In this document: one piece after another, positions 1-64,000 of the stretch
How positions within the stretch are numbered: the stretch's first letter is position 1
How the letters are laid out: each line of letters starts with the position of its first letter
NCBI GenBank assembly: GCA_020073375.1
Contig: JAIQFG010000059.1
Location: 1 to 64,000, forward strand
Direction of reading: 5' to 3'
Source of the DNA: Terriglobia bacterium
Lineage (GTDB): Bacteria > Acidobacteriota > Terriglobia > Acidiferrales > UBA7541
Length of the DNA stretch: 64,000 bases
The notes under the pieces: model-generated
What the model saw: only the letters and a program-made list of their open reading frames with translations
Database searches by the model: none
Told to the model about the DNA's origin: nothing
Translations under genes and position numbers: made by a program

Positions 1-1281
1 CGCGCGCGACTCCCGCCTCCGGATCGATTGCACGCGCCGCCCGCTGACCAGCACTTCCGCCGGGCGCGTGCGCGAATTGTAGTTCGACGCCTGCGCAAAC
101 CCGTACGCCCCGGTTCCCCACAGAACCAATAAATCGCCCGCCGCCGTTTTCCCCAGCGGCCAGTCCTGCAGGAAACAGTCGCCCGATTCACACACCGGCC
201 CCACAACATCGGCTCGCGCAAGCGCTCCGCGTGCGCGCCGAACGCGCGTGACCGGATGCGTCGCTCCGTACAGCGCGGGCCGCATGAAATCGTTCATCGC
301 CGCGTCCGCAATCACAAAATCTTTCCCGCGATTTTCCTTCGTGTACAGCACGCGCATCAGGATCACGCCCGCGGGTCCCACCAGCGAGCGCCCCGGTTCG
401 ATCAACAAACGGCACCCCAGCGGACGGACGATCCGCGCGAGCTCCGCGGCGTACGCGGTCTTGTCCAGCGGCTGTTCCGCCATGTAACGGATGCCCAGTC
501 CTCCGCCGCAATCCAGATATTTCAGCGCGATTCCCGCGCGGCCAAGCTCGCGGAAAAATCCCGCCAGGCGGGACACCGCGCGGCGGTAGGGCGCGACCGT
601 CAAAATTTGCGAACCGATGTGCGCGCTGATCCCCTGCCACTCGATCCAACGCGAATCGCGGTGCACCAGGTACAGCTTTCTCGCCGTGTCCCAGTCGATC
701 CCGAATTTGTGGTGGTGTTGCCCGGTGGAAATATGCGGATGACCGCCCGCCGCGACGTCCGGATTGACGCGGATCGAAGCCGCGGCCCGCACGCGCAGCC
801 GAGACGCCTCCGACGCGAGTAGATCCAGTTCCGCCGCCGATTCCACGTTAAACAAAAGTATTCGCGCGCGCAGCGCCTCGCGAATTTCCTCGCGCGATTT
901 CCCCACACCTGAAAAAACGATACGGCTGCCCGCCACGCCGATGCGCTGCAGTCGGTACAATTCCCCGCCCGATACAATGTCGAATCCGCTGCCCAGCCCC
1001 GCGAAAATCCGCAGTATCCCCAGATTGGAATTCGCTTTCATCGCGTAGCAGATCGCGTGCGGAAGCTTTCCGAACGCGCGGTCCAGTCGCAGGTACGCGC
1101 GCTCGATGCTCCCGCGGCTGTACACGTAGGCGGGAGTTCCGAATCGCGCGGCAATTTCTTCCATGGGCACGCCTTCGCAAAAAAGACGCGGCCCTCGATA
1201 CGAAAAGCCGTCCGTATAGCGCACGGGATCGACCACACCCGTGACGCGGGAATTTCTCGGAGGTGAGGACGCCGCGCTCAC
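1..1281 (-). CDS. lysA: Diaminopimelate decarboxylase, C-terminus cut by window edge
   Basis: Catalyses the last step of lysine biosynthesis, PLP-dependent decarboxylation of meso-diaminopimelate. The reading frame is open to the left edge with no stop, which is why the ORF track shows only shadow fragments here. Translating the minus strand gives the PLP-lysine motif YAMKANSN at about residue 82, HHHKFG, the YLDCGGGLGIRY glycine loop, the EPGRSLVG phosphate-binding motif, CESGD, and GAYGFAQASNYNSR near the C-terminus. About 427 codons are present, so probably only 10-20 residues are missing. I chose the GTG at 1281 because it overlaps the stop of the upstream phosphatase gene by 4 bases (GTGA); the ATG at 1164 is an alternative that would drop a 39-residue leader. 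The overlap implies co-transcription with the phosphatase gene. Confidence 0.93.
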   Translation of the reverse strand, partial: MSAASSPPRNSRVTGVVDPVRYTDGFSYRGPRLFCEGVPMEEIAARFGTPAYVYSRGSIERAYLRLDRAFGKLPHAICYAMKANSNLGILRIFAGLGSGFDIVSGGELYRLQRIGVAGSRIVFSGVGKSREEIREALRARILLFNVESAAELDLLASEASRLRVRAAASIRVNPDVAAGGHPHISTGQHHHKFGIDWDTARKLYLVHRDSRWIEWQGISAHIGSQILTVAPYRRAVSRLAGFFRELGRAGIALKYLDCGGGLGIRYMAEQPLDKTAYAAELARIVRPLGCRLLIEPGRSLVGPAGVILMRVLYTKENRGKDFVIADAAMNDFMRPALYGATHPVTRVRRARGALARADVVGPVCESGDCFLQDWPLGKTAAGDLLVLWGTGAYGFAQASNYNSRTRPAEVLVSGRRVQSIRRRESRA

Positions 1282-3029
1282 TTTACTTTCATCACCACCA
1301 GGGTTCGATCGTCGGTGATGGCGCCCCCTTGCGTGTATTCCTGGACTTCCTCGAGGATTTTGTCGGCCAGTTCGGCGGAGGAAAGCTGCGTGTTGGCCGC
1401 CAGCAGCAATTTCAGGCGTTCGCCACCGAAGAACTTTCCGTCGCGGTTGCTCGCTTCCGTGATTCCGTCCGAATAAAAAAGCAAAATATCGCCGGAACTC
1501 AGCTTGACGCTCCATTCGTCGTACGTGGCGTCATCGAAAATGCCAATCGGAAAACCCGTGAGATTGAGCTGCTCGACGCGCCCGTCCTTCCACAGCAGCG
1601 GCTGCGTCTGCCCGGCATTGGCGACGCGCAGTTTGCGCCGCGCCTTCTGCCAGGTGGCAAAGCAAATGGTCATGTAGCGCCCGTCGACGCGCCGATCGCA
1701 CACCAGTTTGTTCAGCTGCAGCAGCAACTGCGAAGGCTGCAGCTTGTGCGGAGAAAGGCTGCGCAGAATTCCCGTGGCCACCGCGCCGTACAGCGCCGCC
1801 GCGGTTCCCTTCCCGCTGACGTCGCCCAGCGCGATCCCCACCTGCTGCGTGCCGTAGGAGAGAAAATCGTACAAGTCGCCACAGACTTCCCGCGCCGAAA
1901 GAATTCGCGCGGTGATGTCCAGACCGAAATCCACTTCCGGTACGGGGCGCAGCAGCGCATTCTGCAGGCGCTGCGCAGCGGTGAGTTCGCGCTCCATGCG
2001 CGCTTCATCCCGCGACACCTGCTCGTAGAGCCGCGCGTTTTCCAGCGACACCGCCAGGTGCGCCGCCAGAATCATCAGCGTCTGCACGTGGTCCTCGGTG
2101 AAATAATTCGTCTGAGGGCTTTCCAGGTCCAGCATGCCCACCACCTTGCCCTTGTGAATCATGGGAATCGCCAGCTCCGACCGCGTCTCCGGATTCACCA
2201 TGATGTAGCGAGAATCCAGCGTCACGTCCGCCACGCGCACGGGACGCCCGGAGGAAACAGCCGCGCCGACGATTCCTTCATTGGCGGTGACGCGCAGTTT
2301 TCCCTGAGCGCTCTGCCCGTATTTCACGTCCAGGCGGTGGCGAAAATGATTGGTCTTGGGGTCGTACAGCAAAATTCCCAGAATCTGGTAATCGATCACG
2401 CGCTTGACCAATTCCGCGGCCCGGCGCAGCAGTTCCTCCACCTGGAGGATGGAATTGGCTTCGCTGCCCACTTCATTCAGCACCAGCAGCGTATCGGCCT
2501 GCGTGCGCACACGTTCAAACAGGCGCGCGTTTTCGATGGCGATGGCCAGCCGGCTGGCCATCAGCGTCAGGACGCTTTGCTGGTCGCGCGTGAAATAATC
2601 CACCTGCGTGCTTTGAATGTCGAGCACCCCGATCGATTGTCCCTTCACCACCAGAGGCACCACCAGTTCGGACCGCACCGAATCGATGATGTTGATGTAC
2701 CGCGGATCCTCGCGCACGTCGGCCACGCGAACCGCGCGCCCGGTTGCCGCCGCCGTGCCCGTGATTCCCTGTCCCACGGGAATCTGCCAGTCCTTGCTGG
2801 CTTGTTCCCCGTACCCGATGGTGAAGCGGTGATACAACCGCTGCGTGCCCTCGTCCAGCAGCATCACGCCGAAAATTTCATAGTCGATCAGGCGCTTTAC
2901 GATCGTCGCGGTTTTCTGCAACACCTCGTCGAGGTTGAGCGAGGAATTAATCTCCTCGCTGAGCTCGACCAGCGTCGCGAGAACCTCCGCGGGCATGTTT
3001 TGCGGCGATTGTGCCTGTACCGGATCCAT
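1278..3029 (-). CDS. GAF-GAF-PP2C (SpoIIE/RsbU-type) serine phosphatase
   Basis: A 583-residue cytosolic signalling protein. Two GAF sensor domains (about residues 25-165 and 195-335) are duplicates of each other: both carry an IDYxI motif, RPVRVADV or RAVRVADV, and a VVGMLDLES or SIGVLDIQS core. A short coiled linker leads to a PP2C/SpoIIE phosphatase domain (about 370-580) with the metal-binding acidic motifs VCGDLYDF, GDVSGKG, DGITEA and DDRT. Such proteins usually dephosphorylate anti-sigma-factor antagonists in partner-switching pathways, but no antagonist or anti-sigma kinase gene lies nearby, so the target is unknown. The gene overlaps lysA by 4 bases and is divergent from the methyltransferase at 3228. 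Confidence 0.92.
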   Translation of the reverse strand: MDPVQAQSPQNMPAEVLATLVELSEEINSSLNLDEVLQKTATIVKRLIDYEIFGVMLLDEGTQRLYHRFTIGYGEQASKDWQIPVGQGITGTAAATGRAVRVADVREDPRYINIIDSVRSELVVPLVVKGQSIGVLDIQSTQVDYFTRDQQSVLTLMASRLAIAIENARLFERVRTQADTLLVLNEVGSEANSILQVEELLRRAAELVKRVIDYQILGILLYDPKTNHFRHRLDVKYGQSAQGKLRVTANEGIVGAAVSSGRPVRVADVTLDSRYIMVNPETRSELAIPMIHKGKVVGMLDLESPQTNYFTEDHVQTLMILAAHLAVSLENARLYEQVSRDEARMERELTAAQRLQNALLRPVPEVDFGLDITARILSAREVCGDLYDFLSYGTQQVGIALGDVSGKGTAAALYGAVATGILRSLSPHKLQPSQLLLQLNKLVCDRRVDGRYMTICFATWQKARRKLRVANAGQTQPLLWKDGRVEQLNLTGFPIGIFDDATYDEWSVKLSSGDILLFYSDGITEASNRDGKFFGGERLKLLLAANTQLSSAELADKILEEVQEYTQGGAITDDRTLVVMKVK

Positions 3030-3227
3030 ATGGTTTGATTCGCTTCGCGCCGCGCCTTGCTCGTGCTCACCCAGGCGCGACTCCCCAAGAGCGACTTAGT
3101 ATAGCAGGTGATGATTACGGTCCTATGAAAAACCGGGAAGCGGGGTAGCGTGCCCGTCAGAAATTTCAGGAGTTACGAGCGGGCCGCTGAATTGCGACTG
3201 GCCGACCTCGTGAGGTAGCATAGAGGC

Positions 3228-3869
3228 ATGCCGAACTCCTGGCTGGCTGTGCCTCTCCCCGAGTACGAACAGCACATGAGTTCAATGGAAGTCCAGCAAT
3301 TAGGCGCTCTCTCCGATCTATTCGCGGAAGCGATAAGATACTGCCGCCCGTATTCAATTGCGGTCCTGGGAATCGCCGGCGGAAACGGACTCGACCACGT
3401 CGACAGCAGCATCACTGCACGAGTTGTTGGGCTGGACGTAAACCCGCTATACCTCGAAGCAGTCAGGCAGCGCTATTCGCATCTGCCTGGTCTTGAGCTT
3501 TACTGCGTCGATCTGTTTGAGCAGCATGTCGATTTGGAACCCGTTCAACTCGTTCACGCGGCTTTAATTTTCGAACACGCGGGAGTCGATCGCTGCCTGG
3601 AGAACGCTATATCAATGATTGTTCCAGGCGGGCTATTGTCCATCGTGCTCCAGTTGCCAACCGAAAGCGGACAAACAGTAGGCACAAGCCAGTTTTCCTC
3701 GATTCAGAATCTAAAGTCTCACTTTTCCCTGATCAGTCCCTCATGGCTGCGTGAATCGCTCGCAGGACGTGGATTTCAGCTAATTCATCAAACAACACGT
3801 GCACTCCCCGCAGGCAAAGGTTTTTGGACGGGGATCTTCTCTGCGCCCGCGGCGCACCACCGAAAATGA
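3228..3869 (+). CDS. Class I SAM-dependent methyltransferase
   Basis: A 213-residue soluble protein with a Rossmann-type methyltransferase core. The SAM-binding motif I is VLGIAGGNGLDHVD (residues about 46-59), followed by the acidic ribose-binding GLDVNP, VDLFEQ and a post-motif HAALIFEHAG. VPGGLLSIVLQLP fits motif III. The substrate cannot be read from sequence. Base composition is visibly less GC-rich than the flanking genes, and there is no operon partner, which would fit recent acquisition; that part is inference. It is the first gene of a divergent pair with the phosphatase gene. Confidence 0.8.
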   Translation: MPNSWLAVPLPEYEQHMSSMEVQQLGALSDLFAEAIRYCRPYSIAVLGIAGGNGLDHVDSSITARVVGLDVNPLYLEAVRQRYSHLPGLELYCVDLFEQHVDLEPVQLVHAALIFEHAGVDRCLENAISMIVPGGLLSIVLQLPTESGQTVGTSQFSSIQNLKSHFSLISPSWLRESLAGRGFQLIHQTTRALPAGKGFWTGIFSAPAAHHRK

Positions 3870-3950
3870 GAACACGACTTTACGCCCAAATTTTACGCCA
3901 GTTTAAGAACCCCTAAATTTCAAACTGACCCACTACCGAAAGCGGCACCT

Positions 3951-4022
3951 TGTGGCGCTGGAGTCTCGCCGGCGGTTTGCACTGCGAAGGTAAGAAATCG
4001 TCGGCGGGACGCCGGCGCCACA
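3951..4022. repeat. GTGG-type palindromic doublet (GCCGGC family)
   Basis: Left arm TGTGGCGC...CGCCGGCG and right arm CGGCGG...GCGCCACA face each other across about 25 bases. The same GTGGCGC/GCGCCAC feet occur at 20038 and 21606, and GTAG versions of the family at 41959 and 51095. Confidence 0.75.
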
Positions 4023-4080
4023 AAACATCATCCTGCACGTTCAATCGGGTGGAATGGCGGTAACCCTCAAGTCGGCAAAG

Positions 4081-5034
4081 TCAATACTGCGATCCGGCCT
4101 GCGGCTTGGAAGCCGAAGCCGGGGGAACCGACGATTGCCCCGCCGCCTGCTCCATGATTTTTACGCTGGCGCTGGCCCCGATGCGCGTGGCCCCGGCGCA
4201 GACCATTTTTTTCAAGTCGTCCAGGTTGCGCACCCCGCCCGCGGCCTTCACTCCCATTTCCGAGCCCACAATCGCGCGCATCAACGCCACATCCTCAGCC
4301 GTGGCCCCGGCGGTGCTGAACCCCGTGGATGTTTTCACAAAATCCGCGCCCGCTTTCTTGGACGCCACCGAGGCGCGCACTTTTTCCTCGACTGTCAGCA
4401 GCGCCGTCTCGAAAATCACCTTGCAGATCGCCCCGCCGCGATGGCTCGCCTCGACCACGCCGCGAATGTCCGATTCCACCGCGTCATCCTGGCCGGATTT
4501 CAGCGCGCCAATGTTGATGACCATGTCGATTTCCTGCGCGCCCAGTTTGATGGCCTCCTCGGCTTCGTGAATCTTCACCTGCGGAAGCGTGGCGCCCAGC
4601 GGAAATCCCACCACCGTGCACACCTTGACGTTCGTGCCGCGCAGGCACTCCGCGGCCAGCGGCACGTTCCACGGATTCACGCAAACCGACGCGAAGCCGA
4701 ACCGCGCCGCTTCCTCGCACAGTTTTTTGATTTCATCGCGGGATGCTTCCGGCTTGAGCAGCGTGTGATCGATCAGCCCGGCAAAGCCTTTATCCAGCTC
4801 CACCACCGAAGGCCCGCACGAAATGCGGTCGGCCCCGGCCTCGACCACCGCGCGCGTTTTGCGCGCGCATTTCTCGGCGCAATTCAGGTCGCAATCCGGG
4901 CAAATTTCGTCGTCGCGCCCGGCCCAGGCCGCCGGCAACCCGCCCGGCACGCTGAGATAGCGCACCACCTCTTCGGTGACCGCGCGCACAATTTGTTCAA
5001 ATTCGTTCGGATCCACTGTTCCAGCCTTCTCCAC
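4081..5034 (-). CDS. deoC: DeoC-type aldolase with N-terminal helix and four-Cys motif
   Basis: A deoxyribose-phosphate aldolase (class I, Schiff base) homologue of 317 residues, against about 220-260 for typical DeoC. The catalytic core begins near residue 85 with DHTLLKPEA and includes [17 protein letters not shown], the Schiff-base lysine in [11 protein letters not shown], and GVKAAGGVR. The extra N-terminus contains a predicted amphipathic helix ([18 protein letters not shown]), a proline/glycine-rich linker and a Cys motif [12 protein letters not shown] (C-x2-C-x3-C-x3-C) that could bind a metal. Such a leader resembles encapsulation peptides of bacterial microcompartment enzymes. The C-terminal 20 residues are Ser/Pro/Ala-rich. 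It lies downstream of the RpiB-like gene on the same strand, separated by a palindromic repeat. The physiological substrate is uncertain. Confidence 0.85.
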
Positions 5035-5062
5035 TCAGTTTTCAAACCATTTCATCGGTAGT

Positions 5063-5221
5063 CTTTGTGGGTCGCGGCTTCAGCCGCGACATTGGATCGC
5101 AAAAGCAGTGGGCTTTAGCCCCTGAAGAGTGAGCTATAAACTTGGCATTCCACCGCGCCAGCGGCTAAAGCCGCAACGCAAGCTCCTACTTATGTCGTGG
5201 CTAAAGCCACGACCCACAAAG
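5063..5221. repeat. Compound palindromic element with 12-bp outer arms
   Basis: Outer arms CTTTGTGGGTCG (5063-5074) and CGACCCACAAAG (5210-5221) are perfect inverted repeats. Inside each is a hairpin: GTCGCGGCTTCAGCCGCGAC on the left and GTCGTGGCTAAAGCCACGAC on the right. Two further hairpins lie between them (GGGCTTTAGCCC and GCGGCTAAAGCCGC). A shorter relative is at 57491-57554. Confidence 0.88.
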
Positions 5222-5229
5222 ATATCACT

Positions 5230-5781
5230 TCACTTTTTCGTGTGGCGCAACTCGATTCCCGCGATCTTGTCCACGCGCCGCTGGTGCCGCCCGCCGGCAA
5301 AGGGAGTCGCCAGCCACACCGCGAGAATTTCCCGCGCGGCCTCGCGCGAAATCAATTTCGCCCCCAGCGTGAGCACGTTCGCGTCGTTGTGCTCGCGCGA
5401 ATTGCGCGCCGTCGCGCGATCATAGCACAGCGCCGCGCGCACCCCCGGCACCTTGTTCGCTGCGATCGAGCTCCCGATCCCCGCGCTATCCAGCACCACG
5501 CCGAGCCATGCGTCACCGCGCGCCACCGCGTTGCCGACAGCTTCGGCGAAATCCGGATAATCCACGGCCTCCGCGGAACTGGTCCCAAGATCGAGAAATT
5601 GGTAGCCCCATTCGCGAAGATAATCCTTCAACTGTTCCTTCAACTCAAACCCGCCGTGGTCCGCGCCAATCGCCACGGTGCGGCCGGAGGGTTCCGCGGC
5701 GGCAGGAGGTAACGCCGTTCCCGGCGCCGCCGATCCTCCACCCGTTTGCCCCCCGGTCACGCGAAACGTGATCCCGCGCAT
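5230..5781 (-). CDS. rpiB: RpiB/LacAB-family sugar-phosphate isomerase, atypical active site
   Basis: A 183-residue member of the RpiB family, which interconverts ribose 5-phosphate and ribulose 5-phosphate or related sugars. Core motifs GADHGGFELKEQLK, SIAANKVPGVRAALCYD and ARNSREHNDANVLTLGAK are clear. The catalytic position is odd: E. coli-type enzymes have CGTGIG with a catalytic Cys and mycobacterial types use a Glu after the glycines, but here the stretch reads LDSAGIGSS, with neither. A Gly/Pro/Ala-rich leader of about 33 residues precedes the core and resembles a flexible linker. It is upstream of the aldolase gene on the same strand, so the two may act on the same sugar phosphate. 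Substrate unknown. Confidence 0.85.
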   Translation of the reverse strand: MRGITFRVTGGQTGGGSAAPGTALPPAAAEPSGRTVAIGADHGGFELKEQLKDYLREWGYQFLDLGTSSAEAVDYPDFAEAVGNAVARGDAWLGVVLDSAGIGSSIAANKVPGVRAALCYDRATARNSREHNDANVLTLGAKLISREAAREILAVWLATPFAGGRHQRRVDKIAGIELRHTKK

Positions 5782-5879
5782 CCAGGTCCGCGGATGTAAT
5801 GACGGGTTTCATTAAAGTAGAAACAGGATGGAAGGGCGAACCATCATCTCACCGACTTCCAAAAAAAGTAAAAGCGAAC

Positions 5880-5961
5880 GTCATTCCGAACGAAGTGAGA
5901 AATCCCTCTATAATTGAAACCCGGGAGAGATGCCTCGGCATAGTGCGTGCCTCGGAATGAC
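5880..5961. repeat. GTCATTCCGA inverted-repeat element
   Basis: GTCATTCCGA at 5880 and TCGGAATGAC at 5952 form perfect 10-bp arms. The same arms flank a second copy at 21070. This is a different family from the GTAG hairpins and has no coding capacity. Confidence 0.75.
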
Positions 5962-5980
5962 AATCTTTCTTTGCGAACGA

Positions 5981-6526
5981 TTAATTCGGAGGCAGCGAAA
6001 GAATGCAAACGTCCTTCAAATTCCGGTACCTCTCCGCGTAATCCAGCCCGTATCCCACCACGAATTCGTTGGGAATCTGAAATCCCACATAATCGGCCTT
6101 CACGTCCTTCTTGATCCGGCGCTCCGGCTTGTCGAGCAGCGCGGCGATCTTCAGCGAAGCCGGCTTGCGCTGCTGGAGCACGCGCAGCAGGTATCCCAGC
6201 GTCAGCCCCGTGTCCAGGATGTCCTCGACCACGATCACGTTTAGGCCTTCGATGCTGGTGTCCAGATCCTTATTGAGGCGCACTTGCCCGGACGTCTGGC
6301 TGCCGTGCCCGTAACTGGAGACGGACATGAAATCCAGGGACACCTCGACGCGCACCTGGCGAACCAGGTCGGACAGAAAAATCGCCGCGCCCTTGAGCAC
6401 CCCGATCAGGTGGACGCGCTGCCCCTTATAGTCCTTGGAAATCTGCGCGCCCATCTCGCGAACGCGCTTTTGTATCGCGCTGCTGCGCAACAAGACCTTC
6501 AGATGCTCCTGCCCATGGCCATGCAC
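5981..6526 (-). CDS. hpt: Hypoxanthine(-guanine) phosphoribosyltransferase
   Basis: A purine-salvage enzyme that transfers the phosphoribosyl group of PRPP to hypoxanthine or guanine. The 181-residue length fits the family. The PRPP-binding loop VIVVEDILDTGLTL is at residues about 99-112, HLIGVLKGAAIFLSDL is the N-terminal pyrophosphate loop, and LLDKPERRIKKDVKADYVGF with FVVGYGLDYAERYRNL forms the purine-binding end. The gene stands alone between two palindromic repeats. In many bacteria hpt sits beside tilS or ftsH; neither is here. Confidence 0.95.
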   Translation of the reverse strand: MHGHGQEHLKVLLRSSAIQKRVREMGAQISKDYKGQRVHLIGVLKGAAIFLSDLVRQVRVEVSLDFMSVSSYGHGSQTSGQVRLNKDLDTSIEGLNVIVVEDILDTGLTLGYLLRVLQQRKPASLKIAALLDKPERRIKKDVKADYVGFQIPNEFVVGYGLDYAERYRNLKDVCILSLPPN

Positions 6527-6546
6527 GGAACCACACCTCCAAACCG

Positions 6547-6620
6547 GTAGGAAAGGCTCCAGCCTGTCTAGTTCTTGGCTTGCCGCGAGAATAAAACCGA
6601 CAGGCTGAAGCCTGTCCTAC
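6547..6620. repeat. GTAG-type REP doublet, GACAGGC family
   Basis: The GTAG foot at 6547 leads into a degenerate hairpin (GGAAAGGCTCCAGCCTGTC). The right arm is the perfect GACAGGCTGAAGCCTGTC followed by CTAC at 6617-6620. It lies upstream of hpt. Confidence 0.85.
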
Positions 6621-6806
6621 TCGCCCGCAAGAAGCGGCTACTCTAGCCCAGCCCAAGAGAAAGCTCAAGGCGTGGCCCTTCTTGCTCTGGCACGGAGCGG
6701 CGCCATTTCGCGGACCCGTACCGCGCATTGCTCAGTCATGCAGTATTCTTGCGGCGGAGGCTGAGATTGCGCGGATCGATTCCCCGTGGCACCCTTGTGT
6801 CCGCTT

Positions 6807-7817
6807 ATGTCCTCGGCGAATGAAAACTGGAAAGACCGGAGTGTCATCGTCACCGGCGGCGCCGGATTCATCGGCAGCGTTCTGGTCTGGGAACTCAACC
6901 GGCGCGGATGCAGCCGGATCGTGATCGCGGATTACCAGCCGCCGGTCAAAAAACATTTCAATCTTTCGGGATTGCAATTTACCGACTACGTCGATCCGTC
7001 CGATCTGCCCGGATGGCTCAAATCCGGCTCGCTCGGACAGATCGACTGCATTTTTCATCTCGGCGCGTGCTCGTCCACCACGGAAACCAACGAAAAATAT
7101 CTGCGCGAAAATAATTTCGAGTATTCGCGCAGGCTCGCCGAATGGGCCCTCGGCAAGGGCGTGCGTTTTGTGTACGCCTCCTCCGCCGCCACCTACGGCA
7201 ACGGTGAAGCGGGCATGGACGACGCCGACCCCGCGCAGCTTGATCGGCTGCACCCGCTGAATCTCTACGGCCTGTCAAAACACTGGATGGACTTGCACGC
7301 CTGGAAGCACGGCTGGCTGGACAAAATCGCGGGCTTGAAATATTTCAACGTCTTCGGCCCGAATGAAAATCACAAAGGCGACATGCGCAGCGTGGTGTGC
7401 AAAAGCTATGCGCAAGCGCTCGACACCGGCGTCATTCACCTGTTCAAGAGCCACCGCCCCGATTTCCGGGATGGCGAGCAGCGCCGTGATTTCCTGTACG
7501 TCAAGGACGCCGTGGCCATGACGCTGCACCTGGCCGCGAATCCGGCAGCCAATGGAATTTTCAACATCGGCTCCGGAACCATGCACACCTGGAACGAGCT
7601 GGCCCGCGCCGTGTTCGCCGCGCTCGGCCGCCCTCCCCGCATCGAATATATCGACATGCCGGAATCCATCCGCGAAAAATACCAGTACTCGACGCAAGCC
7701 GACATCCGCAAATTGCTCGCCACCGGCTACGACCGCCCAATCACTCCGCTGGAAGACGCAGTGCGCGACTACGTGGTGAATTACCTGGTCCCCGGCCGTT
7801 CGATCGCCGCGGAATAA
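6807..7817 (+). CDS. hldD: ADP-L-glycero-D-manno-heptose 6-epimerase
   Basis: Epimerises the C6 position of ADP-glycero-manno-heptose for the LPS inner core, so a Gram-negative envelope is implied. This is an extended short-chain dehydrogenase: NAD-binding TGGAGFIGS at the N-terminus, SSAATYG, the catalytic pair in YGLSKHWMD, and KYFNVFGPNENHKGDMRSV, which is diagnostic for HldD. The ORF opens at 6786 but I prefer the ATG at 6807 (MSSANENWKD); neither start has a clear Shine-Dalgarno sequence. No other LPS gene lies nearby. Confidence 0.92.
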   Translation: MSSANENWKDRSVIVTGGAGFIGSVLVWELNRRGCSRIVIADYQPPVKKHFNLSGLQFTDYVDPSDLPGWLKSGSLGQIDCIFHLGACSSTTETNEKYLRENNFEYSRRLAEWALGKGVRFVYASSAATYGNGEAGMDDADPAQLDRLHPLNLYGLSKHWMDLHAWKHGWLDKIAGLKYFNVFGPNENHKGDMRSVVCKSYAQALDTGVIHLFKSHRPDFRDGEQRRDFLYVKDAVAMTLHLAANPAANGIFNIGSGTMHTWNELARAVFAALGRPPRIEYIDMPESIREKYQYSTQADIRKLLATGYDRPITPLEDAVRDYVVNYLVPGRSIAAE

Positions 7818-7856
7818 AAATCCCATCACAAATCTTCAAAAAAACGCCGTCAATTT

Positions 7857-7949
7857 CCAGTCGGACAGGCTTCAAGTCTGTCGGGGGTGGGGCGAGTGGG
7901 ATCGAGATTGCCGCAATTAAACCCGACAGGCTGAAGCCTTTCCTACTGG
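7857..7949. repeat. GTAG-type REP doublet overlapping the P450 stop codon
   Basis: The left arm GGACAGGCTTCAAGTCTGTC and right arm GACAGGCTGAAGCCTTTCCTAC face each other, with outer CCAGT/ACTGG arms. The GTAG foot on the minus strand (7946-7943) supplies the TAG stop of the P450 gene. Confidence 0.85.
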
Positions 7950-9283
7950 AATTCCCGCCGCTTCACCATCACGCGGATCCCGCTCTTCGGCCGCAGCGTC
8001 ACTGATGGCAGCATTTCGATCGTCTGCCCCGGAACCACATCGAGCTGAAACTGCTGCGCGATCGTCGCCAGCAGCAGCACCGCCTCCATCATCGCGAACC
8101 CGGCCCCGATGCACACTCGCGGGCCGCCGCCGAACGGAAAATACGCGAATCGCGGCAGCGCGCTGCTGCGCGCGTCGTTGACATTCCAGCGCTCCGGATC
8201 GAATGCCTCGGGGTCGGGAAAATATCGTGCGTCCTTGTGCAGGATCAGCTGCGACATCAGCACATTCGTCCCCGCCGGCAATTCGTATTCGCCCAGGCGG
8301 AACGGCGCCAGCGCCCGCCGCCCGATGATCCACACCGGAGGGTACAGCCGCATCGCTTCCCGCAGCACCATGTCCGTGTAAACAAGCCGCGGGATATCGG
8401 CCGGAGTGGGCGTTCTGCCGCCAAGCACGGAGCGCAATTCTTCATTCAACTTTTCGGCGGCTTTGGGATGCCGTCCAAGCAGCAGCCACGTCCAGGTGAG
8501 CACGTTCGCCGTGGTTTCATGACCGGCCAAAAACAGAGTAATGACTTCGTCGTGCAACTGGCGGTCGGTCATGCCTTTGCCTTCGTCGTCCTGCGCCTGC
8601 AGCATCACGCTCAGCAGGTCGCCGGACAACTGGCCGCCCGCGCGCCGCTGCCGGATAATTCCGTAAATCACTTTGTCGAGCTGCTTCACCGCGCGCTGCA
8701 ACCGGCTGGTGGTGGGGATGGGAACGAACTTGGGTAGCAGGAACGCAAACCCCGCCTGCCGCATGAATTTTCCCATCAATACATCGAGCGCCGCCGTCAC
8801 GTCCCCTGCTTCGCGAGAAACGTCGGTGTCGAACAGCGTCTTGGCCACGATGTCCAGCGTCAGCCGCATCATCGCTTCGTGAACGTCCAATTCCTGTCCG
8901 TCAGCCCAACCCGCCATCGTGCGCCGCGTGAATTCCACCATGACTTCCGCGTATCCCGCGATGCGCTGCTGGTGAAACGCCGGCTGCACCAGCTTCCGCT
9001 GCCGCCGCCAGAATTCCCCCTCGCTGGTCAGCAGGCCGTTGCCAAGCACGCGCCGCAGGGCGCGATAGTCTTTCGATTTCTCAAAATTCGCGCTCTGCGT
9101 CACCAGCACCGATTCGATAAAGTCCGGCCGGTTCACAAAACACATCGGCACGCCCAGAAAGCGCAGAAATACGATGTCGCCGAATTCACGCACGCATCGG
9201 GTGAAGTAGCCGACGGCGTCGCCGCGCGGCTCAAACACGTTTCCGAACAGGGGATAGCCCTTGGGTCCAGGCGGCAGGTTCAA
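7943..9283 (-). CDS. Cytochrome P450
   Basis: A haem-thiolate monooxygenase of about 446 residues, soluble (no membrane anchor visible). It begins with the proline-rich PPGPKGYPLFGN. The I-helix oxygen-binding motif is LFLAGHETTANV, the K-helix ExxR is LREAMRLYPPVW, and the haem-ligand loop is FPFGGGPRVCIG. The substrate cannot be assigned. The ORF track extends to 9424, but that would overlap the upstream MetE-like gene by 100 bases. The TTG at 9283, preceded by CAGGAG 12 bases upstream, avoids this and gives a normal N-terminus. The TAG stop lies in the foot of a palindromic repeat. No ferredoxin or reductase gene is adjacent. Confidence 0.92.
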   Translation of the reverse strand: MNLPPGPKGYPLFGNVFEPRGDAVGYFTRCVREFGDIVFLRFLGVPMCFVNRPDFIESVLVTQSANFEKSKDYRALRRVLGNGLLTSEGEFWRRQRKLVQPAFHQQRIAGYAEVMVEFTRRTMAGWADGQELDVHEAMMRLTLDIVAKTLFDTDVSREAGDVTAALDVLMGKFMRQAGFAFLLPKFVPIPTTSRLQRAVKQLDKVIYGIIRQRRAGGQLSGDLLSVMLQAQDDEGKGMTDRQLHDEVITLFLAGHETTANVLTWTWLLLGRHPKAAEKLNEELRSVLGGRTPTPADIPRLVYTDMVLREAMRLYPPVWIIGRRALAPFRLGEYELPAGTNVLMSQLILHKDARYFPDPEAFDPERWNVNDARSSALPRFAYFPFGGGPRVCIGAGFAMMEAVLLLATIAQQFQLDVVPGQTIEMLPSVTLRPKSGIRVMVKRREFQ

Positions 9284-9323
9284 TGCTGCGGATTTCTCCT
9301 GAAGATTCGAATGGATGTCGTCA

Positions 9324-10409
9324 CTAGCTCCTGCCCCAGACTTCGCGCGCAGTTTCCGCAACCAGCCGCAGCTTGGCTTCCTGCTCGGCCTCGGTAACCA
9401 GATTCCCTTCCCAAGTGGACGCAAAGCCGCATTGCGGGCTCAGGGCGAGGCGTTCGAGCGGCAGGAACCTCTCTGCCTCATGAATCCGGCGTTTGAGCTC
9501 GTCCTTGCTTTCCAGCGCCGCTTTCTTCGAACTCACCAGTCCCAGCACCACGGTTCTGTCCTGCGGCACCTTGGCCAGCGGTTCAAATCCTCCCGAGCGA
9601 TCGTCGTCGAATTCGAGCAGGAACCTTTGGAATTTCGTATTCTGGAAAACTTTCGTGATCGGGGCATAGTCTCCGGAGGCATAGAACTTGCTCTGGTTGT
9701 TTCCCCGGCACAGGTGCAGCCCAAAGCTAATGCCGTGATGGCCGCCAATCACGGCGTTGTCCATCTCGATGGAAAGGTCCAGCAGGCGGTCGGGATCCGA
9801 GCCGCGCTTGCGATAACCCTCGCGAATCCCGGCGTCGATGAGCGCGGCGTACTGCGGCGAATCGATTTGAATGTAAGTGCACCCCAGGCGGATGAGTTCC
9901 ACCACCTCGTCGCGCAGCAAATCCACCAGGTCGGCCAGGAAGGCGTCCACGGTGGGATAAGCGGCGCCGGATTTGGCCGCGTCATAATACGCCGCCGCCT
10001 GCTGCGCGCTGATGAACGTGGCCTTGGCCGGATGATCGGTCCGCGCGCGCACATAGGTGAACTCCTCCGCGCACATCGGCCGCTTGCGGCGCATCTTCGA
10101 CACCACCACGGGCCGCGGCTGGCTGACTTCCTCCCCCTGCTCGTTGCGAAATGGAATCGACCACCCTCCGTACTTGTCAAATCCCTCCACGGCGTCGGTC
10201 AAATGCCCCCAGAAAGCGTACCGGCGCATTTCGCCGTCGGTAAGGACGTCAATTCCGGTGCGCAACTGCATTTCGATGGCCGCATTCACCGAGCGGTCCT
10301 CGATGCGCTTGAATTCCACGTCCGTCAAATCCCCCGCCTCGAACTGTTCCCGGGCCTGCTTCAGATAATTGGGGCGCAAAAGACTGCCGACCACGTCACT
10401 TCGGTACAT
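9324..10409 (-). CDS. MetE-like cobalamin-independent methyltransferase (short form)
   Basis: A single-barrel homologue of the catalytic C-terminal domain of cobalamin-independent methionine synthase (UROD/MetE fold), 361 residues from the chosen ATG at 10409, which has AAGGAG six bases upstream. It starts with SDVVGSLLRP, and TDGEMRR is conserved. The four zinc-site positions are visible: His and Cys in GLHLCRGN, Glu in LLEFDDDR, and Cys in LSPQCGF. The N-terminal folate-binding half of full MetE is absent, so the methyl donor may be something other than methyl-tetrahydropteroylpolyglutamate; archaeal and many bacterial short MetE proteins have a corrinoid protein or small-molecule donor. 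The P450 gene follows 40 bases downstream. Confidence 0.88.
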   Translation of the reverse strand: MYRSDVVGSLLRPNYLKQAREQFEAGDLTDVEFKRIEDRSVNAAIEMQLRTGIDVLTDGEMRRYAFWGHLTDAVEGFDKYGGWSIPFRNEQGEEVSQPRPVVVSKMRRKRPMCAEEFTYVRARTDHPAKATFISAQQAAAYYDAAKSGAAYPTVDAFLADLVDLLRDEVVELIRLGCTYIQIDSPQYAALIDAGIREGYRKRGSDPDRLLDLSIEMDNAVIGGHHGISFGLHLCRGNNQSKFYASGDYAPITKVFQNTKFQRFLLEFDDDRSGGFEPLAKVPQDRTVVLGLVSSKKAALESKDELKRRIHEAERFLPLERLALSPQCGFASTWEGNLVTEAEQEAKLRLVAETAREVWGRS

Positions 10410-10735
10410 GCGGGACTCCTTATTGGGGCGCTGCCCAGGCGATTGCGGGGCGGCAAACAGCGCGAGTATAGCACCGGGACGATGCACACCGCATGGCAGA
10501 GGGTGATGGGACCATGATTGGTCCGGAAAGGGCCGATTCAGCATCTTGTAGGCTCAAAAACTCGCTGTCTTGGCGTGTCAAAACCCATTCCTTAACTTTA
10601 TTTTCAAATCCGAGTAACAAAAATAACGAATTTGCACAATAAGATGTGTTGGACTACCATTTGAACCGCTACCTGTAGGCCGGGAACAGAATTTGGGGTG
10701 TGAACGGCCTTGCAGAGTAGACCAAAGAAGGGGGT
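10410..10735. other. Divergent intergenic region, no gene seen
   Basis: This stretch separates the MetE-like gene from the divergent TonB-dependent receptor gene. It holds a palindrome GGACCATGATTGGTCC at 10509-10524 (6-bp arms, 4-base centre) that could be an operator, and an AT-richer stretch at 10555-10660 that probably holds the receptor promoter. No riboswitch fold was recognised. Confidence 0.5.
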
Positions 10736-10744
10736 GTGGAAGAT

Positions 10745-13700
10745 ATGAAACATTTAACGAGTATTTGTGTGCGTTTGGGGCTCACCGGGCTCGCAATTCT
10801 CCTGCTGCTGGGCGGATTCTCCGCCGCGGCGTTCGCCCAAAGCGCCACCGGCACAATCGCCGGAACCGTAACCGACCCGAAGGGCCTCGCGGTGGACGGC
10901 GCGAACGTGGTCGTGAAAAACATCGACACAGGGATCGAAACTCCGCAGACCACGAATGGTTCCGGAATCTACAATGCGCCGTTTCTGCAACCGGGAAATT
11001 ATGAAGTCACGATCAGTAAGGACGGTTTCCAGTCCGTGATCACCAAACAGGTGGTCGTCCACGTGGGTGAAAAAGCGACCATCGACTCACAGTTGGCGCT
11101 GGCCGGACAGCAAAGCTCCATCACGGTGACCACGGAAGCCCCGGTGCTGGATACCGAAAAGACCGAACAATCCCAAACCGTGAGCCAGACGCAGGTGCAA
11201 GGGCTGCCGCTTGTCGCCCGCCGCTGGGAAAATTTCGTACTGCTTACTCCCGCGGTGACCACCGATGGAGCCAGCGGCCTGAGCAGCTTCCGCGGAATTT
11301 CCGGCCTGTACAACAACAACTCCGTCGATGGAGCAAACAACACGCAAGCTTTCTTCTCCGAGGCCCGCGGGCGCGCCATTATTGTCGCCTATGTCTACAG
11401 CCCGGATTCGATCAAGGAATTTGAAGTCAGCGCCAGCAATTACAGCGCTGAATTCGGCCAAGCCGCCGGCGGGACCGTGAACGCGGTCACTCGCTCCGGC
11501 ACCAACGACCTCCACGGTGATCTCTTTTGGAATTTGCGCTACCCCTCGCTGAACGCGCTCGATCCCCTCGGGAAATCCAGAGGGATCTTTACGCAGACCG
11601 TGCACCAACAGAACCAGTATGGCGGCAGCGTAGGTGCGCCAATCGTGAAGGATAAACTGTTTTTCTTCGGGACTTACGATGGGTTCCGCAAAGTGAATCC
11701 CATCCTGTATACCTCCACGGAGACCAATGCCCAAATCAACGGATTTACTTGCCCTGCATCCCTGCCGGTTGGCGGCACGGCGTGCGCGAACGCAAAGGGT
11801 TTCCTCACGAATTCACTTCTGGGGGCGTTCGCTCGGAACTTGAAGCAGGATGTCTTTTTGGGGAAACTGGATTACCAGTTGAACCAGAACAATCACTTGA
11901 ATGCCGTTTTTAACTGGCAAAATTGGGGCGAACCGGACGGATACAACACCGCGCCGACAGTGAACAACGGCGGCGTGACCCAAAACGGCCAGGGTGGAAC
12001 GCATGAGCGTTTCTTTATCGCCAACTGGAACACGACCATCTCAGCAAACAAAGTGAACGAGTTTCGTTTCCAATGGGGGCGCGATTTTGAATTTGACAGC
12101 ACAAATGGGCCAGGTCCCTCTGTTTCCATAACCAACCTCGCCGCCTATGGAGAGACGTCGGCCCTTCCCCGGCCGGCATTTCCGGACGAACATCGGCTCC
12201 AGTTTTCCGACAATTTTTCAATCGTGAAGGGAACGCACGTGATCAAGATGGGAGTAGACGTGAACTTGATTCACGAATTGTTGGTCAACCTCTTTCAGGG
12301 CGATGGAAGCTATAGCTATACCACAACAAGCGCTTTCGACGGCTGCCCCGGCGCCGGAGGGGCCAATAATGGTGCGAATGCGGCATTCTGCCGGTGGTTA
12401 GACGATGCGATAGGAGTCGCGCCAGTCGGCGACGCCCTGCTCGGAAAACACTGGTCAAGCTTCACTCAGGTCAACGATCCGATCACGCATGTCGGAAAAG
12501 ACGATTTTTATAACGACGACTTCGCGGCCTATGTGGAAGATACTTGGAAGGTGCGGCCGAGCCTGTCGTTAAATCTCGGCGTCCGCTACGACCTGCAGCA
12601 TATTCCCGCTCCTCCGCAGCCAAATACGGCTTCCCCCCTGCTGACCCTTTTCACGTCGACCCTGAATAACGACAAGAACAACATTGCTCCAAGAATTGGC
12701 TTCTCCTGGCAATTCGCTAAGGATACCGTCCTCCGCGGAGGCTATGGAATCTTCTACGGAAAAACTTCAAACAGCACGTATTACGCATTGCGCGTGGAAA
12801 ACGGCGTCTTCCAGCAGACCTTCGCTGGGTGCTTGCCAACGACCTGCGGGCCCACATTTCCCAATGTGTTCTTCACTCCGCCCGGGCCCGCTGTGGCGGC
12901 TCCGTTCTCGGGCGCTCTGACTCCGGTGGTAGCTCTTCCCGCAGGAGGACTACCTTCGAACTCTGCGGCGGCGCACGGGATGACGCCGGACTTCGTCAAT
13001 CCGGCCGCACACGAAGCGGAATTGACGATCGAACGCCAACTGCCCGGTCGGATGTCGATTTCCGCCACTTACCTGTTGACTCGTGGACTTCACCTGCCCG
13101 CTAGCTTCGATGCGAACGTCGACCCGGTAAATGGCAAGACATCCGTGACGTATAACGTTCTAAATTCGTCCGGCGCAGTAGCAACGACCGCTACCGTGCC
13201 TTTTTACACGCAGCGCCTCGAACCTCAGACGGGTGCGATCCTCAACCAGTACAGCGTCATCAACTCCTGGTACAACGGACTGGTCCTCACTCTGCGCAAG
13301 CCGTTCAGCCATGACGTGGAGTTTGTGTTCAACTACACCTTCAGCAAAGCCCTTGATGACGGCCAAACCTCTGGGACCAACGGCACGTTTTTCGGCACCG
13401 ACGCCGTACTGGATCCATATAACCTGAAGCAGGACTATTCCCGTTCCGACCTTGATCAACGGCATAGGTTCGTTGGCAGCGTTGTTTGGCAGCCCACTTA
13501 TGGAAGGAATCTTTCAAACGCCGTTGCCCGGCAATTGGCGGATGGATGGACTTTGTCCGGAATCGTCACTTCGGCGACGGGTCAACCCTATGCGGCGAAC
13601 ATTGGAACCTCTGTCATTACTCCGCCCAATCCAGCAGGTGGCGCAAACCTGAAGCAACTTCCCGGCGATGGGGGCATGACCGGCGCCGAGATCAGTACGT

Positions 13701-14044
13701 TCGCCGGACCGACCGGTGGACGCGCATCGTGGCTTCCTCGAAATCCTGCGACTCTAACCCGATTCACCGATGTCGACTTCCGATTGGGCCGGGCGATTTC
13801 TTTCCGTGAAAAGTACCGGTTCAATTTCACGATCGATGCTTTTAACCTGTTTAACAGTACGATCATCAGCCAGGCGAATAGCACCGCGTTTACTTACTTG
13901 GCTCCGGGTTCCGGTGCCTGCCCAGGTGCCCCGAGCATCAACGGATGCTTCACTCCTTCCGCCACCTTTGGCAGTCCAACCACAACCTCCGGGTCGCTCT
14001 ACGGCGCGCGCCAGCTGCAGATCGGCGCGAAGTTCGAGTTCTAA
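10745..14044 (+). CDS. TonB-dependent receptor, Oar-type, with carboxypeptidase-regulatory domain
   Basis: An outer-membrane protein of about 1100 residues, the class greatly expanded in Acidobacteriota. From the ATG at 10745 there is a signal peptide (MKHLTS...AAAFAQ), then a carboxypeptidase-regulatory-like beta sandwich (GTIAGTVTDPKG to about residue 110), a plug domain (about 130-245; FRGISGLYNNNSVDGANN and YSAEFGQAAGGTVNAVTRSG are typical), and a large beta barrel that ends in the outer-membrane C-terminal phenylalanine (IGAKFEF). A GTG nine bases earlier is the ORF-track start. The ligand is unknown; related proteins import glycans, peptides or siderophores. A strong intrinsic terminator follows 30 bases downstream. 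Asn/Thr-rich codon use and lower GC distinguish it from the housekeeping genes. Confidence 0.93.
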   Translation: MKHLTSICVRLGLTGLAILLLLGGFSAAAFAQSATGTIAGTVTDPKGLAVDGANVVVKNIDTGIETPQTTNGSGIYNAPFLQPGNYEVTISKDGFQSVITKQVVVHVGEKATIDSQLALAGQQSSITVTTEAPVLDTEKTEQSQTVSQTQVQGLPLVARRWENFVLLTPAVTTDGASGLSSFRGISGLYNNNSVDGANNTQAFFSEARGRAIIVAYVYSPDSIKEFEVSASNYSAEFGQAAGGTVNAVTRSGTNDLHGDLFWNLRYPSLNALDPLGKSRGIFTQTVHQQNQYGGSVGAPIVKDKLFFFGTYDGFRKVNPILYTSTETNAQINGFTCPASLPVGGTACANAKGFLTNSLLGAFARNLKQDVFLGKLDYQLNQNNHLNAVFNWQNWGEPDGYNTAPTVNNGGVTQNGQGGTHERFFIANWNTTISANKVNEFRFQWGRDFEFDSTNGPGPSVSITNLAAYGETSALPRPAFPDEHRLQFSDNFSIVKGTHVIKMGVDVNLIHELLVNLFQGDGSYSYTTTSAFDGCPGAGGANNGANAAFCRWLDDAIGVAPVGDALLGKHWSSFTQVNDPITHVGKDDFYNDDFAAYVEDTWKVRPSLSLNLGVRYDLQHIPAPPQPNTASPLLTLFTSTLNNDKNNIAPRIGFSWQFAKDTVLRGGYGIFYGKTSNSTYYALRVENGVFQQTFAGCLPTTCGPTFPNVFFTPPGPAVAAPFSGALTPVVALPAGGLPSNSAAAHGMTPDFVNPAAHEAELTIERQLPGRMSISATYLLTRGLHLPASFDANVDPVNGKTSVTYNVLNSSGAVATTATVPFYTQRLEPQTGAILNQYSVINSWYNGLVLTLRKPFSHDVEFVFNYTFSKALDDGQTSGTNGTFFGTDAVLDPYNLKQDYSRSDLDQRHRFVGSVVWQPTYGRNLSNAVARQLADGWTLSGIVTSATGQPYAANIGTSVITPPNPAGGANLKQLPGDGGMTGAEISTFAGPTGGRASWLPRNPATLTRFTDVDFRLGRAISFREKYRFNFTIDAFNLFNSTIISQANSTAFTYLAPGSGACPGAPSINGCFTPSATFGSPTTTSGSLYGARQLQIGAKFEF

Positions 14045-14074
14045 TCGGCGGTTTCGTCCGAGCAACCAACCAGC

Positions 14075-14107
14075 GGCGCCCCAAGCTATCGGGGCGCCGT
14101 TTTTTTT
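14075..14107 (+). terminator. Intrinsic terminator after the TonB-dependent receptor
   Basis: A perfect 8-bp GC stem, GGCGCCCC/GGGGCGCC, with an 8-base loop is followed by GTTTTTTTT. It lies 30 bases after the receptor stop codon. Confidence 0.92.
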
Positions 14108-14168
14108 GAGGGGTGATGCGACGCTGGCTGAGCAGGATGCGAAGTGGGCCCCTGCGGGGCCGGGTTCA

Positions 14169-14269
14169 GTAGCACAGCCACTCCTGGCTGTGTGGTTTTT
14201 GCAATTGTGCCGGCATTGGCTGCGCTTGTTTGGTCTACAAGGGCACACAGCCAGGAGTGGCTGTGCTAC
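14169..14269. repeat. GTAG-type REP doublet, CACAGCC family
   Basis: GTAG plus the hairpin CACAGCCACTCCTGGCTGTG on the left. The reverse complement, ending CTAC, is on the right, about 50 bases apart. It lies between a terminator and the convergent PD40 gene. Confidence 0.93.
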
Positions 14270-14323
14270 TCAATCCGTTGCGCAGGCTGTAAGAGCGCCA
14301 CAATCAGGCGCGCCTTTTTGAAC

Positions 14324-15436
14324 TCACTCCGCCCAATCAGCAATAAAAATATTCGTCTCGTGCGGGGCTTTCCCGTTGCGGTTGGAGGCCCACACCAGGC
14401 GCTTGCCGTCGGAGGAGAACATCGGGAACGCGTCGAAGTCGGGGTGATAGGTGATCTGCTCCAGGCCGGTGCCGTCTGCGCTGATCGAGTAGAGATCGAA
14501 GCCGCTGGGATCTTTCTGGTTCGCCAGGTTCGAGGCGAAAACGATGCGCTTGCCGTCGGGGAAAAAATACGGGGCGAAGTTCGCGGCGCCATTGTGCGTG
14601 ATCTGGCGTTTGTGGCTGCCGTCGGCGTCCATCACCCAGATTTCCAGGTTGCCGGGGCGGATCAATCCGCGAGAGAGCAAATCCTTGTAGTCGGCGACGG
14701 CTTCGGGCGTCTTGGGCTGCTCGGAACGGTAGACGATTTTCTTGCCGTCATAGGAAAAGAAAGCGCCGCCGTCATAGCCCAGTTCGTGCGTCAACTGGCG
14801 GACGTCCGTGCCGTCGGCGTTCATCGTGTAGATTTCCAGGTCGCCGTTGCGCGTGGAGGTGAAGACAATTTTCTTGCCGTCGCGGCTGAATGTGGATTCG
14901 GCGTTATAGCTGCCGGGAGAATTGGTGAGGCGGCGCAGGTCAGTGCCGTCGGGCCTGGCGGTGTAAATCTGGTAGGAGCTGTAAATCGGCCAGACGTAGC
15001 CGCGCGAGTAATCGGGGCGCGGGGGGCACTCGGCGCCGGCTTCGTGCGTCGAGGAAAACAGGATGCGGTTGCCGGCGGGGAAAAAGTATCCGCAGGTTGT
15101 TCTGCCCTTGCCCGTGCTGACGAGTTTCGGCGCGGCGGGCTTGCCGTCTGGCGTATCGACCGGCATGGTGTACATCTGGTCGCAAGCGACGCCCTCGCCC
15201 GAATGCATGAAGATCAGGGATTTGTCGTCGGCGGAAAAATAGGCCTCGGCGTTGGTGCCGCCGAAAGTGAGCTGGCGGACGTTGCGCAAGTGCTTTTCGC
15301 CGGGGACGGTGAGCGATGCGGGCGCGGAATTCGCGGCGCTTCCCGTGCCGGGCGCCTGCGAGTAAGTCACCAGAGCCGCGGACGCGGCAAGCAACGAAAG
15401 AAAGAGCGCGGGCCGCAGAATTTTCGTTCCAGCCAT
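14324..15436 (-). CDS. PD40/TolB-like beta-propeller protein, exported
   Basis: A 370-residue protein with an N-terminal signal sequence (ILRPALFLSLLAASAALVTYS) and repeated PD40 blades of the form SxDGKKIVFxS...(E/Q)IYTMNADGTDxRQLT, seen at least six times between residues 50 and 365. Such propellers act in the periplasm as protein-interaction or peptidase-accessory modules. It lies 14 bases downstream of the broken M28 peptidase gene and was presumably co-transcribed with it. No catalytic domain is present. It resembles the propeller half of TolB but lacks the TolB N-terminal domain. Confidence 0.87.
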   Translation of the reverse strand: MAGTKILRPALFLSLLAASAALVTYSQAPGTGSAANSAPASLTVPGEKHLRNVRQLTFGGTNAEAYFSADDKSLIFMHSGEGVACDQMYTMPVDTPDGKPAAPKLVSTGKGRTTCGYFFPAGNRILFSSTHEAGAECPPRPDYSRGYVWPIYSSYQIYTARPDGTDLRRLTNSPGSYNAESTFSRDGKKIVFTSTRNGDLEIYTMNADGTDVRQLTHELGYDGGAFFSYDGKKIVYRSEQPKTPEAVADYKDLLSRGLIRPGNLEIWVMDADGSHKRQITHNGAANFAPYFFPDGKRIVFASNLANQKDPSGFDLYSISADGTGLEQITYHPDFDAFPMFSSDGKRLVWASNRNGKAPHETNIFIADWAE

Positions 15437-15450
15437 GGATTTCCCTCGAT

Positions 15451-17203
15451 CTATTTTCGTTGTTCCAGTTTCACTTGCGCGCTCACGGGCTTTCCTTCGC
15501 GCAGCACTTTCACGTCGACCACGTCGCCGACCTTGCTGCGGCGCAGCGCATCGGTGAAATCGTACAAATTGTGGATGGGCACGGCGCCGAACTGCACAAG
15601 GACATCGCCCGGCTTGAACCCGGCCTTGGCCGCGGGCGATCCGGGACGCACGTCGGAAAATTTGACGCCGTCGGTTTCCTGCCCGAAATCGGGAACCGAT
15701 CCGAAGTAGGGCCCGTAGCCTCCGCCGCCTCCGCTGGTCGCGTGCGCCGCCTGCTGGTCTTCCGCGACCGAGACGAACGCCACGCGCTGCGCTTCGGAGT
15801 CCAGCTTCATGGCCACGTCATCGACGAAATCGAGCAGCCGGGCCGCGTCCGCCCCGTCAATTTTCTCCCAGGTGTCGGAAGGCTTGTGGTAGTCCGAATG
15901 CAATCCCGAGAAAAAGAAAAGCACGGGAATTTTTTTGGCGACGAATGACCTTGCCGTCCTTGATGCGGCCGATCATGTCCATGTTGATCATGGCCACGGC
16001 TTTTTCCAGCGGAAGAGTCGGCGCATTCGCCCAGTGGGCCGAACCGAGCAGGCCGAGTTCTTCGCCCGCAAACGAACAGAACAGGATGCCGCGCGGAAGC
16101 TTTCCCTTCATGGGCGCAAAAAGCCGTGCGAGTTCCAGAACGCCTGCCGTGCCGGAGGCGTTATCGTCCGCGCCGGGATGCACTTTGCCGATTTGCGAGG
16201 GCGCGAGCGAATCGACGTTGCCGTAGCCCAGGTGATCGTAATGCGCGCCGATGATGATGAACTCGTCGGATTTGCCGGGCAGGTAGGCGAGCACGTTATT
16301 GACCGTGGCGCGCGTGCTCTCCACGCTCACGGCGAGCGAAATGCGCAGCGTCCCGGGAAACGCGAACGACGCCGGAGCGGTGGAGGAATTGATCTGATCT
16401 TGCGCGCCCTGCAGAGTCTTGCCCGCTGCCGCGAACCACGCGTTTGCTGCGTCGTTCCTGGCCTGCACGATCACGATGCCGGCGTTTTCCGGGCCATTCA
16501 CGCTGCCGAACCGAGTCAGCGCGTCTTCTTCGCCGTCAGCGAGTTTTCCATTCACCAGGATGACGGCCTTTGCGCCATGATTGCGCGCGTTGATCGCCTT
16601 CGTAATCAGCTGCGAATGCTCGGTCAGGCCGCCGCGCGGGGTTTTCGCCGAAAAGCCCAGCGGCTCGTAGCGCAGAATTACGACGATCTTGTCCTTCACG
16701 TCGAGGTGCGCGTAGTCGTCATAACCGAATTCCGGCGCGGTGGCGCCAAATCCGGCGAACACAATGGGGGCGGCAACTTCTGCGGAGGACGAAAAACTGA
16801 ACGGAACGAATTCCTGATTCAGTTTCAGTTGCTTTTTGGAAGCGCCGGTTTCCACTTCCAGCCGATTGGCGCCTTTCAGGACCGCTCCGGTGATCACCGT
16901 GAAGGGCTGGAAGAATCCCTTCGTGCCCGCCGGCTGCAGGCCGAGCAAACGATAGCGCTGCTCGATCAAATCGGCGGCCCGGACGATCCCCTTGGTGCCC
17001 GCGCCGCGGCCTTCCATCTGGGGAGTGGTGAGCGCCTTGACATCGGCGATGTAGCGGCCGGGATCGGCGGAATCCGCGGCGAGCCCGATGCCCGCTGCAA
17101 ACAGCGCAGACGCGCAAAGGAACCAAACTTTGCGCACGATCGAATGCCGCTGAAAACGCGCCACGGGAGAACGATCGACGCGGGTGAATTTGCGGTTGGC
17201 CAT
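15451..17203 (-). pseudogene. M28 metallopeptidase with PA and PDZ domains, deleted and frameshifted
   Basis: The N-terminal frame (ORF 15857-17263, likely start ATG 17203) has a signal peptide, a PA domain (about residues 110-250) and the M28 zinc motifs AHYDHLG, GADDNASG, AGEELGLLGS and INMDMIG. It then breaks after GRIKDGKV. A second frame (ORF 15451-15924) resumes at KKIPVLFFFSGLHSDYH and ends in a PDZ domain. Family members have roughly 60 residues between these points, including the SDH zinc-ligand histidine. That block is missing and the frame is shifted, so this reads as an inactivated secreted aminopeptidase or a collapsed assembly gap. An A7 run sits at the junction but cannot restore the lost block. 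Confidence 0.85.
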
Positions 17204-17250
17204 GGTGTCTTTCTGATCGTAATGCCGTGGCGATTTGACTGTCAAATCGA

Positions 17251-17375
17251 GTAGCGCAGCCACTCTTTATCCCGAGCCCCTGCGAGAGGCTGGCTGTAGG
17301 GGTTTCTGTGCTCCGCAAACATCATTGACCAAATTTCCACTGCAAAAACCACACAGCCAGGAGTGGCTGCGCTAC
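17251..17375. repeat. GTAG-type REP doublet, degenerate left arm
   Basis: The GTAG foot at 17251 is followed by a decayed CGCAGCC hairpin. The right arm CACAGCCAGGAGTGGCTGCG ends in CTAC, directly abutting the TGA stop of the receptor gene on the minus strand. It separates that receptor from the M28 remnant. Confidence 0.82.
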
Positions 17376-19718
17376 TCAGAACGCCAGCTTCATGCGGGCG
17401 CTGGCGCTGCGCGGCGCGGCGACGGCGGTGCCGGAAAACAGGCTGGCAAAATTCAGGACGTTCAAACGGTTGGTGAGATTGTTGACCTCCAGCTGAAACG
17501 AAATTTCACGCGCTTCCTTGTGGTACAGCGTCGCGCCGGCGGAAGCATCGAGCGAGAAATTCTGGCGCACACGGCCGGCGCTGAAATTCACCTGATTCAA
17601 TATCGCCGCGCCGTATTGCGCCAGGGCATCGTTGTAATCGAAGGAGGAATCCAGATCCACCGGCAATCCGCTGCCGAACCCGGCGGAAGCGGCGAACCAC
17701 AGGTGCAAGGCCGCCTGATACCGCACGCGGGCGCGGGCGGTGTTGCGCTGATCCTGCGAAATGGGGAATTTGCTGGTGTCCGCAATTCCGCCGATCTCGG
17801 AACCGAGAAACAATCCGCCGGTGATGGGCCCTTGCCCGGTCCCGACCTGGTTCGCATAGCTGAGGAATCCCGAGAAGCGCCCCCAGCGCGGCAGGGCCAC
17901 CTGAATTTCCTCGCCGAAAATTTCCGCCGTTGCAAAGGCGATCGGAAAACTGATGCCGGTATCGAGCAGGACGTTGTCATCGGAGAAATTGTGAAATTCG
18001 CGGCGAAACACATTCCCTTCGATGCGGAATTTCCCCCCAAATGATTCCGTGAACCCCGCCTCGTAGTAATTCGCGTGCGCCGGCTCCACGGGAAGCTGCA
18101 GCACCGCGCCGCTGAACGCCTGCGCCTTCAGTGAGCTGGCCAGGAGCAAATTTTCCAGTGCAGGGGTCTGAAAGACGTGGTCGTAGGAACCATGAACGAG
18201 CAAGTGCAACGAGGAAATATACCGCGACACGCCGACGCGAGGGCTCCACGCCGATTGGCTCACGGCAATTTTGTACTGGTCAAAGCGCAGCCCCGCGCTG
18301 ATATTCCATTTTCCCAGCTTGATCTGATCTTCAGCGTAGGCGGAGGATTCCACATCCCAGCGACGGTCGGAAAACGGCGGAGGCGCCAGCACCGTTCCGG
18401 GATCGAATTGCGAGGGGTCGGTGATCGTGTACTGGAGCGTTTCGTTCACGGGATTAAAAATTCCGTCCGCGCCGATTTTCCATTCGTGAATGCCGTGGCG
18501 GCCGGCGAGATCGGCGCGCACGTAGCCTTCGCGGTAGCCGCGATCCTGCGAGACGATCACCGGCGTGGAATTCGCATTCGAGGAAAGCAGCGCGGCTGCG
18601 TCGCGCAAGCTGGCGGCTGCGTCAAACACCACGTTTGCGGAAATCACATGCGTGTAATGGGCCTGGCCCGCGGTTTCCAGTTGCTCCGCGTCCTGGCGCT
18701 GCCCGGCCTGCTGCTGGACCAGTTCATTCGGAACCAGGTACCGGACGGCATGCCGGTTGAAGGTTGAGAAAAGCCGGTCGCCATTTGCAAAATCATGCTC
18801 GTAGGACGCTGAAAATCCGCCGGCGTTACCGAGATTGGTGTAATTTCCGAGCACGGGTGGGTCCAGGTAGCGGTCCGTGTGGAAACCGTCTCCGCCGATC
18901 GAAAATCGATTATCGCCGCGGGAATAAAACAGCGTGCCGTTTATCGAACCGGTCGAGAAGCTGCCGCCGTCCGCGTCCATCTCGCCGTGCAAGCCCCGCG
19001 GATTGTTTTTGGGCGAAGTCACTTCGATCACGCCGCCGAGTTTTCTTCCATACTCGGCCGGAAATCCCGCGGTCATCACGCGCATCGAGTCCACATCGCT
19101 GGAATCGAGCGGAGGGGCAAAGGCCGGCGAACGATTTTCGGTCACCGGCATGCCATCAACCACGAATTGGACGTCATACTCCGAGCCGCGCGGATGCAGG
19201 ACGCCGTTGGCTTCGTAGAGCCAGCCCGGCTGGGCATCCACCGCATTCAACACGGCGCGCCCGGGCTGTGACGGCATCTGCTCGCTGATGGTCTGCGCTC
19301 CGATTGTGTAAACGGCGCTGGTGCGCGTCGTATCCATCAGCGTTCCGGCGTCGCTGATTTCCATTTGCGTCTCCACCGGCTGCAGCCCAAGCGTCACTGA
19401 CAAACGGCGCGGCACCATCGAGTGAATTTCAACGATCTGTGAGGCTGCGGAAAATCCAGAGTGGTTCAGGCTGACGCGATAGACGCCGAAGGCCAGCCCT
19501 TGCGCGACGTATCGGCCGTCCTCACCGGTCTGAAAATTCAAGTGAAACTGGGTCCCTTCGCTGACCAGTTCACCGGAGGCGGTAAGAACCGCTCCTTGCG
19601 GATCGTGAACGTCGATCTGCAATTCTCCGCGCTCCTGTTGCGCGGCTGCCGGTATGGCGCAGGCGCAGAGGATCGCGAGAATTCCGATCCATCGATTCCA
19701 ATGATTCCATCGCGGCAT
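17376..19718 (-). CDS. TonB-dependent receptor with carboxypeptidase-regulatory domain
   Basis: A roughly 780-residue outer-membrane receptor. I use the ATG at 19718 (GGGAG ten bases upstream) rather than the ORF-track start, because it places the signal peptide (WIGILAILCACAIPAAAQQ) at the N-terminus. The order is: carboxypeptidase-regulatory domain (about residues 30-115), plug (about 130-240; FVVDGMPVTENRS, GFPAEYGRKLGGVIEVTS), then a 22-strand-type barrel ending in aromatic MKLAF. It is shorter than the Oar-type receptor at 10745. It may have formed an uptake-plus-digestion unit with the M28 peptidase and propeller downstream; this is inferred from order only. A palindromic repeat abuts its stop codon. 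Confidence 0.9.
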   Translation of the reverse strand: MPRWNHWNRWIGILAILCACAIPAAAQQERGELQIDVHDPQGAVLTASGELVSEGTQFHLNFQTGEDGRYVAQGLAFGVYRVSLNHSGFSAASQIVEIHSMVPRRLSVTLGLQPVETQMEISDAGTLMDTTRTSAVYTIGAQTISEQMPSQPGRAVLNAVDAQPGWLYEANGVLHPRGSEYDVQFVVDGMPVTENRSPAFAPPLDSSDVDSMRVMTAGFPAEYGRKLGGVIEVTSPKNNPRGLHGEMDADGGSFSTGSINGTLFYSRGDNRFSIGGDGFHTDRYLDPPVLGNYTNLGNAGGFSASYEHDFANGDRLFSTFNRHAVRYLVPNELVQQQAGQRQDAEQLETAGQAHYTHVISANVVFDAAASLRDAAALLSSNANSTPVIVSQDRGYREGYVRADLAGRHGIHEWKIGADGIFNPVNETLQYTITDPSQFDPGTVLAPPPFSDRRWDVESSAYAEDQIKLGKWNISAGLRFDQYKIAVSQSAWSPRVGVSRYISSLHLLVHGSYDHVFQTPALENLLLASSLKAQAFSGAVLQLPVEPAHANYYEAGFTESFGGKFRIEGNVFRREFHNFSDDNVLLDTGISFPIAFATAEIFGEEIQVALPRWGRFSGFLSYANQVGTGQGPITGGLFLGSEIGGIADTSKFPISQDQRNTARARVRYQAALHLWFAASAGFGSGLPVDLDSSFDYNDALAQYGAAILNQVNFSAGRVRQNFSLDASAGATLYHKEAREISFQLEVNNLTNRLNVLNFASLFSGTAVAAPRSASARMKLAF

Positions 19719-20088
19719 ACGGCGGGAATCTCCCGGTGACGGCGCAGGCGGCACGGATCTCAGCCTCTGGGGCCGGTTGCGGCAAAGCGATCGCTCTTGG
19801 ACTTGTGCGCGCAAACCAAACTGGCCGCGGAAAATGGCCTCTTCTTGAGAAGGCGGCTGAACCTATTCGGCCATGCCAATGCCGTTTTTTCCTTGTCCAG
19901 AATACCGTAAAAATGCGGTCATTACCCGGATGACGGCGCGACTTGAGCCTATTCAGGAAACGGGCGGCAAGGAGGGCGATTTTCAGGCCATTGCCAAAGG
20001 GCTTAGGGCGCGATACCCACGGGAAACCAGTCAGATTTTCGTGGCGCTGGCGAGACGCCAGCGCCACGAAGTGCGCTTGGACCGGGGA
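19719..20088. other. Intergenic region, one hairpin only
   Basis: This lies between the receptor start and the end of the DUF5996 gene. Apart from the hairpin at 20038-20070 I see no gene, RNA or clear terminator. The short ORFs of the track here have no recognisable motif. Confidence 0.5.
20038..20070. repeat. Single perfect hairpin, GTGGCGC family
   Basis: TTCGTGGCGCTGGCG and its perfect complement CGCCAGCGCCACGAA flank a 3-base loop (AGA), making a 15-bp stem just after the stop codon of the DUF5996 gene. It could also serve as a terminator, but has no U-tract. Confidence 0.85.
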
Positions 20089-21003
20089 TTACCGCTCCAG
20101 AGCGCGGCGGTCCCAATTCCCCAGATCTGCAGCAGCATCGTAAGTGCTCTGGCAAAAATCAAGCAAGGCGTTCCGAGGGGATTCGGATCCGCGCACGTCG
20201 TCGTACATCAGCAGGAATTCGCCCATTTGCGTTTGGTAGAGAGCCTCTGCCGGGCGGACGGGGCGATCGCCAAAACCGGCGGGCTGCGGGGCGGCGTACG
20301 AGTAAAAGGCCGCGCCGTTGACGTCTCCTCCGCCGGGCCAGAAGCCGACGCTGCTGACTTCGTGCGAATAGGCCTCGCGCGTGATTTTGTCCGCGCCCTC
20401 GCGCTGGGGCGCGAGGCGGCCCGAAAATCGCGTCACGGCAAGATCGAAGCTGCCCCAGAAGAAATGCACCGGGCTCACTTTGCCGATGAATCGCGAGCGA
20501 AACTCCTTGAAGACGCAATCAGCGGTCACCAGAATCCGCCAGAAGGCGTTGGCGTACGTGGGATCGTACGAAGTGTGCGTGGCGTCCTGATCGAAGCGAA
20601 TGGGGTTGGGGACTTCCACGGGCATGGGCCAGATTTTTGGGTGGATATCGAGGGAGCGAAGCAGGGCCATGAACTCGGCGTGGAAATCGGCGACCGTGCG
20701 CGGGCACAGGCGCATGGTTTTATTTTCAGCGCGGTTGGTGGTCACGCGAAGCAGGTGGTCGATGAAATCGAATTCAATTTCAAAGATAACGTCGCCATAG
20801 GGTATGGGAGAAGTCGTCAGGCCCCGAGCGCTCACGTACAGCGGGACCTGCCACCAATGATTCACGTGCGGGGAAAGGGCGAGCCGGACCTTTCCGGCGA
20901 TCTGCGTCCACATGTGCAGGGTGTCGCGGGTGGCAGCCCAGGCAGCGAGTGGAAGCGGGGGCCAAGCTTCGGGGGATTCGAGGATTGGCTTGGTCGAGGA
21001 CAT
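20089..21003 (-). CDS. DUF5996 family protein
   Basis: A 304-residue protein from the ATG at 21003. Typical family stretches are WPPLPLAAWAATRDTLHMWTQIAGK near the N-terminus, NHWWQVPLYVSARGLTTSPIP, FDFIDHLL, HFFWGSFDLAVTRFSGR and EVSSVGFWPGGG. The family is widespread in soil bacteria and has no established function. No signal peptide or membrane segment is visible. The ORF-track start would add 27 Arg-rich residues encoded within a repeat flank and is unlikely. It stands alone. Confidence 0.85.
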   Translation of the reverse strand: MSSTKPILESPEAWPPLPLAAWAATRDTLHMWTQIAGKVRLALSPHVNHWWQVPLYVSARGLTTSPIPYGDVIFEIEFDFIDHLLRVTTNRAENKTMRLCPRTVADFHAEFMALLRSLDIHPKIWPMPVEVPNPIRFDQDATHTSYDPTYANAFWRILVTADCVFKEFRSRFIGKVSPVHFFWGSFDLAVTRFSGRLAPQREGADKITREAYSHEVSSVGFWPGGGDVNGAAFYSYAAPQPAGFGDRPVRPAEALYQTQMGEFLLMYDDVRGSESPRNALLDFCQSTYDAAADLGNWDRRALER

Positions 21004-21069
21004 TTTTCGATCTACTTTCCGGCGGCGGGCGGATTGGGAATTTCGTTTAGCCCGCCTCCCAAAAACATT

Positions 21070-21165
21070 GTCATTCCGAGGCATGCTTTTCGCCGAGGAA
21101 TCTATCCTGCTTTTGAATCAAAAGAAGGATAGATTCCTCGGGCCAAAAACCGGCCCTCGGAATGG
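21070..21165. repeat. GTCATTCCGAG inverted-repeat element, second copy
   Basis: Outer arms CATTCCGAGG and CCTCGGAATG enclose an inner pair, GAGGAATCTATCCT and AGGATAGATTCCTC, making a long nested hairpin. It is related to the element at 5880 through the shared GTCATTCCGA arm. Confidence 0.82.
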
Positions 21166-21206
21166 CGCTCAATCGTGGCATGGACTACAACGGATCGGCC
21201 TTGAGC

Positions 21207-21470
21207 CTACTCCAGAATCATCTGGTCCACGTAGCACCAACGCCAGTTCTCGCCCGGCTCGATCGATTGCACGATGGGATGTTTCGAGCGGTGAAAATGC
21301 TTGGTGGCGTGCTTGTTCTTGGACGAATCGCAGCAGCCCACGTGGCCGCAAATCAGGCACAGCCGGAGGTGGACCCACGTGTCGCCCATTTCCAGGCATT
21401 CCTTGCAACCGTTTCCGCTGGGCGTGACCTTTTGGATTTCCTTTACGTGCGCGCAACCGTTTGCGGACAT
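21207..21470 (-). CDS. UBP-type zinc finger protein
   Basis: An 87-residue protein that is almost entirely a ZnF-UBP domain. Zinc-ligand candidates are CAH (6-8), CKEC (22-25), CLICGHVGC (38-46) and the histidines in HATKHFHRSKHP. In eukaryotes the domain binds the ubiquitin C-terminal GG. Bacterial stand-alone copies are common in soil taxa and have no known ligand. GDTWVHLRLC and WCYVDQ are family-typical. It has no evident operon partner. Confidence 0.88.
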   Translation of the reverse strand: MSANGCAHVKEIQKVTPSGNGCKECLEMGDTWVHLRLCLICGHVGCCDSSKNKHATKHFHRSKHPIVQSIEPGENWRWCYVDQMILE

Positions 21471-21605
21471 TCCGTCCTCCTCGTTCGCCGGAGGTTTTTA
21501 TGAGTCCCGGCATGAAATATTCGACCCTTGCGGTCCATCCATTTCGAGTTGTATCACAACCGTCAAGCGCAGGCATCCAGGGCCGCCGCGACGATGATGG
21601 GTCTT

Positions 21606-21632
21606 GTGGCGCCGGCGGGATGCCGGCGCCAC
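21606..21632. repeat. Single perfect hairpin, GTGGCGCCGGC
   Basis: GTGGCGCCGGC and GCCGGCGCCAC form an 11-bp stem with a 5-base loop, GTGG foot included. It lies between the UBP gene start and the end of mpg. Confidence 0.85.
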
Positions 21633-21664
21633 GATGCAGGGCCCGTCATCCGCATCATGGCCGC

Positions 21665-22300
21665 CTATTCCCTCATCTTTTTTGGCCCGCTAACGAATAG
21701 ATTCCCGCGCTCATAAAACCGGTACAGGCGATCGACTTCCCTATTAATGCCGATGCGCACGCTCTCTCCCACTGGTCCGGCGGAGCGCACCGCATTGCCC
21801 AGCCAGATTTTTTCACTGGACCAGAGAGGGAGGCCGTCGAGTCGCTTGTCGATGCGAAACGCTTGCGCCAGCCGTCCCGGGCCGCGCGTCAGATCGAGCA
21901 AGCGTCGCGTGCGGCGGCTGCGCTCCATGAACTTGACGCCTTCCAGCGGTTCGAGCGCGCGGATCAGGACTCCCGCGCCCACGCCGGGCTCCTCGCTCGA
22001 AACGTTCATCATGAAACTGGAACCGTACGTGAAATAAACGTAGGCGTGCCCGTGGGGAAGAAACAAGGAATGCCGGCTGGGCGTTTTCCCGCCAAACGCG
22101 TGTCCCGCGGCGTCGCCCACCGGATAGGCTTCGGTCTCGACGATGCGTCCGGCCAGGCGGCCGTGCGGCAACTCGCGCACCAGCGTCTTGCCGATCAGGT
22201 AGCGCGCGAGCGCCAGCGTGTCGGGGGGCAGATCCGAACGCCGCAGTCTCTTAATACGAAGTGCGGTGAGCAACCGATTTTGTTTCGGGCCGGTGGGCAT
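21665..22300 (-). CDS. mpg: DNA-3-methyladenine glycosylase, MPG/AAG family
   Basis: A 211-residue monofunctional base-excision glycosylase that removes alkylated purines and hypoxanthine from DNA. The catalytic glutamate is in RIVETEAY, and HGHAYVYFTYGSSFMMNVS forms the base-flipping wall. GAGVLIRALEP and LTRGPGRLAQAF are family signatures. It starts 5 bases after the oxidoreductase stop, so the two form an operon. A second, unrelated alkylation glycosylase (HhH-GPD) is at 32967, so the organism has two routes for alkylated bases. Confidence 0.95.
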   Translation of the reverse strand: MPTGPKQNRLLTALRIKRLRRSDLPPDTLALARYLIGKTLVRELPHGRLAGRIVETEAYPVGDAAGHAFGGKTPSRHSLFLPHGHAYVYFTYGSSFMMNVSSEEPGVGAGVLIRALEPLEGVKFMERSRRTRRLLDLTRGPGRLAQAFRIDKRLDGLPLWSSEKIWLGNAVRSAGPVGESVRIGINREVDRLYRFYERGNLFVSGPKKMRE

Positions 22301-22305
22301 CGGGG

Positions 22306-23676
22306 TCAGTCCACGGGCTTGACGTGGTCGAGCAAGGTGAAGAATCCCTCGGCCAGCGTGGGATGAATGTAGACCGCGCCCTGCAAGACCGTGTACGGCA
22401 ACTTTCCGAGCATCAGCGTGTAGAGCACGTGGAGGATTTCTCCGCCTTCGACCGACAGAACCGACGCGCCCAGAATGCGGTCGTTCATGGCGTCAATAAT
22501 AATTTTCATCATGCCGCGCGTTTCGTCCCGCTCAATGGCCCGCGCCACCCACTCCATGGGAATTTTTCCGATTTTCAGTTTGTAGCCGGCCATGCGCGCT
22601 TCTTTTTCCGTCAGGCCCACGCCGCCCAACTGCGGATCGGTGAACACGCAATAGGGCACGATGCGATTGGCGGTGGAAATATTTTTTCCCTGCGTCAGGT
22701 TCGCGTCCACGATTTGAAAATCGTTGTACGAAATGTGCGTGAATGCCGGGCCGCCCTTCACATCGCCAAGCGCCCACACACCGGGCACGTTCGTTTCCAG
22801 CCGGTGATTCACTTTGATGAACCCGAATTTGTCGGTTTCGATTCCCGCGACTTGCAGCCCCAGATCGTCCGTATTCGGTTCGCGCCCGATGGCCAGCAGC
22901 AGGTGCGAGCCGGTGACGCGCGCGGAACCATGAAGCCCCTCGACGGAAATCGTGATTTCACTTCCCTTTTGCTCCACGCGCGTGGTTTGCGCGTCCAGGT
23001 GAAACACCAGGCCTTCCTCCTCCAGAATTTTCTGGAGCTCGCCGGCCACCTCGGGATCCTCGCGCGGAACAATCTGCCCGGAGTTGTGGATGACGGTCAC
23101 ACGACTGCCGAAGCGGCGGAACATCTGGCCGAATTCCAGGCCGATGTAGCCTCCGCCCAGAACGATCAGGTGCGCCGGCACCTCGGTCAGGTCCATGACA
23201 TTTTCGTTGGTCAGAAAATTCACGGAATCGAGCCCCGGAATTTTCGGAATGCGCGGGCGGCCGCCGGTGTTGATGAAAATCTTGTCCGATTCCAGCAGGT
23301 CGTCGCCCACGCGGACCTGGTGCGGGCCGGTGAAGCGCGCACGGCCCTTATAGATCTTGATAGTTGCGCGCCGATCCATCTGCTGCTGCTTCTGGGTACG
23401 GAAATTCAGTACCACTTTGTCTTTCTGCGCGACGATGGCCGGCAGATCGGCGGCCACGTTTTCGGCGCGCACGCCCCAGCGGGCCGCGTTTCGCGCGTAG
23501 TGCGCGATCTGCGCGCGGTGGACCATGACTTTGGTGGGCGTGCACCCGGTGTTGATGCACGTGCCGCCGAGATGCGATTGTTCGGCGAGCGCCACGCGCC
23601 AGCCGAGATCCGCGAAGCGCTGGATCAGGGGATTGCCCGCCTGCCCAGACCCGAGGATGATGGCGTCATATTTCAT
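22306..23676 (-). CDS. Class I FAD disulfide oxidoreductase (mercuric-reductase-like)
   Basis: A 456-residue flavoprotein from the ATG at 23676. FAD-binding ILGSGQAGNPL, redox-active disulfide GGTCINTGCTPTK, NAD(P)-binding VLGGGYIGLEF, the second FAD motif GVWALGDVKGG and the dimer-interface His-Glu of HPTLAEGF are all present. It resembles MerA-like and lipoamide dehydrogenase-like proteins but lacks both the N-terminal heavy-metal domain and the C-terminal Cys pair of true mercuric reductase, so mercury reduction is unlikely. The redox centre reads CINTGC rather than the usual C-V/L-N-x-G-C. The substrate is unknown. It is co-transcribed with mpg. Confidence 0.9.
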   Translation of the reverse strand: MKYDAIILGSGQAGNPLIQRFADLGWRVALAEQSHLGGTCINTGCTPTKVMVHRAQIAHYARNAARWGVRAENVAADLPAIVAQKDKVVLNFRTQKQQQMDRRATIKIYKGRARFTGPHQVRVGDDLLESDKIFINTGGRPRIPKIPGLDSVNFLTNENVMDLTEVPAHLIVLGGGYIGLEFGQMFRRFGSRVTVIHNSGQIVPREDPEVAGELQKILEEEGLVFHLDAQTTRVEQKGSEITISVEGLHGSARVTGSHLLLAIGREPNTDDLGLQVAGIETDKFGFIKVNHRLETNVPGVWALGDVKGGPAFTHISYNDFQIVDANLTQGKNISTANRIVPYCVFTDPQLGGVGLTEKEARMAGYKLKIGKIPMEWVARAIERDETRGMMKIIIDAMNDRILGASVLSVEGGEILHVLYTLMLGKLPYTVLQGAVYIHPTLAEGFFTLLDHVKPVD

Positions 23677-23746
23677 GGAGGGATTCTCCCGGTTGAAGGA
23701 TCTGGAGACGATACTTATTCCATGTTCAGGCGGATTGCGCAAGTTA

Positions 23747-23774
23747 GGTAGCACAGCCAAGCGGCTGTGCTACC
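23747..23774. repeat. Single GTAG hairpin, CACAGCC family
   Basis: GGTAGCACAGCC and GGCTGTGCTACC form a perfect 12-bp stem with a 4-base loop. It lies between the oxidoreductase start and the pyc stop. Confidence 0.88.
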
Positions 23775-23818
23775 AAAACCTGCTACGGCGGTTTCTCGAA
23801 GGACATGTCGAGAAGAGA

Positions 23819-26800
23819 CTACTCAATCACCAGCAACAAATCTTTCGCCTCGACCTTGTCGCCGACGCCGGCGAGTTTCTTTGTGACTTTTCCGTCGATG
23901 GGCGCGTACACGGTCGATTGCATCTTCATGGCTTCGAGGATCAGCAAGCGGTCGCCTTTCTTCACCTGCTCGCCCAACTCCACGACGATGCTTGAAATCG
24001 CGCCGGGAATGGGCGAACCCACCTGGCCGGGTTCGGCGGGATCGGCCTTGGGGCGCGATGGGACGGTGGCGCGCAAGGCATTGTCGCGGACCTCAGCTTC
24101 GCGCGGCTGGCCGTTGAGCTCGAAGAAGATGGTGCGCGTGCCGTCCGGATGGGGGTCGCTTACCGTCAGCAGCTTCACCACCAGCGTTTTTCCCGGCTCC
24201 AGTTCCACCGCAATTTCCTGGCCGCGGTCCAGGCCGTAAAAAAATTGCGGCGTGGGCAAGCTTTCCAGTTCGCCGTAGGCCGTTCGCGCTCTTGAGAATT
24301 TCAGAAATACGTCCGGGTACATCAAATAGCTCATCAGGTCGGTTCCGGAAATTCTCTGCTGAATTTTCGATTCCACGTCCGATCTGACCTTCGGGAAATC
24401 AACGGGCGCGAGATTTTCCCCCGGGCGGCCGGTTTGCGGTTTGGCCCCGCGCAAGATCACGGATTGCAGTTTCGGCGGCCATCCGCCCTCGGGTTCGCCC
24501 AGGGCTCCGGCAAACATTTCCACGACGGAATTCGGCAGCGTCAGGTTGTGATCGGGGCCGAGGCGTTCCAGATCCTTCACCGTCATGTCATGGCTGACCA
24601 GGAAAATGGCCATGTCGCCGACGACCTTGCTGGAGGGCGTGACTTTGACGATGTCGCCGAAGGCGAAATTCACTTCCGCGTAGGTGTGCGCCAGTTCCTG
24701 CCAGCGCGCGCCCAACCCCATGGACTCGGCCTGCTCGCGCAGATTGGTGTACTGCCCGCCGGGCATTTCGTGGATGTAGACTTCCGCGGTTCCGGCCGGA
24801 GGAGCGTTGTCGAACGGACGATACCAGGTGCGCACGGTCTCCCAATAATCGGCGCACAGGTTCAGAGCTTCGAGGTCGAGCCCCGTGTCTCTTTCCGTGT
24901 GCTGCAGCGCGGCCACCACGGAATTCAGATTCGGCTGGCTGGTTGTGCCGCTCATCGAGGCGATGGCGCCATCGGCGGCGTGCACGCCGGCTTCGGCGGC
25001 CTTCAAGATCGACGCCGCGTTCAGGCCGCTGGTGTCATGCGTGTGGAAATGCAGCGGCAGGCCCACTTCCTGGCTCAAGACGGTGAAGAGGCGCTCGGCG
25101 GCATAGGGCCTGCAGACTCCGGCCATATCCTTGATGCACAGGATATGCGCGCCCATTTTTTCCAGTTCCTTGCCGAGGCGAACGTAGTATTGCAGCGGAT
25201 ATTTTTCACGCCTGGGATCGAGGATGTCTCCGGTGTAGCAGATGGACGCCTCGCAGACCTTATTCGTCTTGCGAATGGATTCGATCGACTGCTTCATGTT
25301 CGGCAGCCAGTTCAGGGCGTCGAATACGCGGAAGATGTCGATGCCCTGCGCGGCCGATTCCAGGATGAATGCTTCCACGGCATTGTCCGGATAGGCCGAG
25401 TAGCCGACGCCGTTGGACGCGCGGAAAAGCATCTGGAAGCAGACGTTGGGAATCGCTTCGCGCAGCACGCGCAGGCGCGTCCAGGGATCTTCGAGAAGGA
25501 AACGCAGGGCCACGTCAAACGTCGCGCCGCCCCACATTTCCAGGCTGTACAGGTTCGAGAGGCGGTGCGCGACGAAATTGGAGATTGCGGCCATGTCATA
25601 GGTGCGCACGCGCGTGGCCATCAGGGATTGGTGCGCGTCGCGGAACGTCGTGTCCGTGATCAGCAGGCGTTTTTGCGAGCGCGTCCACTCCGCGAATTTT
25701 TCCGGGCCCAGCGTTTCCAGCAGATGCTTTGTCCCCTCCGGCGGCTTGGCGGGGATGTGATCCGGGATGGGCGCGGGGCGGATAGACGCGGGCCTGGGTT
25801 TCCCGGCAACCTCGGGATTTCCGTTCACGATCACTTCGCCGAGATAATTCAGCAGGCGCGTGGCGCGGTCTTTCAGCGGCGCGAACTGGAAAAGCTCGGG
25901 CGTTTCCGCAAGGAAGGAAGTGGTCACGCCGCCGGCCTGAAAGCGTTCGTGATTGACCACGTTCACCAGGAACGGAATGTTTGTTTTCACGCCGCGGATG
26001 CGGAACTCGCGCAGGCAGCGGTCCATACGGCGGCAGGCCTGCGGAAATTCGCGCCCCCAGGCCGTGACCTTCACCAGCAGCGAATCGTAATACGGCGTGA
26101 TTACCGCGCCGCCGTAGGCCGAGGCTCCGTCCAGGCGGATGCCGAAGCCGGCGGGCGAGCGATAGGTCTGAATTTTTCCGTAGTCGGGCAGAAAACCGTT
26201 CGCGGGATCTTCGGTGGTGACGCGGCACTGCAGTGCGTAGCCGTGCAGCGAAATATCTTTCTGGTGCGGCAGATCCATTTCCGGGCCGTGCAACTGGAAG
26301 CCCTGCGCGATCTGAATCTGCGACTGCACGATGTCGATGCCGGTAACCATTTCGGTGACCGTGTGCTCGACCTGCACGCGCGGATTTACTTCGATGAAAT
26401 ACCACTCGCCGGTGTCGGCATCGACCAGGAATTCGACGGTGGCGGCGCTGTAATATTTCGATTCGCGCGCCAGGGCCACGGCGGCGTTGCAGTGCCGCGC
26501 ACGGCGGATGTAGCGCTCCAAAAACACGGCGTCGTTTCCGAACGACGCTCCGGCCTCCGCGCGCGCTTCCTGCAGGCCCGCTTGCAGCGCCTGCGCATTG
26601 GGTACCACGCGCATGCCGCGCCCGCCGCCGCCGAATGCGGCCTTCACCATTAGGGGATAGCCGATTTTGTCGGCGATGGCCTGGGCATCGTCTTTTTGCG
26701 TGACCGGCTCCTCGGTGCCGGGAATTACGGGGAGCCCCGCTTTCTGCGCAAGCTTGCGCGCTGCGGTCTTATCGCCCAACAGGTCGAGCAAGTCCGCGCT

Positions 26801-27124
26801 CGGGCCGATAAACGTGATGCCCATGACTTCACAGGCACGCGGCAGCGCCGGATTTTCCGAAAGAAAACCGTAACCGGGATGGATGGCGTCGACGCCGCGC
26901 TCCTTGGCCAGCGCCGCGATGCCATCAACATCGAGATACGCCTGCACGGGCCCTTTGCCCTCGCCGATCAGGTACGCTTCGTCGGCCTTGAAACGGTGCA
27001 GGCTGAGGCGGTCTTCGTCCGAGTACACCGCGACCGTGCGAATTTTGAGTTCGTTTGCGGCGCGGAGAATGCGGATGGCGATTTCGCCGCGATTCAGGGC
27101 CAGAAGTTTCTTGATGGTGGGCAT
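23819..27124 (-). CDS. pyc: Pyruvate carboxylase, with an internal gap in the biotin carboxylase domain
   Basis: Carboxylates pyruvate to oxaloacetate (anaplerosis). It has 1101 residues from the ATG at 27124; the family is usually about 1140-1150. The biotin carboxylase domain has MVKAAFGGGGRGMRVV and FIEVNPRVQVEHTVTE, the carboxyltransferase domain begins LLITDTTFRDAHQSLMATR (about residue 490), and the biotinyl lysine is in LILEAMKMQS near the end. The odd point is at about residue 220: RARH is followed directly by CNAAVALARESK. The usual 45-50 residues with the RDCSxQRRHQK motif (bicarbonate and ATP site) are absent, in frame. If real, the enzyme would be inactive; a collapsed assembly gap is the alternative. 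Confidence 0.9.
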   Translation of the reverse strand: MPTIKKLLALNRGEIAIRILRAANELKIRTVAVYSDEDRLSLHRFKADEAYLIGEGKGPVQAYLDVDGIAALAKERGVDAIHPGYGFLSENPALPRACEVMGITFIGPSADLLDLLGDKTAARKLAQKAGLPVIPGTEEPVTQKDDAQAIADKIGYPLMVKAAFGGGGRGMRVVPNAQALQAGLQEARAEAGASFGNDAVFLERYIRRARHCNAAVALARESKYYSAATVEFLVDADTGEWYFIEVNPRVQVEHTVTEMVTGIDIVQSQIQIAQGFQLHGPEMDLPHQKDISLHGYALQCRVTTEDPANGFLPDYGKIQTYRSPAGFGIRLDGASAYGGAVITPYYDSLLVKVTAWGREFPQACRRMDRCLREFRIRGVKTNIPFLVNVVNHERFQAGGVTTSFLAETPELFQFAPLKDRATRLLNYLGEVIVNGNPEVAGKPRPASIRPAPIPDHIPAKPPEGTKHLLETLGPEKFAEWTRSQKRLLITDTTFRDAHQSLMATRVRTYDMAAISNFVAHRLSNLYSLEMWGGATFDVALRFLLEDPWTRLRVLREAIPNVCFQMLFRASNGVGYSAYPDNAVEAFILESAAQGIDIFRVFDALNWLPNMKQSIESIRKTNKVCEASICYTGDILDPRREKYPLQYYVRLGKELEKMGAHILCIKDMAGVCRPYAAERLFTVLSQEVGLPLHFHTHDTSGLNAASILKAAEAGVHAADGAIASMSGTTSQPNLNSVVAALQHTERDTGLDLEALNLCADYWETVRTWYRPFDNAPPAGTAEVYIHEMPGGQYTNLREQAESMGLGARWQELAHTYAEVNFAFGDIVKVTPSSKVVGDMAIFLVSHDMTVKDLERLGPDHNLTLPNSVVEMFAGALGEPEGGWPPKLQSVILRGAKPQTGRPGENLAPVDFPKVRSDVESKIQQRISGTDLMSYLMYPDVFLKFSRARTAYGELESLPTPQFFYGLDRGQEIAVELEPGKTLVVKLLTVSDPHPDGTRTIFFELNGQPREAEVRDNALRATVPSRPKADPAEPGQVGSPIPGAISSIVVELGEQVKKGDRLLILEAMKMQSTVYAPIDGKVTKKLAGVGDKVEAKDLLLVIE

Positions 27125-27627
27125 CGGTGAACGATTCCTTGAATTACCGGGCGCAATCCGTGTCTCGCCGACATCGGTTGTAGTGCCGCTGTCCCACGTC
27201 CTGATAGGAAGAGTGCCGCGAATGGCCCAGCAGGCCTGTCCGGTTTCCGGCAGGCCTGCATTTTTCCCGGCGATCAGCGGGCAAGGCACGTGAACATCGG
27301 AGTACCAGCCCAATCCGGCTGCCCCGGCATTATAACGTGAAGCCCAAGTGGTTAAAGAACGCGGAATACGATTTGGCGATGACTAAAATTGATCGGAATG
27401 ATTTGAAAATCAAAATGCCGGCCGGCCGACAGCGGGCAGCATCTGCAAGATCTGAGGCGAAAGCAGAAATGTTGTTTTGTCCGGGCAGGATGCGGTTGCG
27501 GTTGCGGTTGTAGGGGCACGTGCCCCTACAGGCGATCCGTAAGGCCTAAAAATTAATGCGCAGGCGAGCATTATGCTATCCTGCGCCTACGCGGACTCCG
27601 TTAGAACATGCGGAATTGGAGGGGAAT
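27125..27627. other. Divergent intergenic region, one hairpin only
   Basis: This lies between the divergent pyc and SnoaL-like genes. The ORF track extends pyc into it by 63 residues, but those residues match nothing in the family. It contains a perfect GTAGGGGCACGTGCCCCTAC hairpin at 27509, preceded by a short GTTGCG tandem run, and otherwise nothing I can support. Confidence 0.5.
27509..27530. repeat. Perfect 22-bp palindrome with GTAG foot
   Basis: TGTAGGGGCAC and GTGCCCCTACA are perfectly complementary with no loop. The element follows TGCGGTTGCGGTTGCGGT, a tandem of the 6-mer GGTTGC. Confidence 0.88.
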
Positions 27628-28161
27628 ATGATGAATCCGAGAACATGGAAATCCCTGGCGGGACTGGCGGCGCTGTTGGTCATGCCGCTAATGATGATCA
27701 AATCGCGCACGTTGGCGGCACGGCCCGCGGATTCCGCCGACGACGCGGACGAAGCGGCGATCAAACAGGTCGTCGCCGGATTCAGCAACGGATGGAACAC
27801 GCACGATGCGCACGCGATGTGCCTGTCGCTCGCCGACGACGTCGAATGGGTCAGCTGGCGCGGCGAAGTCATGCGCACGCGCAAGGGCGTCGAGGATCAG
27901 CACGCCGGGCTGTTCGCCGGGTTGTATAAGAACTCGCACCGCACGGATACGGTGAAGGCCATCCGCTACCTGGGGCCCGATTTGGTTTCCGTGGACAACT
28001 ACTGGAGCATGACCGGGGCAAAAAAGCGCGACGGCAGCGACTGGCCCTACCGGGAAGGTTACGTGAACTACCTGATGGCCAAGCGCGAAGGGCGCTGGGT
28101 GATCATCGTGTCGCATACCGCCGACTTCAACGCGACCTCGCCGGGTTCGGCGAGCAAGTAA
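27628..28161 (+). CDS. SnoaL/DUF4440-like NTF2-fold protein, probably exported
   Basis: A 177-residue protein from the ATG at 27628, which has GGAGGGG four bases upstream; the ORF-track start lies before this site. A hydrophobic leader (LAGLAALLVMPLMMI) suggests export or membrane anchoring. The rest is an NTF2-like cone: DEAAIKQVVAGFSNGWNTHDAHAMCLSLADDVEWVSWRGEVMRTRKG is typical of the SgcJ/EcaC group, and the C-terminal REGRWVIIVSHTAD strand closes the cone. No catalytic function can be assigned. Transcribed alone. Confidence 0.82.
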   Translation: MMNPRTWKSLAGLAALLVMPLMMIKSRTLAARPADSADDADEAAIKQVVAGFSNGWNTHDAHAMCLSLADDVEWVSWRGEVMRTRKGVEDQHAGLFAGLYKNSHRTDTVKAIRYLGPDLVSVDNYWSMTGAKKRDGSDWPYREGYVNYLMAKREGRWVIIVSHTADFNATSPGSASK

Positions 28162-28213
28162 TTTTGGGCATTGCGAAACCCTGCTGGAATTGTCAAGTCG
28201 TGGCCTGAACCAT

Positions 28214-31200
28214 CTACTTGATGACAAACGGAATGAGGATGGCGTGCGATGGCTGCCCCGCCCCAGGACTGGCTGTGACGGTGACGAAATAGGTGACTGC
28301 TGGGGGGGTCCCCGGCCCGCCGTTTCCTCCGCCGTTCGTGCCTCCACTGGACCCTCCACCTGTCAACCCGTTTGCGCCGCATCCGTTGAAAGTTGATAAA
28401 ATGGCAAGGAAAACGAAGAGGCCTAACCCCACCGCAAAACGGCGGCGGTTTACAGGTCCAGCCAGCGTGACACACATCATCCCCGCGAAGACAGCGACCA
28501 GGAACAGTATTTCCAGCCATCTCAAATCAATGGGGGGCATGTGAGGCGAGGACTGAGAAGAACTCGTCGTTAGGGTCAATTGAATAGCTCCGCCCCCTGT
28601 TACAGCACCCGGGGAACTGAAGCTGCACGTTGCATGGCTCCCGACTGGAGTGACTGTGCAGGAAGAAGGCGTGAAAGCAATCGTGCCGCTGTACCCGTTC
28701 AACGCTGTGATTGCGAGAGTCACAGGCGCTGAATTGGCCCCGGAAACGGATATCGTCAAGGGCTGAAGAAGCGGCGGATTTGCGCCAATCGTAAAATCGG
28801 GAGACGTGCCGCGCGCCACGGAACTGTGAAAGAGCACTGCCTGGCCGCTGCCCAGGACCTGCTGCACGGTGCTGAAAAGGAAGGCGAACCCGTCGCTTCC
28901 CCATCGAGAGAGGTCAATCAAATCGCTTCCGTAAAACGGATTGAATGCCACCCCGCGTGATAATCCGTGAGTGTGCTGGTCATACGCTTCAACAGCTCCG
29001 GAGAAGGTTTGATTGTAATTCGCATAAGGATCGAGAAAATACATTGCGCCGTGGCCGGCTTCTGGCAGGACACTCGATGCACTGTAAAGCGAGGGGTTAT
29101 ATGTCGCGAGCATGGATTGTGTCGAAGGATCCCAGATTTCACCGGTGTTGGTATAAAGCAACGTGCCATCGGAAAAGACGGCTGAACCCGAAGGCGGCTT
29201 TGTGCCTCCTGCAGGACTATTCGATGACAAATGGATTCCCAAAGAATCCACGGTGAAGCTATTAAAGAAATTCGCACCAGATGAAAACGGCATTGAATAA
29301 ATGACCGGCGGGCTGCCAGCGAACGCAAAACTGGTAACCTGCACGGGCCCACCTCTCGCGTCCTGTGAAAGCCAATTCACCAACCCATTGTCATTGAAGA
29401 AAGCGATTCCCGCCGGTCCTCCAACCGCCAGCGAGGCAACTAGCGAGGTTGGAGCCCCCGGGACAACTTTCAACTGGTATGGGAACACGTATGGATCCGG
29501 AAGCGAAAAAGTCCGGTCAACTGCATTGTTTTTTAAGTTGATGCGCTGGATGGTGTGATCGCCATAAAGGGCGACATACAGATACTGACCATCGTCGGAA
29601 ACAGCAAGGGCTTCGGGATCATGCCCGACAGAAATTGGCGTCCCCGTCTTAGCCGTTGCGGGATCCAGCGGAATGATACTGTTCGCGTTCGCGGCAGCGC
29701 CGGCTGGTATGGCCGCGTAGAGCATCTTGCTGACAGGCTCATAGACCATGTCCGAAGCGCCCAGTTGTACTGTCTGATAGACAGTGATGTAGCTGGGACT
29801 GCTCTCCCCACCTCCGGGCGCAGGATTGAAGACCGTTACTCGGAATTCGCCCAAGGCGGCAAAAAATGAGGAGTCTAGAGTTGCACTCAGGACTGAAAAT
29901 TCCTGATAGGTGGTAGGCTGCGCGACGCCATTCACGAGAACAACCGAGGATGGGAAAAAATTGAATCCCACGATTTGAACCGTGATGGAGCCGCTGCCAA
30001 GCAGGACGGATGGAGGAGAAGAGCCGGTTATGGTTGGAACGGGGAATGAAGTGAGACCAGTGCCCTCCAAGCTAATCGAAAACGTGGGGTTCAACGGATC
30101 GTTGGTGGAGAAATTGAGCGTTCCTTTTATATCTCCTTCAGATTGGGGCGCGAAGGTTACGTGAAAAGCGCAATTGAATCCGCCGGGAATCGGGTTGCTG
30201 CAATTGGTCTGTGTAAACGCGAACCCCGGACTTATTGTCGCGTGCGCCATGTCCAGAATGAGTGGTTGCTGCCCAACGTTCACGACGGAAAATGATTGCG
30301 CGGCGCTTGTCTTTCCCACAAATTGAGGGTCGTACGTCAAACTTGTGATCAAGACCTGCGCTTGCGGCGGCGTGGGAATAAATCCCGCACCTTGCAATGG
30401 CAGGACAGTCGGCATTCCCGCATTCGAGGTTACAGTGATCACGCCGCTATAGGAATCGACCGCCCCCGGGGCAAATGTGACTGAAAGCGAACAACTGGCG
30501 TTTGCGGCAAAAGTTTTGAGGCATTGATTGGAACCGGTTGGAATTGTAAAAGCGGGGTTCGATAATTGCGCCCCGGTGGGCGTCAGCAGTACGTCACTGC
30601 AATTGGTTATTGTCAGGTCTTTGGCCAACGAGGTGCCCACTTGGACCGCGCCAAAATTCAATCCAGAAAGGGGCGAAAAGCATGCGGAGGGGGCCGCGAT
30701 GTTGGGGTCGATGACCTCCACGAATCCGTACAGCACGTCCGAATTGGGCGGGGGAGGAGCATTTGCGCCGATGTAGGCGTTCGGCGATGTATACAGTTCA
30801 TACCCGGTGATGCCGGCAACGTGTAGTTTTCCCTGCGGGTCGAGCGCGATATTCAGACTTTGCGCCCCAAGAGATGGATCACCTACATAAGAAGAAAAGT
30901 TGAGGGTCGAGCCGGTACTATCAAATTCGGCAAGAAAACCTGGCAAGCTTAAACCGCTGGTAGACGGAACTGTCTGAATGGGATGAACCAATCGAATGCT
31001 CGTGTCCTGCGTCGTTCCTGCCAGCCATATGTTTCCTGTCGACTGCAACTCCACAGCCGTGATCATTGTGTTTGAATACGGAGAATTGACGTTCCCATAG
31101 AAGAAACTGGAGTAAAGAAGCTGATTTCCAGTCGAGCTAAGCTTACTGAGGAATGCTCCAGCGGTCCGCGGCGCAACGAGGTTCTTCTGGTACGCATTGC

Positions 31201-32812
31201 TCGTCGTTGGAAACGTCGCAGGGGCATATCCGCCGGCCACGAAGGCTTCCCCGCTCGCATTGACCGCTATGGTGTTGGACTGGGCGTCACTTCCCAGAAA
31301 AGTAGAATACAGCAAGCTGGATCCATCCGGAGAAATTTTAGTAATGAATGGTGCGGTCAGAGGATTGGATGAGCCTGGAATCGTGCTCTGATATGCGCCT
31401 GCCGTTATCGGCCACCCGGCGCTTCCGGTGCCTGTCACATAGGCACCGGTCATATCCGCGGCAATCGCCAATACACCCCCATGCCCCCCGATCAATGCGC
31501 TGTAACCCAGATTTCCGTCAGGCAAAAACTTTGTGACATACGTGACCGAGCCGGTGAAGTAGTCCGGTACGACGTTGTTGTTATTTAACGCCCCAGGAGT
31601 CACTGGAAAGACAGGCGAATCGGTGTATCCGGAGATATATGCGTTCCCATCCACATCCTTTGCGATACCCCGCACTATGGTCGATGGGGATTGATATTGA
31701 GGTGTCCCCCCACCAAGCAGACTGGCGTAATTAAGAGAGGACCCGTCGCTTGAAAGGGAAACCACGTACCCGTACCAGGCGCCGTTCCCCTGGGTTCCGA
31801 ATGGAACAGAATTCTTGAGGGGGAAATTCGCTAAGTTTGTGGAAATCGTCGTGATCGCGACAAGGGCATTGCCATTTGCATCGATGGCAATCCCTCCATA
31901 TGGCTCGCAGTTATCTCCGATTTCGGTGTTGTAAATCAGGTCAGTTCCCAGAGGATTCAACTTCAGCACCCGCAGGGCGCCCGAACTCGTCACTATTCCG
32001 CTTACAAAGGTGTTTCCCGCAACATCAGTGCCCACGCCCGTAGTCAGGAAGTAGGAACTGGAAATAAATGTCTGGTAATCCAGCACCGGATCGATAACAA
32101 GGGGCTTCGTCTTGTCATAAGTATCGACCGCGAAGCCGATTTCATTCCTGGAGAGCAATACAAATCGACCGTGGCGGTCTTGGCGCCGACCCCTTATCGA
32201 TTGATAGATCTTGGGCGAATGAAAGACCAGTTTTCCATCAGAGGATGAAATGATGAGGTTGCCCGCAGGATCCATGGAAATAGTGTTTGAGCCTGAAATA
32301 CGCATTCGGATCTCACGATAGTTCGCGCCCGGAGCGATGAGAAAGTCATGTTCCAGCCTTTGGCGATTTCCGTAAAATACCGCATCAATCCCCGGATAAA
32401 GAGCCGTGTAGGTGACCCGACCGAAGTTGGGGACATGGGTAACCCACTTTGCGGAATCGCTACCCCTGATGTAATTGCTCTGGCCTCTCTTCTGATCCGA
32501 GGGAGAGAGGTACGCGTCCATTGAGGCCCCGACAAAATCTAAAGCCAGGGTTTGCCGCGTGTTCGGATGAGTTCCCAGAGTCAAATCGAAACCCTGGGGC
32601 CGGATATTCAATTCCATGTTACCGGTCCGGGAAACGAATCGCGCGGGCGGTGGAAATTGGCCCAAGTTTGGCTCAAAATAGATTGCTAGTCCTGCCGCCG
32701 TGGTATCGATTTTCTTATTCTCTAATGATTGGCCGTTGGATGAGCGGGGAAAACAGATGGCCACAATTACAACAAGTAGTAGAGAGCGCAGCACACGCTG
32801 TTCGTAGCTCAT
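28214..32812 (-). CDS. Large exported multi-domain surface protein (DUF7948/SBBP/choice-of-anchor D/IPT/YVTN)
   Basis: A 1532-residue protein with a signal peptide (LLLVVIVAICFPRSSNGQ). In order: a DUF7948-like domain (about 40-240; FEPNLGQFP, YPGIDAVFYG), SBBP beta-propeller repeats (about 250-700; DxxGNAYISGYTDS, LSSTGNQLLYSSF), two choice-of-anchor-D/ASPM-like sandwiches (about 715-940; FGAVQVGTSLAKDLTITN), an IPT/TIG domain (about 945-1030), and a YVTN-type propeller (about 1035-1320). The C-terminus has two hydrophobic segments, a Cys in FNGCGANG, a Gly/Ser/Asn-rich linker and a final beta strand; similar tails recur in acidobacterial surface proteins. Likely adhesion or matrix role, by inference. 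GC content is clearly lower than in the neighbours. Confidence 0.88.
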   Translation of the reverse strand: MSYEQRVLRSLLLVVIVAICFPRSSNGQSLENKKIDTTAAGLAIYFEPNLGQFPPPARFVSRTGNMELNIRPQGFDLTLGTHPNTRQTLALDFVGASMDAYLSPSDQKRGQSNYIRGSDSAKWVTHVPNFGRVTYTALYPGIDAVFYGNRQRLEHDFLIAPGANYREIRMRISGSNTISMDPAGNLIISSSDGKLVFHSPKIYQSIRGRRQDRHGRFVLLSRNEIGFAVDTYDKTKPLVIDPVLDYQTFISSSYFLTTGVGTDVAGNTFVSGIVTSSGALRVLKLNPLGTDLIYNTEIGDNCEPYGGIAIDANGNALVAITTISTNLANFPLKNSVPFGTQGNGAWYGYVVSLSSDGSSLNYASLLGGGTPQYQSPSTIVRGIAKDVDGNAYISGYTDSPVFPVTPGALNNNNVVPDYFTGSVTYVTKFLPDGNLGYSALIGGHGGVLAIAADMTGAYVTGTGSAGWPITAGAYQSTIPGSSNPLTAPFITKISPDGSSLLYSTFLGSDAQSNTIAVNASGEAFVAGGYAPATFPTTSNAYQKNLVAPRTAGAFLSKLSSTGNQLLYSSFFYGNVNSPYSNTMITAVELQSTGNIWLAGTTQDTSIRLVHPIQTVPSTSGLSLPGFLAEFDSTGSTLNFSSYVGDPSLGAQSLNIALDPQGKLHVAGITGYELYTSPNAYIGANAPPPPNSDVLYGFVEVIDPNIAAPSACFSPLSGLNFGAVQVGTSLAKDLTITNCSDVLLTPTGAQLSNPAFTIPTGSNQCLKTFAANASCSLSVTFAPGAVDSYSGVITVTSNAGMPTVLPLQGAGFIPTPPQAQVLITSLTYDPQFVGKTSAAQSFSVVNVGQQPLILDMAHATISPGFAFTQTNCSNPIPGGFNCAFHVTFAPQSEGDIKGTLNFSTNDPLNPTFSISLEGTGLTSFPVPTITGSSPPSVLLGSGSITVQIVGFNFFPSSVVLVNGVAQPTTYQEFSVLSATLDSSFFAALGEFRVTVFNPAPGGGESSPSYITVYQTVQLGASDMVYEPVSKMLYAAIPAGAAANANSIIPLDPATAKTGTPISVGHDPEALAVSDDGQYLYVALYGDHTIQRINLKNNAVDRTFSLPDPYVFPYQLKVVPGAPTSLVASLAVGGPAGIAFFNDNGLVNWLSQDARGGPVQVTSFAFAGSPPVIYSMPFSSGANFFNSFTVDSLGIHLSSNSPAGGTKPPSGSAVFSDGTLLYTNTGEIWDPSTQSMLATYNPSLYSASSVLPEAGHGAMYFLDPYANYNQTFSGAVEAYDQHTHGLSRGVAFNPFYGSDLIDLSRWGSDGFAFLFSTVQQVLGSGQAVLFHSSVARGTSPDFTIGANPPLLQPLTISVSGANSAPVTLAITALNGYSGTIAFTPSSCTVTPVGSHATCSFSSPGAVTGGGAIQLTLTTSSSQSSPHMPPIDLRWLEILFLVAVFAGMMCVTLAGPVNRRRFAVGLGLFVFLAILSTFNGCGANGLTGGGSSGGTNGGGNGGPGTPPAVTYFVTVTASPGAGQPSHAILIPFVIK

Positions 32813-32966
32813 GAAATTATCGGTTAGGGTATCCGTCCGGCGATGGTGTATACCACGGGGTATGAAAAACTGTCAATAAACATAGATGGTACACACTGAA
32901 GTAATACTGATATATTTTAGTTGGTTGACGGCTGCCCCCCGTTTCTCTTAATCTCCTCAATCCATC

Positions 32967-33650
32967 ATGGCAAAAACACATTATGGCGTCGACGCCGAGC
33001 ATGTTATGCGCGAGCTTTCGCGGATCGATCGCAAATTGGCGCGCATCATCCGGCGCGTTGGCAGCTTCCCCACCAAGAAACGCAAACCGCAGCCTCCCTT
33101 TGCGAGCCTGCTGCAATCGATTGTGTATCAACAGCTGGCAGGAAAAGCCGCGGCCACGATTTTCGGGCGCGTGGTGGCTTTGGGTGCAAGCGGCTTCCCT
33201 ACTCCCGAGGAGATTGTGGCGATGGAAGCTGCGCAACTGCGCACCGCGGGGCTTTCCCGGCAGAAAATTGCGGCGGTGAAGGACTTGGCGGCCAAGACGC
33301 TCGATGGCACGGTGCCGACACTGGCGAAACTACGGCGCATGAGCGAGCAGGAGATTCACGACCGGCTGACGCAGATACGCGGGATCGGCGAGTGGTCCGT
33401 GCAGATGTTTCTGATGTCGCGGCTGGGGCGCGCGGACGTCTTGCCGATTCACGACCTGGGGATCCGCAAGGGATTTCAGATTGTCTACGGGCACGAAGAC
33501 GTTCCCAAACCGCAAGTAATCCTGGAACACGGGGAGCGGTGGCGGCCGTATCGCTCGATTGCAAGCTGGTATTTGTGGCGGGCGGCGGACCAGAAGAGCG
33601 AGAAGAAATCCGCGTTGAAGAAAAGCAAGACTAAGGGTGGGTGCAGGTAG
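32967..33650 (+). CDS. DNA-3-methyladenine glycosylase II-like (HhH-GPD)
   Basis: A 227-residue AlkA/MagIII-type base-excision glycosylase. LLQSIVYQQLAGKAAATIFGR opens the GPD fold. The helix-hairpin-helix is LTQIRGIGEWSVQMFLM, and the catalytic aspartate follows in VLPIHDLGIRKG. WRPYRSIASWYLWR is the conserved C-terminal helix. The last 20 residues are lysine-rich and may help DNA binding. It lacks the N-terminal domain of E. coli AlkA. The stop codon TAG is the foot of the palindromic repeat at 33647, and the final residues (GGCR) run right up to it, so the original C-terminus may have been altered. Confidence 0.92.
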   Translation: MAKTHYGVDAEHVMRELSRIDRKLARIIRRVGSFPTKKRKPQPPFASLLQSIVYQQLAGKAAATIFGRVVALGASGFPTPEEIVAMEAAQLRTAGLSRQKIAAVKDLAAKTLDGTVPTLAKLRRMSEQEIHDRLTQIRGIGEWSVQMFLMSRLGRADVLPIHDLGIRKGFQIVYGHEDVPKPQVILEHGERWRPYRSIASWYLWRAADQKSEKKSALKKSKTKGGCR

Positions 33651-33720
33651 GACAGGCTTCAGCCTGTCGGGTTTCCGCGCGCGGGGGCGGCAAAAACCGA
33701 CAGGCTGAAGCCTGTCCTAC
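33647..33720. repeat. GTAG-type REP doublet, GACAGGC family, overlapping a stop codon
   Basis: GTAGGACAGGCTTCAGCCTG and its inverted partner ending CCTGTCCTAC are near-perfect 23-bp arms around a 28-base GC-rich spacer. The TAG of the foot is the stop codon of the glycosylase gene. Confidence 0.93.
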
Positions 33721-33732
33721 CAAAACGATCCT

Positions 33733-34443
33733 TCAATTCATGTTGGGCGCGGCGCAGATGGACGGGTTGTGATTCGGGCGGTCGCGGTCTATTCCATCCA
33801 GCGCCGACCAGAGCGCCTGGGCTGCTTTGGAAATACCGTTCAGCGCTTCCTCCGCGTGTTTTTCGTCTTTCTCGACCAAGGTGGAAATAATCTTTCGCCA
33901 GACGTTCGAGTGATGCACGTCGGCCGTGCGGTGCAGCGTGAAGTAGCTGCAGGTGCGGTCGTCGGCGCCGTAGTGCTGTTTCAATCCATTTAGTTTTTCG
34001 GCGGCGATGCGCGGGACCTGCGATTCATAAGCGTACAGTGCGCCGAACACCGAAGGAGCAGGCGCATCCGCGGCCATCGCGCGGAATGTATTCACCAGAT
34101 TGCTGATCTCCGGAATCGGCATTGCCCCGGCGATGTCTGATTCCCCGCCGCCCATGCCTTCCGCAAAGCGCATCCACAGCTGGGAATGCGGCGTTCCGTC
34201 GCACTCTTCCTCAAATGCGTTCGCCAGGACGGCCCGGCGCGTCGCGCCTTCCGGCAATCGCGAGTGCAAAGCCGTCAGGTACGCGGGAAATTCCGACACT
34301 TGATGAAAATATTGACGGGCATAAAATTTCAAGTCTTCCGTGGTGAGTTCGCCGGCGGACCAGGCCTGATAAAAGGGATGCTTCAACAGATCGTACTTCG
34401 CGATTTCCCGATCCACTTTGTTCCAGAACGCCGAAATTTCCAT
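33733..34443 (-). CDS. CADD-like (TenA/PqqC-fold) diiron protein
   Basis: A 236-residue helical haem-oxygenase-like protein of the CADD group; Chlamydia CADD is a self-sacrificing diiron enzyme that makes para-aminobenzoate for folate. Candidate metal ligands appear in order: EEECDGTPHSQLW (Glu and His), YAYESQVPRIAAEK (Glu) and HRTADVHHSNVW (His, Asp, His). Tyrosines suitable as sacrificial donors occur in LKFYARQYFHQ. The N-terminal FWNKVDREIAKYDLLKHPFYQAW is family-typical. I use the ATG at 34443. No folate gene is adjacent, so a PABA role is inferred from family membership only. Confidence 0.85.
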   Translation of the reverse strand: MEISAFWNKVDREIAKYDLLKHPFYQAWSAGELTTEDLKFYARQYFHQVSEFPAYLTALHSRLPEGATRRAVLANAFEEECDGTPHSQLWMRFAEGMGGGESDIAGAMPIPEISNLVNTFRAMAADAPAPSVFGALYAYESQVPRIAAEKLNGLKQHYGADDRTCSYFTLHRTADVHHSNVWRKIISTLVEKDEKHAEEALNGISKAAQALWSALDGIDRDRPNHNPSICAAPNMN

Positions 34444-34672
34444 GTTTGTTTTTCCCTCTCCCGGGGATCTCAAATTCTAGCGTCGCGCCGAACATCGGAT
34501 CAAGAGCAAAACCCGAAGGTTGCCCGCTCAAAAACGAGGGGGCGATACAAAGTCAAAACCATCGGGGGGAAGGTTTTGTAGAGGCGTCTCTGTCCCGTGC
34601 ATTTCAGGACAGAAAGGGCACGGTTCCACCCGCCTGTAATGCGTCCAGCGAGCGCGCGTTCGGCTCTTGCCA

Positions 34673-35137
34673 TTATTTCTGGCGCGCCGTGAACACCAGT
34701 GCCGCGAGACCCGAAAGCAGAACCACGCTCTCTACTCGCACGGAATATTGGTGCAGGCGATCGAAGGCGGTGCGCAAGGGATTGTCGGCCGGAGTGGCGC
34801 TCACTGAACCCATCTGGAGTTTCAGCGCGTCCATGCGCGCGATGATTCCATACTGCGAGGCCATGGTGCAGACGATCATCAGAAAAACAAGGAGCGCCGC
34901 AGGCTGGACGAGCGCGCCAAGGGATTTCTCCGCCGCGATGGTCGCCAACAGATAGACGACGCCCGCAATGATTCCCATGGTGTGCAACCGGCCGAGCGCG
35001 TAGCCCACCAGAACGCCGGTCAGATCGTTGTTGTTCACGACCGGAAATATTCCAGCCGTGAACACAATGAAATAGACAATGCTGCCCACCCAGGCGCCCA
35101 GCGAGAAAATCTGTAGAAAACGGAGAGCGGTAGCCAC
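34673..35137 (-). CDS. DUF4149 integral membrane protein
   Basis: A roughly 154-residue membrane protein with four hydrophobic segments: LQIFSLGAWVGSIVYFIVF, LHTMGIIAGVVYLLA, PAALLVFLMIVCTMASQYGI and VVLLSGLAALVF. It matches the DUF4149 (TMEM205-like) family, function unknown. The ORF-track ATG at 35173 lacks a ribosome-binding site. The GTG at 35137 has AAAGGAA eight bases upstream and begins VATALRFLQ, which is the usual N-terminus. Monocistronic. Confidence 0.82.
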   Translation of the reverse strand: MATALRFLQIFSLGAWVGSIVYFIVFTAGIFPVVNNNDLTGVLVGYALGRLHTMGIIAGVVYLLATIAAEKSLGALVQPAALLVFLMIVCTMASQYGIIARMDALKLQMGSVSATPADNPLRTAFDRLHQYSVRVESVVLLSGLAALVFTARQK

Positions 35138-35244
35138 AATGGTTTCCTTTCCGGCATGGCAAGAGTAGCACAACGACCCGCGGGCCTCAGGGGAAAGGAC
35201 TTATGGGTCGGCTTGTGGATTTTCGTGGCGGGCGGCCAAAAACC

Positions 35245-35266
35245 CACAGGCTGAAGCCTGTGCTAC
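35245..35266 (-). repeat. Single GTAG hairpin, CACAGGC variant
   Basis: CACAGGCTGAAGCCTGTG followed by CTAC, so GTAG plus hairpin on the minus strand. It has the GACAGGC-family loop but the CAC...GTG base of the CACAGCC family. Confidence 0.82.
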
Positions 35267-35354
35267 TGGAGTCCAGCCACTTTTTGAACACAGGGATGAG
35301 GTCAACCATTCGATCCGAAAGCAAAAAGATGGCAAGATGGATATTCGCGGGGCA

Positions 35355-35430
35355 TGGTGGGCGATCAAGGACTTGAACCTTGGACCTCTCGCGTGTGAAG
35401 CGAGCGCTCTAACCACTGAGCTAATCGCCC
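35355..35430 (-). tRNA. tRNA-Val (anticodon CAC), CCA encoded
   Basis: On the minus strand the 7-bp acceptor stem GGGCGAT/ATCGCCC closes a full cloverleaf: D arm GCTC...GAGC, anticodon stem CTCGC/GCGAG with loop TTCACAC (anticodon CAC), T arm CAAGG-TTCAAGT-CCTTG. Discriminator A and a chromosomally encoded CCA follow at 35358-35355. It lies between a REP hairpin and moxR. No integrase or attachment-site duplication is seen. Confidence 0.97.
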
Positions 35431-35505
35431 TCGATGTTTGTTCGGCCGGGTTCCCGATAAAACCCGGCATTCGTTTGTAACAGATGCGCCAGGGATTTTC
35501 AACTT

Positions 35506-36459
35506 ATGACAACGATGGCCACCGCCAATCAGATCGCTCAGTTGCAGAGTTCCATTGCCCGGGTCATCCGCGGCAAGGATGAAGTCATCCGGCTGTCGAT
35601 CGTGGCGTTGCTCGCGCGGGGCCATTTGCTGATCGAAGACGTCCCCGGGGTTGGAAAGACTACACTGGCGCAGGCGCTGGCGAACTCTTTCCACTGCTCG
35701 TTCCAGCGCATCCAGTTCACCTCGGACCTGCTGCCCTCGGACGTGGTGGGAACCAGCATCTACAATCAGCTGGACCAGAAATTCGAGTTCAAGCCCGGGC
35801 CCATCTTCGCGAACATCGTGGTGGCCGACGAAATCAACCGCACCACGCCAAAAACGCAATCGGCGCTGCTGGAAGCAATGAACGAGGCACAGGTGACCGT
35901 GGACAACTTCACGCACAAGTTGCCGCAGCCGTTCATGGTGCTGGCCACGCAAAATCCCATCGAGCATCACGGGACATACCCGCTGCCGGAATCGCAGCTG
36001 GACCGTTTCCTGCTGCGCATTGGCATGGGCTATCCCTCGCGCGAAAGCGAGCGGGAAATCATGAGGCAGCACACCGGCGGGCGCGACGCCGCCGCGGAAG
36101 TCTCCGCCGTGATGGAAGCTAGCGACGTGGAAGCCATGCAGGACGCGGTGAAAATGGTGAAGGTGGACGACAGCTTGCGCGACTACGCGATCGATATCGT
36201 CGAACGCACGCGAACCAGCGAACAGCTGACGCTCGGGGTAAGCCCCCGCGGCCTGCTGATGCTGCAGCGGGCGGCGCAGGCGCGCGCGTTTCTGGAAGGC
36301 CGTGAATTCTGCACTCCGGATGATTTCAAGCAGCTGATTCTGCCCGTGTTCGCGCACCGCGTGGTGGTCAACACTCGCTACGCCACGACGCAAAAGAAAA
36401 CACAGCAGGTGGAAGCGATTCTGAACGAAATCATCGAATCCACGCGCGTTCCGCTGTAG
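35506..36459 (+). CDS. MoxR-family AAA+ ATPase
   Basis: A 317-residue cytosolic chaperone-like ATPase. Walker A is EDVPGVGKTTLAQ (about residue 45), Walker B VVADEINR (about 105-112), sensor 1 LATQNPIEHHG, then the RxxDRF-like LDRFLLRI and the C-terminal lid. MoxR proteins typically mature or regulate metal-loaded or von Willebrand-type complexes encoded beside them. Here the partners are the DUF58 protein at 36661 and the transglutaminase at 39640, the classic moxR-DUF58-tgpA trio, although two REP elements and mutY now separate them. Confidence 0.93.
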   Translation: MTTMATANQIAQLQSSIARVIRGKDEVIRLSIVALLARGHLLIEDVPGVGKTTLAQALANSFHCSFQRIQFTSDLLPSDVVGTSIYNQLDQKFEFKPGPIFANIVVADEINRTTPKTQSALLEAMNEAQVTVDNFTHKLPQPFMVLATQNPIEHHGTYPLPESQLDRFLLRIGMGYPSRESEREIMRQHTGGRDAAAEVSAVMEASDVEAMQDAVKMVKVDDSLRDYAIDIVERTRTSEQLTLGVSPRGLLMLQRAAQARAFLEGREFCTPDDFKQLILPVFAHRVVVNTRYATTQKKTQQVEAILNEIIESTRVPL

Positions 36460-36465
36460 GTTTAT

Positions 36466-36566
36466 GTAGCACAGGCGCTCTTGCCTGTGTGCTTTTTGCG
36501 ATCGACGTGAAATCGGTGGCGTAGGCGCGGTCTATGAACCCACACAGCCAGGAGCGGCTGTGCTAC
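36466..36566. repeat. GTAG-type REP doublet with unlike arms
   Basis: The left arm is GTAG plus CACAGGCGCTCTTGCCTGTG. The right arm is CACAGCCAGGAGCGGCTGTG plus CTAC. The two arms carry opposite versions of the sixth stem pair (G-C versus C-G), so this element looks like a hybrid. It begins 6 bases after the moxR stop. Confidence 0.88.
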
Positions 36567-36660
36567 TCATTTTCGAATCCGGCAACCACCGGCGCTGAAA
36601 ATTTGGAATTGCGGTCACCACGACAAAGAGCCTGTCAAGAACAAGGACTTCTGACCCCCG

Positions 36661-38034
36661 ATGAATTTTGAATCCCTCGAGCGGCGCGCCAGCCCACGGC
36701 CGGAAATCCGGGCCAACAAACGCTGGCACGGCATCGATCGTCCCAGCTGGCGGAGTTTTTTCATTGCCATGCTGGCGCTGGCCGCAGCGCTTTTTTTGGC
36801 GCTGTATTCAGGAGCGGCGGTTGAGGGCGGGCACCTGGTGGTGGCGGCGCTTTCGGCTCTGACGGCGCTGGTGCTGGCGGGCTGGGTGGCTCTGACGATC
36901 GTGCCGGTGCTGGCGCGGCGCACCCCGCTGCGGTGGCTCACCTACCAGATTGACTACAAGCTGACGCGCGAAGGCGGCGTGTATATTGCCGGAATTTTCG
37001 TGGTCGCACTGGCCGCGCTCAACACGGGCAACAACCTGCTGTTTATGATCCTGGCGTGCTTGCTCGCGGGCGTGCTGATTTCGGGGCTGCTCTCGCGCCA
37101 GGTGCTCAGCGGGATCGACGTTCACCTCACACTGCCCGAGCACATTTTTGCCGAGCGCGCGGTGATGGCCATCGCCGAACTGCAGAACACGAAGCAATTC
37201 CTGCCGTCGTTTTCGATCTCGCTGGTCAGCGAGGAAAACCCGAAGCCAAAAAAAGGGCCGCAACCGCAATTCGCGCCCCGAATATTGGACCGGCCCATTT
37301 ACTTCCCGCATATTCCTCACCAACAGACCGTGCGGCAGGACGTCGAGCTGACGTTTCCCCGCCGCGGCGTCTACCGGCAGGACATCCTGGGCTTGCGAAC
37401 GAGATTTCCGTTCGGTTTTTTGCAGAAGACGCGGCAGATCGGGTCTGAAATCGAAGCGCTGGTGTATCCCGCGGTGCATCCGACCGAGGAGTTTTACGAA
37501 ATTCTTCCGCTGCTGAGCGGCGAACTGGAAAGTTACCAGCGTGGGCGCGGCAACGATCTGTACGGGATTCGCGATTACGTGTTCAACGACAGCGCGCGGC
37601 ACGTGGACTGGAAGGCCTCGGCCCGGACCGGCGCGCTGCAGGTGCGCGAATACGCGCGCGAGGACGAGCGCCGCGTGATGCTGGCGTTCGATCCATTTCT
37701 TGCAGCCGGGCAGGACGAAAAGCAATTCGAGCGCGCCGTGACGCTGTGCGCGGGACTGGCCTGGCATTTTTACGAAATCAATTCCGTGCTGGAGTTTCGC
37801 TCCGCGGGGTTCGCAACGCCGCGCGTGATGGCCGGCGAAATCATCTACGACATATTGAGGTATCTGGCCAGCGTCACTCCGCTGAAGCAGCAGCCGGGCC
37901 GGAGTTTCCTGGACACGCTGGTCGATTCGCCTGACATTTTCAAAATCGTGCTGACTAATCAGCAGCACGGGTCGATTCCCACCGGGTTGTGGAATTCCTC
38001 GTATTTTCTGTTTGTTTCGTCGCTGCAATCCTGA
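36661..38034 (+). CDS. DUF58 domain membrane protein
   Basis: A 457-residue protein with an N-terminal cytoplasmic stretch, two hydrophobic hairpins (FIAMLALAAALFLALYSG with ALSALTALVLAGWVALTIV, and IAGIFVVALAALNTG with NNLLFMILACLLAGVLISGLL), and a C-terminal DUF58/vWA-like domain. The domain signature is GRGNDLYGIRDYVFNDSARHVDWKASARTG (about residues 295-325). The function of DUF58 is undefined, but it is the standard partner of MoxR and TgpA, and the trio has been linked to cell-envelope stress. About 95 bases of repeat and spacer separate it from moxR. Confidence 0.9.
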   Translation: MNFESLERRASPRPEIRANKRWHGIDRPSWRSFFIAMLALAAALFLALYSGAAVEGGHLVVAALSALTALVLAGWVALTIVPVLARRTPLRWLTYQIDYKLTREGGVYIAGIFVVALAALNTGNNLLFMILACLLAGVLISGLLSRQVLSGIDVHLTLPEHIFAERAVMAIAELQNTKQFLPSFSISLVSEENPKPKKGPQPQFAPRILDRPIYFPHIPHQQTVRQDVELTFPRRGVYRQDILGLRTRFPFGFLQKTRQIGSEIEALVYPAVHPTEEFYEILPLLSGELESYQRGRGNDLYGIRDYVFNDSARHVDWKASARTGALQVREYAREDERRVMLAFDPFLAAGQDEKQFERAVTLCAGLAWHFYEINSVLEFRSAGFATPRVMAGEIIYDILRYLASVTPLKQQPGRSFLDTLVDSPDIFKIVLTNQQHGSIPTGLWNSSYFLFVSSLQS

Positions 38035-38057
38035 GGCGGGGACGGGATCCGCGCCAG

Positions 38058-38157
38058 GTAGCACAGCCACTCCTGGCTGTGTGGTTTTGCAAGCCGAGCC
38101 AATTTCACCAAACCAAGTACAATCGCAAAACCACACAGCCAGGAGTGGCTGTGCTAC
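38058..38157. repeat. GTAG-type REP doublet, CACAGCC family
   Basis: GTAG plus CACAGCCACTCCTGGCTGTG on the left and its exact reverse complement on the right, about 45 bases apart, in the gap between the DUF58 gene and mutY. Near-identical to the element at 14169. Confidence 0.93.
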
Positions 38158-38189
38158 TCGATTTCCGTTCCCAATCGCGGTGTGCGAAA

Positions 38190-39356
38190 ATGCCGCGGGT
38201 GAGCCTTCTCGAAATTCCGCAAGCGGAAAAGAAATCGTTTCAGCGCCGATTGCTTTCCTGGTTTAGCGCAAGAAAACGCGACCTTCCCTGGCGGGGCACG
38301 CGGGACCCGTACCGCATCTGGCTTTCGGAAATCATGCTGCAACAGACGCGGGTGGCCGCCGTGATTTCGTATTACGAGCGATTTCTTGAAAAGTTTCCCA
38401 CCGTGGAGGCGCTGGCGCGCGCCAGGACGGAAACCGTGCTGGCCCGCTGGGCCGGCCTCGGATATTACAGCCGAGCGCGCAATCTGCAGCGGGCCGCGAA
38501 GGAAATTGTTGCCCACCACGGCGGAAAGTTTCCGCGCGGCTACGAACAGGCGTTGGCCCTCCCCGGCATCGGTCGCTACACGGCCGCGGCCGTGCTGAGC
38601 ATCGCGTATGGCGAGCCGCTCGCCGTGCTGGATGGCAACGTGGCGCGCGTGCTCGCGCGCATCGGCGCGGTGCGCGGCGATCTTCGCGCTTCGGCGCTTT
38701 GGCGCGGCCTGGAAGCCGGGGCGCAGGAACTGGTCACGCGAAAATCTCCCGGCGACTGGAACCAGGCCATGATGGAATTGGGGGCGACGGTGTGCACGCC
38801 GAAATCTCCGCGCTGCGAGGAGTGCCCTGTATCGGCGTGGTGCCGGGCGCGAAAACTTGGCATCGCCGCCGAAATTCCGGAAGCCCGCAAAAAACGCGCC
38901 ACGGAGAAACTCACGCTGGCCGCCGCCGTGCTGCTCGACCCGCAGGGACGCACTTTCCTGCTGCGTCACGCGGACGGGGACGGGGATCTGTTTTCGCACC
39001 TGTGGCAATTCCCGGCCATGGAGACTTCAGCCCAGGCGGGCTCCGAATTGCAAAATCATTTGCACAATCGGTTTGGCGTCACGGTCAGAGGCTCGACCGT
39101 GTCTCTCAAATCGGCGCGCCACGCGGTGACATTTCGTAATATTCAGGTTTGGCCGTTTCTGATGCGTGTGGCGCAATTGCCGGATTTCAGGGGCGCGAAG
39201 ACCGTGCCGCTGAAGCAAATCGGTGGTCTTCCTATCTCGAATCTGACCCGGAAAATTGCCGCGGCAGCCATCGTGCATTTCAAAGCAGAGGGTGGGTTGA
39301 CGGGAACGAAAACCCGCACCCTTGAAAACCACAATGGTGCGGCAGCCAAGGCTTAA
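38190..39356 (+). CDS. mutY: A/G-specific adenine DNA glycosylase
   Basis: Removes adenine mispaired with 8-oxoguanine. 388 residues from the ATG at 38190 (MPRVSLLE); the longer ORF-track start would read through the upstream repeat. The catalytic glutamate is in SEIMLQQTRV, the helix-hairpin-helix LPGIGRYTAAAV, the catalytic aspartate in AVLDGNVARV, and the iron-sulfur cluster C-x6-C-x2-C-x5-C in CTPKSPRCEECPVSAWC. The C-terminal half (about 235-365) is the NUDIX-like 8-oxoG recognition domain. It sits within an otherwise conserved moxR-DUF58-tgpA cluster. Confidence 0.95.
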   Translation: MPRVSLLEIPQAEKKSFQRRLLSWFSARKRDLPWRGTRDPYRIWLSEIMLQQTRVAAVISYYERFLEKFPTVEALARARTETVLARWAGLGYYSRARNLQRAAKEIVAHHGGKFPRGYEQALALPGIGRYTAAAVLSIAYGEPLAVLDGNVARVLARIGAVRGDLRASALWRGLEAGAQELVTRKSPGDWNQAMMELGATVCTPKSPRCEECPVSAWCRARKLGIAAEIPEARKKRATEKLTLAAAVLLDPQGRTFLLRHADGDGDLFSHLWQFPAMETSAQAGSELQNHLHNRFGVTVRGSTVSLKSARHAVTFRNIQVWPFLMRVAQLPDFRGAKTVPLKQIGGLPISNLTRKIAAAAIVHFKAEGGLTGTKTRTLENHNGAAAKA

Positions 39357-39430
39357 AGCTAAGCTTCACCCCTCGGACGGCGCTTCTGGCTGATGCCGCA
39401 ATCATCGCTCTGTTCATCCTCGGTCGGGTG

Positions 39431-39463
39431 CCGCACCCTTCACCGGCTTTCTGAAGGGTGCGG
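39431..39463. terminator. Possible terminator hairpin after mutY
   Basis: CCGCACCCTTC and GAAGGGTGCGG form an 11-bp stem with an 11-base loop, 75 bases after the mutY stop. The T-run is weak (GTTTAGA), so termination is possible but unproven. Confidence 0.45.
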
Positions 39464-39639
39464 GTTTAGATGTAAAGTGCGCCCAAGACTCATGAAGGGA
39501 CGCGGCCCCCTGAATGGCAATTGCCCTTCGATTCAGCAGCACACTCACATTTTCCAGAACCGATTCCTTCGGGCCATTACCTGTTAGGCTGCAACTAAAC
39601 CTGCCGGGCCGCAGGGATGTTAAACTGAACATTCAGCTG

Positions 39640-41904
39640 ATGGCCACCGCAGGCTCCATTCCGATGCAAGGCCCCCCGGGACACCTCTCCGCCCTGCGTC
39701 GGCATTTTGAGATTTCCCTGTATTTTCTGCTTCTGACCAGCGTGTTGACGCTGGTTTCCACCGGAAAGTTGGACCTGGTAACGATCTTCTTGCTTCCGAC
39801 CGCAATGCTGTTTAAAGGCTACCGCTGGTGGCACGGCAAGGGGCCGGAAATTTCCAACCGCGTGGCCAACTGGATGACCATTGGGTACTTTATTTTCTTC
39901 CCGGTGGACCTGTGGGTGATTTCGCGCGTGCTGGCGCGGGGCGCGCAGAATCCGGGCCTGTACGGAGCCTTGCTGGCCACGGTGCACTTGATGCTGTTCG
40001 CCATCGTGGTGCGCCTGTTCAGCGCCTCGACCACTCGCGATTACCTGTTCCTGACGATGATGGCGTTTGCCGCGATGCTGGCCTCGGCCATCCTGACGGT
40101 CGACACCGTGTTCCTGGCGTTTTTCATTATTTTTCTCGCGCTGGCCGTCTCCACGTTTGTGGGCCTGGAAATGTGGCGCAGCGCGCAGGGAGCGGTCACG
40201 CAGCCGCTCGAGGAAGGCACGGGCCCGGCGCACCGCCTGCACAACTCGCTGGGCATGACCTCCGCCGGCATCGCACTGGGATCGATTGCGATCGGCGCGG
40301 TGATCTTCCTGTTGCTGCCGCGATTCAATGGCGGGTATATGTCCGGCTTCAACCTGCAACCCACGCTGGTCTCGGGGTTCAGCAATGACGTGGAGCTGGG
40401 CGAAATCGGCACCATCAAGAAAAGCAGCATGGTAGTCATGCGCATTAAAGTCGACGGCGGGCTGGACGCAGCCCGCGGCGTGCACTGGCGAGGGGTCGCG
40501 CTCACCGAATTCGACGGCAAGCGCTGGTTCAACGAGCCGCACGAGCCGACCACGCTCACGCCGGGCGCCGACGCATGGTTTCATTTGAACGCCCGCAAAC
40601 CCGATCCTCAGGCCGCGGGCCTGCCGATTCACTACACGGTTCTGCTTGAGCCGATTTCGACTACCGCGCTGTTCTTCGCCAACGAAGCGGAAAGCGTTCG
40701 CGGGCGGTTCAGTTCGGACAACGATGCGACGCCGTTCGGGCAGCGCCGCGCGTTTCTGCTGCAGGATCCGATGGGCGCCATTTTCAATCCCTACAACAAT
40801 TATTCCCGGCTGCAGTATGAAGCGCGATCGGTGATGCCGACGCCCCCTCCGGCCGCTGTGCGCACGGCGGGGACCGACTATCCGGAATCCGTGCGTGAAT
40901 CCTATCTACAACTGCCGCCGCTCGATTCGCGCATCCCGGCGCTGGCCGCGCAAATCGCCGAACGCGGCAACACGCCCTATGACAAAGCGCGCGCCATCGA
41001 AAGCTACCTGCGCGCGCATTATGGCTACACGCTCGACCTGACCGGAACGCCCCCGGCCGATCCGCTGGCCTATTTCCTGTTTGAGAAGCGCGCCGGGCAT
41101 TGCGAATATTTTGCCGCGGCCATGACCGTGATGGTGCGCTCGCTGGGCATCCCCGCGCGGTACGTGAATGGATTTCTCACCGGCGAGTACAACGACGTTG
41201 GCGGCGATTTTGTCGTACGCGCCAGTGACGCGCACAGCTGGGTTGAGGTTTACTTCCCCAAGTACGGATGGCTGACGTTCGATCCCACTCCGCCGTCGGA
41301 CGAAAAACCCCTGGGCATGTTCGCGCGATTCCTGCGCTACTGGGATTGGTTCGACCTGCAATGGAGCGAGTGGGTGATCAATTACGATTTCGTGCATCAA
41401 TTCACGCTGGCGCAGAACCTGACGCGCGTGTCGCGCGATTGGACTGAACGCGTGCGCATTGCCTTTGCGCAAGCGCGGCAGCGCGCGACCGACGCCGTCG
41501 AGCGCTGGCAAACCGGCCTGCTGCACACTCCGGCGGCGGTGCCGGCAACCATCGGGATTGTCGCGCTGCTGGCCGCGGGCGTTCTTTTTCTCCAGCCCCG
41601 CGTGCGCCAGCGCCTGATCGCTTTGTGGCATTTGCGCGTGGTTCCGGCCGCCGAGATGACGCCGCACCTGGCCACAATCCAGTACAACGAGATGCTTCGG
41701 CTGCTGGCCGGGCGCGGAATACGGAAACGCCCTTCACAAACGCCGCTGGAATTTGCCGTTTCGCTCCCGGACGCGAATCTCGCCGCCCCGGTGCAGGAAT
41801 TGACCACCATGTACCAGGCGTCGCGCTTCGGAGGGCAAACGGCTGATGCGCGGCGCGCCTCGTCCATCCTCAGCCTGATTCAGGCGTCTCTGCGGGCGTC
41901 GTGA
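39640..41904 (+). CDS. TgpA-like transglutaminase, DUF3488 membrane domain
   Basis: About 754 residues from the ATG at 39640; another Met lies eight codons later. The N-terminal third (DUF3488) has seven to eight membrane helices (ISLYFLLLTSVLTLV, MTIGYFIFFPVDLWVIS, DYLFLTMMAFAAMLASAIL, TVFLAFFIIFLALAVS, IALGSIAIGAVIFLLLP). A periplasmic transglutaminase-like domain follows, with catalytic Cys in AGHCEYFAAAMTVMVR, His in SDAHSWVEVYF and Asp in WLTFDPTPP. One more helix (IGIVALLAAGVLFLQP) and a DUF4129-like tail end the protein. It completes the MoxR-DUF58-TgpA set at 35.5-38 kb. Confidence 0.9.
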   Translation: MATAGSIPMQGPPGHLSALRRHFEISLYFLLLTSVLTLVSTGKLDLVTIFLLPTAMLFKGYRWWHGKGPEISNRVANWMTIGYFIFFPVDLWVISRVLARGAQNPGLYGALLATVHLMLFAIVVRLFSASTTRDYLFLTMMAFAAMLASAILTVDTVFLAFFIIFLALAVSTFVGLEMWRSAQGAVTQPLEEGTGPAHRLHNSLGMTSAGIALGSIAIGAVIFLLLPRFNGGYMSGFNLQPTLVSGFSNDVELGEIGTIKKSSMVVMRIKVDGGLDAARGVHWRGVALTEFDGKRWFNEPHEPTTLTPGADAWFHLNARKPDPQAAGLPIHYTVLLEPISTTALFFANEAESVRGRFSSDNDATPFGQRRAFLLQDPMGAIFNPYNNYSRLQYEARSVMPTPPPAAVRTAGTDYPESVRESYLQLPPLDSRIPALAAQIAERGNTPYDKARAIESYLRAHYGYTLDLTGTPPADPLAYFLFEKRAGHCEYFAAAMTVMVRSLGIPARYVNGFLTGEYNDVGGDFVVRASDAHSWVEVYFPKYGWLTFDPTPPSDEKPLGMFARFLRYWDWFDLQWSEWVINYDFVHQFTLAQNLTRVSRDWTERVRIAFAQARQRATDAVERWQTGLLHTPAAVPATIGIVALLAAGVLFLQPRVRQRLIALWHLRVVPAAEMTPHLATIQYNEMLRLLAGRGIRKRPSQTPLEFAVSLPDANLAAPVQELTTMYQASRFGGQTADARRASSILSLIQASLRAS

Positions 41905-41958
41905 TCGAACCACATCTGAAATTCTGAGCCATCCCGTTCCGTTGGCAGATAGGTTTTC

Positions 41959-42032
41959 GTAGCGCCGGCGTCTCGCCGGCTCTTTTCCGCGCCGCAGCGC
42001 ACACACACTGCGGGCAAGATGCCGGCATTACG
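41959..42032. repeat. GTAG-type REP doublet, CGCCGGCG family
   Basis: The left arm is GTAGCGCCGGCGTCTCGCCGGC. The right arm GCAAGATGCCGGCATTAC is degenerate, with ATTAC in place of GCTAC. It lies between the transglutaminase gene and rimO. Confidence 0.75.
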
Positions 42033-42167
42033 ACGGCAATCCGCACCGCCCACCAGCGCGGACATGGATGGCGCGGCGTTGTGAAGCCTCCACGCGGCCC
42101 TTCAAGCGTCCATCTTCGCGCCATGCTAGAATGTTTGTTCCGTCTCGCCAGTGTGGGGCGCCGAATC

Positions 42168-43607
42168 ATGCCGAAAGCCGGAATCATCAGCCTGGGATGC
42201 CCGAAAAACCTCGTCGATAGCGAGGTGATGATGGGCGTTCTGGCGCGCAACGGGTACGAATTCACGCCGCGCGCCGAGGAAGCCGACGTCCTGGTGGTCA
42301 ACACGTGCAGCTTCATCGCTCCCGCGCAGAAGGAATCGATCGACACGATCCTGGAAATGGCCGAGTACAAGAAATTCGGCGCCGCGAAGAAATTGATCGT
42401 CGCGGGATGCCTGGTGGAGCGCTACCGCGATCAGATCCGGGAGCAGATTCCGGAGGTCGACGCGGTGATCGGCACGGGCGAGCTGGAAAACATTCTGGCG
42501 GCGGTTGAGGGAACGTTACGTGCGGATGCGGAGAATGCGGCTGGCCTGCCTTCGTATCTCTACCACGACCTCACCCCGCGGATCCTTTCGACGCCGAAGC
42601 ACGCCGCCTACATCAAGATCGCCGAGGGCTGCGATCATCCCTGCACGTTCTGCATCATCCCGCAACTGCGCGGGAATTTTCGCAGCCGCAGGTTTGAGTC
42701 GGTGGTGCGCGAAGCGGAAAATCTCGCCGCTTCCGGCGTGCGCGAGGTGACGCTGATCGGGCAGGACACCACTTCCTACGGCGAAGATTTGAATTTGCGC
42801 GACGGGCTTGCCGTTCTGCTGGAGAGGCTCGCGGGCGTCGACGGCCTGCAGTGGGTGCGCTTCCTTTACTGCTACCCAAATCGCGTGACGCAGCGACTGC
42901 TCGACACTATCGCCGCGCATCCGCGCCTGGCGAAATACATGGACATGCCGCTGCAGCACGCCAGCCGCAACGTCCTGGCGCGCATGAAGCGCGGATCAAG
43001 CGGCGAAGCATTCCTGCAACTGCTCGGGCGCATCCGCGCGACGATTCCCGGCGTGTCGCTGCGCACTTCGTTCATCGTCGGATTCCCCGGCGAAACGGAT
43101 TCCGATTTTTCCGAGCTTTGCGATTTCGTGGAAGCGGCCGAATTCGACTGGATGGGCGTTTTCCCTTACTCCGACGTGGACAACGCTTCGAGCTTCGCGC
43201 TCGATCAAAAAGTGGACGAAGACACGATCCAGGAGCGGCAGAATCGACTGATGCAGATTCAGCAGAAGATTTCGGCGCGCAAGCTGCGAAGATTTCGCGG
43301 GCAGCGCGCCACCGCACTGGTCGAAGGCCCGTCGAAGGACACGCCGCTGGTGTGGGAAGCGCGCTTGGAGGGCATGGCGCCGGACATCGACGGCAAAGTG
43401 TACTTGAACGACATTCAAGTCCCGGGAACGGATCTGAGCGCGCAGCCGAGCGACGTGGTTACGGTAGAAATTACCGAATCGCACGAGTACGATTTGGTGG
43501 CGCTCGTGGTGGAAATCCTGGATGTTCCGCGGCCGGCGGCGCAATCTGCGGCAACTGCGCCGGTACAGCGTGTGAATACTGGAGCGGCGCTGAGGATTTT
43601 CCAGTAG
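42168..43607 (+). CDS. rimO: Ribosomal protein S12 methylthiotransferase
   Basis: A radical-SAM enzyme that methylthiolates the conserved Asp of ribosomal protein S12. 479 residues from the ATG at 42168, which starts MPKAGIISLGCPKNLVDSE. The UPF0004 domain supplies three cluster cysteines (GCPKN, NTCSF, AGCLVE). The radical-SAM CxxxCxxC is in EGCDHPCTFCIIPQLRG, and a C-terminal TRAM domain runs about 370-440. The C-terminus is some 40 residues longer than usual, ending IFQ; its stop TAG is the foot of the downstream REP element. It opens the housekeeping run. Confidence 0.95.
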   Translation: MPKAGIISLGCPKNLVDSEVMMGVLARNGYEFTPRAEEADVLVVNTCSFIAPAQKESIDTILEMAEYKKFGAAKKLIVAGCLVERYRDQIREQIPEVDAVIGTGELENILAAVEGTLRADAENAAGLPSYLYHDLTPRILSTPKHAAYIKIAEGCDHPCTFCIIPQLRGNFRSRRFESVVREAENLAASGVREVTLIGQDTTSYGEDLNLRDGLAVLLERLAGVDGLQWVRFLYCYPNRVTQRLLDTIAAHPRLAKYMDMPLQHASRNVLARMKRGSSGEAFLQLLGRIRATIPGVSLRTSFIVGFPGETDSDFSELCDFVEAAEFDWMGVFPYSDVDNASSFALDQKVDEDTIQERQNRLMQIQQKISARKLRRFRGQRATALVEGPSKDTPLVWEARLEGMAPDIDGKVYLNDIQVPGTDLSAQPSDVVTVEITESHEYDLVALVVEILDVPRPAAQSAATAPVQRVNTGAALRIFQ

Positions 43608-43676
43608 GACGGGCTTCAGCCTGTCGGGTTTGATCTTGCTGAGACAAAAAGCTAGACAGGTTGAAGCCTGTCCTAC
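43604..43676. repeat. GTAG-type REP doublet, GACAGGC family, overlapping the rimO stop
   Basis: GTAGGACGGGCTTCAGCCTG at the left and GACAGGTTGAAGCCTGTCCTAC at the right. The foot TAG (43605-43607) is the rimO stop codon, and the right end is 8 bases before the yacG start. Confidence 0.92.
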
Positions 43677-43684
43677 CAAGAGCC

Positions 43685-43900
43685 ATGAAACTGAAATGCC
43701 CCATCTGCAAGCAGCCGGTCGATTCGGAAACCGCCGCCAACTTCCCTTTTTGCAGCGAACGATGCCGCGAACGCGACCTTGGCAACTGGGCCATGGAAAA
43801 ATATAAAGTTGCCGCGCCCGCAATGGACGAATCCGAACCCGAAGAAGCCGAAACGGATGAGCGAACCCACCCCGAATCCTCCGAGAACGACGACGAGTAG
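43685..43900 (+). CDS. yacG: DNA gyrase inhibitor YacG
   Basis: A 71-residue zinc protein; the E. coli homologue binds GyrB and blocks DNA binding. The four zinc cysteines are CPIC (residues 5-8) and FCSERC (about 27-32), and RDLGNWAMEKYKV is the conserved helix. The C-terminus is highly acidic. I chose the ATG at 43685 (MKLKCPICK); eight extra residues in the ORF-track version come from the repeat. pgpA starts inside the last 44 bases. Confidence 0.92.
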   Translation: MKLKCPICKQPVDSETAANFPFCSERCRERDLGNWAMEKYKVAAPAMDESEPEEAETDERTHPESSENDDE

Positions 43901-44444
43901 CGCCGCGCGCTCGCCCCAATCCGATCGGGGCAAGCCGCGCGTTTCGCTCGCGATTGCGACGGCGTTTGGCCTCGGCTATCTGCCGAAAGCGCCGGGGACG
44001 TGGGGGTCGCTGGCGGGGATCTTGATCTACTCCCTGACTCAATTCTACTTTCCGCTCAATGCAATTCCTGGCGCGCGCCTCCAGATCATCAACCGTGTGA
44101 CTTGGGCTGCCTGGACGAGCCTTCCTGTCACACTTGCGATTGCGCTGGTGGGCGTCTGGTGCGCGACACGAGCGGCGGACTCTTCGGGAAGGAAAGACCC
44201 GCAATTCGTAGTCATCGACGAAGTCTCAGGGCAACACATCACATACCTATTTTCACTTACCCTGCTTGACTGGAAATATTTACTGCTGGGCTTTATACTT
44301 TTTCGTGCATTCGATATCTGGAAGCCGTATCCCGCGCGGCAGGCCGAATCCCTCCCCGGCGGGCTGGGAATAATGGCCGACGATTGGATCGCCGGAATTT
44401 ACGCGGCAATGGGACTGTGGATTGCACGGGCCATCGGGCTATGA
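43857..44444 (+). CDS. pgpA: Phosphatidylglycerophosphatase A
   Basis: An inner-membrane enzyme that dephosphorylates phosphatidylglycerol phosphate to phosphatidylglycerol. 195 residues from the ATG at 43857. ATAFGLGYLPKAPGTWGSLAG is the N-terminal signature, FVVIDEVSGQHI the acidic active-site motif, FRAFDIWKPYPARQ the second, and GLGIMADDWIAGIYA the last. Four hydrophobic segments fit the family. The start overlaps yacG by 44 bases, so translation is probably coupled. Together with plsY and gpsA downstream it makes this run a phospholipid-synthesis neighbourhood. Confidence 0.93.
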   Translation: MSEPTPNPPRTTTSSAARSPQSDRGKPRVSLAIATAFGLGYLPKAPGTWGSLAGILIYSLTQFYFPLNAIPGARLQIINRVTWAAWTSLPVTLAIALVGVWCATRAADSSGRKDPQFVVIDEVSGQHITYLFSLTLLDWKYLLLGFILFRAFDIWKPYPARQAESLPGGLGIMADDWIAGIYAAMGLWIARAIGL

Positions 44445-44472
44445 ATGAGTTGAGAGTTGAGAAATAAAAAAT

Positions 44473-45498
44473 TTGACCACCAACGGCATACCGCGCATTG
44501 ACCGCATCCAGCCGGACGCAGGCATTCCGGGCGGGGACGTCACGATTCTGGGCAGCGGCTTCGTGCCGCGCCCGAACACGCGGCCGCGCGTGCGCTTTGG
44601 CGAGACCGATGCGACCCTGCTGCTTTCCGCGGAAACCCATCTGATCGCGCGCGTGCCGGACGGCGCCGTGGGCGGGATCGTGCGCGTGGAAACATCGCGC
44701 GCCGAAAGCCAGCCGTTTGCCTTTCACCTGGGCGTGCAGATTGCCGACAATCTTCATCCGGTCACCAATCCCGCGGTGGACGTCGAGGGAAACATCTACG
44801 TTACCTACACCGGGCAGCGCGGGCAGAAGGTTCCGGTCTCGCTGTACAAGATCACGCCGAATTACGCTGTAAAACCGTTTGTCACCGAACTGATGAATCC
44901 CACGGGCCTGGCGCTCGATCGCGAAGGGTATCTTTACGTTTCCTGCCGTAACGACGGCACCATTCATCGCGTCTCGCCCGACGGGCGCTCGCAGCTTTGG
45001 ATCGAGGGCATGGGCACGGCGACGGGCATCGCGTTCGATACCATCGGCAATCTGTTCGTGGGCGACCGCAGCGGCACGATTTTCAAGATCAACCCCAGCC
45101 GCGAAATATTCGTTTTTGCCACGCTTGAGCCGTCGGTGGCGGCGTATCATCTGGCGTTCAGCCCCACCGGCGAGTTGTTTGTCACGGGCCCGACCACGTC
45201 GAGTTTCGATCGCGTGCTGCGCATCAATCAGAAGGGCGAGATCAGCACGTTTTACCGCGGCCTCGGCCGCCCGCAGGGACTGGCGTTTGACCGCAAGGGA
45301 AATTTGTACGTCGCCGCGTCGCTCGAGGGCCGCCGCGGCATCGTGCGCATCACTCCCGACGCGCGCCCCGAGATCGTGATCGGCGGCAGCGGACTGGTGG
45401 GCCTGGCGCTTTTGCCCGGACATCGCGCGATCCTGGCCACCACAGGCGCGCTCTTCAGCCTCGACTGGGACGTCGAGGGCCTGCCGCTTCCACGCTGA
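44473..45498 (+). CDS. IPT/TIG plus NHL/SMP-30-like beta-propeller protein
   Basis: A 341-residue protein starting at a TTG; no in-frame ATG fits better. Residues 8-90 form an IPT/TIG sandwich (IDRIQPDAGIPGGDVTILGSGF). Residues 95-335 form a six-bladed propeller with repeats such as PTGLALDREGYLYVSCRNDGTIHRVSPDG and GLAFDRKGNLYVAASL. No signal peptide is visible, which is unusual for this fold in envelope proteins. Its presence between pgpA and cinA in a housekeeping run is notable. Function unknown; gluconolactonase-like activity is possible but the metal ligands cannot be confirmed. Confidence 0.85.
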   Translation: MTTNGIPRIDRIQPDAGIPGGDVTILGSGFVPRPNTRPRVRFGETDATLLLSAETHLIARVPDGAVGGIVRVETSRAESQPFAFHLGVQIADNLHPVTNPAVDVEGNIYVTYTGQRGQKVPVSLYKITPNYAVKPFVTELMNPTGLALDREGYLYVSCRNDGTIHRVSPDGRSQLWIEGMGTATGIAFDTIGNLFVGDRSGTIFKINPSREIFVFATLEPSVAAYHLAFSPTGELFVTGPTTSSFDRVLRINQKGEISTFYRGLGRPQGLAFDRKGNLYVAASLEGRRGIVRITPDARPEIVIGGSGLVGLALLPGHRAILATTGALFSLDWDVEGLPLPR

Positions 45499-45505
45499 CC
45501 CATCC

Positions 45506-46771
45506 ATGAAAGCTGAAATCATCGCCGTCGGATCGGAACTGCTAACGCCGGACCGGGTGGACACCAATTCCCTGTTTCTCACCGCGGAGCTTAACCGCCT
45601 GGGCATCGAAGTCACGCGAAAAACAGTGGTCGGCGACGACCTGGGCGACCTGCGGAATGCGTTTGACCAAGCCATGCAGCGCGTCGAGCTGGTGATTGCC
45701 AGCGGCGGCCTGGGTCCCACCGAGGACGACCGTACGCGCGAAGCCGTTGCCGACCTGCTGGGAAGAAAACTCGCGCGCGATCCCGCGGTAATGGCCAAGA
45801 TCGAGGCGCGCTTCCGCCAGATCGGGCGCACCATGTCCGAGGTGAATGCGCGGCAGGCGATGGTGCCGGAAGGCGCGGACGTGCTGAATAATGATCGCGG
45901 CACCGCGCCGGGACTTTGGCTGGAGTCGCGCGGCCGCGTCGTCGTGCTGCTTCCGGGGCCGCCTCACGAATTGAAGGCCATGTTCGGCGCGCAGGTGGAA
46001 CATCGCATCGCAAAGCTTTCCAGCGGAGTGCGCCTGCTCGCGCGGGAATTGCGCGTCGCGGGGATGGGCGAATCGGACGTGGACCAGCGAATCGCGCCGA
46101 TTTACACGCGCCATTCCAATGTGCAGACGACGATTCTAACCGCGCCCGGTGAAATTCAAGTTCATCTGCGCGCATGGACCACCGACGCACCCGCCGCCGA
46201 AGCCGTGCTGCAGCAGATTCAGGAGAGCATCGTGCTCACGCTGGGCGAAGCCGTCTTCACCACACGCGGCGAATCGATGGAAGAGGTCGTCGCGCGCGAA
46301 CTGACCATGCATCAGGCCACGATTGCCACGGCCGAGAGCTGCACGGGAGGATTGCTGGCCGAGCGGCTGACGCGCATCTCGGGAAGCTCCGCGTATTTTC
46401 TGGGCGGCGTGGTTTCCTACAGCAACACGCTGAAATCGGCGTGGGTGGACGTGCCCGCGGAAATCATCGACACGCGCGGCGCGGTGAGCGCGGAAGTGGC
46501 CGTGGCGCTGGCCGACGGAATTCGCCGCCGCACCGGCGCGACGCTCGGCGTCGGCATTACCGGCGTGGCCGGCCCCACGGGAGGCACGCCCGAGAAGCCG
46601 GTTGGCACCGTGCACGTGGCAATCGCGGACGCCTCCGGCAGCAAGGAGCGCATGGTGCGCTATCCGGGAGAGCGCGACCGCATCCGCTGGCAAGCATCGC
46701 AGACGGCGCTCGACCTGGTGCGGCGGTATTTTCTGTACGCCGCGCAACCCAAACCGTCCGCGAAAGGTTAG
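45506..46771 (+). CDS. cinA: CinA: ADP-ribose pyrophosphatase / NMN deamidase
   Basis: A 421-residue two-domain protein. The N-terminal COG1058/MoCF domain (about 1-170) has AEIIAVGSELLTPDRVDTNS, ASGGLGPTEDD and LLPGPPHELKAMF. The C-terminal nicotinamide-nucleotide amidase domain (about 260-415) has the nucleophile in TAESCTGGLLAERLT, then SYSNTLKSAWVDVP and GITGVAGPTGGTPEKPVGTVH. It recycles NMN in the pyridine-nucleotide cycle. The gene begins 8 bases after the propeller gene, in the same run. Confidence 0.95.
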   Translation: MKAEIIAVGSELLTPDRVDTNSLFLTAELNRLGIEVTRKTVVGDDLGDLRNAFDQAMQRVELVIASGGLGPTEDDRTREAVADLLGRKLARDPAVMAKIEARFRQIGRTMSEVNARQAMVPEGADVLNNDRGTAPGLWLESRGRVVVLLPGPPHELKAMFGAQVEHRIAKLSSGVRLLARELRVAGMGESDVDQRIAPIYTRHSNVQTTILTAPGEIQVHLRAWTTDAPAAEAVLQQIQESIVLTLGEAVFTTRGESMEEVVARELTMHQATIATAESCTGGLLAERLTRISGSSAYFLGGVVSYSNTLKSAWVDVPAEIIDTRGAVSAEVAVALADGIRRRTGATLGVGITGVAGPTGGTPEKPVGTVHVAIADASGSKERMVRYPGERDRIRWQASQTALDLVRRYFLYAAQPKPSAKG

Positions 46772-46880
46772 GGCATGCGGGGCGGCGGGAAAATCAAACC
46801 ATGACGCCAGTCGATCGGGCACGCAGAGTTCTGGCGGCGCCGGGAATCATAATTCACCTTCCAACGTGTGGAATTAAAGC

Positions 46881-47447
46881 ATGAGGCTCTTCGTCGCATT
46901 CGATATTCCAGAAGAGGTGCGCGCGGCCATGGCAGTGGTCGCCGCGAAATTGCAAAATGTCTGCGCGAGCGCGCGCTGGGTGCGCCTGGAGGGCGCGCAC
47001 GTCACGCTTAAGTTCATCGGCGAGGCGCCCGCGGGAAAAGTGGACGGAATCAAGACAGCTCTTGCGGGCATGCCGTTTCCGTCTGCTTTCAAAATACTTT
47101 ATCGCGGGGTTGGGTTCTTTCCCCACGAGCGCCGCCCGCAAGTGCTTTGGGCGGGCATCGAGGCAGGGCCGGAACTGCGCGCGCTTGCGGAAGCCGTCGA
47201 GAGTTCGCTCGAACCGCTGGGCATCGCGCGCGAACGGCGGGAATTTTCGCCGCACGTGACGCTCGCGCGGTTCAAGTCCCCTGGCGACCTCGCGGAGTTG
47301 CGATCGGCCATCGCCGCTGCTGGAGCGCTCGAATTCGGTCAATCCACCCCGACTGAATTTCACTTATATCAAAGCGTTTTGAAACCCGGCGGGGCGGAAT
47401 ATACTCGCTTGGCGACTTTTGGTTCCAAAGGGAGTGCCGCAAGTTGA
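46881..47447 (+). CDS. thpR: RNA 2',3'-cyclic phosphodiesterase
   Basis: A 188-residue 2H phosphoesterase (LigT/ThpR). The two HxT motifs are HVTLKFIGE and HVTLARFKS. MRLFVAFDIPEEVR opens the protein and FHLYQSVLKPGGAEYTRL closes it, both typical. It hydrolyses 2',3'-cyclic phosphates on RNA; a ligase role was described in vitro for the E. coli protein. It overlaps plsY by 4 bases (TTGA). Confidence 0.93.
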   Translation: MRLFVAFDIPEEVRAAMAVVAAKLQNVCASARWVRLEGAHVTLKFIGEAPAGKVDGIKTALAGMPFPSAFKILYRGVGFFPHERRPQVLWAGIEAGPELRALAEAVESSLEPLGIARERREFSPHVTLARFKSPGDLAELRSAIAAAGALEFGQSTPTEFHLYQSVLKPGGAEYTRLATFGSKGSAAS

Positions 47448-48088
47448 GTGAGGAAATTCCAATCAGCACTCAGGTCTTATGGGGGCTAATCCTGGCCGGC
47501 TACCTGCTCGGATCGATTCCCTTCGGCTATCTGCTGGTGCGGCTGAAGGGGGGCGGAGACATCCGCGAACTGGGCAGCGGCAACATCGGCGCGACGAACG
47601 TCGCGCGCACAGCCGGGTGGAGCGTTGGCGTGGCCACATTGCTTCTGGACACGGCCAAGGGATTTTTCGCCGTCTGGCTGGCCGCGCATTTTTCCGGGGG
47701 CAACATCCGCATCATGATGTTTGCCGGCTTGGCCGCGATCGTCGGCCACGTGTTTCCCGCGTGGCTTGGATTTGCGGGGGGCAAGGGAGTGGCCACGGCG
47801 CTGGGAGTGTTTCTTGCTGCGTGCTGGCCGGCGGCGGTTGCAGCGCTGGCGCTGTTTGTGCTGGTGGTGCTGTTCTGGAGATACGTTTCCCTCGGATCGG
47901 TTTCAGCCGCCGCGGCCGTTCCGGTGCTGTTCTATCTGCTGTATGCGCCGGGGCACGCGCCTCCCGCGGCGGGTTCGGCGAGCGCGCTGCTGGCTGCCGC
48001 CATCGTCATTATCAAACACCGGGCCAATATCGAGCGGCTCATGGCCGGCACGGAACCGCCGTTTGAAATGGGCCGGAAAAAATCGTGA
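47444..48088 (+). CDS. plsY: Acyl-phosphate:glycerol-3-phosphate acyltransferase
   Basis: A polytopic inner-membrane enzyme (214 residues) that acylates glycerol-3-phosphate with acyl-phosphate, the first step of phospholipid synthesis. The cytoplasmic motifs are GSIPFGYLLVRLKGGGDIRELGSGNIGATNVAR, GHVFPAWLGFAGGKGVATALG and IIKHRANIERLMAGTE. The TTG start overlaps thpR, and the TGA stop overlaps the gpsA GTG (GTGA), so substrate supplier and consumer are translationally coupled. The family needs PlsX, which is not in the window. Confidence 0.95.
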   Translation: MSEEIPISTQVLWGLILAGYLLGSIPFGYLLVRLKGGGDIRELGSGNIGATNVARTAGWSVGVATLLLDTAKGFFAVWLAAHFSGGNIRIMMFAGLAAIVGHVFPAWLGFAGGKGVATALGVFLAACWPAAVAALALFVLVVLFWRYVSLGSVSAAAAVPVLFYLLYAPGHAPPAAGSASALLAAAIVIIKHRANIERLMAGTEPPFEMGRKKS

Positions 48089-49098
48089 AAAAAATCGCCG
48101 TCATCGGAGGAGGAAGCTGGGGCACGGCGCTGGCGATCGCCTTGACGCGATCCGCGCGCCCGCACCGCATCGCGCTTTGGGCGCACAGCGCGGACGTCGT
48201 CGAGATGCTGGCCGCGCAGCGCGTCAATAAAATCTACCTGCCGGGTTTTGAGTTGCCGCGGGAGGTTGCGGTCACAGGATCGCTGGAAAAAGCCCTGGCC
48301 GGCGCGGACATTGTGCTCGGCGTGATGCCCTCGGCCCATGCGCGCGAAATGTACCGCGCGATGCGGCCGATGGTCGAGCCTCATGCGGTTTTCGTCAGCG
48401 CCACCAAGGGACTCGAACCCGCCACACACGCCCGCGTCAGCAACATTATCGCCGAGGAAATCGGCAAACGAGAGGGCGGAGACCCGCCGCGCATCGCCGT
48501 TCTCTCCGGGCCGAGTTTTGCCGCTGAAGTCGCTGCGGGGGATCCCACCGTCGCGGTCCTGGCGTCGTCGGATGCGGCGCTTGCGACCGAAGTGCAGGAA
48601 GAATTCTCGGGCCCGCGATTCCGGCTCTACACCAACGATGACGTGATCGGCACGGAAATCGCCGGAGCGGTAAAAAACGTGATCGCCATCGCGGCTGGAG
48701 TGAGCGCCGGGCTGGGGCTGGGCACCAACACGATGGCTGCGCTGGTGACGCGCGGCCTGGCGGAAATGACGCGGCTGGCCGTGGCCCTGGGGGGCCGCCG
48801 CGAAACGCTCGCGGGACTCGCCGGCGTCGGCGACCTCATCCTCACCGCCACCGGGGCGCTCAGCCGCAACCGTTCGGTGGGCATCGAGCTGGGCAAGGGG
48901 CGCGAACTCCGCGAGATATTGGGCGCTACGCGCATGGTCGCTGAAGGTGTGGGCAGCGCGGCGGCAACGCTGGAGCTTGCGCGGCGCGCGGGCGTCGAAA
49001 TGCCTATCGCCGAACAGGTCCATGCCGTTTTGACCGCCGGTCGCGCCTCGGCTGACGGCATCCGCGAATTGATGGAACGCCGGCTGAAGCAGGAATAG
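48085..49098 (+). CDS. gpsA: Glycerol-3-phosphate dehydrogenase [NAD(P)+]
   Basis: Reduces dihydroxyacetone phosphate to glycerol-3-phosphate for phospholipid synthesis. 337 residues, GTG start. NAD-binding IGGGSWGTALA, SATKGLEP, LSGPSFAAEVA, the catalytic lysine in AGAVKNVIAIAAGVSAGLGLG, and GLAGVGDLILTATGALSRNR are all present. It overlaps plsY by 4 bases; the two proteins act in sequence. Confidence 0.96.
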   Translation: MKKIAVIGGGSWGTALAIALTRSARPHRIALWAHSADVVEMLAAQRVNKIYLPGFELPREVAVTGSLEKALAGADIVLGVMPSAHAREMYRAMRPMVEPHAVFVSATKGLEPATHARVSNIIAEEIGKREGGDPPRIAVLSGPSFAAEVAAGDPTVAVLASSDAALATEVQEEFSGPRFRLYTNDDVIGTEIAGAVKNVIAIAAGVSAGLGLGTNTMAALVTRGLAEMTRLAVALGGRRETLAGLAGVGDLILTATGALSRNRSVGIELGKGRELREILGATRMVAEGVGSAAATLELARRAGVEMPIAEQVHAVLTAGRASADGIRELMERRLKQE

Positions 49099-49205
49099 AA
49101 ATTCACCCTACCCCTTAGCTGATCCGCACCAACCCGGGTTTCCCTCCTTCTGCCCCGTCATGCAAAACGGTAAAATCAGGGGGATAAGCCAGGACCGACC
49201 CAAAC

Positions 49206-50978
49206 GTGGATCTCGACCACCTCAAATCGCAATTCTTGCGCCGGCCCCGGATCCTTTGGCTGGTGCTGGGCGCCATGCTGCTGGTCAGCGTGCTGCCGTT
49301 ATCGCTATATCACCGTCAGGTTCTGCAACTTAGCCAGGCCAAGCTGACCGATACCGAAAGCGTGCAGCAGACTGAAGTCACCCGGTCATTGGCCGAGGAA
49401 ATACAGCTGTTCGACGCCAATCTTTACCAGCAGCTGATCAGCGAGCGGCAAATTCTGGAGTTGACCGGGCTGACCGACAAGGTCGACAGCTCGGCGCGCG
49501 CGCCCCAGGTCACCAGCGTCCTGGAAAATTTCGTCGCCAGCAATCCCAACATTCTGTACCTGACCGCCGTGAGCAAGGATGCCAAAGGCGCCGAAGCGGG
49601 AAACTTCAGGGCCGATCAGGATCCCTTCGTCAGCAAGGCATTGCAGCGCGCATTCACCACCACCATGCAGTCGCTGATCTTCCGGAGCGATCCGCTGGCG
49701 ATCGGCTCGGAGAACCGGCCGGCGTTCATCATGGCCGTGCCGCTGGAAATTAACGATCGTTTTTCGGGGATGCTGGCTGCGGTTGTATCGCTCGATGACG
49801 TCTTGCGAAGGCTCAAGGAAACAAGCGTTCGCGGGCGCGTGGTGTTCATCGTGGACCACAACGGGCAAATCGTGGCGCATCCGGACACGCGGCAATTCGT
49901 GCCCGGGACAGATGCACGGCCAAATTCTCCGGTCGCGGTGCAAGTGGCGGCGCTGCCCAAGGAACTACGCACCACGGAAACCATGCGCCGGTTCCAGACC
50001 CTGGAAAACGGCCACAAGGCGGAAATGGTGGGCACGTACACCACAATTCCGGATCTGAACTGGGCCGTGGTCGCGCAGCGCGGCCTGGACGAAGCGCGCG
50101 CCGACGCCGGCGTCAATGAGTTGAACGCGCAGGCGCTCAAGTTCGTGGTGGTCGTCACGTTCGCCGCGCTGATCCTCGGATATTTGTTCGCCGTCGGCAT
50201 CAGCACGCCGATCCGCGCGCTGGCCGCTTCCACGCTGGCCATCAGCCGCGGAGAATTCCACCAGCGCACGCCCGTGCAGGGCGCGGCCGAAATCAGCGAG
50301 CTGGCGGAAACCTTCAACAGCATGGCCGGTGACATCGAGGAATTCGTCGAGCAGCTCAAGCAGGCGGCCAACGAAAATCACGAACTCTTCCTCGGCTCCA
50401 TCCGGATGCTCGCGGCGGCCATCGACGAAAAAGATCCGTACACGCGCGGCCATTCCGACCGCGTCGCGAAGTATTCGGTGATCGTCGGGCAATACCTGGG
50501 CCTTCGCGCCGAGGACCTCGACAAGATCCGCATTTCCGCCCTGCTGCACGACGTCGGAAAAATCGGCGTGGACGATCGCGTATTAAAAAAGCCCGGCAAA
50601 CTGACTGACGAGGAATTCGACCTGATGAAGCAGCACCCGTCCAAGGGCGCCAACATCATGCGTCCGGTCGCGCAGCTGAAGGAAATGCTGCCGGGCATCG
50701 AGCTGCATCACGAGCACGTGGACGGCCGCGGATATCCCCACGGCCTGCAGGGCGACGAAATCCCGCTGATGGCGCGCATCATCGCCGCGGCCGACACACT
50801 CGACGCGATGACCACCAACCGCCCCTACCAATCCGGCATGGACCTGGAATTCGCCATGAACCGCATTCGGCAGCTTACCGGCACTAAGTTCGACGCCGCC
50901 GTAGTGGACGCCCTGGACCGCGCCGTGAAGGCCGGAAAAATCCGCCTCACCGCCAAACTGGTTGAAGCCCAGGTGTGA
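49206..50978 (+). CDS. Membrane sensor with Cache, HAMP and HD-GYP domains
   Basis: A 590-residue c-di-GMP phosphodiesterase-type sensor, GTG start. TM1 is WLVLGAMLLVSVLPLSLY (about 18-36), followed by a periplasmic dCache sensor to about residue 310. TM2 is FVVVVTFAALILGYLFAV, then a HAMP domain (about 335-390). The HD-GYP domain (about 400-580) has HSDRVAKYS, LLHDVGKIG and HHEHVDGRGYPHGL, so the metal-binding HD and the GYP motif are intact. Its ligand is unknown. It is separated from gpsA by 107 bases and is probably independently transcribed. Confidence 0.93.
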   Translation: MDLDHLKSQFLRRPRILWLVLGAMLLVSVLPLSLYHRQVLQLSQAKLTDTESVQQTEVTRSLAEEIQLFDANLYQQLISERQILELTGLTDKVDSSARAPQVTSVLENFVASNPNILYLTAVSKDAKGAEAGNFRADQDPFVSKALQRAFTTTMQSLIFRSDPLAIGSENRPAFIMAVPLEINDRFSGMLAAVVSLDDVLRRLKETSVRGRVVFIVDHNGQIVAHPDTRQFVPGTDARPNSPVAVQVAALPKELRTTETMRRFQTLENGHKAEMVGTYTTIPDLNWAVVAQRGLDEARADAGVNELNAQALKFVVVVTFAALILGYLFAVGISTPIRALAASTLAISRGEFHQRTPVQGAAEISELAETFNSMAGDIEEFVEQLKQAANENHELFLGSIRMLAAAIDEKDPYTRGHSDRVAKYSVIVGQYLGLRAEDLDKIRISALLHDVGKIGVDDRVLKKPGKLTDEEFDLMKQHPSKGANIMRPVAQLKEMLPGIELHHEHVDGRGYPHGLQGDEIPLMARIIAAADTLDAMTTNRPYQSGMDLEFAMNRIRQLTGTKFDAAVVDALDRAVKAGKIRLTAKLVEAQV

Positions 50979-51094
50979 CCCGCGATTCCCTTCCCCACTG
51001 GCAATTTTATGGCACGAGATTTACCTCGCAATTTCCCCCAACAATTTTTTTACGGTTTAACAGTTCGACCCAAATGCAGATTCCAATGGTTTTC

Positions 51095-51132
51095 GTAGCG
51101 CCGGCTCCCTGCCGGCAAGATGCCGGCGCTAC
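51095..51132. repeat. Single GTAG hairpin, CGCCGGC family
   Basis: GTAGCGCCGGC and GCCGGCGCTAC form an 11-bp stem. The 16-base loop contains another GCCGGC half-site. It lies 81 bases upstream of ftsY. Confidence 0.85.
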
Positions 51133-51212
51133 CTGCTCCCGCCCCGGCGCGTAACACCGCTTCCGTTCTGCTAGAATAGGCAATTCGCCGGGCTGCACCG
51201 CGGCAAACCTTT

Positions 51213-52187
51213 ATGTTTTCGATCTTCGGCAAGGACGACAAAACCAAGGAACGCAAAGAGGGCGGGTCGCTGCTCGACCGCCTGAAGCAATCCGTCTCGA
51301 AAACGCGCACGCAGATCGCCGCCAAGGTCGAAGACCTGATTTCGGGCGAAAAGAAGATCGATCCCGGGCTGCTCACCAAGCTGGAAAACGCCCTGCTCGC
51401 CGCGGACATCGGCCCGCGAACCACGCATCAGATCCTGGAAGCGGTTCGCCAGAAACTGGAACGCCATGCCCTCAACAATGCGAGCGATCTCAAGACCGAG
51501 CTGAAAAACCAGCTGCTCTACGCGCTGCGGTCGCTGCCCACCTCGAAGGAAACCGAAGCAGCCGCCGAGACGGCGCGCCCGCATGTGATTTTCGTTGTGG
51601 GCGTGAACGGCACGGGCAAGACCACGACCATCGGCAAACTCGCGCACCGGCTGCGGCAGAGCGGTAAAAACGTGGTGCTGGCCGCGGGCGACACATTTCG
51701 CGCCGCCGCTATCGAACAGCTCGGCGTGTGGGCCACGCGCACCGGCTCGGAAATCGTCAAGACGAAATCGGGTGGCGACCCCGCGGCCGTCGTGTTTGAC
51801 GCGCTCTCCTCGGCGCGCGCGCGCAATGCCGACGTCGTGATCGTGGACACCGCGGGGCGCCTGCACACGAAATCGAATCTTATGGCCGAACTCGACAAGA
51901 TGAAGCGCACCGCCGCAAAAGTGATTCCCACCGCGCCGCATGAAGTCCTGCTGGTCATGGACGCCACTACCGGACAGAACGGCCTGTCGCAGGCGCGCGA
52001 ATTCACGGCCACGGCCGGAGTGACCGGAATCGTGCTGACGAAACTTGATGGCACGGCCAAGGGCGGCATCGTCGTGGCCATCACGCGCGAACTCGGGTTG
52101 CCCGTGCGCTATGTCGGCACCGGCGAATCGATGGAAGATCTGGTCCCGTTCGACGCGGAAGCTTTCGTTTCTTCACTATTCGATTGA
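51213..52187 (+). CDS. ftsY: Signal recognition particle receptor FtsY
   Basis: The SRP receptor GTPase (324 residues) that docks ribosome-nascent chains at the membrane. The N domain covers about residues 30-105. The G domain has G1 GVNGTGKTTTIGKLA, G2 DTFRAAAIEQL, G3 VDTAGRLHTKSNL, G4 TKLDGTAKGG and the closing GTGESMEDLVPFDAEAFV. The acidic A domain of E. coli FtsY is missing; a short basic/acidic leader (GKDDKTKERKEGG) replaces it, as in many non-enteric bacteria. ribD begins 8 bases after its stop. Confidence 0.96.
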   Translation: MFSIFGKDDKTKERKEGGSLLDRLKQSVSKTRTQIAAKVEDLISGEKKIDPGLLTKLENALLAADIGPRTTHQILEAVRQKLERHALNNASDLKTELKNQLLYALRSLPTSKETEAAAETARPHVIFVVGVNGTGKTTTIGKLAHRLRQSGKNVVLAAGDTFRAAAIEQLGVWATRTGSEIVKTKSGGDPAAVVFDALSSARARNADVVIVDTAGRLHTKSNLMAELDKMKRTAAKVIPTAPHEVLLVMDATTGQNGLSQAREFTATAGVTGIVLTKLDGTAKGGIVVAITRELGLPVRYVGTGESMEDLVPFDAEAFVSSLFD

Positions 52188-52195
52188 CGCTGCCT

Positions 52196-53383
52196 ATGAA
52201 TGCCACCGTATCCTCGACCACCGCATCCACAACGGCCGCCGACGCCGCGTTCATGGACCGCGCCCTGGCGCTGGCCGCGCGCGGGGTTGCGCTTGCCAGC
52301 CCTAATCCCATGGTCGGCGCTGTCCTTGTGCGCGACGGAAAAATTATAGGCGAAGGCTTTCACACGTACGAAGGCGTTCTGCACGCCGAAATCGTGGCGC
52401 TGGAATCCGCGGTGGGAACCGCGCGGGGCGCCACGCTCTACGTCAACCTGGAACCCTGCTGCCACACGGGGCGCACCGGGCCGTGCACGAAAGCGCTGAT
52501 CGGCGCGGGCGTCGCGCGCGTCGTGGCGGCGATGGCCGACCCGAATCCTGCGGTGGCGGGGCGCGGATTTAAAGAACTGCGTGTAGCAGGGATTGAAGTC
52601 ACTACCGGCTTGCGCGAAGCAGAGGCGCGCCGCCTCAACGAACCATTCGCCCGCTGGATCGTTTCCAAGACGCCGCTGGTGACTCTGAAGTCCGCGCTCA
52701 CGCTCGACGGCCAGCTGGCGCTGCCGGTTGCGCCGGGACGCGCACGGCGGAAGCTGCAGGACCGCTGGATCACGTCGGAGGAATCGCGTGCCGAGGTGCA
52801 GGCCATGCGCCACGGCTCGGACGCGCTGCTGACCGGGATCGGGACGGTCCTGGCCGACGATCCGCTGCTCACCGACCGCACGGGATTGCCGCGCCGCCGC
52901 AATCTGCTGCGCGTGGTGATGGATTCGGACCTGCGCCTGCCGCCGCGCTCGAAGCTGGTGCGCTCGGCCGACGGCGACGTGTTGGTTTTTACGCGCGCCA
53001 AGGAAGACTCGCCGAAGGCGAAAGCGCTGCGCCGCGCCGGCGTGGAAGTGGTGCGCCTCGGAGGGTCGCGCGGTGCGCAGCCCGACCTACGCGCGGCGAT
53101 CGAGGAGCTTGGCCGCCGCGGAATCCTGAGCGTACTGCTGGAATCGGGCGCAACGATGAATTCAGCCGCGCTTGCCGCGGAAATAGTGGATAAGATGCGT
53201 GTGTTCTTCGCGCCCAAGATCGCCGGATTCGCCGTTCCCGAAGTCGCGGGAAAGAAATTAGGGAAAGCCCGCGCGGCGGCCGGCATGCGCTCAGCGCAGC
53301 AACTTCGCAACGTCACCATGGCTCAATTTGGAAGCGATTTCGCAGTCGAGGGATATCTCCGCGATGTTTACCGGACTCGTTGA
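52196..53383 (+). CDS. ribD: Bifunctional riboflavin deaminase/reductase
   Basis: Riboflavin pathway steps two and three. 395 residues from the ATG at 52196; a TTG at 52184 is the ORF-track start. The N-terminal cytidine-deaminase-like domain has zinc motifs HAEIVALE and PCCHTGRTGPCTKALI, plus ASPNPMVGAVLV. The C-terminal reductase domain (about 165-390) has TLKSALTLDGQLA, RHGSDALLTGIGTVLADDPLLT and LLESGATMNSAAL. It overlaps ribE by 20 bases, so the two form a riboflavin operon with ftsY. No FMN riboswitch is seen upstream; ribBA and ribH are elsewhere. Confidence 0.95.
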   Translation: MNATVSSTTASTTAADAAFMDRALALAARGVALASPNPMVGAVLVRDGKIIGEGFHTYEGVLHAEIVALESAVGTARGATLYVNLEPCCHTGRTGPCTKALIGAGVARVVAAMADPNPAVAGRGFKELRVAGIEVTTGLREAEARRLNEPFARWIVSKTPLVTLKSALTLDGQLALPVAPGRARRKLQDRWITSEESRAEVQAMRHGSDALLTGIGTVLADDPLLTDRTGLPRRRNLLRVVMDSDLRLPPRSKLVRSADGDVLVFTRAKEDSPKAKALRRAGVEVVRLGGSRGAQPDLRAAIEELGRRGILSVLLESGATMNSAALAAEIVDKMRVFFAPKIAGFAVPEVAGKKLGKARAAAGMRSAQQLRNVTMAQFGSDFAVEGYLRDVYRTR

Positions 53384-54008
53384 ACACGTCGGCACGATCG
53401 AATTGTTCGAGCGCAGCGATTCCGGCGCCCGCATCCGCGTGAACGCGGGACCGATCGCCAAGAGCCTCGAAAAATCGGGCAGCATCGCCGTCAACGGCTG
53501 CTGCCTCACGGCGATCGATATTTCCGGAAACACGTTTGCCGCCGATCTTTCGGGCGAAACGCTGCGCCGCACGAGCCTGGCCGAATTAAAATTAGGCGCG
53601 CGCGTGAATCTCGAGCGTCCGCTCACGGCGCAAAAGGAACTGGGCGGCCACTTCGTGCAGGGCCACGTGGACGGCGTTGGGCGCGTCACGCGCCTCGATC
53701 CCGAAGGCGCCAACTGGTGGTTCGGCGTGAGTGTCCCCGAGGATCTTGGCCGCTACGTGGCCATGAAGGGCTCGATCGCGCTCGATGGCATCAGCCTCAC
53801 GGTCGCCGGCTGGCATGACGGCGTGGTCGAAACCGCAATCATTCCCTTCACCTACGAGCACACCAATCTTATTTCCCTGAAACCCGGCGACGCTGTGAAC
53901 GTGGAATGCGACATCCTGGCGAAATACGTCGAGCGGATGATTCAGGCGCGTCAGGAAGCTCCCAAACCGCAGCTCAGCGCCGCACGGTTGATCACAGAAG
54001 GATTTTAG
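53364..54008 (+). CDS. ribE: Riboflavin synthase, alpha chain
   Basis: Dismutates two 6,7-dimethyl-8-ribityllumazines to riboflavin. 214 residues from the ATG at 53364. The two lumazine-binding barrels are visible as a duplication: MFTGLVEHVGTI with SIAVNGCCLTAID, and GHFVQGHVDGVGRV with SIALDGISLTVAG. The C-terminal helix is VNVECDILAKYVERM. The start lies within the ribD 3' end, implying coupling. Confidence 0.96.
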   Translation: MFTGLVEHVGTIELFERSDSGARIRVNAGPIAKSLEKSGSIAVNGCCLTAIDISGNTFAADLSGETLRRTSLAELKLGARVNLERPLTAQKELGGHFVQGHVDGVGRVTRLDPEGANWWFGVSVPEDLGRYVAMKGSIALDGISLTVAGWHDGVVETAIIPFTYEHTNLISLKPGDAVNVECDILAKYVERMIQARQEAPKPQLSAARLITEGF

Positions 54009-54166
54009 AACATGCTAAAAACGCGCGATGCCGGCGTACCGACGATGAACTCCGCGCAAATCGCGTATTTCGTGCGATGATTTGTTAAGCTATAGATTGT
54101 TCTCCTGCTGCGCGTGGGTTGGCAGGAGACGCATTTTCAAGAGAACGGCGCCAAGATGGTGAAATC

Positions 54167-55264
54167 ATGATCAAAGTGAATGTGGGAATCATTGGAACGG
54201 GTTGGTGCGGCGGCATACGAGCCGAAGCCTGTGCGGCAAGCCCCTACGTGAGCGAACTGCACATCGCGGAAATCAAGCCGGAGCGGCTGAAAGAGGTCGC
54301 GCAGAAGACCAATCCTGCGACCGCCACCACCGATTACAGGGTCTTGCTCGGAAACAAGAACATCAACGCCATCATTATTTCGGCAACTCCGGAAACCACG
54401 CACTACCCGATGGCCAAGGAGAGCCTGCTGGCGGGCAAGCATGTTTTCTTGGAAAAACCCATCGCGCTGGAACTGGCCGAAGCGGATGAATTGATAGCCC
54501 TAGCGAAATCGAAATCGCTGCTGTTTACCATCGGGTATTCGCAGCGTTTCAATCCCAAATTTGCGTACGTCAAACGGTCGATCGACGACGGCACGATCGG
54601 CGAACCCGTCAGCGCGCTGGTCTCCAGGCACATCACGCGCAATCTGGGCAACAAGATCGGCGGGCGCATCAAGCTTTCACCCGCAGCGATGGAAGCAACG
54701 CACGACATCGATTTTGTGCTTTGGTGCTTCGCGCCCCGAAAACCGATCCGCGTCTATGCGCAGATGGTGAACAAGATCATGAAAGCGACGCACGACGTGC
54801 CCGATTGCGCGTGGATCGTCGTTACCCTGGACGACGGCAGCGTGTTCACGATTGGCGCGGGCTGGGTGCTTCCTCCCGCCTATCCGAATTTCTCGTCCAC
54901 ATGGATCGAGATGGTCGGGACCGAGGGCGCCATCATGGTGGACGATACACATCGCGACGTTGCCCTGAACACCATGAAACGCGGCATTGAGTTCCCCATC
55001 TCCACCATGCCCGGTGAAAAAGTCGCTCACGTGTACGCCGGACCCATGGAGGCAGAGACCATTCATTTCCTGGAATGCGTCGCCCGCGGCCGCCAGCCGC
55101 TGGTCACCGCCGAGCACGCCAGAATGGTCATGCAGGTTTACCAGGCCGCGGATCTTTCAGCGGAACAAGGGCGGCCGGTCGAAATCGCCGCCGCTCCGGC
55201 CTCCGATCGGCAAACGGAAACCGCAGGAAGCGCCGCGCCCGAACGCGCGCCCGCGATTCCCTGA
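54167..55264 (+). CDS. Gfo/Idh/MocA-family oxidoreductase
   Basis: A 365-residue NAD(P)-dependent sugar or cyclitol dehydrogenase-like protein from the ATG at 54167. The Rossmann motif is VGIIGTGWCGGIRAEAC; the catalytic-lysine EKP motif is HVFLEKPIALELAEAD. The substrate-side region (SQRFNPKFAYVKRSID, EATHDIDFVLWCFAP) contains the usual conserved Asp/His pair. The tail is Ala/Pro-rich. The MFS transporter gene follows 63 bases downstream, so the pair probably handles uptake and oxidation of a sugar acid or polyol; the substrate is inferred, not shown. Confidence 0.9.
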   Translation: MIKVNVGIIGTGWCGGIRAEACAASPYVSELHIAEIKPERLKEVAQKTNPATATTDYRVLLGNKNINAIIISATPETTHYPMAKESLLAGKHVFLEKPIALELAEADELIALAKSKSLLFTIGYSQRFNPKFAYVKRSIDDGTIGEPVSALVSRHITRNLGNKIGGRIKLSPAAMEATHDIDFVLWCFAPRKPIRVYAQMVNKIMKATHDVPDCAWIVVTLDDGSVFTIGAGWVLPPAYPNFSSTWIEMVGTEGAIMVDDTHRDVALNTMKRGIEFPISTMPGEKVAHVYAGPMEAETIHFLECVARGRQPLVTAEHARMVMQVYQAADLSAEQGRPVEIAAAPASDRQTETAGSAAPERAPAIP

Positions 55265-55327
55265 TTCCGCCGCCGAAACAGCAAAGCCGACGGTCCGGTG
55301 TGATACCCTTCCGCGATAACCCAGACC

Positions 55328-56665
55328 ATGTCGGACACCCAACCCACGCCGAACCAAAAAAATAGCGCCCGCCTGGAAGATGTAGCGTCCGTCCCAACGA
55401 AGGTTCGCTGGGGAGTCCTCTTCCTGATCAGTCTGATGTACCTGCTGACGTACATGGATCGCAGCAACATTTCCGTCGCGGCGCCGGCCATCACAAAGGA
55501 ATTCGGGCTGAGCAAGACGGCCATGGGTTTCGTCTTCAGCGCTTTTTTGTGGGCGTACGCGATCGGACAGATTCCTGGTGGATGGTTGGGGGACCGCTTC
55601 GGACCTAGAAAAGTTCTGCTGTCCATTATCCCGTTCTGGTCGTGCACGGTGATTCTTACCGGTTTGACGAGAGGCGCCGCTTCCCTTGGTGTTACCCGTT
55701 TTGTTCTGGGACTGAGCGAGGCGGGCGCATTTCCCATCGCCACGCGGGCCATGCAGTTGTGGTTTCCGAAATCCGAACGCGGGATCGTGCATGGCGTCAC
55801 GCACAGCTTCAGCCGGTTTGCGGTGGCGGCAACGCCGTTCGTGGCCGTCCATATCCTGGTCGCTTTTGGATGGCGCGCGATTTTTTACATTTTCGGACTG
55901 GTCGGATTCGCCTGGTCCGCCGGATTTTTTTTGTTTTACCGGAATACGCCGGAAGAACACAAAGGAATCAATCAGGCCGAACTGGCTCACATCCGCGGAC
56001 GCCGGTCTGACGGCTCGATCCACGCGTCGGTCGATCCCCGGTCGCGCCCCGCGGTGCCGTGGAAAAAAATTTTCGGTTCGCCCAATATGTGGTACATCGC
56101 GGGGGCGTATGGATGCTTCTTCTACGGCACATATTTTTTTCTGACTTGGTTTCCTACCTACCTCCTGGAATACCGCCATTTGTCGCTCAGTTCTCTGGGA
56201 ATTGTCGCGTCGCTTCCCTTGCTGGTGGGGATGGTGGGCGATATCGTGGGAGGTTCGTTGACCGACAGGGTGTACAGGAAAACGGGCAAGCTCAAGTTTG
56301 CCCGGCGCATCGTGGCTGCTCCGTGCATGCTGGCCTCCGCGGCGTGCCTGATCCCCGCAGCCACCACGCGTTCGGCGTCCACGGCGGTGCTGTGCCTGAC
56401 GGCTTCCCTGTTTTTTCTGGAGATGGTGATTGGCCCGGCCTGGGCGGTGCCCATGGACGTGGGTGGCGAATATAGCGGCACGGTTACGGGCATCATGAAC
56501 ATGGCGGGCGCCCTGGCCGCTTCGGTGTCGCCGGTCGTTTTTGGATTTTTTGCGCAGCGGGGTTTCTGGATCGCGCCATTCCTGGTGACGGCGGGAATGC
56601 TGCTCACCGGCGCGCTGATCTGGGCCTTTCTGATCGATCCCGAGCATTCGGTGGTGAAGGCCTGA
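55328..56665 (+). CDS. MFS transporter, anion:cation symporter (sugar-acid) type
   Basis: A 445-residue transporter with 12 predicted helices. YLLTYMDRSNISVAAPAI in TM1 and GWLGDRFGPRKVLL after TM2 are hallmarks of the ACS family (glucarate, galactonate, hexuronate symporters). SEAGAFPIATRAMQLWFPKSERG is the TM4-5 motif. The central loop and the second half (GSPNMWYIAGAYGCFFYGTYFFLTWFPTYLLE) are complete. A sugar-acid or aromatic-acid substrate is likely from the family. Probably co-transcribed with the oxidoreductase. Confidence 0.92.
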   Translation: MSDTQPTPNQKNSARLEDVASVPTKVRWGVLFLISLMYLLTYMDRSNISVAAPAITKEFGLSKTAMGFVFSAFLWAYAIGQIPGGWLGDRFGPRKVLLSIIPFWSCTVILTGLTRGAASLGVTRFVLGLSEAGAFPIATRAMQLWFPKSERGIVHGVTHSFSRFAVAATPFVAVHILVAFGWRAIFYIFGLVGFAWSAGFFLFYRNTPEEHKGINQAELAHIRGRRSDGSIHASVDPRSRPAVPWKKIFGSPNMWYIAGAYGCFFYGTYFFLTWFPTYLLEYRHLSLSSLGIVASLPLLVGMVGDIVGGSLTDRVYRKTGKLKFARRIVAAPCMLASAACLIPAATTRSASTAVLCLTASLFFLEMVIGPAWAVPMDVGGEYSGTVTGIMNMAGALAASVSPVVFGFFAQRGFWIAPFLVTAGMLLTGALIWAFLIDPEHSVVKA

Positions 56666-56691
56666 ACCGCGCCACGCTGACGTCATATATT

Positions 56692-57345
56692 TCACGCTAT
56701 AATTTGAGAAATCCGCGGCGACACGACCTCGCCGCGCCTGGTTATGAGGACGTCCTCCGGAAAGTCCTGGCGATACTCGACCTGCAAGGATTCGAGCCGG
56801 TCCAAAAATTCCGGCAGCCGCGGCAAACAGGCATTGGGCACATCGTGAAGAACGACCACGGTCCAATCGCGCGCGGCCACGTCCGCGACGGCCTTCTCGA
56901 CCCATCCGTCCTGATCCTTCCAGTCTCCCGGCACGCTGGACCACAGTACGCACGTATAGCCTCCGGCTTGCAGCAACTGCAACGCCGCGCGGCTTAACAA
57001 ATGCGGGCCGATCAGGCCTCCGCCTCCCATGGGGCGAAAAAACTTTTCTGGGCGCGCCAGTGCCCCGATCAGGTTCTGCGTGTCCTCAATTTCCCGCCGG
57101 GCGTATTCCGCGTCGGGACGGTCGCCAAGCGGCTCACTGTGCGTGAAGGAATGGTTGGCGATCCAGTGCCCCTGCGAGTGAGCCCGGGCGGCGAGTTTCC
57201 TGCCGCCGGGGCTCTCGAGATTCTTGCCGAGAACGAAAAATGTGGAATGGATTTTGCCAGCAGACAGGATATCGAGCACACGTTCGGTAACGCCGGGCGT
57301 CGGCCCGTTGTCGAACGTGAGCGTCACGCGCTTGGCGGGTTTCAT
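56692..57345 (-). CDS. NodB-type polysaccharide deacetylase
   Basis: A 217-residue carbohydrate esterase 4 domain with little else. Motif 1 reads TFDNGP, where the usual second Asp (a metal ligand in characterised members) is Asn. Motif 2 is NHSFTHSE (HSxxH intact). Motif 3 is FRPMGGGG rather than RPPYG. Motif 5 contains VVVLHD. No signal peptide is visible, so it may be cytoplasmic or use an unrecognised route. It is convergent with the MFS gene, 27 bases between stops. Confidence 0.88.
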   Translation of the reverse strand: MKPAKRVTLTFDNGPTPGVTERVLDILSAGKIHSTFFVLGKNLESPGGRKLAARAHSQGHWIANHSFTHSEPLGDRPDAEYARREIEDTQNLIGALARPEKFFRPMGGGGLIGPHLLSRAALQLLQAGGYTCVLWSSVPGDWKDQDGWVEKAVADVAARDWTVVVLHDVPNACLPRLPEFLDRLESLQVEYRQDFPEDVLITRRGEVVSPRISQIIA

Positions 57346-57490
57346 ATTTTCCGGCTTGGGTTCTTGCGCGACGGCATTCTACGACGCGTGGCTCCATCCG
57401 GCCAGCAGGTTCGGAAAGAGCGCAGCGCCTGCTCTCGAGGAAACTAGAAGCCATCACAGAAATGGCCAGCGTTCAAGCTCGACGGCCCGC

Positions 57491-57554
57491 CAGGGGCTAA
57501 AGCCCTTGATTTTCGGGGCTCCGGATGTCGCGGCTGAAGCCGCGACCCACAAAG
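57491..57554. repeat. Palindromic element related to 5063-5221
   Basis: CAGGGGCTAAAGCCCTTG hairpin, then GTCGCGGCTGAAGCCGCGAC followed by the CCACAAAG end. It matches the right half of the compound element at 5063. Confidence 0.85.
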
Positions 57555-57573
57555 ATTATTTCGGAGACGGCTC

Positions 57574-58435
57574 TCAGTTGGGCAGCAAGGAATCGGTCCG
57601 GGCGGCCTGCACCTGCGAATCGGGCGGGGTGGAAAGCATGTCAAATTCCGGCGTGACTTCGTGCGGATGACGGACGACGTAGTGCGCGATCACGTAGCCA
57701 AGCGCCGCGCCCGCAAACACGTCCGATGGAAAATGGGATTGCAGCGGCACGCGCGAAAAACCCACCAGGCCCGCCAGTCCATAGGCCATCCAGACGTGCC
57801 AGACAGGATGCGGATAGCGGTCGGCAAACACGGTGGCGACTGAGAACGCGGCGATCGTGTGGCCGGAGGGGAAACTCCCGACGCCGCCGATGTAGCTCCC
57901 CTGGGTTTGCTTGAACCAGGTCGCGGACAAATCGCCGCCCGATGGAACCGAGTTGGGGCGGTAGCGCCGGTCGATGTCCTTCAGCACGGTGGTGACGAGT
58001 TCGGAATCGATGACTGCTTCGCCTGCGAGGAGTACGGTATTCTGCGCGTAGGCGTCCTTGCGCAGCAGGGCAACGGCGTAGAACGCGGCCGGGAAGACTT
58101 CCATCGCGGTCGCCGTGTTGAAGCCGCTAAAGGTCTTGTTGAATCCGTCGAACGCATGGGTGGTCTGGACCGGTCCAGATCTGCCTTTGATCCTGAAGCA
58201 GGTTTGGCAGTAGCAGACGCCAGGAAACTTCCCTCTCTGGCGTGATCCTAGAAACGGGTGCGGCGATGGCAGGGCCGGATGCGGAAGGATGCGAAGACGG
58301 CGGAACGGGGGCGGTCGAGGCCTCATCCGCTGGGTCGGCGCTCAAGGCGGAACTCAGCGCGCGATTGTCCTGCGCGAGGCATCGTTGCGTGACAACAAGT
58401 GTTACGATCAGCAGCAAAACAAGACGAATTCTCAT
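57574..58435 (-). pseudogene. PAP2-family phosphatase, N-terminus out of frame
   Basis: The ATG at 58435 opens a signal peptide (MRIRLVLLLIVTLVVTQRCLAQ) and an N-terminal region that reaches LLPNLLQDQRQIWTGP in one frame, which then stops at 58127. The phosphatase core continues in another frame from about HAFDGFNKTFSGFNTATAMEVF to 57574, with the three PAP2 motifs KDIDRRYRP, SFPSGHT and SRVPLQSHFPSD intact. Relatives have a membrane segment of some tens of residues between these two parts, so a short block is lost along with the frame. This is a pseudogene or an assembly collapse. The ORF-track 250-residue version starts with an unrelated shadow leader. Confidence 0.75.
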
Positions 58436-58545
58436 ACGATTGGGCCCAGGCCAAGCCCAATTAATTTAGCAATATTCCCCGATTCGGGTGGATGAATCGG
58501 CGCGGCGGTAGGCCTATTTATTACTGGCTCTTGGGACAGCTTCCG

Positions 58546-58645
58546 GTAGCACAGGCACTCCTGCCTGTGTGATTTTTGAAATCGAAATTGGCCGCTGACA
58601 TCCCGGCGGCCTTCAAACCCACACAGGCAAGAGTGCCTTTGCTAC
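58546..58645. repeat. GTAG-type REP doublet, CACAGGCA variant
   Basis: GTAG plus CACAGGCACTCCTGCCTGTG on the left, and CACACAGGCAAGAGTGCCTTTGCTAC on the right. Compared with the CACAGCCA family, the sixth stem pair is changed on both sides (C-G to G-C), so pairing is kept. Confidence 0.9.
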
Positions 58646-58671
58646 TCGACGGCCGGGGCGCGCATCGCGAA

Positions 58672-60144
58672 TCACCCGGCATGCGACGTGCTTTTCGCCC
58701 GAGCCCCGCGATAATACAGAATCAAACCAAGCATCACGGACAGCACGGTACCAGCCACCAGTTTCGTCTCAAACAATATCTTATTGGTTGTATCCCCCGG
58801 AGGAATGAACGACAGCACGATTCCAATCATGACGACCAGCAATCCGAACCCGGAAGCGAGGATGACTCCCAACCGTCCACCCGGAATGAGCACTGCCGAT
58901 TTGTTTTCGTACCGGTCGGGCAGCGCGTACAGCTTGATCGCCGCGGCGTACATGTACAAAAAGGGAATGAAGTACAGAATCGTCGCGGCATCCACCAGGA
59001 TCTGGTACGCGCCGCGCATGCTTTCACTGACTTGCGCCAGCAGCAGAATCACGCCTGAAATCACGGCCTGCACCAGGATGGAGATATACGGCGTCCTCCA
59101 CTTGGGATGAATCTTGCCGAATGCCTCCGGAAGATAGCGGTCGATGCCCACGATGAACGGAATGCGCGCGACCCCCGCCACCGTCGAACCCACGCCGCCC
59201 AGGTTCCCAACGGTTACCAGGGCTGCGGCGATCACGCCGGCGGCGGCCATGCGCAATGCCGTCGATCCCTGAGCCATTGCCTGGAAGACGCCGCTCTTGG
59301 TGTCCACGGTCTCGCTCGGCAGAATCATGAGCACGGCGATGGTTCCGGCGATATACATCAATGCAATCAGTCCTCCGGAAGCGAAAATTGCCCGGGGGAA
59401 AATGCGTTGCGGGTCGCGGACTTCCTCGCTCATGGCGGAAACCAGTTCCAGTCCGGTAAATGCGAACGCCAACTGCGGCCAGAAATTCACCGTGTCCCAA
59501 TCCCAGTGCGGAATCATCTGGGCCATCGTGAAATGGGTTACCGAACCGTGGCGCCATCCCAGCACCAGAGCAACACCCACGATCATCATCAGCGGCACGT
59601 AGGTCCCCACGCCGCCGGCATTCTGCAGCCACTTGCCGATATGCAGCCCGATGATGTTCAGGTACACGGCGACAAATAGCATCACCAGGGAACCCACCAG
59701 CAGGAAGGTGCGATTCTCGGCGAGCCAGGCATTTCCAGCGCCGCCGACATACGCCGTCATGGCCGCGCTCGCCAGCAGCAATCCTGGGAAATAAAATACG
59801 GTGTAAATCCAGTAGGTCCATCCGGCCACAAATCCGTGAAAATCGCCGAAGGCCATTTTTGTCCAGACGTATAGTCCGCCCTCTTCCGGAAAGCGCGTCG
59901 ACAACTCCACGACCACGTATGCCGTGGGGACGAAAAACAGCGCCGCCGCGAACACCCATAGAGTGATGGAAGACTGGCCATTGCGCGCTGCCGCGGCAAT
60001 CCATCGCGGACCCAGGACCGCGCCGATCGTAAACAACAGCACGTCCCAGAAACCCATCACCCGGCGCAATTGTTGCTTGGGTGTGGGCTCTACTTGGAGC
60101 CCACCGGGGAATGTCTTGGAGGAAACGGGCGCCGGTTGGTTCAA
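58672..60144 (-). CDS. APC-superfamily amino-acid/amine permease
   Basis: A 490-residue inner-membrane transporter with about 12 helices. VMGFWDVLLFTIGAVLGPRWIAAAA is the TM1 region, ELSTRFPEEGGLYVWTKMAFGDFHGFVAGW the TM2-3 motif and AFTGLELVSAMSEEVRDPQRIFPRA the TM6-loop signature of the APC family. The nearest named groups are glutamate/GABA and polyamine antiporters; substrate uncertain. The start is a TTG that overlaps the stop of the upstream ABC ATPase gene by 4 bases (TTGA). That coupling is odd, since APC permeases are secondary transporters with no need of an ATPase. Confidence 0.9.
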   Translation of the reverse strand: MNQPAPVSSKTFPGGLQVEPTPKQQLRRVMGFWDVLLFTIGAVLGPRWIAAAARNGQSSITLWVFAAALFFVPTAYVVVELSTRFPEEGGLYVWTKMAFGDFHGFVAGWTYWIYTVFYFPGLLLASAAMTAYVGGAGNAWLAENRTFLLVGSLVMLFVAVYLNIIGLHIGKWLQNAGGVGTYVPLMMIVGVALVLGWRHGSVTHFTMAQMIPHWDWDTVNFWPQLAFAFTGLELVSAMSEEVRDPQRIFPRAIFASGGLIALMYIAGTIAVLMILPSETVDTKSGVFQAMAQGSTALRMAAAGVIAAALVTVGNLGGVGSTVAGVARIPFIVGIDRYLPEAFGKIHPKWRTPYISILVQAVISGVILLLAQVSESMRGAYQILVDAATILYFIPFLYMYAAAIKLYALPDRYENKSAVLIPGGRLGVILASGFGLLVVMIGIVLSFIPPGDTTNKILFETKLVAGTVLSVMLGLILYYRGARAKSTSHAG

Positions 60145-60941
60145 GAAATCACATCCAGTGCGGGAATCAGCTGGTCCTGGCGCAGGAAATTGTGCAGGAA
60201 AGGTTCCGGAGCGGATTCAAACCCGGCCCAGGGGCCGAAATAGGCCACGCGGCCTTCGTGAAGAAATACGATGCGGTCGGCAAGCTTTTTGCCCAGGTGC
60301 GTATCATGCGTGACGACCACCGATGTCTTGTGAAATTTCTCCTTCAGCCGCAGGATCAAGTCGCCGGTATGCCCCGCCATCAACGGATCGACCATGGTGG
60401 TCGGCTCGTCATACAAAATTGCTTCCGGATCCTGCGCCAGAGCCCGCGCAATGGCCACGGCGCGCTTCATCCCCGTGCTCAGTTCGGATGGCAACTTATC
60501 GGCGACGTCGGTGACCTCCAGCATCTCTTCCAATTCAGCGATGCGTGCTTCCTTCTCCTCGAACGTCAGGCCGTCGCGCTTTTCCATCGGGAACGCGATG
60601 TTTTCCGCGACGGTCAGCGAATCGAACAGCGCGCCCGATTGAAATACCATGGTCACGCGGCGGCGGATTTTCGCCATCTCCCGTTCGTTGCAATCCATGA
60701 TGTCCTGGCCGTCGATCACCACCTGTCCCGAGTCCGGCCGCAGAAATCCCATGATGTGCTTCAGCGCCACGGATTTTCCCACGCCGCTGCGGCCCATGAT
60801 CACGCAGGTTTCGCCGCGATCGACGAAGAAACTCACATTGTCCAATACGACATGATCGTCAAACGCCTTGCAAACATTGCGGAATTCGATGTAATGGGCT
60901 GGTGCGGCCGGCGGGGAGGGTTGTTCGATGTGTGCGCCCAT
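60141..60941 (-). CDS. MlaF-like ABC transporter ATP-binding protein
   Basis: A 266-residue ATPase of the phospholipid/MCE (Mla) type. Walker A is GRSGVGKSVALKHIMG, the Q-loop VFQSGALFDSLTVAENIAFPM, the signature LSTGMKRAVAIARALA (LSTGM in place of the usual LSGGM), Walker B AILYDEPTTMVDP and the switch histidine VVVTHD. The first-position V in GKSV and the FDSLTV stretch are typical of MlaF. No MlaE permease or MCE protein is in the window. Instead the gene is coupled to an APC permease. It is divergent from groES. Confidence 0.9.
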   Translation of the reverse strand: MGAHIEQPSPPAAPAHYIEFRNVCKAFDDHVVLDNVSFFVDRGETCVIMGRSGVGKSVALKHIMGFLRPDSGQVVIDGQDIMDCNEREMAKIRRRVTMVFQSGALFDSLTVAENIAFPMEKRDGLTFEEKEARIAELEEMLEVTDVADKLPSELSTGMKRAVAIARALAQDPEAILYDEPTTMVDPLMAGHTGDLILRLKEKFHKTSVVVTHDTHLGKKLADRIVFLHEGRVAYFGPWAGFESAPEPFLHNFLRQDQLIPALDVIS

Positions 60942-60992
60942 CTTGGTTTGCTATTGTTGACGACCCAGAGCGCAGAATCAAAGCAATTCTCA

Positions 60993-61063
60993 GTGGGACA
61001 GGCTTCAGGCTGTCGGGGTTGGCGCTGCGAAATTCAAAAGCGACAGGCTGAAGCCTGTCCTAC
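60993..61063. repeat. GTGG/GTAG REP doublet, GACAGGC family
   Basis: The left foot is GTGG followed by GACAGGCTTCAGGCTGTC. The right arm GACAGGCTGAAGCCTGTC ends in CTAC. It lies between the MlaF-like gene and the groES promoter. Confidence 0.9.
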
Positions 61064-61164
61064 TAAATTGCCAGACCACGCGAGAAGTAGATAACATGTT
61101 TATTTACAGCAATGTAGACTGACATTCACGGGATGTTAGGCGCCTGGCAAGCCCCTAAGTTTCC

Positions 61165-61193
61165 TTGACAACCTCGACCAATGTGCCTATATT
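61165..61193 (+). promoter_or_regulatory. Sigma-70-type promoter of groES-groEL
   Basis: The perfect -35 hexamer TTGACA (61165-61170) and a -10 TATATT (61188-61193) are separated by exactly 17 bases. The CIRCE operator begins within the -10 and covers the expected start site. Confidence 0.88.
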
Positions 61194-61218
61194 AGCACTC
61201 GACCGAGAGGAGTGCTAA
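61192..61218 (+). promoter_or_regulatory. CIRCE operator (HrcA binding site)
   Basis: TTAGCACTC, nine bases, GAGTGCTAA: a perfect match to the CIRCE consensus. The HrcA repressor should block the overlapping promoter and release it on heat shock. hrcA itself is not in the window. Confidence 0.97.
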
Positions 61219-61333
61219 CGATCTGCTCAGCGCCCTCCGGCCAAGATTCCAGTACAAAAGGCGCGGGCCTTGCTTGCCGGAATTCACGCGGCAACGGGGG
61301 CACGGCCTCAAACTCGAACGGAGGCACGAAACG

Positions 61334-61654
61334 ATGTCAGTTAATGTTACTCCGCTGCATGATCGCGTTCTGATCAAGCGGATTGAAGAGAAAGAATCCA
61401 TCAAGGGCGGCATCATCATCCCCGACACGGCCAAAGAGAAGCCGCAAGAGGGCGAAGTGATTGCCGCAGGAGCGGGCAAAATCGAGAAGGGCGAGCGCAT
61501 TCCCCTCGACGTGAAAGTCGGCGACCGCGTGTTGTTCGGCAAGTACAGCGGCACCGAGATCAAGGTCGAAGACGAGGACTACCTGATCCTCCGCGAAGAC
61601 GAAATTCTGGCAAAACTTTCCGGCGCAGCCAAGGCTGCCGGCGGCAAGAAGTAA
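61334..61654 (+). CDS. groES: Co-chaperonin GroES
   Basis: The 10-kDa lid of the GroEL chamber, 106 residues from the ATG at 61334 ([16 protein letters not shown]). [24 protein letters not shown] covers the mobile loop that binds GroEL, and [26 protein letters not shown] is the conserved C-terminal half. The C-terminus extends by about 10 Ala/Lys-rich residues. It lies about 115 bases below the CIRCE operator, in an operon with groEL. Confidence 0.97.
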
Positions 61655-61797
61655 CTTTTTCCCTTCACCCTGAGCGTTTTTTGCGAAGGGCTTACCCTGA
61701 GGGCGTTAGGGCGAATCATTCACCCCAGCAGTTGACCGAAGGGCGACCCGGTCGCGCAAATCGCAAAGGGCGGAAGGCCGCAATCTTCAGGAAATCT

Positions 61798-64000
<2,203 letters not shown>

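Follow-up and report, generated by a model that had tools for sequence, protein, structure and literature searches.

Several subfamilies of GTAG-footed REP elements in a Terriglobia genome and the RAYT transposases that probably mobilise them

Introduction

The window analysed here, a stretch of 64,000 nucleotides from the genome of a Terriglobia bacterium (Acidobacteriota), carries many short hairpins preceded by GTAG or GTGG, which an earlier note on this DNA had read as REP elements mobilised in trans, observing correctly that no RAYT gene lies within the window. The questions that this locus raises are what kind of element these hairpins are and what would move them; to our knowledge, there is so far no full explanation of REP dissemination. 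From sequence comparison we consider it highly probable that they are GTAG REPs of several subfamilies, mostly in the form of REPINs, in which two REPs with their feet outward make up one hairpin, and that these non-autonomous elements are most likely mobilised in trans by RAYT (TnpA_REP) HUH/Y1 transposases.

Results

Consensus scans of the window located 21 sites, 20 with a GTAG/GTGG hairpin and one of the TIR type, nearly all intergenic and for the most part arranged as outward-footed inverted pairs, which bears out the earlier count of about 20 such elements and lies far above chance. Perfect-stem footed hairpins numbered 12 on the plus strand and 16 on the minus strand, as compared to 1-5 on one strand in each of five composition-matched shuffles, and in fuzzy scans the GACAGGC and CACAGSC consensuses gave 0 matches in Markov-simulated sequence, while the GTCGCGGC and CGCCGGC consensuses gave one match each in three simulations. 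The design is that of GTAG REPs and REPINs, in which a 5′ GT(A/G)G is followed at once by a perfect, GC-rich stem with a short loop. An Rfam search of the window returned one tRNA and nothing else. At least five stem subfamilies are present in addition to the TIR family, the main stems being GACAGGC-TTCA, CACAGCC/CACAGGC with an ACTC-type loop, CACAGGC-TTCA, GTCGCGGC-TTCA and CGCCGGC; the earlier list had correctly named GACAGGC, CACAGCC and CGCCGGC and had missed the GTCGCGGC subfamily.

The individual sites are given below, with a strand for lone copies only. GACAGGC-TTCA forms REPINs at 6547-6620 (consensus scans), 33647-33720 (scans and folding), 43604-43676 (comparison with sister species) and 60993-61063 (scans and comparison), as well as a degraded pair at 7860-7946 with the left foot GTCG (consensus scan). 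REPINs with an ACTC loop were found at 14169-14269 (CACAGCC; scans and folding), 36466-36566 (CACAGSC; scans and orthologous-site comparison), 38058-38157 (CACAGCC, with perfect 33-bp arms; scans, folding and comparison) and 58546-58645 (CACAGGC; scans and folding), and lone REPs at 17352-17375 on the minus strand (CACAGCC subfamily; consensus scan) and 35245-35266 on the minus strand (CACAGGC-TTCA). CGCCGGC pairs lie at 3952-4021 (GTGG foot, CGCCGGC/CGCTGG stem; consensus scans), 41959-42031 (scan and comparison) and 51095-51132 (scans and comparison), and the GTCGCGGC subfamily is represented by two GTGGGTCGCGGCTTCAGCCGCGAC hairpins in inverted orientation, 103 nt apart, at 5067-5217 and by a lone minus-strand REP at 57527-57550 (scan and comparison). 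Double-foot palindromes occur at 20041-20067 (GTGGCGCTGGCG...CGCCAGCGCCAC) and 21606-21632 (GTGGCGCCGGC...GCCGGCGCCAC), both from hairpin and consensus scans, at 23748-23773 (GTAGCACAGCC...GGCTGTGCTAC; hairpin scan) and at 27509-27530 (TGTAGGGGCACGTGCCCCTACA, GGGGCAC type). The last of these is the only occurrence of GGGGCAC as a footed structure in the window, and GGGGCAC was rejected as a repeated window stem, contrary to the earlier list; the bare 7-mer is found at chance level.

The general description held for most of these sites, with exceptions. A GTAG-type foot is present at the 20 hairpin sites, but the repeat pair at 39310-39467 (CCGCACCCTTG stem) is of the TIR type and has none; most elements are intergenic, but those at 33647 and 43604 reach into the stop codon of the gene before them, the GTAG supplying the TAG stop of gene 32967-33650 in the first case and the foot coinciding with the stop of gene 42168-43607 in the second; and the spacing between paired copies ranges from 0 to about 100 nt rather than the 25-70 bases previously proposed. 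When five pairs were folded as single strands, four gave one long hairpin (z -9.6 to -12.1), while the pair at 41959-42031 folded more weakly (z -2.9).

Exact copies of GTAGCACAGSCNNTCNNGSCTGTG and GTRGGACAGGCTNNAGCCTGTC numbered 101 and 235, respectively, in the whole genome, with 0 for the reversed-pattern controls. Pairing, placement and site comparison were sampled from 854 kb of this genome and 880 kb of a sister species (G084). The 854 kb contained 281 footed hairpins as compared to 71 in the reversed control, and among pairs the outward orientation prevailed (57 outward, 3 inward, 11 tandem). Relative to 698 genes predicted with a simple codon-model caller, 191 of 193 classified copies in the 854 kb were intergenic, with a bias to the 3′ ends of genes: convergent gaps were over-represented (39 of 131 sites versus 94 of 517 gaps). 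Between tandem genes, the stop codon lay a median of 45 nt before the element and the following start 130 nt after it.

The genome encodes a REP-type Y1 protein of its own (L005, contig C34), both flanks of which carry REPs of the GTAGCACAGCGACTC type and inverted CACAGCC REPs, that is, of the CACAGSC subfamily. The 3′ end of L005 is duplicated together with one REP at the contig end, a layout already known from RAYTs elsewhere. An HUH motif and a conserved tyrosine (Y156 in L005) are invariant across eight aligned RAYTs, and the best match among solved structures is the TnpA_REP 4er8. The REP_Tyr_transpos profile (NCBIfam NF047646) is exceeded at its cut-off by L002, L004, L044 and L056, L005 alone falling below it with 73.9 versus 80 bits; a search for phage matches to L005 gave none. 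Three further genes of this genome, L002, L003 (frameshifted) and L004, are RAYT-like and are bounded by long inverted repeats (GGGTGCCCCGTCCTTG or GGGTGCCGCACCCTTG) that lack a GTAG foot and are dispersed in the genome, as in TIRtrons; 24 exact copies of the TIR repeat were counted genome-wide, and the pair at 39310-39467 is a relative of it, of the kind that flanks L004 and a RAYT of a related genome (L045).

Further stems of the window recur beside RAYT genes of relatives, CACAGGC, GTCGCGGC and GGGGCAC among them in genomes of the same genus. CACAGGC-ACTC flanks the RAYT L083, CACAGGC-TTCA, with the stem and loop of the lone REP at 35245, lies beside CACAGACTTCA at L068, and the same CACAGCC/CACAGGC REPs flank L119 of Acidobacteria gp2 (56% identity). 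The GTCGCGGC stem, as at 5067-5217, occurs in the flanks of L044 and L066, and GGGGCAC stems, related to that of the palindrome at 27509-27530, in those of L073 and L077; both of these stems adjoin RAYTs in sister genomes only. For GACAGGC the nearest partner is L098, from the same family and another genus, which is flanked by GTAGGACAGGCTTTCTAGCCTGTCC, where GGACAGGC-TTTC is a close GACAGGC variant with a different loop; for CGCCGGC it is the Sphaerobacter RAYT L146. Overall, a footed hairpin was found beside the RAYT in 25 of 35 named relatives, versus 9 of 158 background windows. The nearest named RAYTs point, indirectly, to Acidobacteriota as the host phylum. The check that the earlier note had proposed, a RAYT with matching stems in its flanks, thus succeeded with L005 and CACAGSC in this genome and with further stems in relatives. 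Its proposal that different stems denote several subfamilies likewise stands. The partner RAYTs of GACAGGC and CACAGSC form one clade in a tree of 54 proteins (support 99/99), and the number of stems therefore does not equal the number of independent systems.

A RAYT matching GACAGGC-TTCA or CGCCGGC was not found in this assembly (176 contigs, 95% complete). GACAGGC-TTCA is nevertheless the most abundant subfamily in it. RAYT loss is known, and GTAG REPs are not required to have a RAYT for every subfamily.

The positions of the elements differ greatly between sister species. A G084 block aligns to 27.6-63.5 kb of the window with 82-94% identity, apart from short stretches that match less well, and 26 sites could be compared in the sampled stretches of the two genomes: at 3 the G084 REP was intact and of the same family, at 4 it belonged to a different family and at 2 another hairpin was present, with 17 scored as empty. 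By inspection, decayed or different REP remains were recognised at several of these 'empty' sites (33647, 38058, C149:36157, C149:38609 and C15:77994), so that the truly REP-free fraction is below 17/26, and divergence at the edges of the empty sites prevents exact insertion junctions from being read. G084 has a different REP pair at 38058, a GACAGGC-ACTC pair at 41959 and no REP at 57527 or 60993, while at 36466 three sister species are REP-free just behind the stop codon. At 43604, four species carry four different REP types, GACAGGC-TTCA in this genome, GACAGGC-ACTC in G084 and other types in two further sisters. GACAGGC-TTCA itself was counted 220 times in this genome and 37, 8, 0, 0 and 0 times in five sisters; the low counts are affected by the fact that two of these assemblies are just 71-72% complete. 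Of the two observations that were to tell against mobilisation by RAYTs, the lack of any RAYT in the genome and its relatives is excluded by L005 and the RAYTs listed above, and full conservation of copy positions between relatives by the G084 comparison, in which the family was kept intact at 3 of 26 sites.

The overlap with stop codons seen at 33647 and 43604 recurs throughout the 854 kb, where the TAG of the foot is the stop codon of the host gene in 23 of about 140 gene-end neighbours, as against about 0.9 expected under uniform placement, the distance to the stop being sharply peaked at exact foot-stop overlap. The RAYT genes L005, L068, L083, L091, L093, L098 and L073 also take their stop from the TAG of a foot. 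About 8 orthologues of the 23 host genes share the REP. Another 8, lacking that REP, stop at the identical codon, although one of these (C15:93010) lies beside a possible decayed repeat and two have a different REP further downstream; in about 5 the stop lies 3-18 nt downstream of that codon and in one 6 nt upstream. Insertion at an existing stop and insertion inside the last codons would thus both occur, and at the roughly 5 sites with a later stop in the relative the foot would also truncate the gene. A G precedes the stop in 7 of the 8 same-codon orthologues (background 0.33, P about 0.0025).

Discussion

The elements are of a known kind. Like the GTAG REPs, REPINs and REPtrons described previously (Nunvar 2010, PMC2817692; Bertels and Rainey 2011, PMC3116915; Di Nocera 2013, PMC3733652), they combine a GT(A/G)G foot with a 7-9 bp stem and a short loop, form outward inverted pairs in hundreds of intergenic copies, flank a cognate RAYT whose duplicated 3′ end lies inside a BIME, and supply TAG stops. 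What differs from the GTAG REPs of the 2013 survey is the host lineage and the co-residence of at least five subfamilies with a TIR family: GTAG repeats were reported there from Proteobacteria, Cyanobacteria, Chloroflexi and PVC, the named Acidobacteria having TIR-flanked transposases only (PMC3733652). From the sequences compared, Acidobacteriota appears to be a new host lineage for GTAG REPtrons. L002, L003 and L004, between long, moderately dispersed inverted repeats lacking a GTAG foot, resemble the TIRtrons (TIRYT) of Acidobacteria, but here share a genome with GTAG REPtrons, a coexistence already known in Stenotrophomonas (Di Nocera 2013, PMC3733652). Class 3 TnpA_Y1 of Acidobacteria and Planctomycetes likewise have repeated hairpins around their Y1 genes, but with a CnGA foot and a Y....Q motif, unlike the GTAG feet and Y[VI]E.N of L005-type proteins (PMC6006769).

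In the mechanism that we favour, a RAYT would bind the single-stranded foot and hairpin, cut adjacent to the structure and re-insert the element with a preference for sites immediately behind genes; copies would then decay or be replaced after the matching RAYT disappears, one REP family being partly replaced by another. The TnpA_REP of E. coli is reported to cut single-stranded REPs at CT next to the structure and to depend on GTAG, and the partial family replacement proposed here resembles the published REP succession model.

Placement alone would also suit host functional elements, transcription terminators or stabilisers of mRNA 3′ ends held by selection, with a merely convergent likeness to REPs, as the copies sit behind genes, are enriched in convergent gaps and follow the upstream stop closely in tandem gaps. 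We nevertheless judge this highly improbable, given that an intact copy of the same family is missing at most sites in a sister species and that hundreds of near-identical stems exist, with the same stems beside RAYT genes; the REPs may have an additional terminator or stabiliser role. Spread without transposase activity, in which existing copies would recombine or undergo gene conversion with one another and RAYTs would be bystanders, is very unlikely: the matching outer boundaries of GACAGGC-TTCA at 43604 and GACAGGC-ACTC in G084 do suggest replacement in place, but REP-free orthologous sites such as 36466 and the amplification of particular families would go unexplained, as would a pairing of RAYT and stem that is consistent across phyla. 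That the ordinary IS200/IS605 transposase of this genome (L001) moves the copies as MITE-like derivatives is scarcely credible, for although an IS200 TnpA is available in L001, its flanks hold an unrelated CCCGGGGT hairpin and the REP stems adjoin RAYT genes instead.

A possible way in which RAYT-mobilised REPs would choose their targets is suggested by the stop codons. In IS608, the TTAC flank comes from the target. By analogy of form, REPs might insert at pre-existing GTA(G/A), above all at stop codons, the target supplying part of the foot; we hold this to be doubtful, the hypothesis having been framed on the same few, diverged sites that it fits. That GTAG REPs often supply TAG stops was already noted (Di Nocera 2013, PMC3733652), and only the comparison of stops in empty orthologues goes further.

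These data apparently extend GTAG REPtrons to a phylum for which the 2013 survey gave only TIR-flanked transposases. With several subfamilies in one genome, RAYT partners that could be identified and a rapid turnover between species still close enough to align, this lineage would allow insertion sites, target choice and the in-place replacement of REP families to be tested directly by comparative genomics.

At 33647 and 43604 of the window, where two GACAGGC-TTCA REPINs begin (33647-33720 and 43604-43676), the gene upstream has the TAG of the REP foot as its stop codon, and across 854 kb of sampled stretches of the same genome the foot TAG provides the stop of the upstream gene in 23 genes. 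The window also carries a tRNA gene on the minus strand (35358-35430).

At L005, a RAYT locus of this genome flanked on both sides by CACAGSC-type REPs, the final ~70 nt of the RAYT gene together with a REP are tandemly repeated at the contig end (1888-1995), and the assembly break therefore probably falls within a RAYT/REP array. A separate transposase of IS200 type, at locus L001 (G000:C60), has its own hairpin, CCCGGGGT, which is unrelated to the REPs.

A further family of short repeats, in which the GTAG foot is absent, was observed at 21072-21164 as the inverted repeats CATTCCGAGG...CCTCGGAATG; these are also present in several intergenic gaps of the sister-species genome G084, some at positions that bear REPs in the window's own genome. 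In addition, GTCGCGGC elements occur together with an inner AGGGGCTAAAGCCC hairpin, both around 1395 of L044, a RAYT locus of a same-genus genome, and near 57490-57515 of the window, and this arrangement suggests that the two together form a composite element.
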